Origin: Castanea sativa
Lineage: Eukaryota; Streptophyta; Magnoliopsida; Fagales; Fagaceae
Assembly: GCF_040712315.1 (NCBI RefSeq)
Contig: NC_134021.1
Coordinates: forward strand, 42,667,001 to 42,731,000
Length of the DNA stretch: 64,000 nt
Direction of reading: 5' to 3'
The translations under genes and the position numbers were made by a program. Of this stretch, positions 1-64,000 are shown piece after piece (the first letter of the stretch is position 1; every line of letters starts with the position of its first letter). Under the pieces are notes generated by a model. The model was not told the DNA's origin, made no database searches, and saw only the letters and a list, made by a program, of their open reading frames with translations.

Positions 1-1240
1 TTTTGCTTATTGTTGCCTATGCCTGTGCAGGTGAGGATCTTAGGGGCTTCTTGACGATAGGAGAAGAGAATATCTTTTAAAGAGGAGCTTCTTGTCATAC
101 AATTTTGGAAGAATATTAAGTTCCAACAAATTTGATAAAGATAAACAACTAGCAGCAGTTATCAAGCATATGGTTTTGAATTTGTAAATTCCTTCCTTCA
201 ATTTGAAAGTTGACTTTTTTTTTTCTTTTTTTTTTTCTAAAATAATAGTTGATCAATGATTTATGATAATCTGTTGTTAGCACTTGACCGGTTGAGGAAA
301 TTAGAAAGACTAGGAGGTGGAAAATTTGGTTGGTAGCCTATAATGTTGATATGAATAAAGCTTATGATAAGACTTATCTGTACAATGACTTGTAGATTAG
401 GCAATGCATCTGCACAGTTTGTTATAAGTGTGCAAACATCTTGTCTCTGGCCTGTTGTTCAAGCTACTAATGATATGCAACATAGCGTTTTGAAATTTTT
501 GAGGTGGTATTGTTTGTAATTCTTTCTGGATACATTTAAGGGAGCAGGTAAATTCATTTACCAAACTGGAATTTTATCTGCTCATCTAAGAAAAGATCGT
601 TGGTTAGGATGTAGAAAATGGGTCCTTTAAATAAGGTTTGGTAGCGAAGCAGTTCTGTTAGAAAGGAGTTATTTGTGATCCAAATTGTTTGCTGCATAAG
701 GATTTAATGGCTAAGTACTGTGAAGTAAAGCATTTTTAGTTTCAGATCTAAGCATTCTGACTATTGGGTTGGAAAGGTGTCCTGTCTTGTAGATATTGAG
801 CTTTGACTGAAACTACATGGTGTATTGGTGATGGTACTTCAGTTTCACTCCTGTGCAAATTGTTGAAGATCTAATTGATCATGAAAAATTGTGTTGGAAA
901 TTTATGTCACTAGGAACCTTTACCAACCTACAGCGGCAGGTGAAATGTGTAAGATTTCATTGTCTAGAAGAAAATTTAAGGAGAACTTAATCTGGCTAAA
1001 CTCTGAATCTGGACTTTATAGTGTTAAAAAGGGTATTTCTTAAGCAAAAACCAGACTTTGAAAGAAAATGATGGTACTGTTGTTTCTGTTTAGCAGGGTT
1101 CTTTTTGGGCCAGATATGAGAGCTTGATATTCCCTTGTCCAATTCCTAGTACAATTTGATTTACTTTAGTATGTGGTATAAGAGTTAAAATGGATAAGTT
1201 AAAATGGATTCTTGGCAACCCAAATCAGTGAGGGTTAGGT
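1..1240 (+). repeat. Decayed LINE remnant, upstream direct copy
   Basis: This stretch is a diverged direct copy of 1493-2930. Both begin with the same block (tgtgcaggtgaggatctta) and both end near an 'aaaatggattctt' block. No long frame survives here, and the segment matching the reverse-transcriptase core of the downstream copy is shortened. Its identity as LINE sequence is inferred from the better-preserved second copy. It starts at the window edge, so the left boundary is unknown. Confidence 0.55.
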
Positions 1241-1492
1241 TAGAGCACTGGCTATTTGTTTTCTTCGAAAATATTTTTATTTTCAAATTCAGGATGTTAA
1301 ATTTACCAAACCAATAAAGTAGTTCGCACTTTAACCTTATTTTAATAAAGAGCAGCTATGTTTTGATTTTGCTAAAAAAATATCATTTTTAATTAAACGG
1401 GTTCATTGTATTAAGCTGTTTATATTTTATTTTGATTGGAGTTGGACCATTATTGTGTGCTTTGTTATGCACTGATTCTTTTCTTATCCCAT

Positions 1493-2930
1493 TTTGCTTA
1501 TTGTTGCTTATGCTTGTGCAGGTGAGGATCTTAGGGACTTCTTGATGCTTTCTTGTGATACAATTTTGGAAGAACATTAACTTCCAACAAATTTGAGAGA
1601 CATAAACAACTAGCAGCAGTTATCAAGCATATGGTTTTGACTCTGTAAATTCCTTTCTTGCCCTTGAAAGTTGTGACTTTTTTTTCTAACATAATAGGTG
1701 ATCAATGATTTATGATAATCTGTTGTTAGCACATGACCTGGTTGAGAAAATTAGAGACTAGGAGGTGGATAATTTGGTTGGTAGCCTATAAAGTTGATAT
1801 GAATAAAGTTTATGATAAGACGTATCTAAGGACTTCATTTTTACTATGCTGGAAGAAATGAATTTTTGATTAAGCGGTGCATCTGCACAATTTCTATCAG
1901 ATTCTATTGAATGGTTCCCTGGGTAAAATTATTTTCCCTCAATATGGCTCAAGGCAAGGAGATCCACTTTTACCTTATAAGTGTGCAAATAGCTTGTGTT
2001 TGGCCCTTTGTTCAAGGAATAATGATATGCCACATAGTTTTTTGAAATTTTTGATGTGGTATTGTTTGTAATTCTTTCTAGAGACATTGTAGAGAGCAGG
2101 TAAATTCATTTACTAAACTGGAATTTTATCTACAGATCTAAGAAAAGATCGTTGGTTAGGATGTAGAAAATGCTTCCTTTAAATTAGGTTTGGTAGCGAA
2201 GCAGTTCTGTTATAAAGGAGTTATTTGTAATCAAATTGTTTGCTGCATAAGAAATTAATCTGTTAATGGCTACGTACTGTGAAGGAAAGCATTTCTAGTT
2301 TCAGGGCTAAGCATTCTGACTATTGGGTTGGAAAGGTTTCCTGTCTTGCAAATATTCAGCTTTGGCTGAGTCTACATGGTGTATTGGAGATGGTACTTCA
2401 GTTTCACCGAATCAGAATTCTTATGCAAACTGTTGCAGATCTAAGTGATAGTGACAGATTGTGTTGGAAATTTTATATCACTAGGAAATTTACCAGCCTA
2501 CAGTGGCAGGTCAAATGTGTAAGATTTCATTGTCTAGTGGAAAATTTAAGGAGAAGTTAATCTGGCCACACTCTAAATCTGGACTTCGTAATGTTAAAAA
2601 GGTATTTCTTAAGCCAAAAGATAATGATGGTTCTTTTGTTTCTGCTTGGCAGAATTCTTTTTGGGCCAGCTTTGAGAGCTTGATATTACCTTTTAAATGT
2701 GTTATTTTTCTGTGGAAATAATTATTAATGATTTGTTTGTAAAGTCAGACCTAATTGGAAGACTAGTTGTAGTTTTTGATTCATGTGTGATGTGTGGTGA
2801 ACATGAGGATATTGTGAATCATTTGTTTTTCTCTTGTCCAATTGCAAGTGCACTTTGGTTTGCTTCATTGTGTTGTATTTGAGTGGATTTTATTAAGTTA
2901 GAATGGATTCTTTGCAATTTAATTAAATCA
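1493..2930 (+). pseudogene. Degenerate LINE (non-LTR retrotransposon) reverse transcriptase remnant
   Basis: Short frames preserve two hallmarks of plant LINE ORF2 in the right order. Around 1890-1990 the translation reads LNGSLGKIIFP...GSRQGDPLLPY, which matches the conserved reverse-transcriptase block (NG...F...RG.RQGDPLSPY). Around 2785-2870 it reads CVMCGEHEDIVNHLFFSC, the zinc-binding reverse-transcriptase domain (zf-RVT) found at the C-terminus of such proteins. Many stops and shifts separate them and the catalytic YADD box was not found, so the element is dead. It is a direct repeat of 1-1240, separated by about 250 bp of AT-rich DNA, so either one remnant was duplicated or two related copies inserted. 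Confidence 0.7.
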
Positions 2931-3511
2931 TATGGAAATTATGGAAGCATTTATTATTGAGTGACTCAACCTCGGTGGTTGTAGTTATCTCACTCTAATC
3001 TCATGATAATCCAATTACCATATTGGGAAGAGTTTTATGGTTTATGACACTAAACATCTTTAATAATCAGCTCTTCAATTTCTTATTCTTACCTCTCCAA
3101 TGACATGATAAATTGTGAATCTAGAACACCCTAACCAACCTAAGAATATATGAAATGATGACCATGCTACAAACTCAAATTCATCAGCCTAGGAAGCTGG
3201 ATGTGCCATTCAATCCAACAACTGGTGATTTATGTTAGTATGCCCCCTTTAATTAAAAGTTGCTTGACTCCTTAAAACAAATTTGTCGATGTATAATAAA
3301 AAATTCAACATTGATATAGCTCTGACAAAAGTTCTTAGCAATTCCTGGATTGAGATCACTTGGTTATAGATTTAAGCCTATAACCAAACACTTTGTGAGG
3401 GGGTCGTCTACGGATTGAGATCAAGTGGGATATTGCACCATATTCAATTGCTTTCGATGGCTCAACCTGAACAATTAAATAAAAAAATATTTTAAAAAAA
3501 TTAAAAATTTA

Positions 3512-3643
3512 TGGTCTGTTTGGATAGAGGAGAAAGGAGGGGGAGTGGAGGTGAGTAGAGTAGAATTGACTAAAAATAAGCTAATTTTGTGCTAAATCTA
3601 TTTTATTCTACTCCTCTCCTTTCCTCTCAATCCAAACAGAATA
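3512..3643. mobile_element. Tourist-like MITE, about 132 bp
   Basis: The ends are imperfect inverted repeats: left TGGTCTGTTTGGATAGAGG, right (reverse complement) TATTCTGTTTGGATTGAGAG. A TTA trinucleotide flanks both sides (3509-3511 and 3644-3646), as expected for PIF/Harbinger-derived Tourist MITEs, which duplicate TWA. It has no coding capacity. Confidence 0.6.
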
Positions 3644-4175
3644 TTAATTGGTAAAATATTTTTGTGAGAGGGAAAATGGTGAATTGGACTTTGCAATATC
3701 TAGGGTATTACATCGGATCCTAATCCCTCATCTACCAATGTGTGCACTAATGGCGATCACATCGTCTTCACCTTATCAGTGACACTCACATCATCTCCCA
3801 TTTGATAGGCTAATCAATGAGGTGGCTGGAGGTTGACGAATGTGGGCCCAATTAGAACGCCGACTAGGATGAAGAGGAGCCTCAATTTTGTTAAAGATTC
3901 TCAGCTCTGCAACCTGGTTTGCCAATGGTTAGTTTTGAAATTTTAAGAAATGAATTTGAAATGAAACGTAGATGGGAGATTTTTTTTTTACTTCTCAAGC
4001 GTTATGTATAAGCTGATATATTGATTAAAAGTGCCAATGGTTGAGTGGACTCTATAGAGCGAGTCAGATGAGGTATGAAAGTTCTTGAATGTAAATAAAG
4101 CAACTTTTCCATTTACAATTACCAGGATAATTGTACAATCTTGATAAAATTAAAATTTGACTATTTGGAATAAAA

Positions 4176-4330
4176 AAGAGAAATGCTACGTCTACAATAT
4201 TTTCACAACAACTTATAAGTGGTTAATTATTATTGGTTCAAATTTGAATTTACTACTAAAATTTATTCTTACATAAAAGACAGATTTATTTCATATCAGT
4301 GGTCATTTATAAATCCTATTTAAAAAGAGA
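4176..4330. mobile_element. Possible MITE-like dispersed repeat fragment
   Basis: The segment opens with 'aatgctacgtctacaatatt' followed by 'ttcacaacaactta...gtggttaattattattgg'. This pattern resembles one end of a high-copy inverted-repeat element that I associate with tree genomes. The opposite terminus is not visible, so it is truncated or mis-assigned. Confidence 0.3.
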
Positions 4331-4841
4331 GAGAAAAAAATTGGTTATTGATGACCACTTTTTTGACTAAATAGTAATTAGAGATGAATTGGTACTGTAC
4401 AATGACCATTTTTTTGAAAATGAATTATCACTATAATAAATTTTTACAATATAATGACATTTTTTTATGCATAAATATACTTCAAGATATATAATAAGAT
4501 GCATAATATAATTCCTATATATATAATTTAAATACTATTGATAGTCATTTTTATATTTTGTTAACTTTTTAAAAAAAATTTATTAGGATATTATTAGGTA
4601 TAAAATGTAAAAAAAAAATTTATAATTATTGTGAAGCACATTTTTTTTTTACTATTCATTTATTCTAGGCTCTTTAGTTTTTGTACTTAATAACTCACTT
4701 TGATGAATATTTATGATGTGGTCCCACATTTGATTTTAAAATTAAGAAATAAAACTCTTTAAGAATAAATAATTTATGACACATGGCACAAAATTAGAAC
4801 TCTAATTTGAAATTCTAATTTGAGTTTCTCTCAACTTCACC

Positions 4842-4913
<72 letters not shown>

Positions 4914-4917
4914 TATA
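4842..4917. repeat. Compound microsatellite (ATT)n-(AT)n
   Basis: About 18 ATT triplets run directly into about nine AT dinucleotides. The array is followed by 'gattacttatcaaaaaaatga', a tail also seen, reversed, after the (AT)n tract at 33000-33030. Confidence 0.9.
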
Positions 4918-5403
4918 GATTACTTATCAAAAAAATGAAGAAGACATTAGCAATTAAATGTAGTGGTATGAATCTAAAATTTTTGGCGATGCAATCATAA
5001 CTAGATATCCTAACATTCTTCTCTTATTTTACCCTTTTTCTTCTATCTTCAGCATTATCGGTTTAAATACATGAAATTTGTGCTTTTGGTCTTATTATAT
5101 AAATGTATTTATTGTTGAAGCATAACATTTGTTGTTGCTACACTTCTTTTGAGTCATGATAGTGTAGCATTTTGGTCTAGTTCAGTCTATTTCGGTACAC
5201 TTCTGTCAAATTCGGTCCATTTGAACTAATTGGACTTTAAATTGATTTTTTTTTTTTTTGCAAGTTGGCTTTTTAGTTTTGGACTCAAAAATTCTTTTTT
5301 TTTTCCATTAATTTTTTATTTGAAAAATATGAAATTTTGGTCTATTTGGCCAAACTCTTTAGTTTTGGGCTAAAAATACAAATAAAATGGAATTAGAAAT
5401 TAA

Positions 5404-6240
5404 TGACATGGGCCTTGTAAGGGCAAGACAAACTCGAGGCCCACTTAGAACAGTGGCTAGATCAATTCATCTATGACCCAAAACAAAGAATTTTTAGAGA
5501 GGGAACAACACAACAAAGAAATGGCTCAGTCCAAGGGTCCGGACAAGAAAGAAAAAAGGCAAAATGCATTTATTAGGTGAACAAATCTATCCCTTCAAGC
5601 CTTCCCGAGGAGGTTAAAACTACAGTGTAAATAGTACTGTTCACTCTTCTTTCTCTCAATGTTCTTCTCGTTTCTATCCTCTATCTTGATATTTTTTCCA
5701 CCCCTGCCCCCTCCTGCAATCTCTCTTTCTTATATATATATATATATACTCATTCCTTCCTTACATCTCAATCATCCATTTTTCACCTAACCAGTCCCCT
5801 TCCTTGACACTTGTCCCTTCCCACAGTTTGGTGAAGGTGGTGAAAAGAGCTGATAAAGTAGCTGATAAAGCTGTTGTCCACCATTTTTCACCTAGCTGTG
5901 ACTTGCACTGCTCAGGTCACTTGTTTATCAATGCAGCTGATAAAACTGTTGTCCACCATTTAATGCGGCCAGGAGGCTAGATGCAGGACATTCAATGCAG
6001 AGGCCACAGACTACTCTAAACTAAAAACTTCCCCCCCTTGACCTTTGACTCCCACTTGGTAGGCCGTAGAGTGCTTTTGGATCTACCTCTACACCTCCCC
6101 AAGCAGTCCTCCTCTTCGGGCACATGGCCCTTGGCCTTGTCACCCTATACTATGACTCTTAAACTTCATCATCGGTCTTCGAGTCCCCTCATACTGTGAC
6201 TTTTAAACTTCATCCTAGATCCTTGAACCCCCACAGGATC
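5404..6240. mobile_element. LTR-like stretch, possible solo LTR
   Basis: This non-coding block differs in texture from its surroundings. It opens with TGACATGGGCC, holds a TATATATATA tract at about 5732 followed by pyrimidine-rich sequence, and ends near ...CCCCCACA. Inside is an imperfect repetition of 'gctgataaa-ctgttgtccaccattt'. The TG...CA limits and a promoter-like TATA are LTR-like, but I see no target-site duplication and no second copy in the window. The call is tentative. Confidence 0.3.
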
Positions 6241-6375
6241 GAAAAAAGTAATAATAACGATAAATATTCAAAAAATTATCTTAAAATTTTGGTTTCAATA
6301 ATATATGCATTATACTTATATTTGAAAAGAAAAAAAATGCTACAATCCTAAAATTATATAATAATTCAAACTTAA

Positions 6376-7460
6376 GGGTAAATTCCAGAAAACACCCCTG
6401 AGGTTTGGGTTAATCACAGTTAGGTCCCAAGATATTTTAAAAATGACCAATTTGGTCCTTAAAAGAAAAAAAAAAAAAAAAAAACCCTTACATTGTTATT
6501 ACCATTTCTATTTCATCCGTTACTTTTTTTTTCTTCTCAATCCTGTCTGTCTCTCTGTTTCCTCTCTTCTTCCTCATAACTCTCCTTCTCCCTCTCATCC
6601 TCTCTCTCTCTCTCTCTCTAAACCGATCCACTCTTCTCCTTTTCAAGCCTCTGTTTCTCTCGTCCACGCCTCTTTTCTTCATAGTGGTGCGTGGGTTTGG
6701 TGGCTGTGAGTTGTGGTTTGGGTGATTTTTGCAGTGGTGGTGCATTTTCTAGCGGTTGGTTTTGGTTTGTTGATGATTTTTTTGGTGGGCTCTAATGTGT
6801 GGTTGGATGGTTTTGGGAGTTTTTTTTGTTTTTGTTTTTGGGTTTTATGGCCGGCAGTGGTGGTGGGCTATGATATGTGGTTGGTTTGTTTTGTTTTTTT
6901 TTTCTTTGGGTATTGTCGCCTGCAGTGGTTTTCGGTGGTGGTGATGGGCTCTGATATGGTTGGTTTATTTTGGGTTTATGGTTTTTTTTTTCTTTGGGTC
7001 TTATGATCAGTGGTGATGGTGGGATATGATGTTTATGTGGTTTGTTTTGGGTTTTGGGTTTTGGGTTTTTTTTTTTTTTTTTTCCCCTTTGGGTTTTGTG
7101 GCCAGCGGTGGTTTTCAGTGGTGGTGGTGGTTTCCAGTATGGGGTGGATTTGCAATAGAGGATGCTATGGTTTTTTGGATTTGCAGTGGAGGATGCTATA
7201 GGTTTTTTGGATTTGGGTCTTGATGCTATGGTTTGGCTGGGTTTTATGGCTGGTGGTGGTAGTAGTAGATCTGAGGTTATAGAGGGAGAGCAGGTCTGTG
7301 AGGAAGAAAGACAAGAAAAGAAAACTGTAACAGAGGGTTAAGAGAGTTAACGGTGTAAGGGTTTTTTTTGTCTTTTAAGGACCAAATTGGTCATTTTTAA
7401 AAATCTTGAACCTAATTGTCATTAACCCAAACCTTAGGGATGTCTTCTGGAATTCACCCT
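6376..7460. mobile_element. Non-autonomous long-TIR DNA transposon (MULE-like), about 1.09 kb
   Basis: The two ends are long inverted repeats. Left reads GGGTAAATTCCAGAAAACA... and right, reverse-complemented, (A)GGGTGAATTCCAGAAGACA.... Similarity continues for at least 100 bp through a shared block 'aaaatgaccaatttggtcct' and then 'cccttaca'. The flanks repeat AAACTTAA (6368-6375 and 7461-7468), giving an 8-bp direct repeat, or 9 bp with one mismatch. That fits an old MULE insertion, and an 8-bp hAT duplication is the alternative. The interior is GT-rich low-complexity DNA. Its open frames on the plus strand are compositional (strings of Val, Gly, Phe and Trp) and are not genes. Confidence 0.75.
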
Positions 7461-8685
7461 AAACTTAATGTAACATGTTACATGTGTTCCAAAAAATGAG
7501 GGTATACAAATATTTTTAATATTTATATTCTTGAATATATTCATTATATGAATTAGTCAGCTGATTATGGTTTATTTTAAAATTTTCATTTTAATAACAT
7601 TATCTCCATTTATATAAAATAATACTATAAATATGTAATTTAAATCTTTTTTATTAATGATATATTTTAAAATTTTCATTTTAATAACATTATTTCCATT
7701 TATATAAAATAATATTATAAGTATGTAATTTTAATCTTTTTATTAAATAACGTTTTTCATATTACATTAAAATTATAAAAATATAAAATATTTTTAAATA
7801 ACACATGCACTATTTAATGTACAAATTTTACATTATGAGTTTGCATCTGGTAAATATAATACTTATTCAAATGGAAACCAAAAAGAAGAGCACTCTGCTT
7901 ATTTATACTACTATTTAAGGGGTTGCCCCTGTTTAAACCGGATTTTTTTTTTGTTTCAAAATACCCTTATGTCCTTAAGTTTAAGTAGAGACAAAACTAA
8001 AGGACAATCCGGGAAAAATACAATTATAATTTCCACTAAAACATTGCCTACAAAATAGAGCCACTCTCTTGTTGATTTTCAAATTTATTTATCCACTTAT
8101 AAATCAGATTATCAAAATAAAAATTATATATATAAAATAAAATAAATATAGATTTTTTTTTTTTTTTTTTGCTACTACCACTAAAAAAAAAAGCTTCATC
8201 CCACGTGCATCGCAAGACTAGTACTAATAACTATTGAGTAACTATTGATAAGTGGAGTTTCTGTGTGACATTGGAGATTAGTAGTTTTAGTATGATCTCC
8301 TCTAAGATTACGGCTTTTGAGAACACGTGGAGGTAGCTGCACACATATGTCACTAACAACCAAAGGAAACCACTCTAGTCCGAATTGAATGTTTTTAGGC
8401 TTTTAAATCAGACGTATCGCGCACTACAGTTGTAAAGGATAAATATTCAATGAAAAAACATGAGAGTTCGTTGGAGATAGCAGAGTTGTAGTTAAACTAT
8501 AGTATGAACTATGAAGTAGAGTCATAGTTAAACTCTATGTATCAAATGGTGGAATCCTTAAAATATAACTACGAATTAAACTCTTTTTAAGTATCAACAG
8601 TGGAATTGTTTGAGACTGTCCACATTCCACATTCCACATTCAAGAACACAAACTTCAATCTCAGTCTCTCTGTGTGGAAGCGGCA
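7461..8685. other. AT-rich region upstream of the F-box gene
   Basis: This holds a tandem duplication of about 80 bp (roughly 7572-7652 and 7666-7745; shared core 'attttcattttaataacatt'), poly-T tracts, and a short 'cccacgtgcatcgca' motif at about 8200 that resembles the end of a dispersed plant repeat. Just upstream of the F-box start, 'ccacatt' is repeated three times (about 8619-8641). No convincing TATA box was located. Confidence 0.55.
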
Positions 8686-9888
8686 ATGTCAGACGACAAC
8701 AACAAAAACTGGGAATGTTTACCTGGTGAGATTGTAACTGATATTTTCCTACGCTTACCTATCAAATCCATCATTATCTGCACCTCCGTCTCCAAAACTT
8801 GGAGAAGACTAATCCAAAACCCCGCCTTCATTTCCACTCATCTCATCCACCACTCCAATACCAGCCATAACTTTCTCCTTTCCAGGCTCTGCTTACAACA
8901 TCATCAAGAATTCTACACATTGCATAACGAAGATGATCCTGATTTCACTCAACACACCAAGTTTGATTCCCCTTTCCATGCTCCAAAATCAAAGTACTAT
9001 TATGGAACATTCCGTGTTGTCGGTATGTGTAATGGCCTGCTCTGCCTTGTCGATGATGATATACTCACAGACATTAACAAATTATTTCTGTGGAACCCTT
9101 GTGTTAGAAAGTTTCTCAAACTTCCTGATCCCAATATTATCTCCTTCACATTGGGTGAGTTCACGGCATCTATTGGTTTTGGATTTGACCCCAAAACTAA
9201 TGACTATAAAGTGGTGATGGTCGTGACCTTACTGTATAGACTTCACCATAGTAGGTCTAGACCCATGGTCACGGTTTATTCACTTTCCACTGGTAAATGG
9301 AGAATGTTTAAGGATCATGTTGTTCCCACATGTGCTGTACGTGGTCGTGAACCTCAAGCATTTGTCAATGGGGCTTTGCATTGGCTGGCTTGGAAGAGGA
9401 CTAATGATCGCAAATTTCATCCTTTTGTTTTGGTGCTCGATTTGGGTGACGAGATCTTCAGTGAAATATCACTGCCAGAATTTCCAGGTTATACCTGTGA
9501 AAGTGCGGAGGCATTGGGCACTTCTGTTTCCGTGTATGGGAATTCCATCGCCTTGTTTCACAACGGAAATTATAGTTTTGAAAGACAGCATTTTAGTGGT
9601 TGTCTCAACGTATGGGTGATGAAAGAGTATGGTGTGGCATCATCATGGACAAATGTTTTAACTACTATTGATCAAGATCTCGGAGGGGGTGTACCAAGAG
9701 CATTAGGTTTTAAGAGGAATGGTGAGGTTGTATTGCTAAAGGATGGAGGACAGATCATCTTGTGGAATCCAGAGAGCCAAAATATTAAGCATCTTAGGAT
9801 TACTGGATATCAGTATTCTTTTGTTGGTTCTTATGTTAAGAGTCTAGTTTTGCTAGACAAATCCACCAAAGGTGTAGTTACATACTAA
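8686..9888 (+). CDS. F-box protein with F-box-associated (FBA) domain
   Basis: Single-exon gene of 400 codons. The ATG at 8686 is chosen because it is the first in-frame methionine; four further in-frame codons upstream (from 8674) lack an ATG. The first 50 residues form an F-box (W-ECLPGEIVTDIFLRLPIKS, then CTSVSKTWRRLI), the part that binds SKP1/ASK in an SCF ubiquitin ligase. The rest matches the F-box-associated interaction domain: GMCNGLLCL, LWNPCVRKFLKLP, GFGFDPKTNDYKVV, YSLSTGKWRM, FVNGALHWL, VLDLGDEIF, then YGNSIALF and LWNPESQNIK. The length is normal for this large plant family (CPR1/At3g06240-like). The frame is intact. Two decayed relatives lie at 52985-53612 and 59514-60346. The substrate cannot be inferred. 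Confidence 0.93.
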   Translation: MSDDNNKNWECLPGEIVTDIFLRLPIKSIIICTSVSKTWRRLIQNPAFISTHLIHHSNTSHNFLLSRLCLQHHQEFYTLHNEDDPDFTQHTKFDSPFHAPKSKYYYGTFRVVGMCNGLLCLVDDDILTDINKLFLWNPCVRKFLKLPDPNIISFTLGEFTASIGFGFDPKTNDYKVVMVVTLLYRLHHSRSRPMVTVYSLSTGKWRMFKDHVVPTCAVRGREPQAFVNGALHWLAWKRTNDRKFHPFVLVLDLGDEIFSEISLPEFPGYTCESAEALGTSVSVYGNSIALFHNGNYSFERQHFSGCLNVWVMKEYGVASSWTNVLTTIDQDLGGGVPRALGFKRNGEVVLLKDGGQIILWNPESQNIKHLRITGYQYSFVGSYVKSLVLLDKSTKGVVTY

Positions 9889-10261
9889 GGAAAATAGTTA
9901 AAGATGCATTAAATGGTTTTTTTTTTAATGGTTTATGGTTTTGTTGGTCTGCCTCCATTGTAGCTCACTGATACATATAGTCCGTTTTAGCCTTGTATTT
10001 TCAGGAATTGAAAAATGTTGATGGACCAAGCAATACTAGGTTTTTAAGAGTAATTTCTGTTAGAAGCAATGAGATCTATCATAATTTATGATTGTTGCTT
10101 TGAAAGAAATTATGGTTCAATTTGTGGTTTTTGCATATATTTTATTATTTGTCAAGTTATCTAAGTATGCTTAACTTTTGCACTAGTTTCTCTGATGAGA
10201 ATTACCAGTAATCTTATTATTCCAAATCTAATTAAATTATCTGTAGTTTGTATCAATTTGG
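9889..10261. other. 3' flank of the F-box gene
   Basis: This is AT-rich presumptive 3' UTR and spacer. The two F-box pseudogenes carry 'AGGAAAATAG/gtaaga'-like sequence just after their stop codons, and here the corresponding bases read 'aggaaaatagttaaag'. A 3'-UTR intron may therefore have existed in the family but has no donor site here. Confidence 0.4.
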
Positions 10262-11404
10262 GTGTTATATGCCTATTCAAAATGAATATGTAAAGTCAAT
10301 TGGTTAATATATTTATATTATAAAATAATTAGAAGAACAAATCAATATAAAAAAAAGAAAAGAAAAGAAAAAAGAAGATGATGTGCCTGATTATTTGACC
10401 CATTCCATCTAATTTGGTCCATTTAGGTCCATTCGGTCCACTTCAATCCATTCGGTCAACTTTGGTTAATTTCTATCCATTTTGGTCCAATTCTATAAAT
10501 TCAATCCATTTCAGTCTATTTAGATCCACGTTGGCCCTGTTCAGTCCATTCAGTTCAGTTTGGTCCATTCAAGTGCATTTATATAAGAATGGGATAAAAC
10601 ATGTTTGGATTGAGAGTACTTATTATAAATCCAAAATTATTTAAAATATAGATGATAGAGAGTAATATTATTATTTTTAATTGTTTAATTTAATGAAATG
10701 TGGTATAATCTTTCTTTATATTCTTAATTTTCCTTAGTTGATATTAATGTTTTAGTTTTTAAGTGAATTACACAATTTTAGTGTTTTGATTTGATATAAT
10801 TTGAATTTGAAAACCAATTTCTAAGTCTGATAAAAATCTGGACAATACTATAACTATGGTTCTCATGCCAAACTGATGTCAATAAGTAGCAAAAGAGAAT
10901 ATGTATTCTTATATCACTTCCAGGGGTGCATAAATTTAGGCTAAAAAATCCCTCGACATGAGGAAATACTTGACAAAGTTCTTTTGAATTCAGATGAAAC
11001 ATAGGAAACAATGAAGTGATTACCTTCAAAAGAAGTGTATTGCATTTATGCAAGAAGACTAGAAACACGCAGATTTCATATGTTTAAATCGATAATGCTG
11101 AGAAAAACAAAGTGTTTGTGCATTTATACGGTGGACTTCATTTAATGAATGGGTTCTACTCAAGAGGCAAAGGCAATGACACAATACGTCGAATGCGAGA
11201 CCAAATTGATAGAACCTAATAGAAGATAGAAGATAAGTGTAAAATAAGAGAAGAATGCTAGGATAACAATCTTACATACACACCCTATAGATGTTGGAGC
11301 TAATCGTAGGAGCCTATCTAGCTATATATATGTTTGCATCACCTTCAATATCAGATTCATACGTACTACCACATTCAATTGCTTGCTGATGTCTTTTTTT
11401 ATAC
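10262..11404. repeat. Segmental duplication copy A, block 1
   Basis: This block is closely similar and collinear, in direct orientation, to 61262-62379. It includes a run of decamer-like 'ggtccattcg' units (10410-10580), the block 'gggataaaacatgtttggat', and a tract ending 'gcttgctgatgtctttttt'. No gene was recognised on either strand. Confidence 0.85.
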
Positions 11405-14400
11405 AACCACATTTATTTGCTAATGTCTTTTTCTTTTTCTTTCTATAAGTAAAAATTTATACATGTATTTCTTAAGATTATTAAGCAATTGAAAACCCAA
11501 TGAAGCATATGGCTTATTCCAATGCCCTATGTGTGCAATTTGCCTGTTAAAACAAGGCCTCCAAGGATAGGAGCCTATCTAGTAATGTATGCATCACCAA
11601 CAACTTTCAGGATTACAACATTTAAAAAAACTTCATTCTGGCAAAAAACATTTAAACTTGGGGAGCCTAAACAGAACTCAAAGGAGCTTTCAACCAATTG
11701 GTTGATCAAGTCCCTTTGCAAAGCCCTTATTAGATGGTATCGTGCAATTTTCTATATACTGCTCTCTAGTTGACTGAACAAGGTGATATTTAACACAACT
11801 AGGCAGCATATTCATGTCACCCCCCCCCCCCCCCCCCCACACGCGCACACACACACACAAATTGTATTGGCAAGCATCTTCATTACAATGTAAGCATGGC
11901 AGACAAAATCAGGTGCTTAATCATTTCAGTACACACACTGAAACCAAATTGCATATCATCTAGAAATACTAACATAAAATGTAGCTGCAAAAGGAGTTTA
12001 ACATAAACAACTACAACTAGGCAAGGAGAAGCTTAACAAAATTGGGCAGCACATCCTTGTCCCCAAAACACGCACACACACACACACACACCCCCATGTT
12101 AATGAGCTTCTTCATCACAATGCAAGCATGGCAGTCAAAACTAAGTGCTTAATCATTTCCGCAAACACCAACTGCAAATCACCCATAATTAGTATTTAAT
12201 TTAGTAATATAAAATTGGTGTATCCACAAAATGAGTCTTAACATAAACAACTACAATTCATTTTGGCATAATAAACTAATTCCATACCAAGAAACAAAAC
12301 ACCAACAAGAAGCTTTCTTGAAAAATTATCTTTTGCCAAGTTAAAGTCTGTTACTGCAGCTCCACACCAAGCATGTTTGCATAGTGTCCTGCAAGAAATT
12401 AAGACATGTAAGTGCATTCTTGCTTGTGATATAACACCAGAAGTAGATAAATAAACACCAATTAGAGTAGTGACCAAATAGAAAAAACCTAAACCAACCT
12501 CACTAATACTTATGGTTTTTAGAATGTACATATTAAGAAGTACTCCAAACCTTTACCACATGAACATGTGTGCCAAGGATGGGGACCAGGGTAAATGATC
12601 TAAGCATATACCCATGCCAACAAGTACATAATAAGAAGATATCACATATATCATTGCTACTGTTAGGAATGCTATAAGCATATGGATAATAATTGTTGTA
12701 TTGAGATTTAGTTAGTTAATTAGTTACAATTTCAAGCATGTTAATCACATTTAGCACATATTGGAATTATTAATGCACATGGAGAATAATAGAACCAATA
12801 GGATGAGGCCATGTGGGCTAATGAGATTAGAGTTAGTCTTCTATAAACACATGATTGCAATTCAACATTAGATATCATTGAAGAATAAACCAATTTTTCA
12901 GTGCATTAGTGCATCTCTCTCTCTCTCTCTTTCTCTCTTTCTTAATCTCTCTCTTTCTCCATGGAGGGTGACTACCTCGAATTACGTCAATTTCCCTACA
13001 ATTCCCATCAACCCCCCTATAATTCCCATCCATCACCATTAGGAACAACTAGGTTCCTAACAGCTACAAAAAGAATTATGAACCTAAGATTACTTTGTTC
13101 ATCGCATATTTTCAATTACAGAAAAATAAAAGGCTAAAAAGATGCTTAATACCTATGAACTCCAACAATTTTCCCTTTCAAAATGGAGGCAAGAATGCTT
13201 GCCACGTCTACAGCCTATTGCTGCTTTGAACCAGGAAAAGTTATACCATTAAGAAACAACTTGATTGAGGGAAAATAGAAACTAGATGCAAAAGTTAACA
13301 TCCTCCATAACAAGAAAAATATATGCAAGAATCACAAATTTAACCAAAATTTCTTGCCAACAACAAAAAAATATCATAAATCTAATTGCTACAAACAAAA
13401 ATCACTCTTAAATCTCATGAGCTAGGATTGCTTTGTTCATCAGCATGTCCACAAAATTGTGGCTGACCTAATCAATAGCTCAACCAGAACTTGCAACTAG
13501 ATCTAGTAACCTAGTTAGGAAGTTATACCACTCATGCCTAAGGAACACAATCCTATCTTACTCTTTACCCCCTCCCCAAAATTGATGGGGGCCAAAATAG
13601 GCTTGTTTGGCATCACTCCAGCTTGGGTGAATACCAGGTCAAAAAAGCATAAAACCTGCTCCATCTAGCTAATTTTCATAATGACCCAAATGAGGCCAAG
13701 GTACTTGGTACACCTAATGAGGTTTGGCCCAGCATCTGGAAAGTAAACTGCCAGTAAAAATCATTACCTTCATTTGGAAAAAAATTCATGACAGCCTGCC
13801 AGTCAGAATGAATCTCATGAATCTCAGACATAGAGGTATTCAGGCCACTAGCAACTGCCCTCTCTTCCAAGAGGAGAATGAAACCACCTCATATTCCTAG
13901 CTTGCCCCTTGGCAAGGGCTGTCTAGCCGGGATTAGATTATCCCTTAGAAAATAAGAGTTAGGACAGACTTCAGTAAAACAGTGGTTAACAAGGTGCATC
14001 ACAACTAATAAGCTATACCTCCAAGACATTATGGCCTTCTTGCAAGTGATCTTCACCACCCTATATTCAGGTCATCCATGAGAGAAACACCCTAATCCAA
14101 TTGAAGTGGCGCCCACATACATAACTCTCGTTTGCAGGTACCATGATGCATACAAGAACAGAAACAGGCCTTAAACTGAGGAAAGACATGATGCATCTAC
14201 CATTGAGTTTGTTACGGTCTGGCAACTAAATATCAAAGCTGCAGGGGCAAGGCACAAGAAGAATAAAAGGAGGAGACACACATTTAAAGCCAGAAATATA
14301 GCAGGGACCAGAATCTTTGAGGGATGGAACAATTCCAAAGCCGATTCCATAATGTTGGTACATCAGGAAGCTATCTTGAAGTAGTTCTCAAGGCAAAGGA

Positions 14401-16700
14401 GCTCGGATGCTGGTGACTAATAGTGCTCACCAATAGCAAGAACCCAGAGAATGTGTGCTAGCACTTTCATTTCCACCTTCATGACTGTGTACTAAATTGA
14501 TATTAGTGAAAACTATTAATAAGATACTGATTCTATGCAAAAGATTCATAACCCATAAACTTTTTTCTTTTCTTTCATAACTAAGAATAGTACTAACTCA
14601 AAATAAGTGAATCATTGATTCCATACCATCCAAATTGTGAGCAGCACAAAAACATTGAATCAAACAACACTAAGAAAAGCATCAAGTGGATTCTCAAATT
14701 CATGCTTTGAAGAAATGTATATTTAGCTAAGGGGAATTTTCACCATTCTATTACCTAAATAAGCACCATAGTTTAGTTGTTGGATGCCTGAACGATTAAG
14801 CGCTTCCTTCTCAACAAAATCCATGTATTTCGCTTTCACTACTTTCATTATCACACACCACAAATGGTTCCTAAGAGCACACTTCTGTGCAAATGGCTCA
14901 AATGCAATAACATGGGGTAAAGCTTAATTAACCTAAGACTTTGTTCCATGTAGAGATTTATATAACAGTAGAGTGAAATCACAAATAATTAAGGCATAGG
15001 GTAATATCATCCTATCATTCATTGCATCTCTCAACAACAAAATAAAATGATTCCATTTTGATTCAAACCTCATAAACATTGAAATTTCCATTAGGGGCTG
15101 GCAAGATGAAATAGAAGGTATCAATAATCAATATCAAATTCTAATAAAAAAAACAAGACCCTCAAGTATTTTATCAAACACCGTGCATGAATGTAACAAA
15201 TAATCATAATTTATGGGAGGGAGAAGGGGTTGGTTTTTTTAGAGATTATATATGCAGCTTCTTGTGTAGCAAATACTTATTTGATATTCAAGTAGACAAC
15301 ATAATTTTTTATTTTTCATTTTTATAAAAGTAAACAACAAAACTATTTAAAGAACAAAAAGGACAAAAGAAAATAGAAGGCAGAAAATACCTGAGTTTTG
15401 CCAAGAAGAAATGAAACATAGATCAAATTTGGCTTTGGGAAACATGAATATCTAAAATAACAGGTTTTAGAATCAAAGATAAGCATAAACTTTCTCCCCC
15501 TATAAATGAATGAATTTTTAAAGTAAACAAACTATACAAACAGAGCAAGCAACAAACTAAATAGCAACTGAAACCAATGGTACAGATAATCGAACTAAAA
15601 CCCCTAAATTATGGCTATCATACAAGATAGTGAAATGCAAACCCCCTCCCTCTCTTCCAAAGAGTTACAAGTTTACAACATAAGATTATTCACCAACAAT
15701 TTTTTCATTCTCATTACAAACTCAACCTAGGCCTTAATCTCTCTTCTAATCAAAAGCAGGATAGCCTTCTTAGACTTTACATTGCCGCATCATACAAGAG
15801 CATTTCTTTGAAGCTAAATATAATAAACCACCATAGACCAAGCAAGTTTGCACATGGTGCTTTCAAAAATTTTACCCTTCAACCAATCCATACCCCACAG
15901 ACTCACTTAACGCAAGATATATACTGGGGATTTTATTAAAAATCATGACTTAGTCAGATCACTTTCAAAGAAACTCCTGCAGACACACCATGATTGCCCC
16001 TTTTAAATGGCCTGTCTTGAGTGGAAAGTCAAATCACTTTCTCCAACTTCATTTCAGGAGATATAGTTCTTATTTACTCCTAAGCTTATTTACAATATAA
16101 CTGCAAAGTTATGTTCCACTCACAACATGGCTCAATGCATTTTTTATTATTCTTTAAGTAGAAGGGAGAAGATTTAACTAAAGAAGGAAGCCTAGCTTGA
16201 CAAGATGGAGGCATATTTTTTGAAGTCTGATTAATGTGTTCTAATTTTCTATGATGATAAATACAGACTGGAGTCAGAATCATTGTTGACAAAGGTAAGG
16301 GTCATTGAAGATGAATCCAAATCAAATGCATCATTAAATCCCAAACCTGGCCAACCTAGAGGTAAGAATAATCACCAGAATATGGATCACTAAAGCTAAA
16401 CCTAAATTGTAAAAAGAAAAAAACAAAGCTAAACCTTTAGACTAATTGGACCTTTCAAGATTTGACCACGCTAAGAATTACATAATTCAACATGCCTGGA
16501 TAGATCTATATCATTTTGGTCACTAAGAGTTGAACTTGAAACACCTAAATTTGTCTATAATTAAATTTAATATCTTAATAGTAAGCTACATTAAATAAAA
16601 ATGCAATTATAGAAACTGAAAAGGAAAAAAAAAAAAAAAAGGGATTGCACAGCTACCGTTAAAGTCTCAATCACCTTTGACTTTTAACTCTTAAGGATAT
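11405..16700. other. 5.3-kb segment present in duplication copy A and absent from copy B
   Basis: Copy B jumps directly from the equivalent of 11404 to the equivalent of 16701 (junction at about 62379). This segment is therefore an insertion in A or a deletion in B. It contains a tandem duplication at 11780-12256, a (CT)n tract at about 12918-12960, and sequence resembling 48.65-50.2 kb. At 15.48-15.97 kb it holds a diverged copy of 17.01-17.29 kb. Minus-strand exon-like pieces occur (for example near 12320-12390), but no protein family was recognised and no continuous gene could be built. Confidence 0.6.
11780..12256. repeat. Tandem duplication, about 240-bp unit, with (C)n and (AC)n tracts
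   Basis: Two adjacent units share 'ggcagca...atccttgt/attcatgt', '(c)acacgcgcacacac', 'caatgcaagcatggca', 'gtgcttaatcattt' and 'ttaacataaacaactacaa'. A third, more diverged relative lies at about 48660-48900. Unit 1 has a run of about 18 C followed by AC repeats (from 11820). Confidence 0.8.
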
Positions 16701-18277
16701 GAACCTCAACTGTTGCAGAACATTCCTCACATGTTGCATTTCCTTTTGCTTTCTATCCAAATCCTGAACTTCTCAATAATTAAACTGCAAAAAAGAACAC
16801 AGTAAATGAAAAAAAAAAAAAAAACTATAACTGCAGGAGCAATGTTATCAACAAAAAAGAAGAAGTTAAATTAGTTAGAACATTAAGGTTTGGCTGCAAG
16901 GGAATTCAGGTTTGAATGCGCACTTTTGTTCTAAATTGTTTCAAAATGTAAAAACTAAGTGAGCAAATATAATCAAGGTCCTTAAGGAAAATCATAGATA
17001 GCTGTAACTTTTTTTTTTTTTTTAAATGAATGAAACCATACAAACGGCAAACTCCAGCAGCTAACTAACCATGCAAAGAATCAAACTAAGAGTCTAAAAC
17101 CCTCAATTATGCCTATCATCAAAATCAGAGAAATGCCTTCCCCTCCAATTACAACTTAACTATTCACTAACAAAAAACTCTCTTTGCAACCTCAAACCAA
17201 GCCTTAATGTCCCCTTAGACTTCACATTTGGTACCAGGTATATACCTGGGATTTTATTAGACACCATGACTTAACTACCATAGCCTCTTTGACAATTGAT
17301 ACTTGTTAGAATATGGTTAAAAGATTAAATTGACTATTTTCTAACAACTTAAACTTTTGGGAGAATTGGTAGTTTAACATGGTAATATATTACAATACAA
17401 TCTCAATATCATCCTAAACCTTCAACCTAGTTGAATTCTCATTTTTTTTCTTTATTCAATCAAAAAGTGACAATATTCACATTCAACATGAATAACAAAT
17501 GTTAAAATATTAAGAAATGCATTCACCAAAGAATCAAAAAATGGACACAAAAAACAAAATCAAAATTTGAATACACAAGGATATGGTTAACAAATTTAAA
17601 AATCAAGAAAGAGAGAAATAGGACCTTTGTGTTAGCTGTAGAGGTCTTGATCTGTTCAAAAGCACAGAGGTTACTGATATGTTTTGAAACATTGGAGGCA
17701 ACAGCCTTGAACCTTACTGGGCAAACAAATCAGATCAATAAAAGACAAATATTATAACAACAGAAAACCAAATTGCAAGCTGGAAAGAGATCTTGAGCTT
17801 ACCAATTACTTCAACAGTAACAATGCCAACCAGCTGCATTAAAATAAATAAATCAAACACTTATTTTATAAATAATAATTAAAAAGCCAAGCATCTTGAT
17901 TTTCCATTGAATGAGCCTTTGAATTTAGAGAAAAAGAGATAAGAAAGTGACAAAGGCACCCAAAGATGTAACTAAAAAGGGAGGCATACCTTGGCAAAGA
18001 ATGGTGTCCTGTGTCTTTGAGGACCATGAAAGAAGTTGATATTCTCCAAAATAACAATTCTGTGCTGCCTCCATTGTTTAAAAAATGAAGAAGAAAGTGA
18101 ATAAAGATGATGAAGAAGTGAGTGTTTAGAGAGGCTTCTTCTTTAGCCTAATCCTGCCACATGGACGGGTGAAGGAGAGCTCCGCTTTCTACTGGGCTTC
18201 AACATTTGTGTCAAATTCAGAGTCAATTTCTACTTAGCCATTGAAGTCAGATTCCTGCACACCCAGATTCTCCTCCT
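16701..18277. repeat. Segmental duplication copy A, block 2
   Basis: Near-identical in order and orientation to 62380-64000. On the minus strand it holds exon-like pieces with plausible GT/AG borders, at roughly 17990-18074, 17803-17833, 17630-17717 and 16696-16775. One reading across them gives a short basic start, a hydrophobic 'LVGIVTVEVIV', then 'RFKAVASNVSKHISNL' and a coiled-coil-like 'VQDLDRKQKEMQHV'. I could not assign this to a family, and copy B carries a stop in the first piece. This could be an expressed small gene or the remains of one. Confidence 0.5.
17925..18074 (-). CDS. Possible 49-residue small protein (unrecognised)
   Basis: An ATG frame on the minus strand ends in a hydrophobic C-terminus (MPPFLVTSLGAFVTFLSLF) that could span a membrane once. 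It is also open in the duplicate at 63645-63794. The two copies differ at five codons, all replacement changes within the first 27 codons, and the other 23 codons are identical, so there is no sign of purifying selection on this frame. It also overlaps a plausible splice donor (CCAAG/gtatgc). It may be just the 5' part of a spliced transcript. Confidence 0.2.
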   Translation of the reverse strand: MEAAQNCYFGEYQLLSWSSKTQDTILCQGMPPFLVTSLGAFVTFLSLFL

Positions 18278-18506
18278 TGGTTGAAAACCCCATGATCTAG
18301 AAATGAGGAAGACCCACAACAGATGCATTCTACATGGACTCCCAACCATTTTATAATGAAGTGGTTTCCACAAATTACAACATAGTACAACATGCCTTTG
18401 AAACCTTCTTGAAAAACTCTAGCAAAACCACCCACAAATTGTTTTGACTGGTTATTTTTCCTTCATGTCTGTGGACATTCTTCTTCAGCCTTTTGAGCAT
18501 GATATG
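18278..18506 (-). other. Presumptive 3' UTR of the receptor-like protein gene
   Basis: This sequence follows the RLP stop codon on the minus strand. Its distal part (to about 18277) is duplicated at the right edge of the window. No separate gene was recognised. Confidence 0.5.
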
Positions 18507-21433
18507 TTACTCTAGCTTGACCATCCTCACAATCCACTTTGGTTTTCCAATTTTAAACATAAGATATCCTATCAATATTCCATATATCACTCCACATCCA
18601 TAACCAATCGATATAGCTTGCCAACTAAACCCATTTTCAGGCTCTAAATTGTCTTTTTGTTGCAAGGTCAGTGGTGGTGGTTTCTTAGCCGCATGGCTAT
18701 TGCACTTTCTTGACAATGGAAATCCACATAATCCCAAGTTTTCAGTGTATGAATCATTAGTAAATGTATTGAATTGTTTTCCTAAAGGTATGGGTCCTGT
18801 AAGTTGATTATGTGACAAATTTAAAACTGCAAGCCATGGTAGATCTGCCAATTGTCTGGGAATCTCCCCGATAAGCTTGTTGAAAGAGAGGTCTAACCAT
18901 TCAAGATTGCTCAAATTTCCAAATGATGATGGAATATGACCTATAAGGTTATTGTGAGAAAAGTTGAGCCCCTTGAGTGATTTCAGTCTCCCAATTATCT
19001 TTGGCACCTCTCCTCTAAAATTATTGTTTGAAAAATCAATGGTTGTGAAGACAGTTTGGATTCTCACCAACTCAATATACGACCCTTTAATCATCACATT
19101 CAAAGAGTCCTGATAATACCCTTCTCCCATATATTTCAACATAACTTTTCCTTCATCCACATTTGTCATGGCTTTAAAAAATTTGAAATATTTTATTGGC
19201 AAAGAACCATTAAACTCATTGTTAGAGATGTCAAGGATTCGCAAATTTGGGAAAGGAAAATTGGTCTTAGGATTGCGTATACGACCTTGAAATTTGTTGG
19301 ATCTTATGACAAGAACCTGTAAATTCAAAAGACTTTCCAGCCAATAGGGGAAGGTTCCATTTATCTTATTACTTCCAAGATCTAGAACTTCCAAGTTCCT
19401 ACAATACGCCAAAGATCTTGGCAATGGCCCTTCCAATTGATTGCCATTCAGGTTAATATTCCTAAACTTATTTCCCTTGGAAAATGTTGCAGGGATGGTA
19501 CCATGAAGGCGATTCATTCGCAAATCCAACACTGAGAGGACATTAGAGTGTACCAAACACTCAGGAACCATGCCACTTAAGTTGTTATAAGACAAGTCTA
19601 GAACATAAAGGAAACTTGCATTGCAAATTAAAGACGGGATTTCTCCAATTAATTTGTTATTGGAGACAAACAAAAATTCCAGACTATGAAAATTTAGAGT
19701 GGGAAATGGTCCTTGAAGCAAGTTGCCATGAAGATCAAGAAAATATAATGAATCCCTCCCCATATCCCCCAACCATTTTGGAACTTGACCATAAATTCTA
19801 TTCTTGGAAAGGTCTAAGAATTGTAATGTTGTTGCCATTCTTAAGAATATTGGGAATTCACCAATGTTGCAAGAAGACAAGTTCAGACTGCTAAGTTTAG
19901 GCAGGGTATAGGTGACATTATTGTTTATGCTAACTAGGTTACTTGACAAATCAAGATAGTTGAGATTTTTGAGCTTTGAAAACATGTCTAACTCCAACAT
20001 AGAAATCAAGTTATTTGATGAGAGAGATAGATAAGTAAGGTTAACAAATCTAGATATTGACCTTGGTATAGAACCCTGTAGCTTATTATAACCCAAATCA
20101 AGATGCTCCAATGAATTGGACTTGAATTCACCAATCTCACCAATGAATTGATTACCATCAAGATTTAATGTCACCAAAGAGGGCAAATTGAACAACCAAG
20201 ATGGCAATGTCCCTTTTAGAAAATTTGAACTTAAGTAGAGATCTTTTAGATTCAAAAGCCCACTTACGTGATTAGGAAGGTGACCAACAAGTTGATTGTT
20301 GTCAAGGTATAAACTTGAGAGGTTGGGCAAGTTAAATAGCGACAACGGCAGCAAACCTGTTGAAATATTCCCCAATAATTAAAACAAATTGTTAGTTCAT
20401 GCGTAAGCCAAAGACAACTAAAATTTAAAAGGGGCAATTGAACCTCACCGCTGAAGTTATTAGATGACAGAGCCAAATACGTAAGTTTTGTAAGGTTCCC
20501 AAGTGATGTTGAAATTGACCCAGTAAAACTGCAATTATAGAGATCCAAATGCTTCAGAGACTTCAGATTGTCGATAGAATCAGGTAATTTTTCTGAAAAA
20601 CTTATCGAAGATAGATCTAAGAACTTTAGGAAAATACTGCTCCAATTACACTTTGGAAGAGAACCCAAATCAAGATTGTAATTTTCCCCTAGATCAAGGG
20701 TTTGTAAATTGGGAAGGCAGAGGATGTTATTTTGGAGTTTTCCCTGCAACTTACAGTAATTGAGACTAAGAGTTGTTAACGAGGAGGATAGATTCATCAA
20801 AGAATTAGGTCTAATTGAGGACATATCTGACTCATCCAGAAGAAGTTCCCTTAACTGAGTAAGGTTATGAATGACTCTTTTCCATACTGGTGTTTCAATT
20901 AAAAGCCCATCGCTGAATGAAAGATCAAGTGAAACCAGCGAAGACAAATGAGAGATTTCGTACGGGATTTTGCCAGAAAAACAGGAATAAGAAAGGTTAA
21001 GATGAGTCAAAGTCTTAAACTTGCCAAACTCAGGGGAAATTAGGGAGTCATTGAAGCAATTGCCAGCGAGATTCAAGGTCCTCAGATGGGGAAGAAAGAA
21101 GAGGGTACTGTTGGAATGAATGGGGCCTCTAAGCCAGCTGCAACTGAGGTCAAGGCCAATAACATGGCGTGTGGTCTGGTCACACACGACCCCATCCCAA
21201 GTACAGCAGTCCTTATCCTCCTTCCAAGAGGCTGTCTTTGGATATGAATTATCACACATCTGAATTCTAGATCTATGATAAGAAGGAGAAGCGGATGAAT
21301 CAAGAGAAAGAGAGTGATTGAAATGGAGTAGGGCAGAGCATGGTGAGATTGATGACAAGGAAGAAGAAAAACACCGCATTTGAATTAGAACAAGAAGACA
21401 GAACAATTGATACTTCCAACCTAAACACCCCAT
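18507..21433 (-). CDS. LRR receptor-like protein (Cf-9/Hcr9 type), two exons
   Basis: Exon 1 is 21433-20449 and exon 2 is 20356-18507, giving 944 residues. The protein has a signal peptide (about 1-25) and a cysteine-paired LRRNT cap (about 31-84, with DCCTWDGVVC). Roughly 28-30 extracellular 24-residue LRRs (LxxLxxLxLSxNxxxGxIP) follow, interrupted by a non-LRR island (about 717-765). Then come an LRRCT cap (LGLCGFPLSRKC, about 868-880), a short charged stretch, one transmembrane helix (about 909-929, GxxxG-type GYGCGVIYGILIGYLMF) and a short basic tail KIGKPKWIVRMVKLE with no kinase. Family knowledge: such RLPs sit in the plasma membrane, signal through SOBIR1/BAK1 partners, and act in pathogen recognition or development. 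Splicing restores an exact 24-residue LRR across the junction; without it the frame breaks. No other lesion was seen. Confidence 0.92.
20357..20448 (-). other. 92-bp intron in the receptor-like protein gene
   Basis: Reading on the minus strand, exon 1 ends ..AACTTCAGCG, the intron runs GTGAGGTTC...TTTCAACAG, and exon 2 starts GTTTGCTGCCG. The split glycine codon G/GT joins SSNNFSG to LLPLSLFNL and completes one LRR of exactly 24 residues. If retained, translation would leave the LRR pattern and stop after about 60 further residues, giving a secreted ectodomain fragment. Confidence 0.8.
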
Positions 21434-21969
21434 TTGAATTTGATACCCAAAAAGAGAAGAGAAGGCAAAAGCAAAACACTGTAAATATATCTGATGTTAT
21501 GAATTGAGCGAGGTGAGGGATGGGATGAAGATGAATATAAAATGAAGATTTTATATACTTCCAAGTCAATTGAAGTCTTTGAACGCAGTTACATAAAAAA
21601 TTAAAATAAAAGACTTTTAAAACAGTTGACTTGACCCAGAGTTGTTGTTGGATTAGATTAGTGTATCCACGCATGTGATTTCCAAATAGAAAAAGAAAAA
21701 AGTAAAATTTTCTCTTACAGTGTCCACACTGTAATAACTCAAAAATTGGCCTCCACAAGTCGTAAGACACCAGTCACAGCTTCAGTCCTTGTCTTCTGCA
21801 GCCTCCAGTCGACGACCAGTGAGCAACGGCGCTGGGATCCCTCTTTCTCTCACTGTTCTTTTTTTTCTTTTTTCTTTTTTGCTGAGAACCCTCATTTCAT
21901 TCGGTCATTTGTATGTTGAAGACTTGAACAATAGATAGTTTCCACTTTCTAGCTTAGGAAATGACGCCT
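21434..21969 (-). promoter_or_regulatory. 5' flank of the receptor-like protein gene
   Basis: On the coding (minus) strand a TATATAAAAT box lies at 21557-21548, about 115 bp upstream of the ATG. Two overlapping W-box cores (TTGACTTGACC on the plus strand, 21626-21636) lie about 190 bp upstream; W-boxes bind WRKY factors, which is common for immune receptors. The giant MULE begins just beyond, at 21979, so any more distal promoter elements have been pushed 24 kb away. The region 21780-21890 is pyrimidine-rich and otherwise unremarkable. Confidence 0.5.
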
Positions 21970-21978
21970 GCCACTGTG
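21970..21978. repeat. Left target-site duplication GCCACTGTG
   Basis: Nine bases, identical to 45912-45920, directly abut the left terminal inverted repeat. Confidence 0.9.
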
Positions 21979-22263
21979 GGACGAAATAGCAAAATAACCC
22001 TCAGTTGCTAACTATATAGTTAGCAGGCCCGGTTTGCAAAGTATATTATAAACTAACATCTCGAGTCTTAGACGCTCGATTTTGAGCTAAAAATCGAGTC
22101 TTTAAGGCTCGGTTTTGTCTGTTTGATGTGGCGTTTTTGCCAGGTGGCCTCCACCTGTAAATCGAGTCTTAGAGACTCGATTTATGTGACGTGGCCATCT
22201 GGATCTGACGTGGTTGTGCCACGTGGAAAATGAGAAACCGAGTTTGTGAGACTCGATTTAAAT
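21979..22263. repeat. Left terminal inverted repeat of the giant MULE
   Basis: It pairs with 45590-45911 in inverted orientation. It contains a perfect 18-bp palindrome GCTAACTATATAGTTAGC (22007-22024) and CAGGTGG-cct-CCACCTG (22141-22157). Four AATCGAGT...ACTCGATT-type palindromes lie at about 22061-22080, 22089-22116, 22159-22183 (11-bp perfect arms, 3-nt loop) and 22235-22259. It also has the ABRE/G-box cores ACGTGGC (22189-22195) and CACGTG (22220-22225). In MuDR the TIR acts as both transposase-binding site and promoter; the same role is inferred here. Confidence 0.9.
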
Positions 22264-22575
22264 TTGGGTTTTTTTCAAATTTAACGCCTCTCACAGCTCT
22301 CCTCTCTCTCTAACACGGACGGACTCTCTGTCACTCTCCCTCTCTCTCACTCTCCCTCACTCTCACACACCGAACCTCAGCCTCTCTCACTCGCTCACCC
22401 TCTCCACTCTCACTCACTCACCCTCTTCGTACTCACCAGTCTCCACCATTTTCCATCAGGCTACGCGGTTTGCTCTGCGCCTCCACTGCCTCCACACCAT
22501 TTTCCATCAGGCTACGCGGTTTGCTCTGCGCCTCCACTGCCTCCACACCATTTTCCATCAGGTTTGTTTTTTTTT
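22264..22575 (+). promoter_or_regulatory. Pyrimidine-rich leader with 51-bp tandem repeat, inside the left TIR
   Basis: A CT-rich leader (ctctctc/actcactc runs, 22290-22440) leads into a 51-bp unit (core 'ccatcaggctacgcggtttg') present twice plus a partial third copy, starting at 22446, 22497 and 22548. A similar palindrome-array plus ctctcac-rich leader occurs at 35.77-36.24 kb. It looks like the 5' UTR of the transcript that would leave the left TIR toward the PMD gene. Confidence 0.5.
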
Positions 22576-23936
22576 TTTGTGCAAAATAAAATTATTCTGT
22601 TTGGTTACCGAGAAATTGAACTAGAGAAAAACAATACCCATGTCTTCAATTTCACTATCTCATCAATTTTACTCACCAAAATAAGAAAAACCCAATTCCC
22701 ATTACTTAAAAGTAGTTTGTGTTCAAGGGTCAAAAATTCAATTTGGGGGTTTTAGTTCTCTTTGGTTCCTGATGCTGTAAAGGCTAAGGTTTTACCATAA
22801 ATTCAATATCCCTATTTGGAAGACCCGAGATTGTCATAACCCCACGGGGAACGGTGGATTCTTCGAAGGATGAACCCATCAAGATTAGCTTTGGTGGTTT
22901 AAAGAGACTTGTCTTGGAGGCGATTACTTTTGGTTCTTTCCTCTTGGATGTTGAGAGCTATGTGGATTCTATGTACCATTTTGTTTTGAACTGAGCTATG
23001 GTTACTTACATCCCGGCCAAAGCAAATTGGTGGTGGTGTACAACTGACCACCCTAAATGGAATAGGTGAGTGAAATTAGGTGATAAGTGCGAGTATTTGG
23101 CACTAAATATGCATGAAGGAGTTGTTAGGGTATTAGGATATATTTTGGCATTGAGCATTTGAAAAAAAAAAAAAACTTTTTATAGCGGTTAAATTTGAAT
23201 TTGGTTGGTATTATGCAATGTATATATTGCTAGGAATACTATCTTGCTAAATACTGTCTTATTGAAATGGATATTGTGCAAAAATATATGCTAGAAATTT
23301 ATGAGGGAAAAAAAAATATAAGTACAATAGAGATAGTGTTTACCTTAAAATCATCGGGAAAGAAGCCATAAACGAGTGAAAATTTTAAGCTAATCTTGAG
23401 ATATATTACTTGTAAGTAACATGTAACTATCAATACATGCTTCTTCCTTGATAGTTATTTGATGGAGTCATCAGTCAAGTTTGCTACGGAGGACTGATCT
23501 TTGCACAAGGTACTGTATATATTGATCTAACAGGTCTCTCTCAATATGAGATGGAGAAAATTATGAAGGAAAACTCATCGGGCAATCTATTTTGGAACAT
23601 CCACAAAACATTGTGAGGTCCACTACCAACTAAATAAGTGATTCACTACCCAAAGATATAAAAAAGGTCTAGCGATCGGTTGTGGAATGTAATTATGCTT
23701 TGATTTATCATAACCGTAGGCTGTTTTAGGAATGGAAAAAAAAATCAATAAGATTTCAGTTTTTGTGATGATTTTATGCCATTTATGATTTCGGCATTAG
23801 TCCTTTTATGGATTAGGGTTGTGGGAGTAAATTTGGCGAGATAGGGATCAATGATGTTTTGTTTAGTTATACCTACTTCCATAAGCATATTGTGTGTTCA
23901 TTTCTCAAACTAAGCGCTTATCATTTTTGTGTAGTA
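22576..23936 (+). other. Spacer with two exon-like pieces of unknown origin
   Basis: At about 22822-23067 a frame reads PEIVITPRGTVDSSKDEPIK..., then GLKRLVLEAITFGSFLLDVE, one stop, and YIPAKANWWW..DHPKWNR before a GT donor (AATAG/gtgagt). At about 23452-23613 another reads DGVISQVCYGGLIFAQGTVY. Both look like exon sequence carried in the element, and neither was recognised. The rest is AT-rich with nothing identifiable. Confidence 0.35.
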
Positions 23937-26797
23937 TGGCTGCCGCAAATGCTGGGCGGATTGACTATACGAGCCTGGACCCATTGACGGGTCGGTGTTG
24001 TCAAAGCGGCTCAAGCATCGGTCCGAAGCCATTTGGAATGGGCGGGTAAAACATAAAACTAAAGATTTAACTAATGTACATGCATTTAATTTATACAATG
24101 TACATGCATATGCCATCCATATATTAATCCATGGTTTGATCCTGTGCAGGATCCAGGATCTGTTAACTGCCGTAGCCGTAGTTCAGAGTTCTCCAATCGA
24201 GAGCCAATGGTGGACGACCGAGTCGGGAACATCATCAAGGCGGTTGGTTTGGAGGGACTCCTTTGGATCCCGGGTAGAGAGATTGACCACGGTTTGATAA
24301 CTGCCTTAGTGGAGCGATGGCGGCCCGAGACTCACACCTTTCACATGCCACATGGTGAGATCACCATCACATTACAGGATGTGGAGGTTCTTCTCGGGCT
24401 TCCTGTTGATGGTGACGCTATAACGGGGAGCACGCGAGAAAACTTGGGTGGATGTGTGCCGGGACTTCCTTGGCTTTCAACCTATAAATCAAGACAACCA
24501 TAAGCAACTTGCGGGTCGGAGGATTCTCATCAACCGGCTGTTGGAGCAAGTTGCCGATCCATTGCCGCCTAATGCTGAAGAGGACCAGCTGCATAAGTAT
24601 GCACGATGCTACATCCTAGCGCTATTGGGGGACACAATATTCATGGACAAATCCGGCGATAGGGTGCATCTAATGTGGGTGCAACCGTTGGAAGACCTTC
24701 GTAATCCACGAAGGTACGGTTGGGGAAGTGCTTGCCTTGCATGGTTATACCGAGAGCTATGCGGGGCAAGCGAAGACACTAGTCGGATTGGTGGGTGCTT
24801 CTTGTTACTCCGGTATTGGGCATGGGCCAGGTTCCCCTATTTGTGCCCCGCGGTTGAGCATGGTCCGCCGGTGGGTGCTTATGGTCCTCCGGTGCGTGGT
24901 CCATTGTCCTTGAAGTAAGTCTTTACCTCATGCACGTCATCTACATTATGCGATCATTCCCTAAGCTTATAATAATGTAACTTGCTTTTATTTCTTTATT
25001 TTAAAGGCTTCTAGCAATTTTTTATGTCAACATTGTGTAAATTTCAAATGGAGGTTCAATATATATGATTACGTTAATATACTCCAATTTTGTGATTGTC
25101 ATGTGGCTTGTATGTGCTTTGTTTTTTATAATCGAGTTTCTTATTCTATTGTTATTATTAATTAAGTAAATATCTATAAGATGATCTTAGTAGTTATAAC
25201 ATTGGAATTATCTCTGTACGAAATAATCGAGATATTGATCTATTGCAACTGATTGTAGGTGGTTGTGGGTCCCAAACAAGAAAAATAGGCCCGCCCACAT
25301 CTTCAGGGACAGATATCGCGAGCAAATAGCTTCAATGTTGCCAGGCCAGGTATGAAAATGCATTGTTTTACATGTTTAGGAACAAGATATTGGATTGAGG
25401 GGATTTGAAATATAAACATTGCTACCTAACGTGTTGTGTACTTGTTTTTTGGCTGTTGTAGGTGGTGTGGCAGCCATATGAAGCTGAGTTAGAGGACCTT
25501 CCGCCATGGTGCGTTGCAGGGAGGGCCGTGTGGACGGCAACGGTGCCGCTTGTATGTTTCCACCTAGTAGAAAAACATACACCGGATCGTGTCGTTCGTC
25601 AATTTGGGATGATCCAAGAAATTCCTCGCAATGTTGACACCGACACTGTGCTTCATGGCATTGATTTGAGGGGGAAGGTCGGTGTTGATTGGACGCGAAA
25701 GCATGCTGTGCATATCGATGAGTGGAGTAATCGCCTTCAACGACGTTGTGAAGCAGTGCTTGGTGATATGCCTCCACAGCACGAGTACCATGACTGGTTC
25801 AAAAGGATAACTCGGAGGTTCATAGATAGGCCTGGTGCTATAGTGACTCTGCTGGTAACTTCTCAATGTCTTCTACATCTTACCATATTGAAATAGCATG
25901 AAACCACCGTTTAGATAACGGTATACTATCACATTTTTACTTAGCACTTGGTCTTTCTATAATTTGCAATTATTACTAGCACAACCAATTCTAAACCAAC
26001 ATTTATTTTATTATCGATTGGCATTGTTGATTTGGTATTGCATTACTAATATGTGTGGTTTTTCCATGTGCAGATTGAGGGATACATCCGTTTGTTGAGG
26101 CGTCACCTAGTGGGCACAGAGGACCACAAGGACATTGCGAGGTCCTAACGGCGGTGCATGCAATTGAACGTGTACAACCTCCTATTCACGAGGCCCCGAA
26201 TGAGGAGGCACCTACTCCAACGGGCCCAAGCACGAGCACAACCCCGGCCGGATGTCGCCCTCGTCCTTTGTTACTAGCCCTCGGGTTGTCCCTACCCCCG
26301 ATCCTTCTCCATCCACCCCACCTCCATCCCCTAGCCCTACCATCCCTTCATCCCCCCCACATCCATCCCCTACCCCCACCATTCCTTCACCCACCCCACA
26401 TCCATCTCCTCGCCCCACCATACTGACACCCACCCCACATCCTTGTCCTGGGTCTGACATTCGTCCACCTACTCCACGGTCATTTCCTCAGCTGTTACCC
26501 ATTCCATCCTTTGACCTGGGTATTGATCCAACTCCACCTGACATGCAGCAGGAGCCACCCTCCCACAGTCCATCTACTGCCCCGTCTTTAGCCATCGACC
26601 TACCCCATGTTCAGGCTGAGCAGACTGTTGGGTTACCTGCAGTGGCAGAAGGTCGGCCGAAACGCATATCAAAGGCACCTCCTTGTGGGACAGGGGGGCA
26701 CAAACATGGACACAATGCTGGGCCCGAGGCATCTGACGAAGGACATGCAAGACCTCCTCCTTATTATACTAGACGGCATAAGATTCAAAAAAGGTAA
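23937..26797 (+). pseudogene. Plant mobile domain (PMD/MAIN-like) protein gene, frameshifted
   Basis: Five exons with GT/AG borders are visible: 23937-24045, 24150-24914, 25259-25349, 25462-25854 and 26074-26797. Conserved PMD blocks appear in order: HRSEAIWNG; GLEGLLWIPGREIDHGLITA; ERWRPETHTFHMPHGEITIT; LLGLPVDGDAITGS; YILALLGDTIFMDKS; GWGSACLAWLYRELC; WLWVPNKKNRP; WQPYEAELEDLP; and the usual Pro/Ser-rich tail ending in RPKRISKAPPCGTGGHKHGH. Single-base shifts are needed near 23980, 24443 (an extra T in AACTTGGG), 26140 and 26240, so this copy is not translatable as read. Family knowledge: PMD proteins are angiosperm proteins found both as host genes (MAIN, MAIL1, acting in silencing and genome stability) and inside transposons. 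The position and inward direction from the left TIR mirror mudrB of MuDR. Confidence 0.88.
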
Positions 26798-28046
26798 CTC
26801 AAAGCTAAATGTGAAACAACACACTTTATAACTAGTGGTATTCCTCTTTTCACATTTCAATCTACTATTGATTACTTAATGATATTATTATGGAGATCAA
26901 TATGGTTTTAACCTACATTTTTCGAAGTAGGTGATGGGAACGAGTGGTTGAAGGGGGCCAAAATGACAGTGATGCGGGTGTAGAAGACGATAAGCAACTA
27001 CTCTGACTTTGGCGGTTAAATCAATGGCCATTGTCTGCTACTATGGTAAAGTCTTGGGCTGCCAAGCCTAAGTACATCTAATTAACATTTGCCTATACCC
27101 TTGGATGCTTAGTTTCTGCCCAAAGAACAGGTTTTACTTTAGTAATTGATGCTTGAAAGTTGTGACTCAACAAATTGGTGATACGAGTTACGAGATTAGT
27201 TTTGTATTAGCCAATGGGTTAATTGCTTAGCAAAAAATTATTACAAAACGGTCTTTTTTCTTCTTCTTCTTGGTTCTGTTTTGTGTGTGTGTTTTCATTT
27301 TCCTTTTGCAAATGATCCTCGGATCAAATGCCATTTCCTCCCTACCTAAATAAGAGGTAGAGGATAGCTCAAGGATTGAATCCCATCTTTGGTGGTCATT
27401 ATGTTCTAATTTCAGAATTTAATTCTTTCTTTATGGTATTTATGTTCCAATATCGAATTTTTGCTTTTCTCTATGGTATTTATGTTGTGGATTGATGAAT
27501 TCTCGAGAAGATGTCTTTACATGTTCTGATCTGAACAATTTTGTGGTGCTTACATTCTTATTAATCAATTATAGCAATATATACCTTTGCTTTGGCTGGT
27601 TCTATTTGCCTCCCATGCCCCGCCCAATAGGCTGAAAAACATAGAATCAGATTCCTTTTCTGTTCATTATTGAGAAATCTTCATTGAGAACAAATCAAGA
27701 AAATGTAATCCTTTATATTGATCCTACAAGAAATCCTCCTATTGTTTGGTAGTTGAGAAAGCAAACAATGAAATTGAGCCTTGGGCTTTTGGTGTTATAC
27801 GTTATTTGGTTTAGACGACAAATCCAATTAAATGAATGCAGTTAATAAAAAAGTTACTTGAATTACACCAACCTTTGTATCAGAGTTTGTCTAGTGTAAG
27901 CTGTTTTGCTTCTCTCTTTCCAAACAATGAAGAATTAAAGATAGAAACTTTGAGTTCTTCCTTCCCTTGCTTGCAGTTTCATAAAAGCTTCATTGAGTAT
28001 TAAGTTCTTATTTTAGCTTTTTAAGTGTTTTACTTTGTGGTGTTAG
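26798..28046. other. Spacer between PMD gene and first captured fragment
   Basis: Probable 3' sequence of the PMD transcript followed by AT-rich DNA. A short possible extra exon follows 'ttcgaag' near 26930, but no domain was recognised. Nothing else was seen. Confidence 0.4.
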
Positions 28047-29212
28047 GCGACTCACAATTTTTAGAGGATGAAAGCACCAAGATTTTTGCTTGGAAAGTGG
28101 CCGAGCATTACAGTGCAAGGACAAATCAGACTCTGGAAGAAAGAGAAGCTAGTCCAATCATTCACTTAAAGAAACTTAACAATTGGGTATATCTTGTCAA
28201 TTCATGTAACATGCTATGAGCTTGTGATTGTTATGAGTATGCATTGTCTTTATTTGTTGTCGTTCCTTATTTTGATAAACAGATTAAAAGTGTTGTAATT
28301 CAACTCTATGCTCGACGAGGAGATGCTGTTCTTGACCTTGCCTGTGGCAAGGTATTATAGGTTCTTTATTCCATTGCAATTGTGTTTTACCTCCCTACCC
28401 AAAAAGTGTAGACATTAAGCAATTTTTTTATTTTCTTTAACATTCACCGGGGTGGTGATCTCATCAAATGGGATAAGGCAAAAGTTGGGTATTATGTTGG
28501 TGTTGATATAGCAGAAGGCTCAGTAAGTACTTCATATCACCATTTTACTATTTTTATTGGTCCACTTTTTTGTGTGGACATATTGACATTAATGGGTTCA
28601 GTTATGCTTAATGCCGGATTGTGGTTGGGTGAGGCTGTCTAGCTAATCATCATGGTAGTTAGTTTGTTAGTTGTGTGAGGCGATTTCTTGTATTCGAGTA
28701 TTTCTGTTGCTACATGTGTTGTCATCAACCATCTTAACATTGTTTTTATTTATTATGCAGATAGAAGATTGTCGTACACGCTATAATGGTGATGCTGACC
28801 ATCATCAGCGTCGTAAAAAATTTACATTTCCTGCCCGCCTCATATGTGGAGACTGTTATGAGGTAATTGCAGTTTTGTAGCTAGTTAAATGAATTTCCTT
28901 ATATGTCCACATACATGTCTGCTTTCCAATTGAGCTTATCTAGTATTGCACTTGATCAAATGAGGATTGTGTCAAGTGTCATATCTGGACATAAACACTA
29001 CTGTTTGTCATGATTGCATGGATAAGTGACATCAACTCCGAATTTGTTTTTGAGCAACTGAAATTTTGGCTGGCTGCTTCAATAGAAGTTTTTATGTACT
29101 TTGTTAAGACAGCAGCTGAAATAACTTTGATTTGTGTTCCATGTTTTGTTCGCAGTCTCGTTTGGACGATGTTCTTGCAGATGATGCTCCCTTTGATGTC
29201 TGCAGTTCCCAG
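28047..29212 (+). pseudogene. CMT1-like: Captured fragment of mRNA cap guanine-N7 methyltransferase (five exons)
   Basis: Exons at 28047-28186, 28283-28351, 28451-28522, 28761-28862 and 29156-29212 join in frame. They give FLEDESTKIFAWKVAEHYS, NQTLEEREASPIIHLKKLNN, IQLYARRGDAVLDLACGK, GGDLIKWDKAKVGYYVGVDI, DCRTRYNGDADHHQRRKKF and DDVLADDAPFDVCSSQ. These match plant mRNA cap guanine-N7 methyltransferase 1, including SAM-binding motif I (VLDLACGKGGD). Introns are retained, so capture was at DNA level. The acceptor before the third exon reads CCGG instead of CAG. The start of the gene and the C-terminal half, including the rest of the catalytic domain, are missing. It lies in the same direction as the PMD gene. 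Confidence 0.88.
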
Positions 29213-29457
29213 GTGAGTGATATTTGAGTCTGCTAACTGCATTTTTAAGGTATCATATTTCATACACTCACACACATCATATTTGATTGAATGATTAACG
29301 TTGGAGACTCTTTACCTCTGTATTAAAATCAAATATTTCAGGAGCTGCCCCTTTTCACAACGTTGAATGTTTAAAATATGGTGTACATAAAATCTCAAAA
29401 GTTTTATGGTGCATTAAACTTGGATAGTGAAGTGTGTGCTTTGGTTTCCTAACTTAG

Positions 29458-30149
29458 AAAGTTACAGTGAAAAGTTGGATAGGCAAAAACTTCTCTTGCA
29501 GAATTTCTTTGAATATCTATCCATTCGGATATTGGCTGGTGCCTTGTATGAAGTGCGGGTTATTCTTACCATGAACAATATCCGATTTTCACAACTACAG
29601 GTAATAATTGATGCTATAAATCATTCATGTTTTGCCTTCTCCACTGCCTATTTTGCTACTGAGTTTTCTCAAGAAATATGAAGAGAAATACAAGCAAAGT
29701 GGAGATGTAGCCTCCAAGTTAACTATTGAAGAAGCAACATTTCGTGATTTACAGGTAGCCATAATTTCTTTTCATGAATGACCTATAAATGGCCTGCCAT
29801 TGATCATTAAAGTATTAAAAGTGTGTCATTGTGCTGGTCCTTTTGTTAGATTTATGTTAAACAATCTTATGCTTTATATTTGTAGGAGAGGAAAATGGAG
29901 CTTTATCGGGCCATTGTTAAGATGGAACAAGATGGCAAGTCTTGATGGCGTTCTTCGGGTATGTCTTCACAAATTTGGTCTGGTGCAGGCCTATTTAAAA
30001 CTTGTTTATGTTCATTTTCAATCGCAAATTTCAGGTTCACGCTGATCGTATCCAATCAGATCCTGATGAACTAGTAAAAGGTCTAAATGAACGCTGCAAG
30101 AAATATGGATTACGTGCGAAACCAACCACATTGACTCAGCTTCCCTTTG
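29458..30149 (+). pseudogene. Captured fragment of an EH-domain/Pan1-like endocytic protein
   Basis: Exons at about 29674-29754, 29886-29958 and 30035-30149 read KYEEKYKQSGDVASKLTIEE, ERKMELYRAIVKMEQDGKS and RIQSDPDELVKGLNERCKKY then GLRAKPTTLTQLPF. This is the coiled-coil region near the C-terminus of plant EH/Pan1 proteins (AtEH1/2, TPLATE-complex subunits in clathrin-mediated endocytosis). An extra T after GGCAAGTCT shifts the middle exon. A preceding piece (29458-29600) ends at a GT donor (ACTACAG/gtaata) and may belong to the same gene. The EH domains and the acidic WDEDWDKFEDEGF end are absent. Sense to the left TIR. Confidence 0.75.
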
Positions 30150-31201
30150 GTAAGTTTTTGTCATCCTTGCCCTGTGTTGTTGATTCCCTTTTGATTCATG
30201 CATGTGTTGCCCAGAATTTAGAGGAAATCCCTATTCTATCAAACAGAAAAGGCAAACATCTTGTGCTGAAGAACCATGTAAGCAAGTGATCTACCCTAGA
30301 ATTCCCTTCGCAGGATACAGCTTGATAGCTCATACAATTTGAAAAACTAGCTGCCAAAGATTTGAGGATGAGCTAGGTGTGGAAAACCTTGAATTCCCTT
30401 AACCGTCTTGTAGAACTGTGAACCAGATGGTGAAGGAATTTCATTACCACTACATTCCTTGAACTTTGAACAATACTCTATCAATTCCTTAGGGTGTTCA
30501 TGTGCTGGGTTTGGTTGGGTTGAGCCAACCTAGATTGGTAGTATATAATGCCAATTGAAAAGGATAAGGTCTCTGACAGCACTTCCTTTTCAACTTTACG
30601 GAACCAATCGGTTCCACCGGGGTTTGCTCATTGATCACCCCATACCTTGGATATTTGCTTTTGTATGCACTTCATAATTTTGAAGAGGAGCCTTATTCGC
30701 TTTTATTGGATGGTTTTATTCCATTCAATTTCTAATGACCATCCACATACTTGGTTTTTCTGTTAGGAGCCAGTCATGTAGCTATATATATGAAATCTCA
30801 AACTTATTGTCATGTTTGCATGAAATAATGGTGATCATGCTCACTTTGTAAAAATCTATTATGTTCTTAATTTTCTTCATTGGTAGGCATGAAGTTTTAA
30901 AAAGGGAATTAACATTTGAAATGTATCCGCATTAGATTACCATAGCTAAAATTTCCTCTTCCCGTATCGTGGCAAGCTATGAAGTGGGTATGGTTTCTTT
31001 GTTTCAACAATGAGATGTATGATTGCCATTTTTTATCTAAAGTTTATCATGATTTTGTTTTTCTTGTTTTGCTCCAAAAACTTTCCAAGTGATAAACTCA
31101 AAGCACAACCGATTGAAATTATTTATGCGTATGGTGATCTCGGTTTATTATACCAGCAACAAGAAGGTCCCAACTTGATCATAACAACAATGCCCTTGCA
31201 G
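30150..31201. other. Unassigned interior of the MULE
   Basis: Low-complexity and AT-rich sequence with one mildly GC-richer patch (about 30440-30660). No domain was recognised. It ends in an intron-like tract with a CAG acceptor at 31199-31201 in front of the next captured exon. Confidence 0.4.
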
Positions 31202-31341
31202 TAATTGTTCTGCTTCAATATGTTCCAAGATTATATCTGATTTTTCCATTAAGTTCGCAAATAATCAAAGCAACCGGAGTGGTCACTAAGACTGCCGGCG
31301 GGCCGCATATAATCTCGTTGTTGTACATGTTGGCTAGCCAT
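31202..31341 (+). pseudogene. Captured exon of a cyclic-nucleotide-gated ion channel (CNGC)
   Basis: One 140-bp exon lies between a CAG acceptor and a GTATGT donor. It translates to IVLLQYVPRLYLIFPLSSQI then IKATGVVTKTA.. and SLLYMLASH, the pore-approach region of plant CNGC channels (usually ..TAWAGAAYNLLLYMLASH). The Trp-Ala-Gly-Ala core is replaced by GGPHI, so the exon is mutated. Only this exon is present. It reads away from the left TIR. Confidence 0.8.
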
Positions 31342-31576
31342 GTATGTAACCTGTTATTTTTGTTGGGCTTCCTCTAATTGTAATTCTCTCTTTCCCCAAT
31401 CCCTTATTTGAGTGCACTTATCTTTTGTGTATTATACTCTCTCAAAAAAAAAAAATCATATGTTGCTCTTAAAAAGCGGTACGTTAGCATCGCAGAATTT
31501 CCCACTATTTCGGATCTCTCACACCCATTTCCTTCTATCTGTTTCTCTTTTATATCTAAATTTGGAAATTGTGCAG

Positions 31577-31688
31577 GTTTCAAGTATTGTACCTTGCCGT
31601 GAAGACAGTGAGAGAGTCGGGGCATCAACACGTCTACTCTGCCGTTGAAAGACCCCTTCGCCTTGCTCAAGCCGCCGCCATCTTGGAG
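31577..31688 (+). pseudogene. PAS2-like: Captured exon of a 3-hydroxyacyl-CoA dehydratase (PASTICCINO2/HACD type)
   Basis: A 112-bp exon between GTGCAG and GTTCTG borders reads FQVLYLAVKTVRESGHQHVY then SAVERPLRLAQAAAILE. It matches the N-terminal membrane region of PAS2/PTPLA-family dehydratases of very-long-chain fatty-acid elongation in the endoplasmic reticulum (QVLYLA..TL.E.G...VY.A.E.PL.LAQTAA.LE). Catalytic Tyr/Glu residues lie in later exons that are absent. Sense to the left TIR. Confidence 0.8.
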
Positions 31689-32979
31689 GTTCTGTTCTAC
31701 TTTTTTATTAATTACCGTCCCAAGTCAAATAGTCTCGCATTAACTCACTTCTGGTTTGCACATGTTTAAGTTTCTTAACTTCTTTGGGTGGTGGTTGTTG
31801 TTGTTTCGGATTCCCCGCTGAAACAGATTTTTCATAGTCTAGTAGGTTTTGTTTTGTTTTGTTTTGTTCTGTTCTGTTCATCAATAATGTTCCCTAAAGA
31901 TGCACATTTATTGCCCCATACCTGGTTTATGCATCTCTTAAGCCTGAGGATCAAGCTAATGGATCTGAATCATCAGCTGGGACCAGAAAGGTTATCTATT
32001 AGATTGGTTAATCTTTTATACATACATGATAAACAAAATTTTTGGTAAATTCTTATTTATGTCTTTCATTTTTCGTTCCTTAATTAGTACTTCTATTTAT
32101 GTAAATCTTGGTTGATGCAGGATACATCTGTGCAGAAGGAAATTTAAAAAAAAAAAATTGCATTCCAGTTAGCCCAGGGAGTAGCAGATTGATATGAAGC
32201 TTCCCAAGAAACTATGGTCATTGGATTAATAAAGTTGTGCCACGATGGATATTTCATATGGAACAAAACCTGGTTATATAGATTCTGAATTATATCTTCT
32301 ACACATTGAGGTGACTCCCATCGCTTTGTATGTTATTGCAAGTTTCTTTTCTTTGCTTTTGATGAGTTACTATCGAAGTTACTGGTATATGTTCACCATA
32401 TCAACCTTACTACAGATTCATGGGTTCTGCTATTTTAAAAGATAATTATTCTCAATATTTTACAAACCCAACTTGTAAGGTTTCCAAATGTAATTTGAGA
32501 GTGAAAGAGAAACGACACTGAACAAGAACCATGTATCCTGTATTTCTTTCATATGTCTACATACATAAATCGTTATTGATTAAAATATGTAGGATCTTCA
32601 ATGTTTCGATTTAATTATTATTTTTCTTGCTTTTTCTATTACATTAACTAAAATTTGAATTAGAATTTGGAAATATTATTATTTACTAGGCAGCACTAGT
32701 AGCTGACAAAATCACTTTCCAGTTCTATCTTGTTTCATAGATTATTGCTTACTATTATTATTTTATAAACACTTCGCACGAGAGATGGTTCAATTTTTTA
32801 GAACTTTCTTTCCATGTAAATGTCTAACGATTAATCTGATACAAATTTTTATTTTTATTTTTTTTTCTGAAATTTAACTTTTTATATGATAAGGTAGAAA
32901 TTGCTCACTAAGATTTACCCGGCTGTGATGTGTAGTTTAGTGACCTCCCTAATTGAATAGTTTTGAACGCATGGTTAAT

Positions 32980-33029
<50 letters not shown>

Positions 33030-34073
33030 TTTTTGATAAGTAATGGTATATTAAATATTTTATATGCTCGCTTTCTCTATATGTCTCATTCTCCTTGCTC
33101 CTATAAACCCCAAGTCTGTAATTTAGGTATTCTCTTGAAAATTGTGTTAGAGCCAGTTAAATAGCAAAATACGTGCAGCATATTTATAAGTTTGAATTTT
33201 TTAGGGTGATTATACCAAAGCCCTTTTTCCTAGAGTCATGTATATATATGCATGTATTTGGGACATTCTTATTTTCTTTCCCTCTTTCGAAAAGTAATTT
33301 GGGTCTAGCACATTTAATCGTCGTGGGATGTGGGGTTTCTTATATAGGCTTCCATGTTTTTGTATTTCCCTGGGTACTTTAATATTTCGCAGACACAAAC
33401 TATAGTGGTTAATATTTTCACGTTAATATATATTATAAATCAACAACATTTTTTCCCACACCGCCAATAAAACCTTCGATCTCGTTAATTGAATTTTAAG
33501 TAGCTTCGGTTTCTTGGTTCCTGTGAAGAGTAGTGATTGACGATTGTAATGGAAAAAGTAGTTTTTAATGTTATGCAACGGGGGTTGTACCTCCATATTT
33601 TAATTATTGTGATTGAATTCTTCATACCAAGATTTTTGCTTTTAGTTTAAATGAGTGAAAATTGTCATTCTCATTATAATTTTGTTTGCTTACTCTATCT
33701 ATCTTAAGTTTCATCGTAATTAATAATTTTGTGGACATTCATTAGTTATAACTATGGACATGCTTTAGTTGTGAGAAGAGTTTTCAACGTTTCCATAGTC
33801 ACATATTGGAAAATGCATGCGGGGAAGAAAGTCAGAAATATGTAAACTGTGATTTTGGGGGAGTTGGGTCTACCAAGAAACATTGTTCAAAAAGAAGAAG
33901 AAAAACATCCTCACATGACCATTGGAAATAGCCTTGTTTAGTGCTCCATCAATTATGTAATGTACGCACTCTTAATTTTTGTAGGACAATAGCAAATATG
34001 GATTTGAAGCTGGATTTGTCCCTCCATCCCTAATAAACTTTGAAAATAGCCTGCCAAGAGACCTTATGATTGT
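31689..34073. other. MULE interior, mostly AT-rich, one exon-like piece and an (AT)n tract
   Basis: At about 31900-31990 a frame reads FIAPYLVYASLKPEDQANGS up to a GT (AGAAAG/gttatc) and may be part of another captured gene, not recognised. An (AT)n microsatellite lies at 32984-33027 and is followed by 'gatttttgataagtaatgg'. Nothing else coding was identified. Confidence 0.45.
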
Positions 34074-34393
34074 GAAGATGCCTCAAGACAGTTAACCACG
34101 AAATCAACTCCATATATTGAAAGTGGTTCAAGTCTCCAGCGACCATATGTCAATAAACTCACATCATATCCCACACCGCTAGATAAAATCAAACATTGGG
34201 TAGAAATGTTGCTGATTTCGTCATCTTTTGGAGGTTCATATGGCGGCAGGTTTTCAAGTTTTGCTTCAGCAGCAGCGAGATTCTCTTTAGCTTTAATGAT
34301 TCTTTCTTGACGAGATTCTTCTAGCTTCCTCAAGTCTTCCATTTCTTTATATTTTTCCCTCGTACTTGCACCCCCTATAGAAAATGTAAATGA
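34074..34393 (-). pseudogene. Captured coiled-coil exon, left arm of an inverted repeat
   Basis: The minus strand reads GGASTREKYKEMEDLRKLEE, SRQERIIKAKENLAAAEAKL and ENLPPYEPPKDDEI, a strongly charged helical segment. I do not recognise the parent protein with confidence. The same sequence, at roughly 85-90% identity, recurs in opposite orientation at 35048-35369. A transcript crossing both would fold into a hairpin with arms of about 320 bp. Confidence 0.6.
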
Positions 34394-34484
34394 ATGTAAA
34401 CCTGAGGATTTAGGAGACAAGAGTGATACTGGTGGATGAAAGTGATGCTTGTAATGGGGAACTCATATCATACACAGTAGACTC

Positions 34485-34736
34485 TAGGTGCTACATTGGA
34501 ATTCAATCAAAGTTGCCCAGGTTTGGTTTCGTATTTGCAAGAAACATCTTTCACGTTTTTTTAGGCTAAATTTGTATGAAATAGAATTGATCAATTCTCC
34601 CTACCCTCGTCTCCCTTTTTTGTGTGATAGTTGTGGACGCTCAAAATGTAATGGTGCAATTGGCTACATTGGCTCCATTGGAAAGGACAAGTTTGGAGAG
34701 GAGATGACAAAAAATTTGTCTTCAGCGGGTGTTAAT
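34485..34736 (+). pseudogene. ADK-like: Captured fragment of adenosine kinase (two exon pieces)
   Basis: A first piece ends HWNSIKVAQ just before a GT (GCCCAG/gtttgg, at about 34519). It matches the adenosine kinase block TQNSIKVAQ. A second piece (about 34660-34736) reads NGAIGYIGSIGKDKFGEEMT then SSAGVN before a GTGAGT donor, matching GATSYIGCIGKDKFGEEM..AGVN of plant adenosine kinase (purine salvage and methyl recycling). It sits in the spacer between the two arms of the inverted repeat. Only the substrate-proximal N-terminal part is present. Confidence 0.75.
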
Positions 34737-35047
34737 GTGAGTTTCTCTTCGTCTTAGACTTACAACTGTTCTATTTTGGTTATGTCTTCACCTTCTTCCT
34801 CATGTTAAGACGATTATCAAAATTGTAATCGTGTACATTATTACAACTGAATTTTGGTTATGTCTTCGCCTGATTTTACCTTCACTCGTGAAATTGCGGA
34901 CAATGTATGCTAAAGTAAGTGTTCTATCTTATAACTTTTGACGAGTCAGCTATAAATTTTGCTGCGTAAAGATACTTGGTGATCTTTCACAGAAGCTGTA
35001 CGTTTCTTCTCACACGATTGTATTTATTCTTAGGTTTGGAGGTTCAT

Positions 35048-35369
35048 TTACATTTTCTATAGGGGGTGCAAGTACGAGGGAAAAATATAAAGAAATGGAA
35101 GACTTGAGGAGCAAGAAGAATGTCGTCAAGAAAGAATCATTAAGCTCAAGACAATCTCGTTGCCGCCGAAGCGTAACTTGAAAACCGGCCGGCATATGAA
35201 CCTCCAAAAGATGACAAAATCAGCAACATTTCTTCCCAATGTTTGATTTTATCTAGCGGTGTGAAATATGTAAATTTATGGACATATGGTCGCTGGACAC
35301 TTGCACAACTTTCAACATATGGCGTTGATTTCGTGGTTAACTGTCTTGAGGCATCTTCAAAGATTTATG
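35048..35369 (+). pseudogene. Captured coiled-coil exon, right arm of an inverted repeat
   Basis: The plus strand reads GGASTREKYKEMEDLR and then goes out of frame. It is the inverted copy of 34074-34393 (shared blocks include 'gtacttgcaccccctatag' and 'gaagatgcctcaagacagtt' read on the opposite strand). More diverged in coding terms than the left arm. Confidence 0.6.
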
Positions 35370-35759
35370 CTCTCTTTTTTCTTTTTCCTATCATAAAATG
35401 TATTGGTGTACCAAATTAATAACCTGTGATGTTGTTGTTGTATTGGTGCAAGAGTCTCCAAATAAATGATGGATACAATTTTCGATACCTATGCTATTTA
35501 TGTTGTAACTTCTTGAGTTCCAAATAATATATGCATAATTTTATGTATACAAAAATCTAAATTCTTCTGTTGATAATAAGCCATGTATATAAGGCCAGTA
35601 GCGTGCCTATGATATAAAGAAACTTAACTATTTAATTGCAGAAGTTGGAATTAAACATTAAAGATTACCTTAATTTTTGTTATTTGATAGTGTTTGGGAA
35701 TTAGTTATTGAATTTGGAAAAAAATAATAATAATTCCTTTTCGCACAATGAGAAAAAAC
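35370..35759. other. AT-rich spacer in the MULE
   Basis: No gene, repeat or motif was identified. Confidence 0.4.
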
Positions 35760-36240
35760 ATAAGCCAGTGTAAATCGATTTTTGCTTTTAAACTCAATTT
35801 CCTTTTCAATACTTTTCTATGAAAATCAAGTTTAAAAGGCTCGATTTTTGCTTCAAAAATATAGTGGAAATCGAGTTTAAAATGCTCGATTTTTTCTTCA
35901 GTGGGATTCTCAAAAATATTGTGGAAATCGAGTTCCAAAGACTCGATTTCTACTGGGATTTTGTTTTTTTTTTTTTTTTTGGTTGCAGCTACAGCAGCGG
36001 TATTTAACCCTCAGCCCGTGGCATTAACTCTCACAGAAAATCACACCCTCGGTAACACACAGAGAAAACCTAAAACAGAGCTCTCAGCCTCACTAACTCT
36101 CACTCACTCACCCTCACTAACTCTCAGTCACCCATAACTCTCTCACACCATAACTCTCTCACACCACTCACTCTCACAAAACCACATTGTCCACTCTCAC
36201 TGCTCTTCCCTCTCAGCAAATTCATATCTAAGGTAAGGGT
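35760..36240. repeat. Internal palindrome array plus CT-rich leader, like a second MULE end
   Basis: At least three AAATCGAGTTT...CTCGATTT palindromes lie at about 35820-35950. They are followed by poly-T, 'ggttgcagctacagcagc', and a ctctcac/actcactc-rich tract to about 36230 with 'aaggtaagg', a possible donor. The order palindromes / poly-T / CT-rich leader repeats that of the left TIR region (22.06-22.56 kb) in the same orientation. The last palindrome and 'ggttgcagctac' block recur directly at 40634-40700. Confidence 0.7.
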
Positions 36241-36370
36241 TTGCATAATTTGATTGTCATTGTAGTTGGGTATGTTGTCTATGGGTGTGGGTGTCAGAGT
36301 TTTACCATTTATTTTGTAGATAGTTAACATAACTTAGTTAATTTATCAATATTGTGAATTATAGAACTTG

Positions 36371-37180
36371 GTCTGATTTGGTCTGATTTGGTCTAATTTG
36401 GTCTGATTTGGTCTGATTTGGTCTAATTTGGTCTCATTCGGTCTGATTTGGTCTGATTTGGTCTGATTTGGTCTGATTTGGTCTGATTTGGTCTGATTTG
36501 GTCTAATTTGGTCTCATTCGGTCTGATTTGGTCTGATTTGGTCTGATTTGGTCTGATTTGGTCTGATTTGGTCTCATTCGGTCTGATTTGGTCTAATTTG
36601 GTCTCATTCGGTCTCATTCGGTCTGATTTGGTATGATTTGGTATGATTTGGTCTGATTTGGTCTGATTTGGTCTCATTCGGTCTGATTTGGTCTAATTTG
36701 GTCTCATTCGGTCTCATTCGGTCTGATTTGGTATGATTTGGTCTGATTTGGTATGATTTGGTCTGATTTGGTCTCATTCGGTCTGATTTGGTCTAATTTG
36801 GTCTAATTCGGTCTGATTTGGTCTGATTTGGTCTAATTTGGTCTGATTTGGTCTGATTTGGTCTCATTTGGTCTGATTTGGTCTAATTTGGTCTCATTTG
36901 GTCTGATTTGGTCTCATTCGGTCTGATTTGGTTTGATTTGGTCTCATTCGGTCTGATTTGGTCTAATTTGGTCTGATTTGGTCTGATTTGGTCTGATTTG
37001 GTCTCATTCGGTCTGATTTGGTATGATTTGGTATGATTTGGTCTAATTTGGTCTAATTTGGTCTAATTTGGTCTCATTCGGTCTCATTCGGTCTGATTTG
37101 GTCTGATTTGGTCTGATTTGGTCTAATTTGGTCTGATTTGGTCTGATTTGGTCTAATTTGGTCTGATTTGGTCTAATTTG
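36371..37180. repeat. Minisatellite: 81 decamers in perfect register
   Basis: The unit is GTCTGATTTG, with variants GTCTAATTTG, GTCTCATTCG and GTATGATTTG. It repeats 81 times over 810 bp without a single insertion or deletion. The 3' flank (ggtccattcagtccac..., then 'ttgagagccctta') is related to the sequence around 10410-10620 and 61380-61600. The array may therefore be an expansion of that dispersed family. Minus-strand frames through it are artefacts of the repeat. Confidence 0.97.
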
Positions 37181-37819
37181 GTCCATTCAGTCCACTTTGT
37201 TCCATTTTGGTCAGGAAGATCCATCTTTGTGTACTTACATATATAATTGGAGACAACATATTTAGGTTGAGAGCCCTTATTCAAAATCTAAATTTATTAA
37301 AACAAATTCTCGAGTTTGGGGGTCAGCTGTCCACCATTGCTACACTGATATTCATAGTGCTACATATGCTGCTCAATAGCTCGGCACTGTTGAACCCTAT
37401 CTAGTCATATCATTCACACTCACGTCAATACACGGATATCCGCATCATTTTGCAATGCACCGTTTTCAAGGATGCGGAAGACCCCCGAAAAGTTTATGAT
37501 GCATTTAACACAACTCGGTATTGTCTTGTCAAGTTCATGTCGGATGAAACACAAGCATGCTAAATACTCTTCACATGAATACTGTTCAATTTGAATAGTC
37601 ATAGCAAGACACCGCAACTACGCCTAGAATAAGAGAATCTCACTATGACATTGGGAACATTTGAACAAAAAATTCGTATCGTGGTTTTCCAGCCTGTATT
37701 GACATGACAAGCCTGAATATGTTAAATTTTATTATTGAATACACAGTGGAATGAGGTTATAAATGTACCACAATTCTTTTCTTATTCCTACACCACTAAC
37801 TTTGTAGGTTGAGTAAGCT
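37181..37819. other. Spacer between minisatellite and unknown gene
   Basis: The first 100 bp belong to the decamer-family flank. The remainder (37390-37620) has higher complexity and a short open minus-strand frame, but no recognised domain. Confidence 0.4.
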
Positions 37820-38432
37820 ATGAGTCGCAATGCCTCAACATCATCTCGTACACGTAGAAACAAGTTTCAATCTACTTCAACAAATGAATTATCACAAGTT
37901 CCGGCGGTCAACAACTACAAACATACACAGACCACTATGGAGGGAAATGGGTTGGAAAGAAGAGAGATTTCGTTAATATGCCAATATACACGTACGAGAG
38001 TCTTGGAAGCGTTGGCCACATCATGGTCGGCAAACCTACAAAACTAAGTACAGATACCACCGCAATGGAGTTCACCGTAGCAGAACCACCATGGTCAACC
38101 CTATACGAGAAGAGGTGTGAGTTGGAGGTGTATTGTCGATGGCACGGGTTACGAGTTCCTAAGGCACGCTCGGCGAGTTACCTAGAGATGAGCCTGCCAA
38201 CATACTTGCTCGCCTTGAACAAGAGAACAATCAAATGCAAAGGCGGTTAGACCGTTTTCATGCAGTCCAAAAAGCTAGGAAGCATCTAAAGGGGAAGGCA
38301 CAAGAGCGAGCCATGAAGTCTATTAATGAAATTACTGCGTTAGATGATGAAAGTGACATTTCAGACTTCTCAGATTCAAGCAATGATGACTTCCAAAAAT
38401 TTCTACCTACGAACATTCAACGTTGTTGTTGA
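37820..38432 (+). pseudogene. Unrecognised frameshifted gene with charged coiled-coil C-terminus
   Basis: Three overlapping frames form one plausible protein: a Ser/Thr-rich start (MSRNASTSSRTRRNKFQ), a middle GGKWVGKKRDFVNMPIYTYE...VGHIMVGKPTK, and a C-terminal heptad-like stretch ILARLEQENNQMQRRLDRFH followed by an acidic DESDISDFSDSSNDD tail. Two single-base shifts separate the parts (near 37950 and 38190). The acidic tail and coiled coil recall accessory proteins of transposons. It also sits right after the internal palindrome/leader array, where an element gene would start. I do not recognise a family; it could equally be a captured host gene. Confidence 0.4.
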
Positions 38433-39028
38433 TGTCTACACATTTTGTGCAGACTGATCTGTTGTTGATCGTGAGGGCAAATGATCCTATTGTTCGTTGT
38501 TGGTATGTTATGAAAAGATGTACTTGTATTAGTGTTTGCAAGAATTATAAGTGCTTGGTGAAAATTATGGTCTAAACTCAATATTCCGTGAGTAAAACTC
38601 GCTTTTCTAAAGTAATACTGAATGTCATTATTTAAATTCTTTGACAAATTCTTTGAAATCAATTCGTCCATCTCCATTGTCATCAAAGACTCTGATCATC
38701 CTTTGGCATTCCACTTCCAAAGGTTCCATGAGCCCCACTGAACAGATCTAACATTTGAAACAACTAAACCACCGAGCTTTTTTTCTCAAATCAAATAATT
38801 TCCTACACGTCACGCCTTAACTCTCATGTTTTGTTTCTTTTTTTTCTTTTTCTTTTTCCTTTTTCTTTTTCTTGTAAATTTTAAATAAGATACAATTTTT
38901 AACCTTAGCATATCAATAAACTTCCCTATTTGACAACAATTGATTTGAAATGACTGGTGGCAATATTTATCCCATATTTTAAATTCATGGTTGAAATCTT
39001 TTTAGATCATTTAGATGAAACACTAGTT
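38433..39028. other. MULE interior, contains one captured EF-hand exon
   Basis: Apart from the EF-hand exon at 38628-38742 this stretch is AT-rich (poly-TTTTTC near 38830-38870) with nothing identified. Confidence 0.4.
38628..38742 (-). pseudogene. Captured terminal exon of an EF-hand calcium-binding protein
   Basis: Behind a CAG acceptor the minus strand reads GLMEPLEVECQRMIRVFDDN then GDGRIDFKEFVKEFK and a TAA stop. DDNGDGRIDFKE is a canonical EF-hand loop with calcium-ligand residues at positions 1, 3, 5, 9 and 12. Only one hand is present, so the parent (calmodulin-like or other EF-hand protein) cannot be named. It reads in the same direction as the transposase gene. Confidence 0.7.
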
Positions 39029-40005
39029 GAAGTTATGTGATGAGAGGAAACACTAGTTGGAAAATTATTTTGTGATGTCAAGTATTCTAAAATCTGACTC
39101 AGGACACTTTTTGAGACATTAGCTCTTTCACATGCAACATAACATGCTATAAACTCAAACATATGGCCTATGTCTTTCTTAGAAGGCCATTCTTCGACCA
39201 ATCCATTGACATCTTCACTATCTGACCTCTCTGTCTGGGAAATGTCCCTATTAAGCATACAAATAAGAGAGTTCACTGTATCTTGGACCAATATATTTTG
39301 ACATCCATTGTGGGAGCAGGGAGGAACAGTAAATTGTTATGTTCCCTGCTTCTCCCTTCTTGTTGAAGTTATGTGATGAGAGGAAACACTAGTTGGAAAA
39401 TTATTTTGTGATGTCAAGTATTCTAAAATCTGACTCAGGACACTTTTTGAGACATTAGCTCTTTCACATGCAACATAACATGCTATAAACTCAAACATAT
39501 GGCCTATGTCTTTCTTAGAAGGCCATTCTTCGACCAATCCACTGACATCTTCACTATCTGACCTCTCTGTCTGGGAAATGTCCCTATTAAGCATACAAAT
39601 AAGAGAGTTCACTGTATCTTGGACCAATATATTTTGACATCCATTGTGGGAGCAGGGAGGAACAGTAAATTGTTATGTTCCCTGCTTCTCCCTTCTTGTT
39701 GAAGTTATGTGATGAGAGGAAACACTAGTTGGAAAATTATTTTGTGATGTCAAGTATTCTAAAATCTGACTCAGGACACTTTTTGAGACATTAGCTCTTT
39801 CACATGCAACATAACATGCTATAAACTCAAACATATGGCCTATGTCTTTCTTAGAAGGCCATTCTTCGACCAATCCACTGACATCTTCACTATCTGACCT
39901 CTCCCCGGGAAATGTCCCTATTAAGCATACAAATAAGAGAGTTCACTGTATCTTGGACCAATATATTTTGACATCCATTGTGGGAGCAGGGAGGAACAGT
40001 ATGAT
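39029..40005 (-). repeat. Three tandem copies of a 336-bp unit carrying a captured exon
   Basis: The block starting 'gaagttatgtgatgagagg' recurs at 39029, 39365 and 39701, exactly 336 bp (112 codons) apart. Each copy encodes on the minus strand NILVQDTVNSLICMLNRDIS, EEWPSKKDIGHMFEFIACYV and ACERANVSKSVLSQILEYLT. The copies are nearly identical, and the third has a small deletion in the DISQTE region, so the triplication is recent. The peptide looks like real protein sequence (helical, Cys-containing), but I could not name the family. Each copy is bounded by a stop, so this is exon reiteration and not a repeat protein. Confidence 0.85.
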
Positions 40006-40120
40006 TCTGACTCTGACAAGGCTTATGAGGATGAAAAAACTGGATACCTTGTAGCTTCATGGCCACAAGTCATTTTCTAATGAACACCACGTTGCAACAC
40101 CGCAAACATCAGCAAGGTAT

Positions 40121-40228
40121 TCAACTATCAGACGCAGAAGATCCAAAGCTGATACTGAATTTGAAGCTTATGCAGGTCAACAGTTGATTGTTACCATCCT
40201 CCAGTGTCATCTTGAGAGTGTAAGAGCC
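40121..40228 (-). pseudogene. Captured last exon of an ML-domain (NPC2-like) lipid-transfer protein
   Basis: Behind a TTCACAG acceptor the minus strand reads GSYTLKMTLEDGNNQLLTC then ISFKFSI..GSSASDS and TGA. This matches the C-terminal exon of plant phosphatidylglycerol/phosphatidylinositol transfer proteins with an MD-2-related lipid-recognition domain (PGSYTLKM..DGN..ELTCISFKFSI), including the natural stop codon. All 35 residues are in frame. It reads in the same direction as the transposase gene. Confidence 0.8.
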
Positions 40229-40379
40229 CTGTGAATACCACAAACCATCAGCTGGTTGATGCGAAACACTAGAGTAAAAAAAAATAAAAATAAATGATAG
40301 ATTAAATTGTTATATTGGACTGTGACAACTAACGAAAATGTTAGATATCTAATGGTAAATGGCAACAAAATTCTAGGAA

Positions 40380-40710
40380 TTGGCCCCGTTAAAAATCGAG
40401 TTAAAAGAATCGATTTACATATAAAATCGAGTTTAAAACCCTCGATTTACACTGAAAAGCCACCTCTGCAAATCGAGTTTTAAAGCCTCGATTTTTAGTT
40501 TAGTGGTTCTTTTAAAAATAATAATATTCCGCGGAAATGGCGCCTTTAAAAATCGAGTTTAAAAGCCTCGATTTACATTAGTTTTCTAAAATATCATCCC
40601 CGTGGAAACGGTGCGTTTGAATCTGCCCAAAGGAAATCGAGTTCCAAAGACTCGATTTCCACTGGGATTTTTTTTTTTTGGTTGCAGCTACTGCAGCAGT
40701 AAACAAGATT
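40380..40710. repeat. Internal palindrome array near the transposase gene
   Basis: Five AAATCGAGTT...CTCGATTT palindromes lie within 300 bp (about 40395, 40426, 40468, 40550 and 40634). They are followed by poly-T and 'ggttgcagctactgcagcag'. The last 80 bp directly repeat 35926-36000. The motif class is the same as in both TIRs. Confidence 0.8.
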
Positions 40711-41152
40711 TAGTTTTTTCCCTTCCCCTACAGCAGTAAACAACTAGATACAACCAATCAAAGGGTACATCAGAAACAAACAACCGGTCCCAAACAGTTA
40801 CTATTCATTACTGGCTAGGCAAAAGCTGCACAACGCAACTAATGTGACGAGTACAATGGATAACAAATAGTTCAATTACAACAACATTCAACAATAAACA
40901 AAATATAGAAAATAACAACTAACTAAAATTAACATAGTCTACATTCGGCAACAACATTCAACAAAGAAAAAAAAAACACTTGTACATGCATATACAGAAG
41001 ATAACGACAAGTCCCACGTACATTGCCAAAACTTTAATCGAGTCTTCACTCGCCTGACAAACATGAAAATACAATCGTTAGTTTCCAAATGCGAAGAACA
41101 AAAACCAAATGAAATTCATAGCATATTATATAAAAACAGTGAGAGCACTTAC
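40711..41152. other. 3' flank of the transposase gene
   Basis: AT-rich sequence, probably 3' UTR and terminator region of the leftward transposase transcript. No other feature was seen. Confidence 0.4.
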
Positions 41153-43905
41153 CTAGTTTGTAGCACTACCACTTGTCGAAGCCCCAAGGGAATTGGGACA
41201 GCTTCTACGGTTATGCCCCTCTTGATGACACACTCCACATCGCTGCCTCGGTTGAATCTCCCTCAAGTCCGGATCTTCCCTCCGGCTTCCCCGTTCTCGT
41301 CGTACCCCGTCCATTTCATTCCTTATTCTTGAGGCCACAGGACGACCTTTGGCCCGCAATAGCTGTGGGTCAGGCACCCACCGTGGTCCGCGAACGTCCC
41401 TCCACAATGACTCTGACTTTGGCACCACAAAATGATGTGAATATGTGTGAATGGCGTTGTTCAAACTATAACATGGGTCAATATAGCTGGTCGCATCGAG
41501 GTGCAGACCTTGAAGAACTTTAATTGCATGTGAACAAGGGATCTTCAAGTTTTGCCACTTTCCGCAACCACATCTTCTATCAAATACGTGCACGTCATGA
41601 TCGTGGTTTCCCCTCCACCTCTATGGTCGTTGTACGGGGTAAGCACTTGATATACACCGGTTTCATGATTAAAATTCCTCACGGTGTGGCCTGCGGTTTT
41701 CTCGCGCATTTTTGTTATAGATCTCCATTGCATAATCACTCCACACCTTACCTCGAGAGAGATCTTCCGTAATTTTTTTATGTCGATCGTGGAAATATGC
41801 AACAAGTTTGGACCAAGTGAACTCAACCATTGCCGCAATGGGCAAACCGCGGGCACCTTTAAGTACCCCATTAAAGCACTCAGAGATATTGGTTGTCATT
41901 GCCCCGTAACGTCTTCCACCATCATGTGACTGGGTCCATTTGTCCACATCCTCACTGGTTAAATATGTGTATGGCATACAGCGTCCAACATGGCGAGCAG
42001 TAGGGTCTACACCCCTCAGTAAATTAATCTCGACCTCCTTAATGATTTGCATTATAGATTCAAATTTAGCTTCATGGGTCGCATATCCAGCTTTCAAGGC
42101 CAATGCCTTTAGAATCGGGTCATCAAAGCGTCTATTGAAGTTGCTAGCAACATGTCGAAGGCAATATCGGTGATATACCTGTTCTGTTCCGTCCCTCCCT
42201 CTAGGCCACTGTCGAATGGCATTTTTGATACCTTTATGTCGGTCAGAAATAATGCAAATGCCATTGGCAGGTGTAACATGCTCAATCAAAGCCCTGAGAC
42301 ACTCTAAAAACCACCCCCAACTAGCCTCTGACTCCTTGTCCACAACAGCAAAGGCAAGAGGCAAAACCTTTTGGTTGGCATCAGTTGCCATTGCAATCAT
42401 CAAAACCCCTTTGTATTTACCATACAAATGAGTCCCATCAATACTGATCACTGGCCTACAATATCGGAATGCAGCAATGCATGGAGCAAATGCCCAATAT
42501 ACATAGCGCAGTAACGCAGAATTCTCGTATGGCCTAGGTATGGTGTGATAATTGTACTGGGTACCCGAATCCTGATCCAAGTATGCCAACAACAACTTTC
42601 GCAACCTTTGATAAGACTCCTCCCAATCCCCAAATATCTTAGCAATTGCCTTTTGTTTTGCGTCCCATACTTTATAGTAAGAAAGCTCATGTTTATACTT
42701 AGTATGTATGATGTCCCAGAGATCTTGTATACGAGCAGTGTGATTTTGTCGCAATTTTCCCACAATTTCTGATGCAACAAAATTAGAATCCATCATTTTA
42801 CCGTCTCTTCGCAAGCCAAAGGGTATACAAGTGTGTGGACCCACATAAGACGTGACCATCCATAGACCATTAAGTTTAACCTTCATGAATGCCCCAACGT
42901 ACCACTTGCAGTTGTCGTCAACGCATGCAGCGCACAATTTAGTTTTGGTCGACCTCCGGATTATAAAATTTCTATTATCATTTGCTGCGTATATTATCAA
43001 TGCACGCTTCACCGCCTCTTTATTTGCAAAAGTCAACCCTTTATGAAAATGCATCCCATCTTCCCAAGTTGAAACAAATGGTATCTGAAGACGTGAAGGA
43101 TCAACCATATTTTCCCAAGTATTTGCGTAAAATGAGTCGGCAGGAGGTCTGTAGGCAGTAGTCGCATTTGTATCATGCTGGATGCCAATATCATGGTCTG
43201 CATCACCTTCATCATGGTACTCCATATTTTCCTCTTCAAAATTGGGAACAACTTCATGGTCATCCATATCGTTATCAAAGTCGCCTCGCTCAATCCTCTC
43301 TTCGTATTCATCCACATCATCAATATTTTCACCATCATTCGCGGCATGATCTTCGTCTTCGTCTTCCTCCTCTAAATGTGTCTCTTGAGGATGGAGGGGT
43401 TCACCAGTATTGGCAACATGATCTTGAGATGGGAGCGTATAACCTCCCATTGTATACCCTCCCATTGTAGTACATCCATCATCTAGGGCTGTAAATTGTA
43501 AAGCCGTAGTTGTTTGTTGCACCACCTCAGTATCAACTTCTACAAGCGGCTCCGAACTTACGTACAACTCAGCAGCATTTACTTGGGGCATTTTTTGGAT
43601 CCTATTAAACATCATCTTTACATGTTTGTCTTATTTGATCGCCATATACCCGTAATTTATCCGTTCATGAAGGACTTCTTGTGGGTAACGATAAATAATC
43701 TTGATGTCATACCAAGCAGGGTTCAAACTCAATGAGTGCATTATTTTCCTCTTCAAATCATCCAACGTCTTCAACTTACGACGTATCATCATGTAGTAGC
43801 ATTCAATACCCGGCCCTCTAAATGGGAATCCGTCAATCTCTCCAGGATTGTCAAGGGGTCCACCATAGTATACATTTATATCAATATTCTTCAGAGATTG
43901 TGAAC
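41153..43905 (-). pseudogene. mudrA-like: MULE transposase (MURA type) with one stop and two frameshifts
   Basis: Reading leftward, an exon starting after ATAG at 43905 encodes a PB1-like N-terminal region (YYGGPLDNPGEIDGFPF...). An in-frame TAA at 43633-43631 interrupts AIK/DKHVKMMFNRIQ. The 648-codon open part (43615-41669) has an acidic stretch and a MuDR zinc-binding N-domain (C228/C231/C236, HTC at 261-263, counted from 43615). The MULE catalytic domain follows: D393 in ISIDGTHLYG, D458 in IISDRHKGI, the C485-x2-H488 motif, and candidate E519. Single-base shifts near 41705 (AGAAAACC) and 41613 (GGGGAAACC) precede the SWIM zinc finger (CGCGKWQNLKIPCSHA) and a CCHC knuckle (CGVCHQEGHNRRSCP). 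Otherwise full length for a MURA-type transposase. Confidence 0.93.
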
Positions 43906-44417
43906 CTATTAGAGAGTAAAGTATAATATGTTAGTGACATATTTTATCTCTTTTATTTAACATCAATTAGAAAACCTTGAATATCTACTCAAAGTACAAA
44001 AATTACAACTTCTCACCCCACATCACATACAAACACACTCAATCATTATCATTTCGTACTCAAACAAATAAAAAAATTAAAGACAAAACTCACCCCCATT
44101 ACAAAATTTCGACTCAATTCTAACAAAAATATAAATAAAAATATCAAACCAAACAACAAAAGTCATGAGGATGTGCAAATGAATGAGTGCAATTTGATCA
44201 TGAGCAATCAAAATTAGACATATCATCTAATTTCAAAATCAAGGCATTAATATACAGTTAAATATACCATATGTGATATACAAACTCAAATTTAATACAA
44301 ATTATGGAGAAAAGGAAGCAGATAAATTCACCGAAAGCTAGCAAAAAGACTTCCTAGGTCATGAATAAAATCTATATATATATATATATATATATCTTTC
44401 TCCTTACTTTCTAAAAT

Positions 44418-44499
<82 letters not shown>

Positions 44500-44502
44500 T
44501 TT

Positions 44503-44549
<47 letters not shown>

Positions 44550-44711
44550 TTCTCCTCACTTTCTAAAATAAATATATATATATATATAAAAATAAATATA
44601 AATATATAAATAAATATAAATATATATATAAATAAATATAAATATATATATAAATATAAATATAAATAAATATAAATATAAATATAAATATATATATATG
44701 TATGTATGTAA

Positions 44712-44767
<56 letters not shown>

Positions 44768-44942
44768 TTCTCCTCACTTTCTAAAATAAATATATAAATA
44801 TAAATATAAATATAAATAAATATAAATATAAATATAAATATAAATAAATATAAATATAAATATAAATAAATATAAATATATATATGTATGTATGTATGTA
44901 AATATATATATATATATATTTATATAAATATAAATATGTATG

Positions 44943-44980
<38 letters not shown>

Positions 44981-45589
44981 TGTATGTAAATATATATATA
45001 TATGTATGTATGTATGTAAATATGTAAATATATATATAGGTAAGAGTGAGGAGAACATTACCTGACATGAGGATGTGCAAATATGCTACTAGGATTGTAT
45101 GAGAGTGAAGAGAGGAGCAATGTTTGTGTGAGAGTTGAGAGAGGAGCAATGTTTGTGTGAGAGTTGAGAGAGGACCAATGTTTGCAGGATTGTATGATGA
45201 GATGGTTTTGCTGAATGTGTGAGAGAAGAGCAATGTTTGCTTTCCTGTACAGTTTTTTTTTTAAGATTCCTGAGAGACCTAGGAGACCTATTTTGTGAAG
45301 ACGTACACGCGTGCTTTCTTTTTCTGAAAATTCACGTGATATTTTTTCTGAAGATATTTTTTCTAAAGATTTACACTACTTCACGTGATACTTTTTCTGA
45401 CTGAAGATATTTTTTCTGAAGATTTACACTACTTCACGTGATACTTTTTGTTATATTCAAGACCAGGTCTTCAGATCAGAGATACTTTTTGTTATTCAAG
45501 ACCAGGTCTTCAGATCAGATCAGAGTTCAGACTCTCCAGAGAGAGAGACATGGAAGTGACAGATGGGACCCAACGCTGAGGTAAACCCC
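43906..45589. repeat. Transposase 5' region: large AT microsatellite and tandem repeats
   Basis: 43906-44360 is intron-like AT-rich DNA. From 44371 to 45040 there are (TA)n and (AAATAT)n arrays, broken by three copies of 'tctttctcctcactttctaa' (about 44394, 44547 and 44765). 45090-45190 holds three to four units of 'gtgagagttgagagaggagc'. 45325-45520 has two nested repeats: 'cttcacgtgata' plus 'gaagatattttttctgaag' three times, and 'caagaccaggtcttcagatca' twice. A possible 5' exon end (CATGTCAG/gtaatg) lies at 45063-45070 on the minus strand. Confidence 0.75.
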
Positions 45590-45911
45590 CACTTAAAAAT
45601 CGAGTTTATGAGACTCGGTTTCCATTTCAGAAAACCGAGTCTCTAATACTCGAGATCTAAGTGGCGTTTACGTGGCAAGAATCGAGTCTCTAATACTCGG
45701 TTTTAAAAATCGAGTCTTAGAGACTCGATTTCCAGGTGGATGCCACCTGGCAAAAACGCCACATCAAACTAAAAAACCGAGTCTTAAAGACTCGATTTTT
45801 AGGCCTAAAATCGAGTCTCTGAGACTCGAGATGCTAGTAAATGATATAGTTTAGAAACCGGGCCTGCTAACTATATAGTTAGCAACTGAGTGTTATTTTG
45901 CTATTTTCTCC
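45590..45911. repeat. Right terminal inverted repeat of the giant MULE
   Basis: Inverted partner of 21979-22263. It contains the same perfect 18-bp palindrome (45866-45883), CCAGGTGG-atg-CCACCTGG (45732-45750), six ATCGAGT/ACCGAGT...ACTCG(A/G)T palindromes (about 45597, 45633, 45679, 45707, 45773 and 45807) and an ACGTGGC box (45670-45676). It has two more palindromes than the left TIR, so the arrays have expanded or contracted independently. Confidence 0.9.
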
Positions 45912-45920
45912 GCCACTGTG
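45912..45920. repeat. Right target-site duplication GCCACTGTG
   Basis: Identical to 21970-21978; directly abuts the right TIR. Confidence 0.9.
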
Positions 45921-48600
45921 TGTACCACACTCTATCAAAGACCACAAAAAAAATCAGATTTTCACTAATATTTATTATATTTATTTATTAGTTTTGTTGA
46001 TATCTGTGTTCCACAAAAGCTTTTTAATATTTTATGTTAGATTTAAATTTGATAACGATGGTTTATTATTTGTTTACTTTGATGGTAGTTTTGATAAATC
46101 AACTACTTGATTGCACATTTATATAAAATATATATAAAAAAATATATAATATTTATACATGTTATATAAATATTACAATGTAAATTAATAATTTTTTTTT
46201 TGATAATTAGTAAATCAACTATAGAATTGTTATATGTTTTGTTTATTATGTTTGCTTAAGATTTCATATTTTTTATTTATCTTATGAAAGTTATGATTTA
46301 AAAAATATATTTGAAATATAGAACTCTATATTTACCTGGACTATTTTAGTCATTTTTTCTTTTCTTTTTTTTTACTAATTTAATATATTTATTTATATTT
46401 AAAATAAATATAAAATTAATTATGACATTATCACGTTTTGACATCAGTTTAATCTTAGTCCGACCTCAAAAATCTTGAACCTCTTTATTTTACAGTTCAT
46501 TGAACGGTCTAGATTTTAAAACCATCAGACTGTTTTGTTTAATTATTTAGGTGATTGATTTTTCTAAATAAACTTTGGCTTTGGGATTTTTTTTTTCCTA
46601 CTAATAAAGCAAGTCACACTTAGAAAATGTTAGTTGATAAGTCATTTTATTTTAATTTTTTTAATATTATTGATTTAGATGTTGAACTATGAGGTTTTGA
46701 TAAGTTTTTTTTTTCTTAGAAAAAAAAAACACTTTCAAATATGAAATATAGATAACTTAATTTAGAAAATCTAGTATATTGTATCAACTATACCTTGTTA
46801 GAAAAAAATCACTTCATTTTAAAAAGGATTTGGGACTTGGCCCTTATAAATCTTATTTACTATTTTCACTTTCACTAAACAAAAAAAAAAAAGTATAAGT
46901 GCTTTACAAAAGGGTGAAGCAATTGTCACCTCCTCACTTTACAAGTACTAGGTGAAATGTGAGGTTATGAGTTAAAGAACAACTAAAAGGGTGAAGCCAT
47001 AGAAACTTGGCCAAAATTGCACCTACTATGCAGATACTTTTCCACTTAATTGCCTTGGAAGATTAAGTACTATAATTATTACACAATAGCCCCTCCCCCC
47101 TTTTCTCTTTTTATTAATGGTCAACAATATTCCAAGACATTGCAAAGTGATTGATATTGACCGCAGAAGCTAAAAGCATTTCTCAACCTTTATACGTTCT
47201 CCATGTGGCTATATTAAGGTCATCTTATAATGTATGAGATTGTTGATACTACGCTTTCAAAAAATCTTTGCTAACGACATAACTAACATGAAACTTTATA
47301 TCCCAACTATGTGTGATGGACTTCACCAATCCTATTTCATAATTCATTTTTTGTTGAATCTTAAGCTCTGATATCACTTAAAACCAAAATGACCTACACT
47401 TGTTTTGGCTTTCTGTAGTTCCTTCCACTTGAATTGTTTTGACTATACTTTTGAGACAGTCTCAAAAGGCTTTTGCATTTTATATTTCCATTTTCCTGTT
47501 GGGTGGTATGTGGTATTTTTTCAAGTATTATGCTAAACAAATTGCATTTCAGACTTTGACACCAGTACTTGTCTTCTTGATTTAAAGGATCTTCCATGAA
47601 CATTTTATGCTGAATGAGGCTGTCTTTACATGAATTACATGCAGAGGCTATTTGGCACAAATCAGATACTACCATGCTTATCAGTTTGTTATTAGGTGCA
47701 CCAGAATACCGAAAAAAGTTAAAAAAAAATGATTTTACTATAATCAGATAATGGGCTATCAATTCAAACTACCAAATTGAACTGTTGCTGAATTGATAAG
47801 CTGCAATGTTTCAAGCCACAACATCGTTAGATGAGTGTGAATTGAAGGAAAATCTGCTGATTGGCTCCACTATGCACACAAGGTTGTATGACGTACAATT
47901 CCTTCTACAAATAATAGAATTCAGTATAACCACAATGTTAGCTTGCTAAGCTTCTGTGCAAGAACAAAGCATATAGACAAATTTAAAATCTTTCATCGTG
48001 GTACACCATAATGGAGAGATATTGGAGAAATTGGGTTTCTCATACATTTTAATATCCCAGAGCATAATACTTAGAATGGATTTAACATTGCTAATGCAAG
48101 ACATTGTTCATTATCGGTAATTATATGGATTGAAACTTTAAATTGAAATTAGAAAAATAATCTCACCTGCAGCATTTTAAAGAGAGAAATATCCCAGTTT
48201 GCAACAATAATCTCCCAAGAGCACCTTGTAGTAGAGAAACAAAATATAAATATATTCAAATTCATGTCAATTTTGCAAATATATAGATTTTACATTTCAG
48301 TCATATTACGACTACAACTTGCAAGTTATGCACGGTCGAGGGTATTCCATTTTTCTATGCATTTTATTTTTTCTTGGGTCACATCCACTTGTAGCAAGTA
48401 TAAATGTACCAAGTAAATTCCCTAACAGCCTAACACCATGTTCAGTTCACCCTCAAAGAGAAGAAATGAAAAGGCTAGTAAAATTTTGAATTCTACGTTT
48501 GATTTTAGTCCTAACAGTCGTAACACCATGTTCATTGCACCCTCAAAGAAAATAATTAGATGGTAATATGTAATATGCAATTGTCTCTCTCCTGCCCCCC
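45921..48600. other. AT-rich intergenic region
   Basis: No gene was recognised. A minus-strand open frame at 47394-47762 has non-random-looking composition (SDLCQIASACNSCKDSLIQH) but matches nothing I know. A short direct repetition, 'taacaccatgttca..caccctcaaaga', occurs at about 48430 and 48519. Confidence 0.45.
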
Positions 48601-51600
48601 GCTCTTTCTCACTTTTAACTTCTTACCAATAGAGACCTTTAGACCCATTAGACAAGTATAATGGCTATCTAGTTGACTAAGAAAGAAGAAATTTAACCCA
48701 ACTGGGCAGTATATCCTTGTTTAAACACAATACATTGGTGAGCATCTTTAGCACAATGCAAGCATGGCAAACAAAACAAAATTTAATGCTTAATCATTTT
48801 TGTAATAAATTGAAACCAAAAAGCAAATCCTGAAAAAATACTTATATAAGAATGGTGTAGCCACAAAAGGAGCGTAACGTAAAACTACAATCCATTCTAG
48901 CATAATAAGCTAATTCAATACTAAGAAACTAAACACCATCAAAAAACTTTGGTCAATCTTTTCTTTTGCTGAGTTAATGTCTGTTACTCATTTAGAGCTC
49001 ATCACCAACCTTGATTCATGAGGCCCTGCAAGAATTTAAGAACTGTAAATGCATTCTTGTTATTTGTAATTTAACACCAGAAGTAGAAAGAATAATACTA
49101 GTTAGTGTATTAACCACATAGAAAAAACCCTAAACCAATATTTTCTGGTTTTTCAAAATGTACAAAATAAGTACTCCAAGCCTTTACCAAATGAACATGT
49201 GCATCAAGGCAATGGGGAATATTCCCATGCTAGCAGTTATATAGTAAGAGGATATCTCGCTACTCAACAAAGGGCAATTGTAAATAGAAGACACCATGTT
49301 TCAAAATAAAATAATAGAATAGAAATATCGCATATTATTCATAGCAAACCAAAGAAAGCAAATACAATATGACATCAATTGTTCTTTACAACTAAAACAA
49401 AACATTTGAAAGTAAGCAGAATCCAACTAGAATACCAAAAAACACTATTATGAGTTAAGGTTTGTATCACCTATTAACATGATTTAGTAATACATCTATG
49501 GCTGTTAGTTATGGCAATTTAAAAAAAAAAAAAAATCCCTGAGTGATCAATCTGTCTTATTTTCAAGGTACTATCCCTTCCTCAACAATAATTTTCATTC
49601 ATAACACCAATTTCCTCCTTTTGCTAGTTACAACAATATGAGTGAGGGAAATTGAATCCAAGATGACTTTGTGCAAAACACCAATGTCCTCTTTCTTAAA
49701 TTTCTTAAATTTCTTAAAAGAAACCTTTAACTACCACTACAAGACAACTTTGACCTAAAGAACAAAGTAAGAACATTAGCACATTTTAGATTAAATAACT
49801 TTCAGCATTAAAAGTCACAAAGAAAAAGTTAGCCTCTTGGTAGGTTTTTTTGTGAGTTGTGTTAGGATTTTGGATTGAGTTCCGCCTATACCATGTTGGT
49901 ATGGGATTAGAGGGAAGTCTAGTAATGAAAGGCTTCCCATGCGTACAGCCTACTGCTGCCTCTGAACCAGGAAATGTTAGATGGAAAATAAACAACCTAA
50001 ATAGGGGAAAGTAAAAGAAACTAGATGCAAAAGTTAGCATCTCAATAACAAGAAAAATGCACGCAAAAACCACAAGCTGAACAACTTCTTGCCAAGCAAC
50101 AATAAAATTATCACAGGTCACATTGCTAAAAACAAAAATAACTTTTATGAACCTAGTATTGCTTTTTTCATCAACATGTTTTCAATTTAAAAAAATAAAA
50201 GGCTAAAAAGAAGCTTACTATCGATGAACTTCAATAATTTTCCCTTCCAAATAAGGTAATATATTATCAGTGAGCTACAATGGAGGCAAAACTTCTTGAA
50301 TTCTTGCATAGAAAAATTATCAAACTCAATGAGTGCTTATATCTCTTTACAGAAAACATTAGAACAAAATGTTGTAACTTAAAGACAAATATAAACACTC
50401 AAAGCATTCACTGTAGAATGACCTCATCAACAACTAGAAAACTAAAATATTCCATATAACAAAGAAGGGAAAAGGGAAAACCAATGGACGGCATATGGTA
50501 TGATAGATGGCACCTTAAGGTACCAATATTGCAGACTTATGGTCCTTGATGTATGTATGTGAACCTGCAACACCTAGACATACAAAGGTTTCTGCATCAT
50601 CCAAGGAGAAAATTGGTCTTGGCCAACAAGTTCAGGTAACATGGTGATTTGGAGCTCAGCTGTGACTCTTGATGATATAAATGCACTTTTTGAGAATAAA
50701 AATAAAAATAAAAGGGTCCATACATGCAATGTTCAACTATATGCTAATTATGAACATAGTGAATTGGAAACTTGGAAAGGCAAGGAGGTCTACAAAGTAC
50801 ATAAACATGGAAAGCAATTAGACAGGTTGCCTGTGGTGGATTGGTATGAGATCTTAATAGTTATGCTTAGTCTGTTGCAAAGTATTGTTATTTATATAGC
50901 TTGCTGGCCATTAGCAACAAGCTCCTCACTAGACAAAAATAAACATAATCAGGGTATCACTAGTCTTTTGAGTGTGATATTTCAAAGGAATTGGGTATGA
51001 GTTCAAACATCAACCTGCATGTAATATTTACTTGGAACTATATTGATTTAAGGGAGGAAAAAAATCAAAGGTAAGAGTTTATTAAAAAAAAATTACTGGA
51101 ATGATTTAAGCAACTGTAATATATCATGTTCCAAAAGATTGATTAAGAGGGCTTCACGAAAATGGTAACAGAATGGTGGCATAAAACAAAATTCCCATGA
51201 TAGCAATTTTATAATAAAAAGATATATTGTTACTCAACAAAGGGCAATTGTAAATACAAGACAATGAGTTCCAAAAGAAACTTAAACAGTACTTTATCAC
51301 ACAATTCATGTAAAAAAAGAACACAATTACAATATAACATCAACTGTACTTTACAACCAAACAAAACATTTGAAAGTATAGCCAAAGACACTACAAAACA
51401 CTTTATGAATTAATGTTTGTATCATCCATCAACATAATGTCATTAATACATCCCTAGCTGTTGTCTATTAGCTAAGGGTATTTGAGAAAAAAAAAATATC
51501 CCTGAGTGTTCAATGTGACTTACTTGTAGTGTGGTATCCCTTCCTCAACAATAATTGATCACTCATCTACTATTTTCACACAACACCAATTTCCTCTTTC

Positions 51601-52984
51601 TTAAATTACTTGAGACAAATTTTTAGCCATCCTCAAAAAGAAAACTTTCACATAAAGAACAATCTAAGAACATTAGCACATTAGAAGATGAAATAATTTT
51701 CAGCATTATACAGTACCAAGAAAGAGTTGTTAGCTTATCTTCTTCGTATATTTTTTTGGGGAGTTGTGTTAGGATTTTGGATTGATTTCCACCGTTATCT
51801 CATTGGTGTGGGATGAAAAGATGTCTACAAGGAAAGGCTTCCCATGCCCATTGCTGCCTCTGAGTAGGGTAGTTTTAAGTTGATGTCTTCTATTTTCCTA
51901 GTTTTTCTCTTTATTGTTTCCATTGGTGTTAGCTTTTGCTTCTACTTAGAACAATTGTGTAATAGGAATGGAATCAACATAACAATACATCTTAACATAA
52001 CTGCGTTATTGGGACTATAAAAAAATTAATGCAAATCATGCTAAGGAAGGAAAGATAACAAAATAGTGCCTAAAGAAGAGTATAAACTAGTCATTTCAAT
52101 TCTTAATCACTCAAAGCAAGCAATACTTGCTGGAGGGCTGCTTTCTCAATGAACATTGCTCTATGGGAATGTTTTACAGTAAGAAGATATGTATCTAAGG
52201 CAATAGAAGATTTAAAAATGTAAAAGAAAAATTTTAGCATAAACAGATTACAGATCAAAGTTTTTTTTTATAAGTAATCAGCTTTATTAATATGAAGAAA
52301 GAAAATAGAGTGCTAACATCACAGTACACAAGAAGTGTACTAGCAGTGCATCAAACTAAAGAAAAGTACAGCAGTCACCTTAATCTAACAAACTTGAGAA
52401 GGAATGTCTACTCATAGAAGTCATCTATTCGTATAGAGTGAGCAGAATGATTCGCTTCACCACCACCACTAATCAAAGTTGACATAATAAGAAACTTTTT
52501 AAATGAATAATACAGCAAGAGCATTAAGAACAATTAGTATGACTGTGAAAGCATGAAGTTAAAAGCAGTCAACTGTCACCATAAAACTCCCAGCAAAGAA
52601 AAGTTTGAGCTCTTCTATGTATACATCGTAAATCATAAGTGGTAGGATTCAGGAAACATGAACTTCTCTTGACAAACAAGCTTACTAAAAGTTGATAACC
52701 AACACTGACCACTTGTTTTATTATAAAAGTAATAAATGATTAATTTTAAAGAAAAATTGAAATGAGGACAAAGAATTTTAAGTGTACAGTCTATGTACTC
52801 AACCATCCTTGATAAATTATTTATCCTAAAGAAAAAGACACTTAATTAAAGTAATCAATCATCAATAATAAGAATTTATAGAGTAGTGCCATATATAGCA
52901 GTATATATTCATATCTTATATGAAGAACAAATGAATTAGTATAAAGAGATAAGTTTTAAAAAGCAGGCATATTACCTATGCTCC
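48601..52984. repeat. Duplicated, decayed tract downstream of F-box pseudogene 1
   Basis: 48650-50200 is a diverged copy of 11.7-13.3 kb (shared 'gggcag.atatccttgt', 'gcaagcatggca', 'cctgcaagaa.ttaag', 'aacaccagaagtaga'). 51100-51900 repeats 49.2-50.0 kb ('ctcaacaaagggcaattgta', 'aaacaaaacatttgaaagta'). 51980-52950 repeats at 55.33-55.95 and 58.80-59.45 kb ('gaagagtataaac', 'ggcaatagaagatttaaaa'). An open plus-strand frame at 50641-51000 was not recognised. No intact gene. Confidence 0.65.
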
Positions 52985-53612
52985 TCAGTATGTGATTGCG
53001 CCGTTGGCAGCTTTGTCGAGCAAAACTAGACTCTCAACATAAGCGTCAACAAAATTACAATTATATCCAATAAGCTTAAGATCCTTAGTCTCTTGGGTCT
53101 TAAGATCCTGTGACATAAGGTGTCCTCCATTCATTTCCAAAACAATCATGCTATTCCTGGTAAAACCTACAGCCTTTGGTATATAGTTTGTTGAAGCAAA
53201 GCCACCTTGATAAGTCATAGGTAAACTTAAAGCTTTGGTCCATGAGGAAACAACACCATAGTGTTTCATCACCCATATGTTGGGACGAAGACTACTATAG
53301 TCTTCATGAAACAAGGCAATGGAATTCCCATATATGGAAACATAAGCACACAGAAAATCGTCATGGGTATAAAGGTGGAAGTTCTTCTGGCAGCAGTATC
53401 TCGCAGAAGACCTCATCCCCCAAATCAAACGCCAAAACAAAATGATGTGCTTTGTAAACATTAATGGCCCTGAAAGCAATCCAATGCAGAGCCCCATTAA
53501 GAAACGCCCGCAGCTGACAAGGGACTAAGGCGCATTGGGGAGTCAAACTAGAGCTAAGCATTCTCCATTCACCAGTGTAGAGTGAGTAAATCTCAACCTC
53601 GTTGTCTGACAT
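52985..53612 (-). pseudogene. F-box-like pseudogene 1: F-box deleted and one frameshift
   Basis: The ATG at 53612 gives MSDNEVEIYSLYTGEWRM. The first four residues resemble the start of the intact gene (MSDDNN), but the sequence jumps straight to the middle of the FBA domain (VYSLSTGKWRM there). The F-box and about 200 residues are therefore missing. It continues FLNGALHWIAF, LAFDLGDEVFCEILLPE, then a single-base shift near 53375 (stop at about 53360 in the first frame), and in the next frame YVSIYGNSIALFHED, NIWVMKHYGVVSSWT and YVESLVLLDKAANGAITY with a stop at 52985. Without an F-box it could not join an SCF complex. Confidence 0.85.
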
Positions 53613-54959
53613 TGCTGCTTTCAGAGAGAAATGGAGGGGAGAGAGAGTAGGCAAGAGGGACGAAGGTTGTGGACTGTGGAGTGTGGATTTGAGTGTATAT
53701 GACGGTGCTTAAAAGAATCAGACAACGTTTGGACTTCTTTTTTAAAAAAAAAAAAAATTCGTGGAAAACGTGATTTGGATATTTTATGGATTTTTTTATT
53801 CTAAAAAAATGTTAGTATATAAATAAATAACTTATATTATGCTGCTCTCTATTTTTAGCCTCTCTCTTTATATTCTTAACAATATATATATATATATATA
53901 TATAAAGTTTAGATACAAATTAGTTGTAGTTAATAGATACAACATTTATTTAAAAAATTTACATTACATGACAATCATGTCAAATTTTATTTCAATCGAA
54001 TATTATTTACTATTTGATCATGAACTTATATTTTATGCATAATTTTAGACTATAAAATATTAAAATGTAAACATTTAATGAATGAGAAAACAATTGATAT
54101 TTAATTTTCTAGAAATTTTATAAGTATGAAAGATATCAGAAGAAAATATAATTTAATGGTTAATTTATTAAAATTTGCATTTAGTAGTAACAAGATGTTG
54201 AATGGAGTTCTCCAAAAAAAAAAAAAATGATAATATACCAAAACATCAATTTTTACATTTGGTCCATTTTGGTCCAGTTAACGAGTGTCTCAAGAGTAAA
54301 GACATTCCATATTCTATTCTTTTGTGTCATTGACATTAATGATCTGTTCTAGACTTTAAAATTTCTCTTATTATTATAGATGATCCTCCTTTTCTCATCC
54401 TCATGGACTTAATCCATCTCAATGTCTAACAGCGTTGATAGTATGTTGTTCCTTGGCAGTTGGCATCAATTGTTTTATGTTTAAAAACCTCACTTGCATG
54501 GAGTTCAAATGATAGCCTATTGGTGATGGCTTCCTTTGATTCAAAGCCCAATCCCCCTCCCTCATTATATGCCAATGCAAAAAAAGAAAAAGAAAAAGCC
54601 TCTTTTGTATTACTTATCTTGGAAATTTTAAAAATAAAAATTACAAAGATCCTGAAATCTCCTCTTTTTTTCATTATGTATTTACGTTCAATCAAGCTTA
54701 CCATCTTCCACTACAAATTGAGGTACATTCAATATCTACATGCATCTCTTAAGCATTTCATAGTATTTTTCAGTTCTAGCAAAACTTTAGAGGAGACCAC
54801 TATTGGTTGTAATCAATACGTTGTCAAGAAAATACCCAGCTTCCTTTTCTTTCTTAAAACACTCACCCTTATTATTACTAATTTCCTTTTGACTTCGATC
54901 CAATATCATCAGGTTTTTAATTCCATGCACTGAGTTAAAATGGAAAATCAGTAGAGATA
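53613..54959. other. Spacer with no recognised gene
   Basis: Upstream of F-box pseudogene 1 is AT-rich DNA with a (TA)n tract at 53882-53903, a short 'ggtccattttggtccagtt' run at 54261-54279 (decamer family), and a higher-complexity stretch 54420-54940. That stretch is open on both strands in short frames but matches no family I know. Confidence 0.45.
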
Positions 54960-55271
54960 GATATATTATATATATAATAAGGGTATCACTTGTGAAATCT
55001 CCAAGGTACTATGGAACTAGATAGGTTTAAGAGGTAAAAAAATTCAAAGGTAAGTTTATTTCTAATGTTACTAGAATGGCTTAAGCAGCTGTAATATATC
55101 ATGTTTGAACAAATGGAACAGGGGGTTTCATGAAAATGGTTACAAGAATTGTGGCATAAAACATGCTTGTGGCTTCAACCCCCCACCCTCCAAAAAAGAA
55201 AAAGAAAAAAGATCCAAGGCCAGCATAATTGGTGTTTCCAAACTCATTCACAAGAAATTAAAGAGAGGCAA

Positions 55272-55311
<40 letters not shown>

Positions 55312-56100
55312 TAAATGGCATCAACAAAACAATAAATCTAAGCATAATTATTTTATTGGGACTAAAATTTTTTTTACACAAATCATGCTAAGGAAAGATA
55401 ACAAAATAGTTTCTGAAGAAGAGTATAAACAGTTCATCTTCAATTTCTAATCACCCAAAGCAAGCAATACTTACTGGAGACCCGCTTTCTCAATGAACAT
55501 GGCCTTATGGGAATGTATTTCAATAAGAAGATAGGAATATAGGGCAATAGAAGATTTAAAAGGTACAAGCAAAATCTTTGCATAAACATATAACAGTTGA
55601 CAGTTAACAAAATAAGAAACTTTTAAAATAAATAATACAAGGAGGGCATGAAGAACATTTAGAATGAGTGTGAAAACATGAAGCTAAAAGAGGTTACCAT
55701 AAAATTGCCAACAAAGAAAAATTAGAGCACATCTATCTATACATTGTAAATCATAAGTGGCAGGAAACATGAACTTGGCTTGATAAATAAGCTTGCTCAA
55801 AGTAGATAACCAATACTGACCACCTCTTTCATTATATAAGTAATAAATGATTATATTGAAGAAAATTTGAAATGAGGACACAATATTTTAAGTATACAAT
55901 GCAATGTAGTCAACTATTGCCTTAATATAATTGACAATAACCACAACCTAGATGAATTAATTTTTTAAAAGATAAAGCCACTTAAGTAAGTCAATCAATC
56001 ATAAATAAATAAAGTCAATAGAACAATTCCATATCAAACAGTATATGTTCATACCTAATGTATGATATGATCAATGCCAAGTACATAGAAAGAACAAAAT
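54960..56100. repeat. Second copy of the F-box downstream tract, without an F-box
   Basis: Collinear with 51.05-52.95 kb (for example 'gtaatatatcatgtt', 'caagcaatactta/gctgga', 'ctttctcaatgaacat') and with 58.8-59.45 kb. It contains an (AT)n array at 55276-55309. It stops at about 56050, where an F-box remnant would be expected in the other copies. Confidence 0.65.
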
Positions 56101-58600
56101 GAAAATCCATGAAATGCATTGGTGGCTTTATTTATTTATTTTTATTAGTAAGTTACACATGCACACAATGAGTGTTGAACCCATTACCCCACACTCCAAC
56201 TAGCACTTCTAAGGGAAGGAAGAACTAGTTGAGCGGGAGCTCATTCGCAACCCACGGCCTCAACTTTTAGGTTCAGCCAAAGCTGAATTTCTAAAGAAAC
56301 GATATCTTTCCAACCCCAAGAGTTAAGAAGGCTTAACCCTGGCACTAAAAATATTTTCCTTCTTACAATACTTAGCCATTAACACCTTGGAAAACAAAAA
56401 TTTGAATTAGAAATAACTCCCCAGAACCACTTTGCTACCAAAACCTTTTTTAGATGAGCAACTAAAACTCCAGTTTATTATATGAATTTTCCTGATCCCT
56501 ACATCATGTCCTCAGAAAAGATTCCAAATCCTTCTATCAATACAAATTGCATCATGCACTTTAATGCTTTGTTTGGTTAGGAAGGATTTGGGAAGAAAAG
56601 AAAAGATAGGGAAGGAAAGGAAATAAATTCCTTTGTTTGGTTAGGAGGGATTGGTGTGAAGGAAAGGAAAATGACATAAACAAATTCCTCCATGGCCCAC
56701 CATATTCTTTCCTCCCAAAATGAGAGGAAAATGAGAGAGAAGAGAGAGTACTTATGGTGGGACCCACCAATAAGGTGTGTTTCCCTCCATTTTTCCCTTA
56801 CAAACCAAACAAGGGAAAGGAAAAACTTTATCCTTTCTCTTCCCCCCTTTCCCTTTCCCTTCCCTTCCCTCCCTTTTGCTTTACCAAACATAGTGTAAAG
56901 CATGAAAAAAAGGGTAAAAAGGCAATGAACTCATAACAATTATGATTCGAAATTTTGCTATCTTCCTGAGAGTGAGACAACAATTTTGCCTTCCATCATT
57001 GTGGCTTTTAAGCTACTTTGCAACTACAAATTTAAAAAGTTTTCTTTTTCTGACCCATATCTAAGTTAGACCCAAATACTTACTAGGTCCATCAACTTTT
57101 TCCGCTTTAAGAAGAGCTAACATAGGGTTACTCGTTTAATAATACCTTGAAACTGTCCCTCCAGTAATTAAACCTTGAAACTGTCCCTCCAGTAAGGCCA
57201 AAGACTAGGGGATATATATATATACACACACACACACATAAACAAACATGCACAAAGACTCACATTCACATATATTAGCAGTCTATTTGACTTCCAAATT
57301 TCATACTAATGTAAACTAAAGATTTATAGGGAAAAGAAAAGAAAGAAACTCTGACATCGAAATGAAAGACAGAAAGTCCCTTTATATTGTTGATGACATA
57401 TTCATACATTTCCGACTAGCCTGCTCAAATGATTTAGCAAGAGGTACAACTCTACTTATGCTTTTTGTCCCCCATAATGTAGGGAACCTCTCTAAAGAAG
57501 AGCCCTTTGGACTTTCCTCTAACCGATAAAACCTACAAGTAACTGACCTCGCCCTTTAGAACCAGTTGTTAGGTAATCCAGGTGCATTCACCCTTGACAA
57601 GCTAAGTAGTTTATACTGATGCTTTGAAAGCGTAATCTAAGCAAAGTCATCAGCATGTAAGCAGATTGGTAAATGTGTTATGTGTCCTATTTAGTCCCCT
57701 AGCAATTACAGTAGATCCAATACAATTCCAAAGCAATTCAACCAATTAACATCAATTGAAAAATAAGTTATTTGCCACTAGCTACAAAACTTGTTAGTCC
57801 ACCACATATAAAAATCTAAGTCAAAGGACCAACTGAAATTGACACAAACTCATCACATCCATGAGAAAATTTAAGGATCCAAGTTATAAGAGTCATCATA
57901 AAAAACCAGTTGAATTGCTTGAGCTAGCAACCATCACCCAAGCTTTATGAACCAAGTCTCATAGTGAAATACCAGTTGCTATCTCAAGTCAATGAACACA
58001 CAAAAAATATCTTAGAGTTTTCAGTTGCCAATTACCCTAAGTCTTCACCCAAATTCCATAAGATGATGAAAACTTCATCAAAATGGGCCTTGAGCCACTA
58101 GTACTAGTAACAAAAATCCAGTTCAACTAAGGCCAAATGCTGGTCCCCAATAGCTAAGTTTGTGGTAAGGAATAACAAAACCAAACTTACATTATACTTA
58201 AGCAATAATTCACACCAAAGCCCTTGATGAGAACACTAGAAAAGGAACTTCCATAAACTTACATGTCGATGGGGTTGGAAGTACCCTCATTAGCAAGGAT
58301 TATAAAATCAGAAAATTTAAGCAATATATTATTCATAACTACTTACAAGATTTGAACAAATGTGCAAAACACAAGTAGAATTTACAGTATTTATCAATTT
58401 ATCAGTGTAGTTACCCTAGAATTACAAATGTTTGTCATAGACTATTTGCAGTTACCCTTGAGGCCACTGTAGCTAAAGAGTAAATATTTTCTTACATCAT
58501 GTAGACATTATCATCAATCTTGATCAATCCAGTTCTTATCGTCCTTAGTTCATAGTGTTACATAGAGTAACATAGAAATGGGTTTTAGTTTTAAACTAGC
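56101..58600. other. Intergenic DNA with a MITE and SINE-like fragment
   Basis: 56150-56240 has a 'ttacacatgcacacaatgag...gttgaaccca' block reminiscent of plant SINE or MITE tails; the assignment is weak. A Tourist-like MITE occupies 56564-56893. The rest, to 58600, is AT-rich with a short (AT)n(AC)n tract near 57211-57240 and no gene. Confidence 0.4.
56564..56893. mobile_element. Tourist-like MITE with an internal second pair of inverted ends
   Basis: The outer ends are TGCTTTGTTTGGTTAGGAAG and, reverse-complemented, CACTATGTTTGGTAAAGC, flanked by TAA. Inner ends 'tttgtttggttaggagg' (about 56632) and '..ccttacaaaccaaacaag' (about 56795-56814) form another inverted pair. One MITE therefore seems nested in, or duplicated within, another. 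The whole is purine-rich on the left and pyrimidine-rich on the right, hence highly palindromic. Confidence 0.6.
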
Positions 58601-59513
58601 TTTTGTGAGAATCAAGTTATATTTCTTTGTAAGTAGGGAAGTTTTAAGTTGATATCTTCTATTTACCTAGTTTTTCTCTTTATTGTTTCCACCAACGCCA
58701 GCCTTTTGCTTCTAATTCACTCAATTATGCAATAGAAAATACTAACTCATTCACAACAGATTGATAGAGTGAAAAGAAAAAAAAAGTCAGAGTGCAATGG
58801 AGTCAACAAAACAATGCATTTAAACATATATACTTTATTGGCACTAAAAAAACACAATGTAAGTCATGCGAAGGAAGGAAGGATAACAAAATAAATCTGG
58901 AAGAGGAGTATAAACTGGACATTTTTAATTCTTATTTCTTAACCAACCAACCAAGTAATACTGTGTAGTAATCTGCTTATCAATGAACATGATTCTAAGG
59001 AAATGTTTTCAGTAAGTAGATAGACATCTAAGGCCATCTAAGGCAATAGAAGATTTAAAATGTACAAGCAAAACCTTTAGCATAAACCAATCAATGTTGA
59101 AAAAATGAGAAAGTTTTAAATAAATAATACAAGTAGAGCATGAAGAACATTTGTTATCAATATTAAAACATGAAGTTAAAAGAGGTTAGAATAAAATTGC
59201 CAGCAAGGAAACAGTTGAGCCTATCAATCTAAAATTGTAGATTATAATTGGCAGGAAACTTGAACTTTGCTTTGATAAATAAGATCGCTCAAAGTAGATA
59301 ACCAACATTGACCACTTTCTTTTATAAGTAAGTAATAAACAATTGTATTAAAGAAAATTTGAAATGAGGACAAAAAAAATTTAGTATACATGCTATGTTG
59401 TCGACTCATCTATCCTTGATAAGCTATTTATCCTCAAGATAAAGCCACTTAAATTAAGGTAATCAATCAACAATAATAAGAATTTATAGAACAGTACCAT
59501 ATTGATATGCCAA
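58601..59513. repeat. Third copy of the F-box downstream tract
   Basis: Collinear with 51.98-52.98 and 55.33-55.95 kb. It leads directly into F-box pseudogene 2, with the same spacing as in the first copy. Confidence 0.65.
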
Positions 59514-60346
59514 TTATATAAATATAAATAAATAAAAAACCAAAAAAAAAAAGTGAATGATATGCATCTTACCTATTTTCCTCAGTATGTTGAGTAGACT
59601 CTCAACATAAGAGCCAACAAAATTATACTCATATCCTAAAAGCCTAAGATCCTTAAACTTTTGGGTTTCAAGATACAGTAACACAAGCTCCCCATCCATT
59701 TCCAACACAATCTTGCCATTCTTCGTAACGCCAACTGGCTTCGGTATGTGTTTTCTTGTAAGGCAAACAATTTCACTAGTCAGAGTTAAACTCAAAGCAT
59801 TGGTCCACGAGGAAACAACACCACATTTTTTCATTACCCACATATTGAGACAAAGACTTTCACACTCCTGCTAAAACAAGGCAGTGGAATTCCCATAAGC
59901 TGGAAGTTCTGGAAGAAGTATTTTGCAGAACACTTCGTCCCCCAAATCGAACACCAAGATAAAAAGATGAGATTTTTAATCAGAATTTGTCTCGACAGCA
60001 ACCCAATGCAGAGCCCCATTAACAGTTGAGTGAAATTAGCATCTGGGTCATCGTCATTTTTGTTATGCAATGCGTAGACATCTTTGTTATTGTCATTTGT
60101 GATAAAAATAATAATAATAAAAAAACCACTTTTTTTTTTTTTGCCAACTTGAAGAAGAGGAGGTTTTTGCTTTTGTTATGGGAGTGGTGGAAATGAAAGT
60201 TGGGTTTTGGATTTGGAATCTTGGATTTCCATGTTTTTGAGACTGAGGTACAAACAAAACAATGATGGATTTTATAGGTGGGCAATGGAAAATATGGGTT
60301 AGAATCTCAGAAGGTAAGGATTCCCATCTCCCTCATTGTCTGACAT
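59514..60346 (-). pseudogene. F-box pseudogene 2, multiply broken
   Basis: The ATG at 60346 reads MSDNEGDGNPYLLRF and then stops. Further pieces in different frames are CTSVSKTWKSKIPNP (F-box end, about 60230), NDDDPDANFTQL, LMGLCIGL, then WVMKKCGVVSSWTNALSL, GVTKNGKIVLEMDGELVL and LLGYEYNFVGSYVESLL. These align in order with the intact F-box protein, with a large internal loss between residues of about 100 and 230. Several shifts and stops; non-functional. Confidence 0.85.
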
Positions 60347-61261
60347 TGCTTGCTTAGCTTTGGAAGAGAGAAAGCAAGAAGACGAAGGATTGTGGACTAA
60401 GGAGTGTGAAGTGTAGTCTGTGAAGAAGAGCAAAGAATTTGGGCTTTATGAAAATTTGGATGGTGCTAAACTTAAAACCCGGTCCACAGTGATGTGCATA
60501 AGACCCACCTGCATGACGCATCCAAATACAATGTTTGAATTAAAATTTTCCATATTCTTTGTTCAAATGAGATTTTGCTTGATTTTTTTGCATCATATTT
60601 GGAATATTTGGGTCATAAGCATGGTTTTAGAAATTGGGTCGGTCGGTTCAACCGGAAATTAGACCCTAATCCATTACAATAAAAACTTCCAAAATAAAAA
60701 AATAAAATAAAAAGGTTAAAAACTAGACCTATTTTCAGTTCTTTGATCGTTATGGTTTTTAAAACCATAATTAGCCTTCATCAAGAATGAGCCTTATTGT
60801 TGGATTTTTAATTTTTTACTTCTCCTTCTTGAGTCAATAGCCCACCTTTTATATCTTCTTTTGTTCAGTTTCATGGCTAGATAGCAAACAGTTACTCTAT
60901 CATTTCAGTCCAAAAAAAAAGCAAACAGCATTATACAAGTTAGTGATATCCTCCACCTCATTTTTAATCTATTATATATCCACTTATCCATTATTACAAA
61001 AATAAAGTGAGGGTGTGGTTTGAACTTTAGGTATATGGAAAAAAAATTATGATAAGATAATAATGAAGTGGCCAATGGTCATAAGTACTTATCTATATCT
61101 ATATATTATAATCTAAAAGTCAAAGAACTGTCTTAATATTTTCATGTTTTTGTTGAGCCACATCATCGGTCATAGTATTTTTTTTTTTTTTTTATTGATT
61201 TGTTCCTCTAATGTTTTGATAATATTAAATATATTAAACCATTAAGATATTATTAGAAAAA
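60347..61261. other. Spacer between F-box pseudogene 2 and duplication copy B
   Basis: AT-rich, with poly-A/poly-T tracts. No gene or repeat was recognised beyond a short 'ggtcggtcggttcaaccgg' motif at about 60637. Confidence 0.4.
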
Positions 61262-64000
61262 AAAATAGCCATCCAAAATGAATATGTAAAGTCAATCGGT
61301 TAATATATTTATATTATAAATTAATTAGAAGAACAAATTTATTAAAAAAAATGATGTGCTTGATTATTCGGCCCATTCCATCTAATTTAGTCTATTTTGG
61401 TCAATTCGGTCCACTTCAGTCCATTCGGTCAACTTGGATCAATTTCCGTCTATTTTGGTCTAGTTCTACAAATTTGATCCATTTCAATCTATTTAAATCC
61501 ACGTTGGCCCTGTTCAGTCCATTCAGTTCAGTTTGGTCCATTCAAGTGCATTTATATAAGAATGGGATAAAACATGTTTGGATTGAGAGTATTTATTATA
61601 AATCCAAATTTATTAAAAAAATAGATGATAGAAAGTAATATTATTATTTTTAATTGTTTAATTTAATGACGTGGTATAATCTTTCTTTATATTCTTAATT
61701 TTCCTTAGTTGATATTAAACTTTAGTTTTTAAATGAATTACACAATTTTAGTGTTTTGATTTGATATAATTTGAATTTGAAAACCAATTTCTAAGTCTAA
61801 TAAAAATCTGGACAATACTATAACTATGGTTTTCATGCCAAACTAATGTCAATAAGTAGCAAAAGAGAATATGTATTCTTATATCACCTCCAGGGGTATA
61901 TAAATTTAGGCTAAAAAAATCCCTCTTGACATGAGGAAACACTTGACAAATTTTCTTTTGCATTCAGATGAAACATAGGAAACAATGAAGTGATTACCTT
62001 CAAAAGAAGTGTATTGCATTTATACAAGAAGGCCAGAAGCACACAGATTTCATATATTTAAACTGATAATGCTCAATCATTATAGGGGAAAAACAAAGTG
62101 TTCGTGAATTTATACGGTGGACTTCATTTAATGAATGGGTGCTACTCATAGGCAAAGGCAATGACACAATACGAAACCAAATTGATAGAAACTAATAGAA
62201 GATAGAAGATAACTGTAAAATAAGAGAAGAATGCTAGGATAACAATCTTACATACACACCCTATAAATGTTGGAGCTAATCGTAGGAGCCTATCTAGCCA
62301 TATATATGTTTGCATCACCTTCAATACCAGATTCATACATACTACCACATTTAATTGCTTGCTGATGTCTTTTTTATACGAACCTCAACTGTTGTAGAAC
62401 ATTCCTCAAATGTTGCATTTTCTTTTGCTTCCTATCCAAATCTAGAACTTCTCAATAATTAAACTGCAAAAAAGAACACAGTAAATGAAAAAAAAAAAAA
62501 ACTATAACTGCAGGAGCAATGTTATCAACAAAAAAGAAGAAGTTAATTTAGTTAGAACATTAAGGTTTGGCTGCAAGGGAATTCAGGTTTGAATGCGCAC
62601 TTTTGTTCTAGATTGTTTCAAAATGTAAAAACTATGTGAGCAAATATAATCAAGGTCCTTAAGGAAAATCATAGATAGCTGTAACTTTTTTTTTTTTTTA
62701 ATGAATGAAACCATACAAACGGAAAACTCCAGCAGCTATATGCTGCAACATCTAACAACAAAAACAGATCAAGTAGAAGCTGCAACTAACCATGCAAAGA
62801 ATGAAACTAAGAGTCTAAAACCCTCAATTATGCCTATCATCAAAATCAGAGAAATGCCTTCCCCTCCAATTACAACTTGACTATTCACTAACAAAAAATT
62901 CTCTTTGCAACCTCAAACCAAGCCTTAATGTCCCCTCAGACTTCACATTTGGTAACAGGTATATACCTGGGATTTTATTTGACACCATGACTTAACTGCC
63001 ACAGCCTCCTTGACAATTGATACTTGTTAGAATATGGTTAAAAGATTATATTGACTATTTTCTAACAACTTAAACTTTTTGGAGAATTGGTATTTGAACA
63101 TGGTAATATATTACAATACAATCTCAATATCATCCTAAACCTTCAACCTAGTTGAATTATTTTTTTTTTTCTTTATTCAATCAAAAAGTGACAATATTCA
63201 CATTCAACATGAATAACAAATGTTAAATATTAAGAAATGCATTCACCAAAGAATCAAAAAATGGGCACAAAAAACAAAATCAAAATTTGAATACACAAGG
63301 ATATGGTTAACAAATTTAAAAATCAAGAAAGAGAGAAATAGGACCTTTGTGTTAGTTGTAGAGGTCTTGATCTGTTCAAGAGCACAGAGGTTACTGATAT
63401 GTATTGAAACATTGGAGGCAACAGCCTTGAACCTTATTGGGCAAACAAATCAGATCAATAAAAGACAAATATTATAATAAAAAAAAACCAAATTACAAGG
63501 TGGAAAGAGATCTTGGGCTTACCAATTACTTCAACAGCAACATTGCCAACCAGCTGCATTAAAATAAATAAATCAAACACTTATTTTATAAATAATAATT
63601 AAAAAGCCCAGCATCTTGATTTTCCGTTGAATGAGCCTTTGAATTTAGAGAAAAAGAGATAAGAAAGTGACAAAGGCACCCAAAGATGTAACTAAAAAGG
63701 GAGGCATACCTTGGCAAAGAATGGTGTCCTCTGTCTTTGAGGACCATGGAAGAAGTTGATTTTCTCCTAAATAACAATTCTGTGCTGTCTCCATTGTTTA
63801 AAAAATGAAGAAGAAAGTGAATAACGATGATGAAGAAGTGAGTGTTTAGAGAGGCTTCTTCTTTAGCCTAATACTGCCACATGGACAGGGCTGAAGGAGA
63901 TCTCCGCTTTCTACTGGGCTTCAACATTTGTGTCAAATTTGGAGTCAATTTCTATTTAGCCGTTGAAGTCAGATTCCTGCACACCCAAATTCTCCTTCTT
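61262..64000. repeat. Segmental duplication copy B
   Basis: 61262-62379 matches 10262-11404 and 62380-64000 matches 16701-18277, both in direct orientation. The 5.3 kb between those blocks in copy A is absent. B contains a 30-50-bp insertion near 62739-62785 relative to A ('tatatgctgcaacatctaac'). The match continues to the last base of the window, so the duplication extends further right. Confidence 0.88.
63645..63794 (-). CDS. Possible 49-residue small protein, copy B (unrecognised)
   Basis: Duplicate of the frame at 17925-18074, still open, with five amino-acid replacements in its first half and an identical hydrophobic end. The alternative reading that crosses the putative splice sites in copy A is interrupted here by a TAG. 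Coding status is doubtful in both copies. Confidence 0.18.
   Translation of the reverse strand: METAQNCYLGENQLLPWSSKTEDTILCQGMPPFLVTSLGAFVTFLSLFL

Follow-up and report, generated by a model that had tools for sequence, protein, structure and literature searches.

Giant MULEs in Castanea sativa that move as whole units and appear to carry recombinant host-gene cargo

The 64,000-nucleotide stretch of Castanea sativa DNA analysed here (the window) contains one member of what is very probably a family of giant MULEs that move whole, carry pieces of host genes between their PMD and MURA genes, and include copies with recombinant cargo. These elements reach 27 kb, probably were autonomous recently, and bear alternative host exon blocks in similar shells. 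The element in the window spans positions 21979-45911, which is 23,933 bp between two 9-bp target site duplications (TSDs). It has the features by which MULEs are recognized, namely the 9-bp TSD, long terminal inverted repeats (TIRs), and a MURA-type transposase with a MULE domain and a SWIM finger.

The boundaries of the element can be placed precisely. The 9-mer GCCACTGTG is found exactly twice in the window, as a perfect match flanking both ends: at 21970..21978, where it abuts the left TIR, and at 45912..45920, where it abuts the right TIR. Its complement is absent from the window, and in a chance control an exact 9-mer repeat abutted 10 of 400,000 random position pairs. The left end of the element reads GGACGAAATAGC... 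and the right end, inverted, reads GGAGAAAATAGC... The left TIR (21979..22183, plus strand) is identical over 205 bp in the sister copy C3 and 99% identical in C1, and the right TIR (45707..45911, minus strand) is 88.6% identical to the left. The best alignment pairs 21984-22183 with 45906-45707 over 201 columns and scores 287, compared to a maximum of 50 among 200 random pairs of 700-bp stretches. Thus, the intact ends and perfect 9-bp duplication reported in a preliminary description of this DNA are borne out. That description also gave the inverted ends a length of 285-320 bp, which is too long: the solid part measures approximately 205 bp, and the remainder is a weaker gapped extension that runs on through palindromic units common to both ends.

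Several other observations bear on the ends and their surroundings. A 26-bp TIR core occurs in the window only at the two outer ends (allowing up to three mismatches), and this core has no exact match in the viral and prokaryotic sequence collections. A composite element with internal TIRs was considered and rejected, as a 22-nt terminal stretch (up to five mismatches) matched the two outer ends only. Clusters of CGAG palindromes lie inside the element. Use of TIR divergence as an insertion clock was likewise rejected because sister copies show about equal differences between left and right TIRs, a difference that looks inherited. An LRR receptor-like gene is located on the minus strand nearby, and the insertion falls approximately 550 bp (distance by eye) upstream of its first ATG. 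The transposase of the element gave no match in viral contigs, and a scan with Rfam returned nothing at gathering thresholds.

The preliminary description took the duplication as showing that the whole interval moved, or was at least bounded, as one unit. The TSD does set the bounds; movement does not follow from the TSD alone and is shown instead by the copies C1 and C3. These were found by the genome search with the TIRs that the same description had pointed to, carried out on the Castanea sativa assembly (716 Mb in 13 contigs, of which C9 contains the window), in which 40 of 1,115 candidates were scored. The search gave at least 41 matches, and the copy numbers of the family are lower bounds because only the best candidates were scored. 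When matches were paired by hand in inverted orientation and within 30 kb, at least 12 inverted TIR pairs were obtained, including that of the window, with end-to-end lengths of 9.7-26.8 kb; 17 of the 41 matches stayed unpaired, three of them strong matches without a listed partner. Complete sequences were read for seven sisters, which are distributed over five contigs besides that of the window (C1, C3, C7, C8, and C10), and their approximate sizes are 21.3 kb (C3), 25.4 kb (C1), 18.1 kb (C7), 25.4 kb (C10a), 24.8 kb (C8a), 26.8 kb (C8b), and 20.1 kb (C10b).

All seven sisters have a perfect 9-bp TSD exactly at the TIR ends, and each of these TSDs is different (the matching runs are 9-11 bases long, some including TIR bases, and were trimmed by eye to 9). 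For a 15.3-kb pair, C5a, of which only the ends were read, the TSD is TCCATAGTA. Three of the 12 pairs (C5b, C2a, and C4) lack a matching TSD when their ends are compared by eye, which leaves nine of 12 pairs with a 9-bp TSD. Sister copies ending at internal points, which the preliminary description had named as evidence against a single unit, are not seen among the seven, all of which end at the same TIR ends. C1 matches the element of the window from end to end, cargo included (21977-40001 at 98.0% and 39023-45911 at 97.3%), and C3 is colinear with it except for a 2.1-kb gap at 35449-37572 and fewer units of a 336-bp repeat. On this alignment evidence, the whole 23.9-kb interval moved together at least once and transposes as a unit, because C1 carries the entire colinear interval at another locus with another TSD. 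As judged from the fully read copies, giant size characterizes the family.

Two explanations without transposition of a giant unit were weighed against these comparisons. Segmental or assembly duplication might be thought to have produced the copies, given that one assembly is the sole source, but the seven sisters are spread over five further contigs, have different 9-bp duplications, and in 300-bp flanks lose similarity to the window within approximately 25 bp of the TIR ends. This explanation is therefore extremely improbable. Alternatively, a MULE of 9-10 kb might have inserted and then grown as nested insertions or local duplications were added to its middle. Local expansions do exist, in that a 10-bp minisatellite (36368..37183, approximately 82 copies, missing from C3), an AT-rich microsatellite (44373..45038), and the 336-bp units (three tandem copies at 39026..40001, minus strand, with an open frame without identified homologue) differ among sisters, the last of these in copy number. 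However, this cargo recurs in C1 and C3, each at a different locus and with a different TSD, a six-frame scan of 26.8-41.7 kb (36.5-37.0 kb excepted) found no retroelement domain, and the element contains no direct repeats of more than 100 bp besides the tandem arrays after low-complexity filtering. Growth after insertion is accordingly very unlikely, and the size of the element in the window is not due to later insertions because C1 matches its whole length, cargo included.

The shell of the unit is of an ordinary kind and consists of two convergent genes, with PMD on the plus strand near the left end, MURA on the minus strand near the right, and the host-gene pieces between their 3' ends. 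The PMD (plant mobile domain, PF10536) gene occupies 23936..26797, with an approximate start, and has several exons separated by GT..AG introns. Every residue of P0123, a 394-aa PMD gene model from Castanea sativa, is present in the exons of the window, and two apparent mismatches are codons split by exon junctions. The MURA transposase gene (41156..43912) was delineated from Pfam domains and from alignment with the Quercus lobata protein P0002, to which it shows full-length homology (754 of 919 columns identical). Its domains include MULE (PF10551, 1e-18), SWIM (2.7e-6), a weak zinc knuckle, and a DBD_Tnp_Mut match of 24.5 bits, just under the cut-off of 25. Among the best 120 of 781 matches, the transposase is nearest to Fagaceae proteins. 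Both genes had been assigned to the element in the preliminary description. The transposase gene is its own by descent and is broken in this copy; the PMD gene is present in frame-shifted pieces, its reading frame being interrupted at two or more positions.

At least seven host-gene fragments had also been proposed for this copy, a count that must be lowered to five with database support, of which three are strong and two are near or below threshold. One of the strong three is an mRNA cap guanine-N7 methyltransferase fragment (28046..29212, plus strand), which comprises five exon blocks with intron sequence kept and has 143 of 146 aa identical to the Lithocarpus homologue P0242. A CNGC15-like cyclic nucleotide-gated channel fragment (31144..31359, plus strand) was recognized by translated search, and a pheophorbide a oxygenase (PaO, PF08417) fragment (32159..32278, plus strand) by Pfam. 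Weaker matches include an adenosine kinase fragment (34650-34805, plus strand) inside an inverted repeat (34056..35376, with arms 34056-34409 and 35026-35376 that are approximately 90% alike) and an EF-hand fragment at the Pfam threshold (38638..38711, minus strand). Thus, the methyltransferase, CNGC15, PaO, and adenosine kinase pieces lie on the PMD strand and the EF-hand piece on the MURA strand. Database searches gave no identity for two repeated stretches that look coding or for one additional open frame, and the 336-bp frame matched unrelated Pfam families weakly, in a way that looks like chance and was discounted.

These assignments were drawn from a six-frame Pfam scan of 26.8-41.7 kb (36.5-37.0 kb excepted), from further Pfam scans of 22.0-26.8 kb on the minus strand and 41.7-45.7 kb on the plus strand, from single open frames elsewhere, and from a PDB sequence search of the plus strand at 26.8-36.3 kb and the minus strand at 26.8-41.1 kb. 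In a protein search with the multi-piece cargo, the best 120 of 1,181 matches were all relatives of the methyltransferase, and the other six pieces gained none.

Comparison of the eight copies reveals that shells only 1-7% apart carry three cargo sets, A, B, and C. The main pieces of cargo A (the window, C1, and C3) are the cap methyltransferase, CNGC15, and PaO fragments on the PMD strand. Cargo B (C8a, C8b, C10a, and in shortened form C7) has on the same strand MCM exons and a Sec1 piece, as read in C8b, and the latter scores below its curated cut-off. In cargo C (C10b), the PMD strand encodes a SWIRM domain just below cut-off together with most of an amine-oxidase domain, an arrangement that presumably is the one found in LSD1-like demethylases. 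No domain match was obtained on the strand opposite PMD in the stretches of cargos B and C that were scanned.

The position at which cargo changes can be read directly from these alignments. Relative to the window, C7, C8a, C8b, and C10a have PMD (23887-27020) and the right part of the element in common and differ at 27021-33926. All four switch to cargo B at the same junction (27020..27021), which lies 223 bp past the stop codon of PMD, and C10b departs from the common sequence sooner, at approximately 26832. The only match between cargo A (27021-33926) and the other cargos is near its right edge, at 33808-33929, where the C10b sequence used had been cut one base short of the match.

A block at 33.9-35.5 kb containing the inverted repeat is present in A, B, and C copies and absent from C7. 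When A copies (window, C1, C3) are compared with B copies (C8a, C8b, C10a), PMD (25260-27020) diverges by 1.4-3.4%, MURA by 0.9-2.3%, and the 37.2-39.0 kb stretch by 0.8-2.1%. In the adenosine kinase and inverted-repeat block, the same comparison gives 8.6-11.3% at 34075-34400 and 14.9-16.4% at 34865-35456, compared to 0.7-2.8% at 34.9-35.5 kb within A and within B. Gene constraint does not account for this contrast: A and B also show few synonymous differences in MURA (over 916 codons, the window and C10a differ by 9.0, for instance), and they are equally close at 37.2-39.0 kb. Judged from their sequences, the copies are recombinants, most clearly for A versus B, because a block common to the three sets diverges far more than the surrounding A/B shell genes.

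The remaining copies and stretches make the picture more complex. C7 differs from A by 3.7-4.2% in PMD and 2.0-3.1% in MURA. C10b stands farther off along its whole length (by 5.5-6.9% for PMD and 3.3-4.3% for MURA), and the case for its mosaicism is weaker for this reason. Divergence of the left TIR follows cargo rather than PMD, at 4.0-5.0% between A and B and 0-2.0% within each, and B copies contain nothing that matches A at 22.7-23.9 kb. Because the left TIR sorts with cargo, the shell is not one block; there are several breakpoints and no single clean swap.

Some of these same observations could be accommodated if one young PMD-MULE shell had spread and its copies had each captured different host DNA without any exchange. 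The single exact point at which four cargo-B copies depart from A, a left TIR whose A/B difference goes together with that of the cargo, and the many different host domains found behind PMD in gene models of relatives would all suit such independent capture. It does not readily account for the block shared by A, C, and most B copies, in which A stands 14.9-16.4% off, compared to 0.8-3.4% in three A/B shell stretches. Exchange or conversion is needed because shared old cargo sits inside young shell genes, and independent capture by itself is considered unlikely.

The recombinant reading suggests a series of events. Host DNA would have been captured between the PMD and MURA genes, and the cargo section would later have been exchanged among family members, whether by ectopic gene conversion, by recombination, or by template-switching gap repair in the shared shell. 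Transposase for these movements would have come from the MURA gene of the lineage itself, followed by copy-by-copy decay after insertion.

The state of the MURA genes must be considered when evaluating this last step. MURA is interrupted in eight of eight copies, window included, and the uninterrupted transposase expected of an autonomous MULE is found in none. The lesions in the window are private, being common to none of the seven sisters, and across the eight copies two single-base gaps are each found in two copies. The pN/pS ratio for MURA ranges from 0.20 to 0.97 and so stays under 1 for every one of the 28 pairs, which are non-independent and were scored with stop and gap codons skipped. 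Private lesions and pN/pS values below 1 suggest recent autonomy of the lineage, and the simplest reading is that MURA decayed after insertion in copies whose parent lineage had retained a functional transposase. Transposase may also have been supplied in trans, and the finding of no intact MURA in eight copies counts against recent autonomy.

Gene models from relatives provide additional hints regarding the slot behind PMD. A Pfam domain besides PMD is present in 10 of the best 120 (of 1,019) PMD relatives and follows PMD in nine of these 10 models (in P0202 by eye); in P0210 (SURF2), the extra domain seems by eye to precede PMD. The nine PMD-then-host models represent eight loci, with RING, proteasome, P5CR, SOD, CHCH, ALIX (just below cut-off), NOG1 (two models), and COPA (weak) plus acyl-ACP thioesterase domains. 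Among the MURA relatives inspected, the pattern varies: a host domain follows MURA in P0074 (Mlo) and P0087 (PsbQ) and precedes it by eye in P0007 (LRR), P0022 (hAT), and P0082 (endoglucanase), where the host domains would fall outside the element because they precede MURA. Since all of these are automatic predictions, chimeric gene models were taken as support for cargo and rejected as proof of it.

A possible role for this slot is indicated by the end of PMD, where the sequence AGG TAA doubles as an AG/GTAA splice donor, an overlap of donor and stop codon that is kept in eight of eight chestnut copies. The end motif of PMD recurs in 10 of the best 120 PMD relatives, where it is followed by R in six models, S in three, and K in one, and tails of at least 47 aa follow the motif in six of the 10. 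Such residues would be expected for most of these models if the donor in the stop codon were used. In the copy in the window, in-frame splicing of PMD to the methyltransferase was considered and rejected on a hand reading that found the first exon phase mismatched with the donor, and no in-frame fusion is claimed here because the phases do not match. It is thus a tentative and rather doubtful proposal that Fagaceae harbor a shell-and-cassette MULE whose slot behind PMD loads and exchanges PMD-oriented host exon blocks and acts as an exon trap, which would splice the PMD frame onto loaded exons because the PMD stop overlaps the donor.

If the overall interpretation is true, plant DNA transposons can transport multi-gene cargo, with most of an amine-oxidase domain as one example, and can redistribute that cargo among their copies. 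The family also gives concrete loci for the study of capture, exchange, and chimeric transcription. Neither recurrent giant size nor cargo exchange between similar shells was found, and no match to this family appeared, in the literature searched, the scope of which excluded most subscription papers and Repbase.

There are informative parallels between the chestnut family and known systems. Maize MuDR similarly has two convergent genes that each start near a TIR, but its mudrB is not PMD, its length is approximately 5 kb, and it is not known to carry cargo. Similar to the chestnut element in gene arrangement are the PMD-bearing MUDR and MUDRAVI2 MULEs (PMC6446971, Table 1), which have a SWIM-containing MURA, PMD often antisense, TIRs of 30-447 bp, and a 9-bp TSD. 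PMD is antisense to MURA in the chestnut element too, as in PMD-type MUDR MULEs, whereas the available part of that source mentions no host-gene cargo of large size. Capture of PMD by MULEs is itself already known (PMC5418596).

Size is another point of comparison. MULEs are usually shorter than 5 kb (PMC10741241), and those of arthropods are up to 10 kb long (PMC13359780). The characterization of the 23,933-bp element as a giant stands, tempered by grapevine MULE families of up to 17.7 kb (PMC2528002, Table 4). There, Mutavine-1 (17.7 kb) and Mutavine-18 (16.2 kb, with a TIR of 230-263 bp) are likewise very long, multi-copy MULEs, and transduplicated host sequence has been reported for grapevine class II elements (PMC2528002). 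Both are shorter than all eight fully read chestnut elements, and cargo exchange is not mentioned in the available sections of that report.

Pack-MULEs resemble the chestnut element in holding host-gene fragments between MULE TIRs. Among those of Jiang et al. 2004, none exceeds 7 kb and most are 1-2 kb (as cited in PMC6431247). Unlike Pack-MULEs, which have no transposase gene, the chestnut element has MURA and PMD and is more than three times as long. Elements with a transposase match are classed as autonomous rather than as Pack-MULEs (PMC8903248), and the chestnut element thus falls outside the Pack-MULE definition because a transposase gene is present. Finally, the soybean CACTA element Tgm-Express (PMC1947982) belongs to another superfamily and is also a TIR transposon that carries several host-gene fragments.

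The CGAG palindrome of the terminal inverted repeats (TIRs) is also clustered in the interior of the Mutator-like element (MULE), where it occurs in direct orientation at 35822-36002 and 40364-40732. All 15 copies of ATCGAGT on the + strand of the window lie within the element.

The insertion is adjoined by an LRR receptor-like gene on the - strand, represented by two long open frames at 20267-21496 and 18510-20378. Because these open frames overlap near 20.3 kb in different frames, the gene looks interrupted in this assembly. Farther out in the left flank, an F-box gene occupies 8614-9885 on the + strand, and diverged relatives of this gene were recognized by eye on the - strand of the right flank (52988-53708 and 59517-59870), neither of which has a Pfam match. 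The two flanks also share a dispersed repeat, which is present at the right window edge (61271-64000) and, as a counterpart in two parts (10275-11411 and 16697-18278), in the left flank. The left-flank copy is divided by ~5.3 kb, and no clear target duplication was seen at the split.

Among sister copies elsewhere in the genome, the plant mobile domain (PMD) gene of C8b holds ~1.7 kb of additional sequence (about 3107-4766 of L023), which is probably a nested insertion. The host-gene set carried by C10b, cargo C (loci L027 and L028), combines a match to SWIRM with the greater part of a flavin amine-oxidase domain; together these are read as an LSD1-like sequence residing within a transposon.
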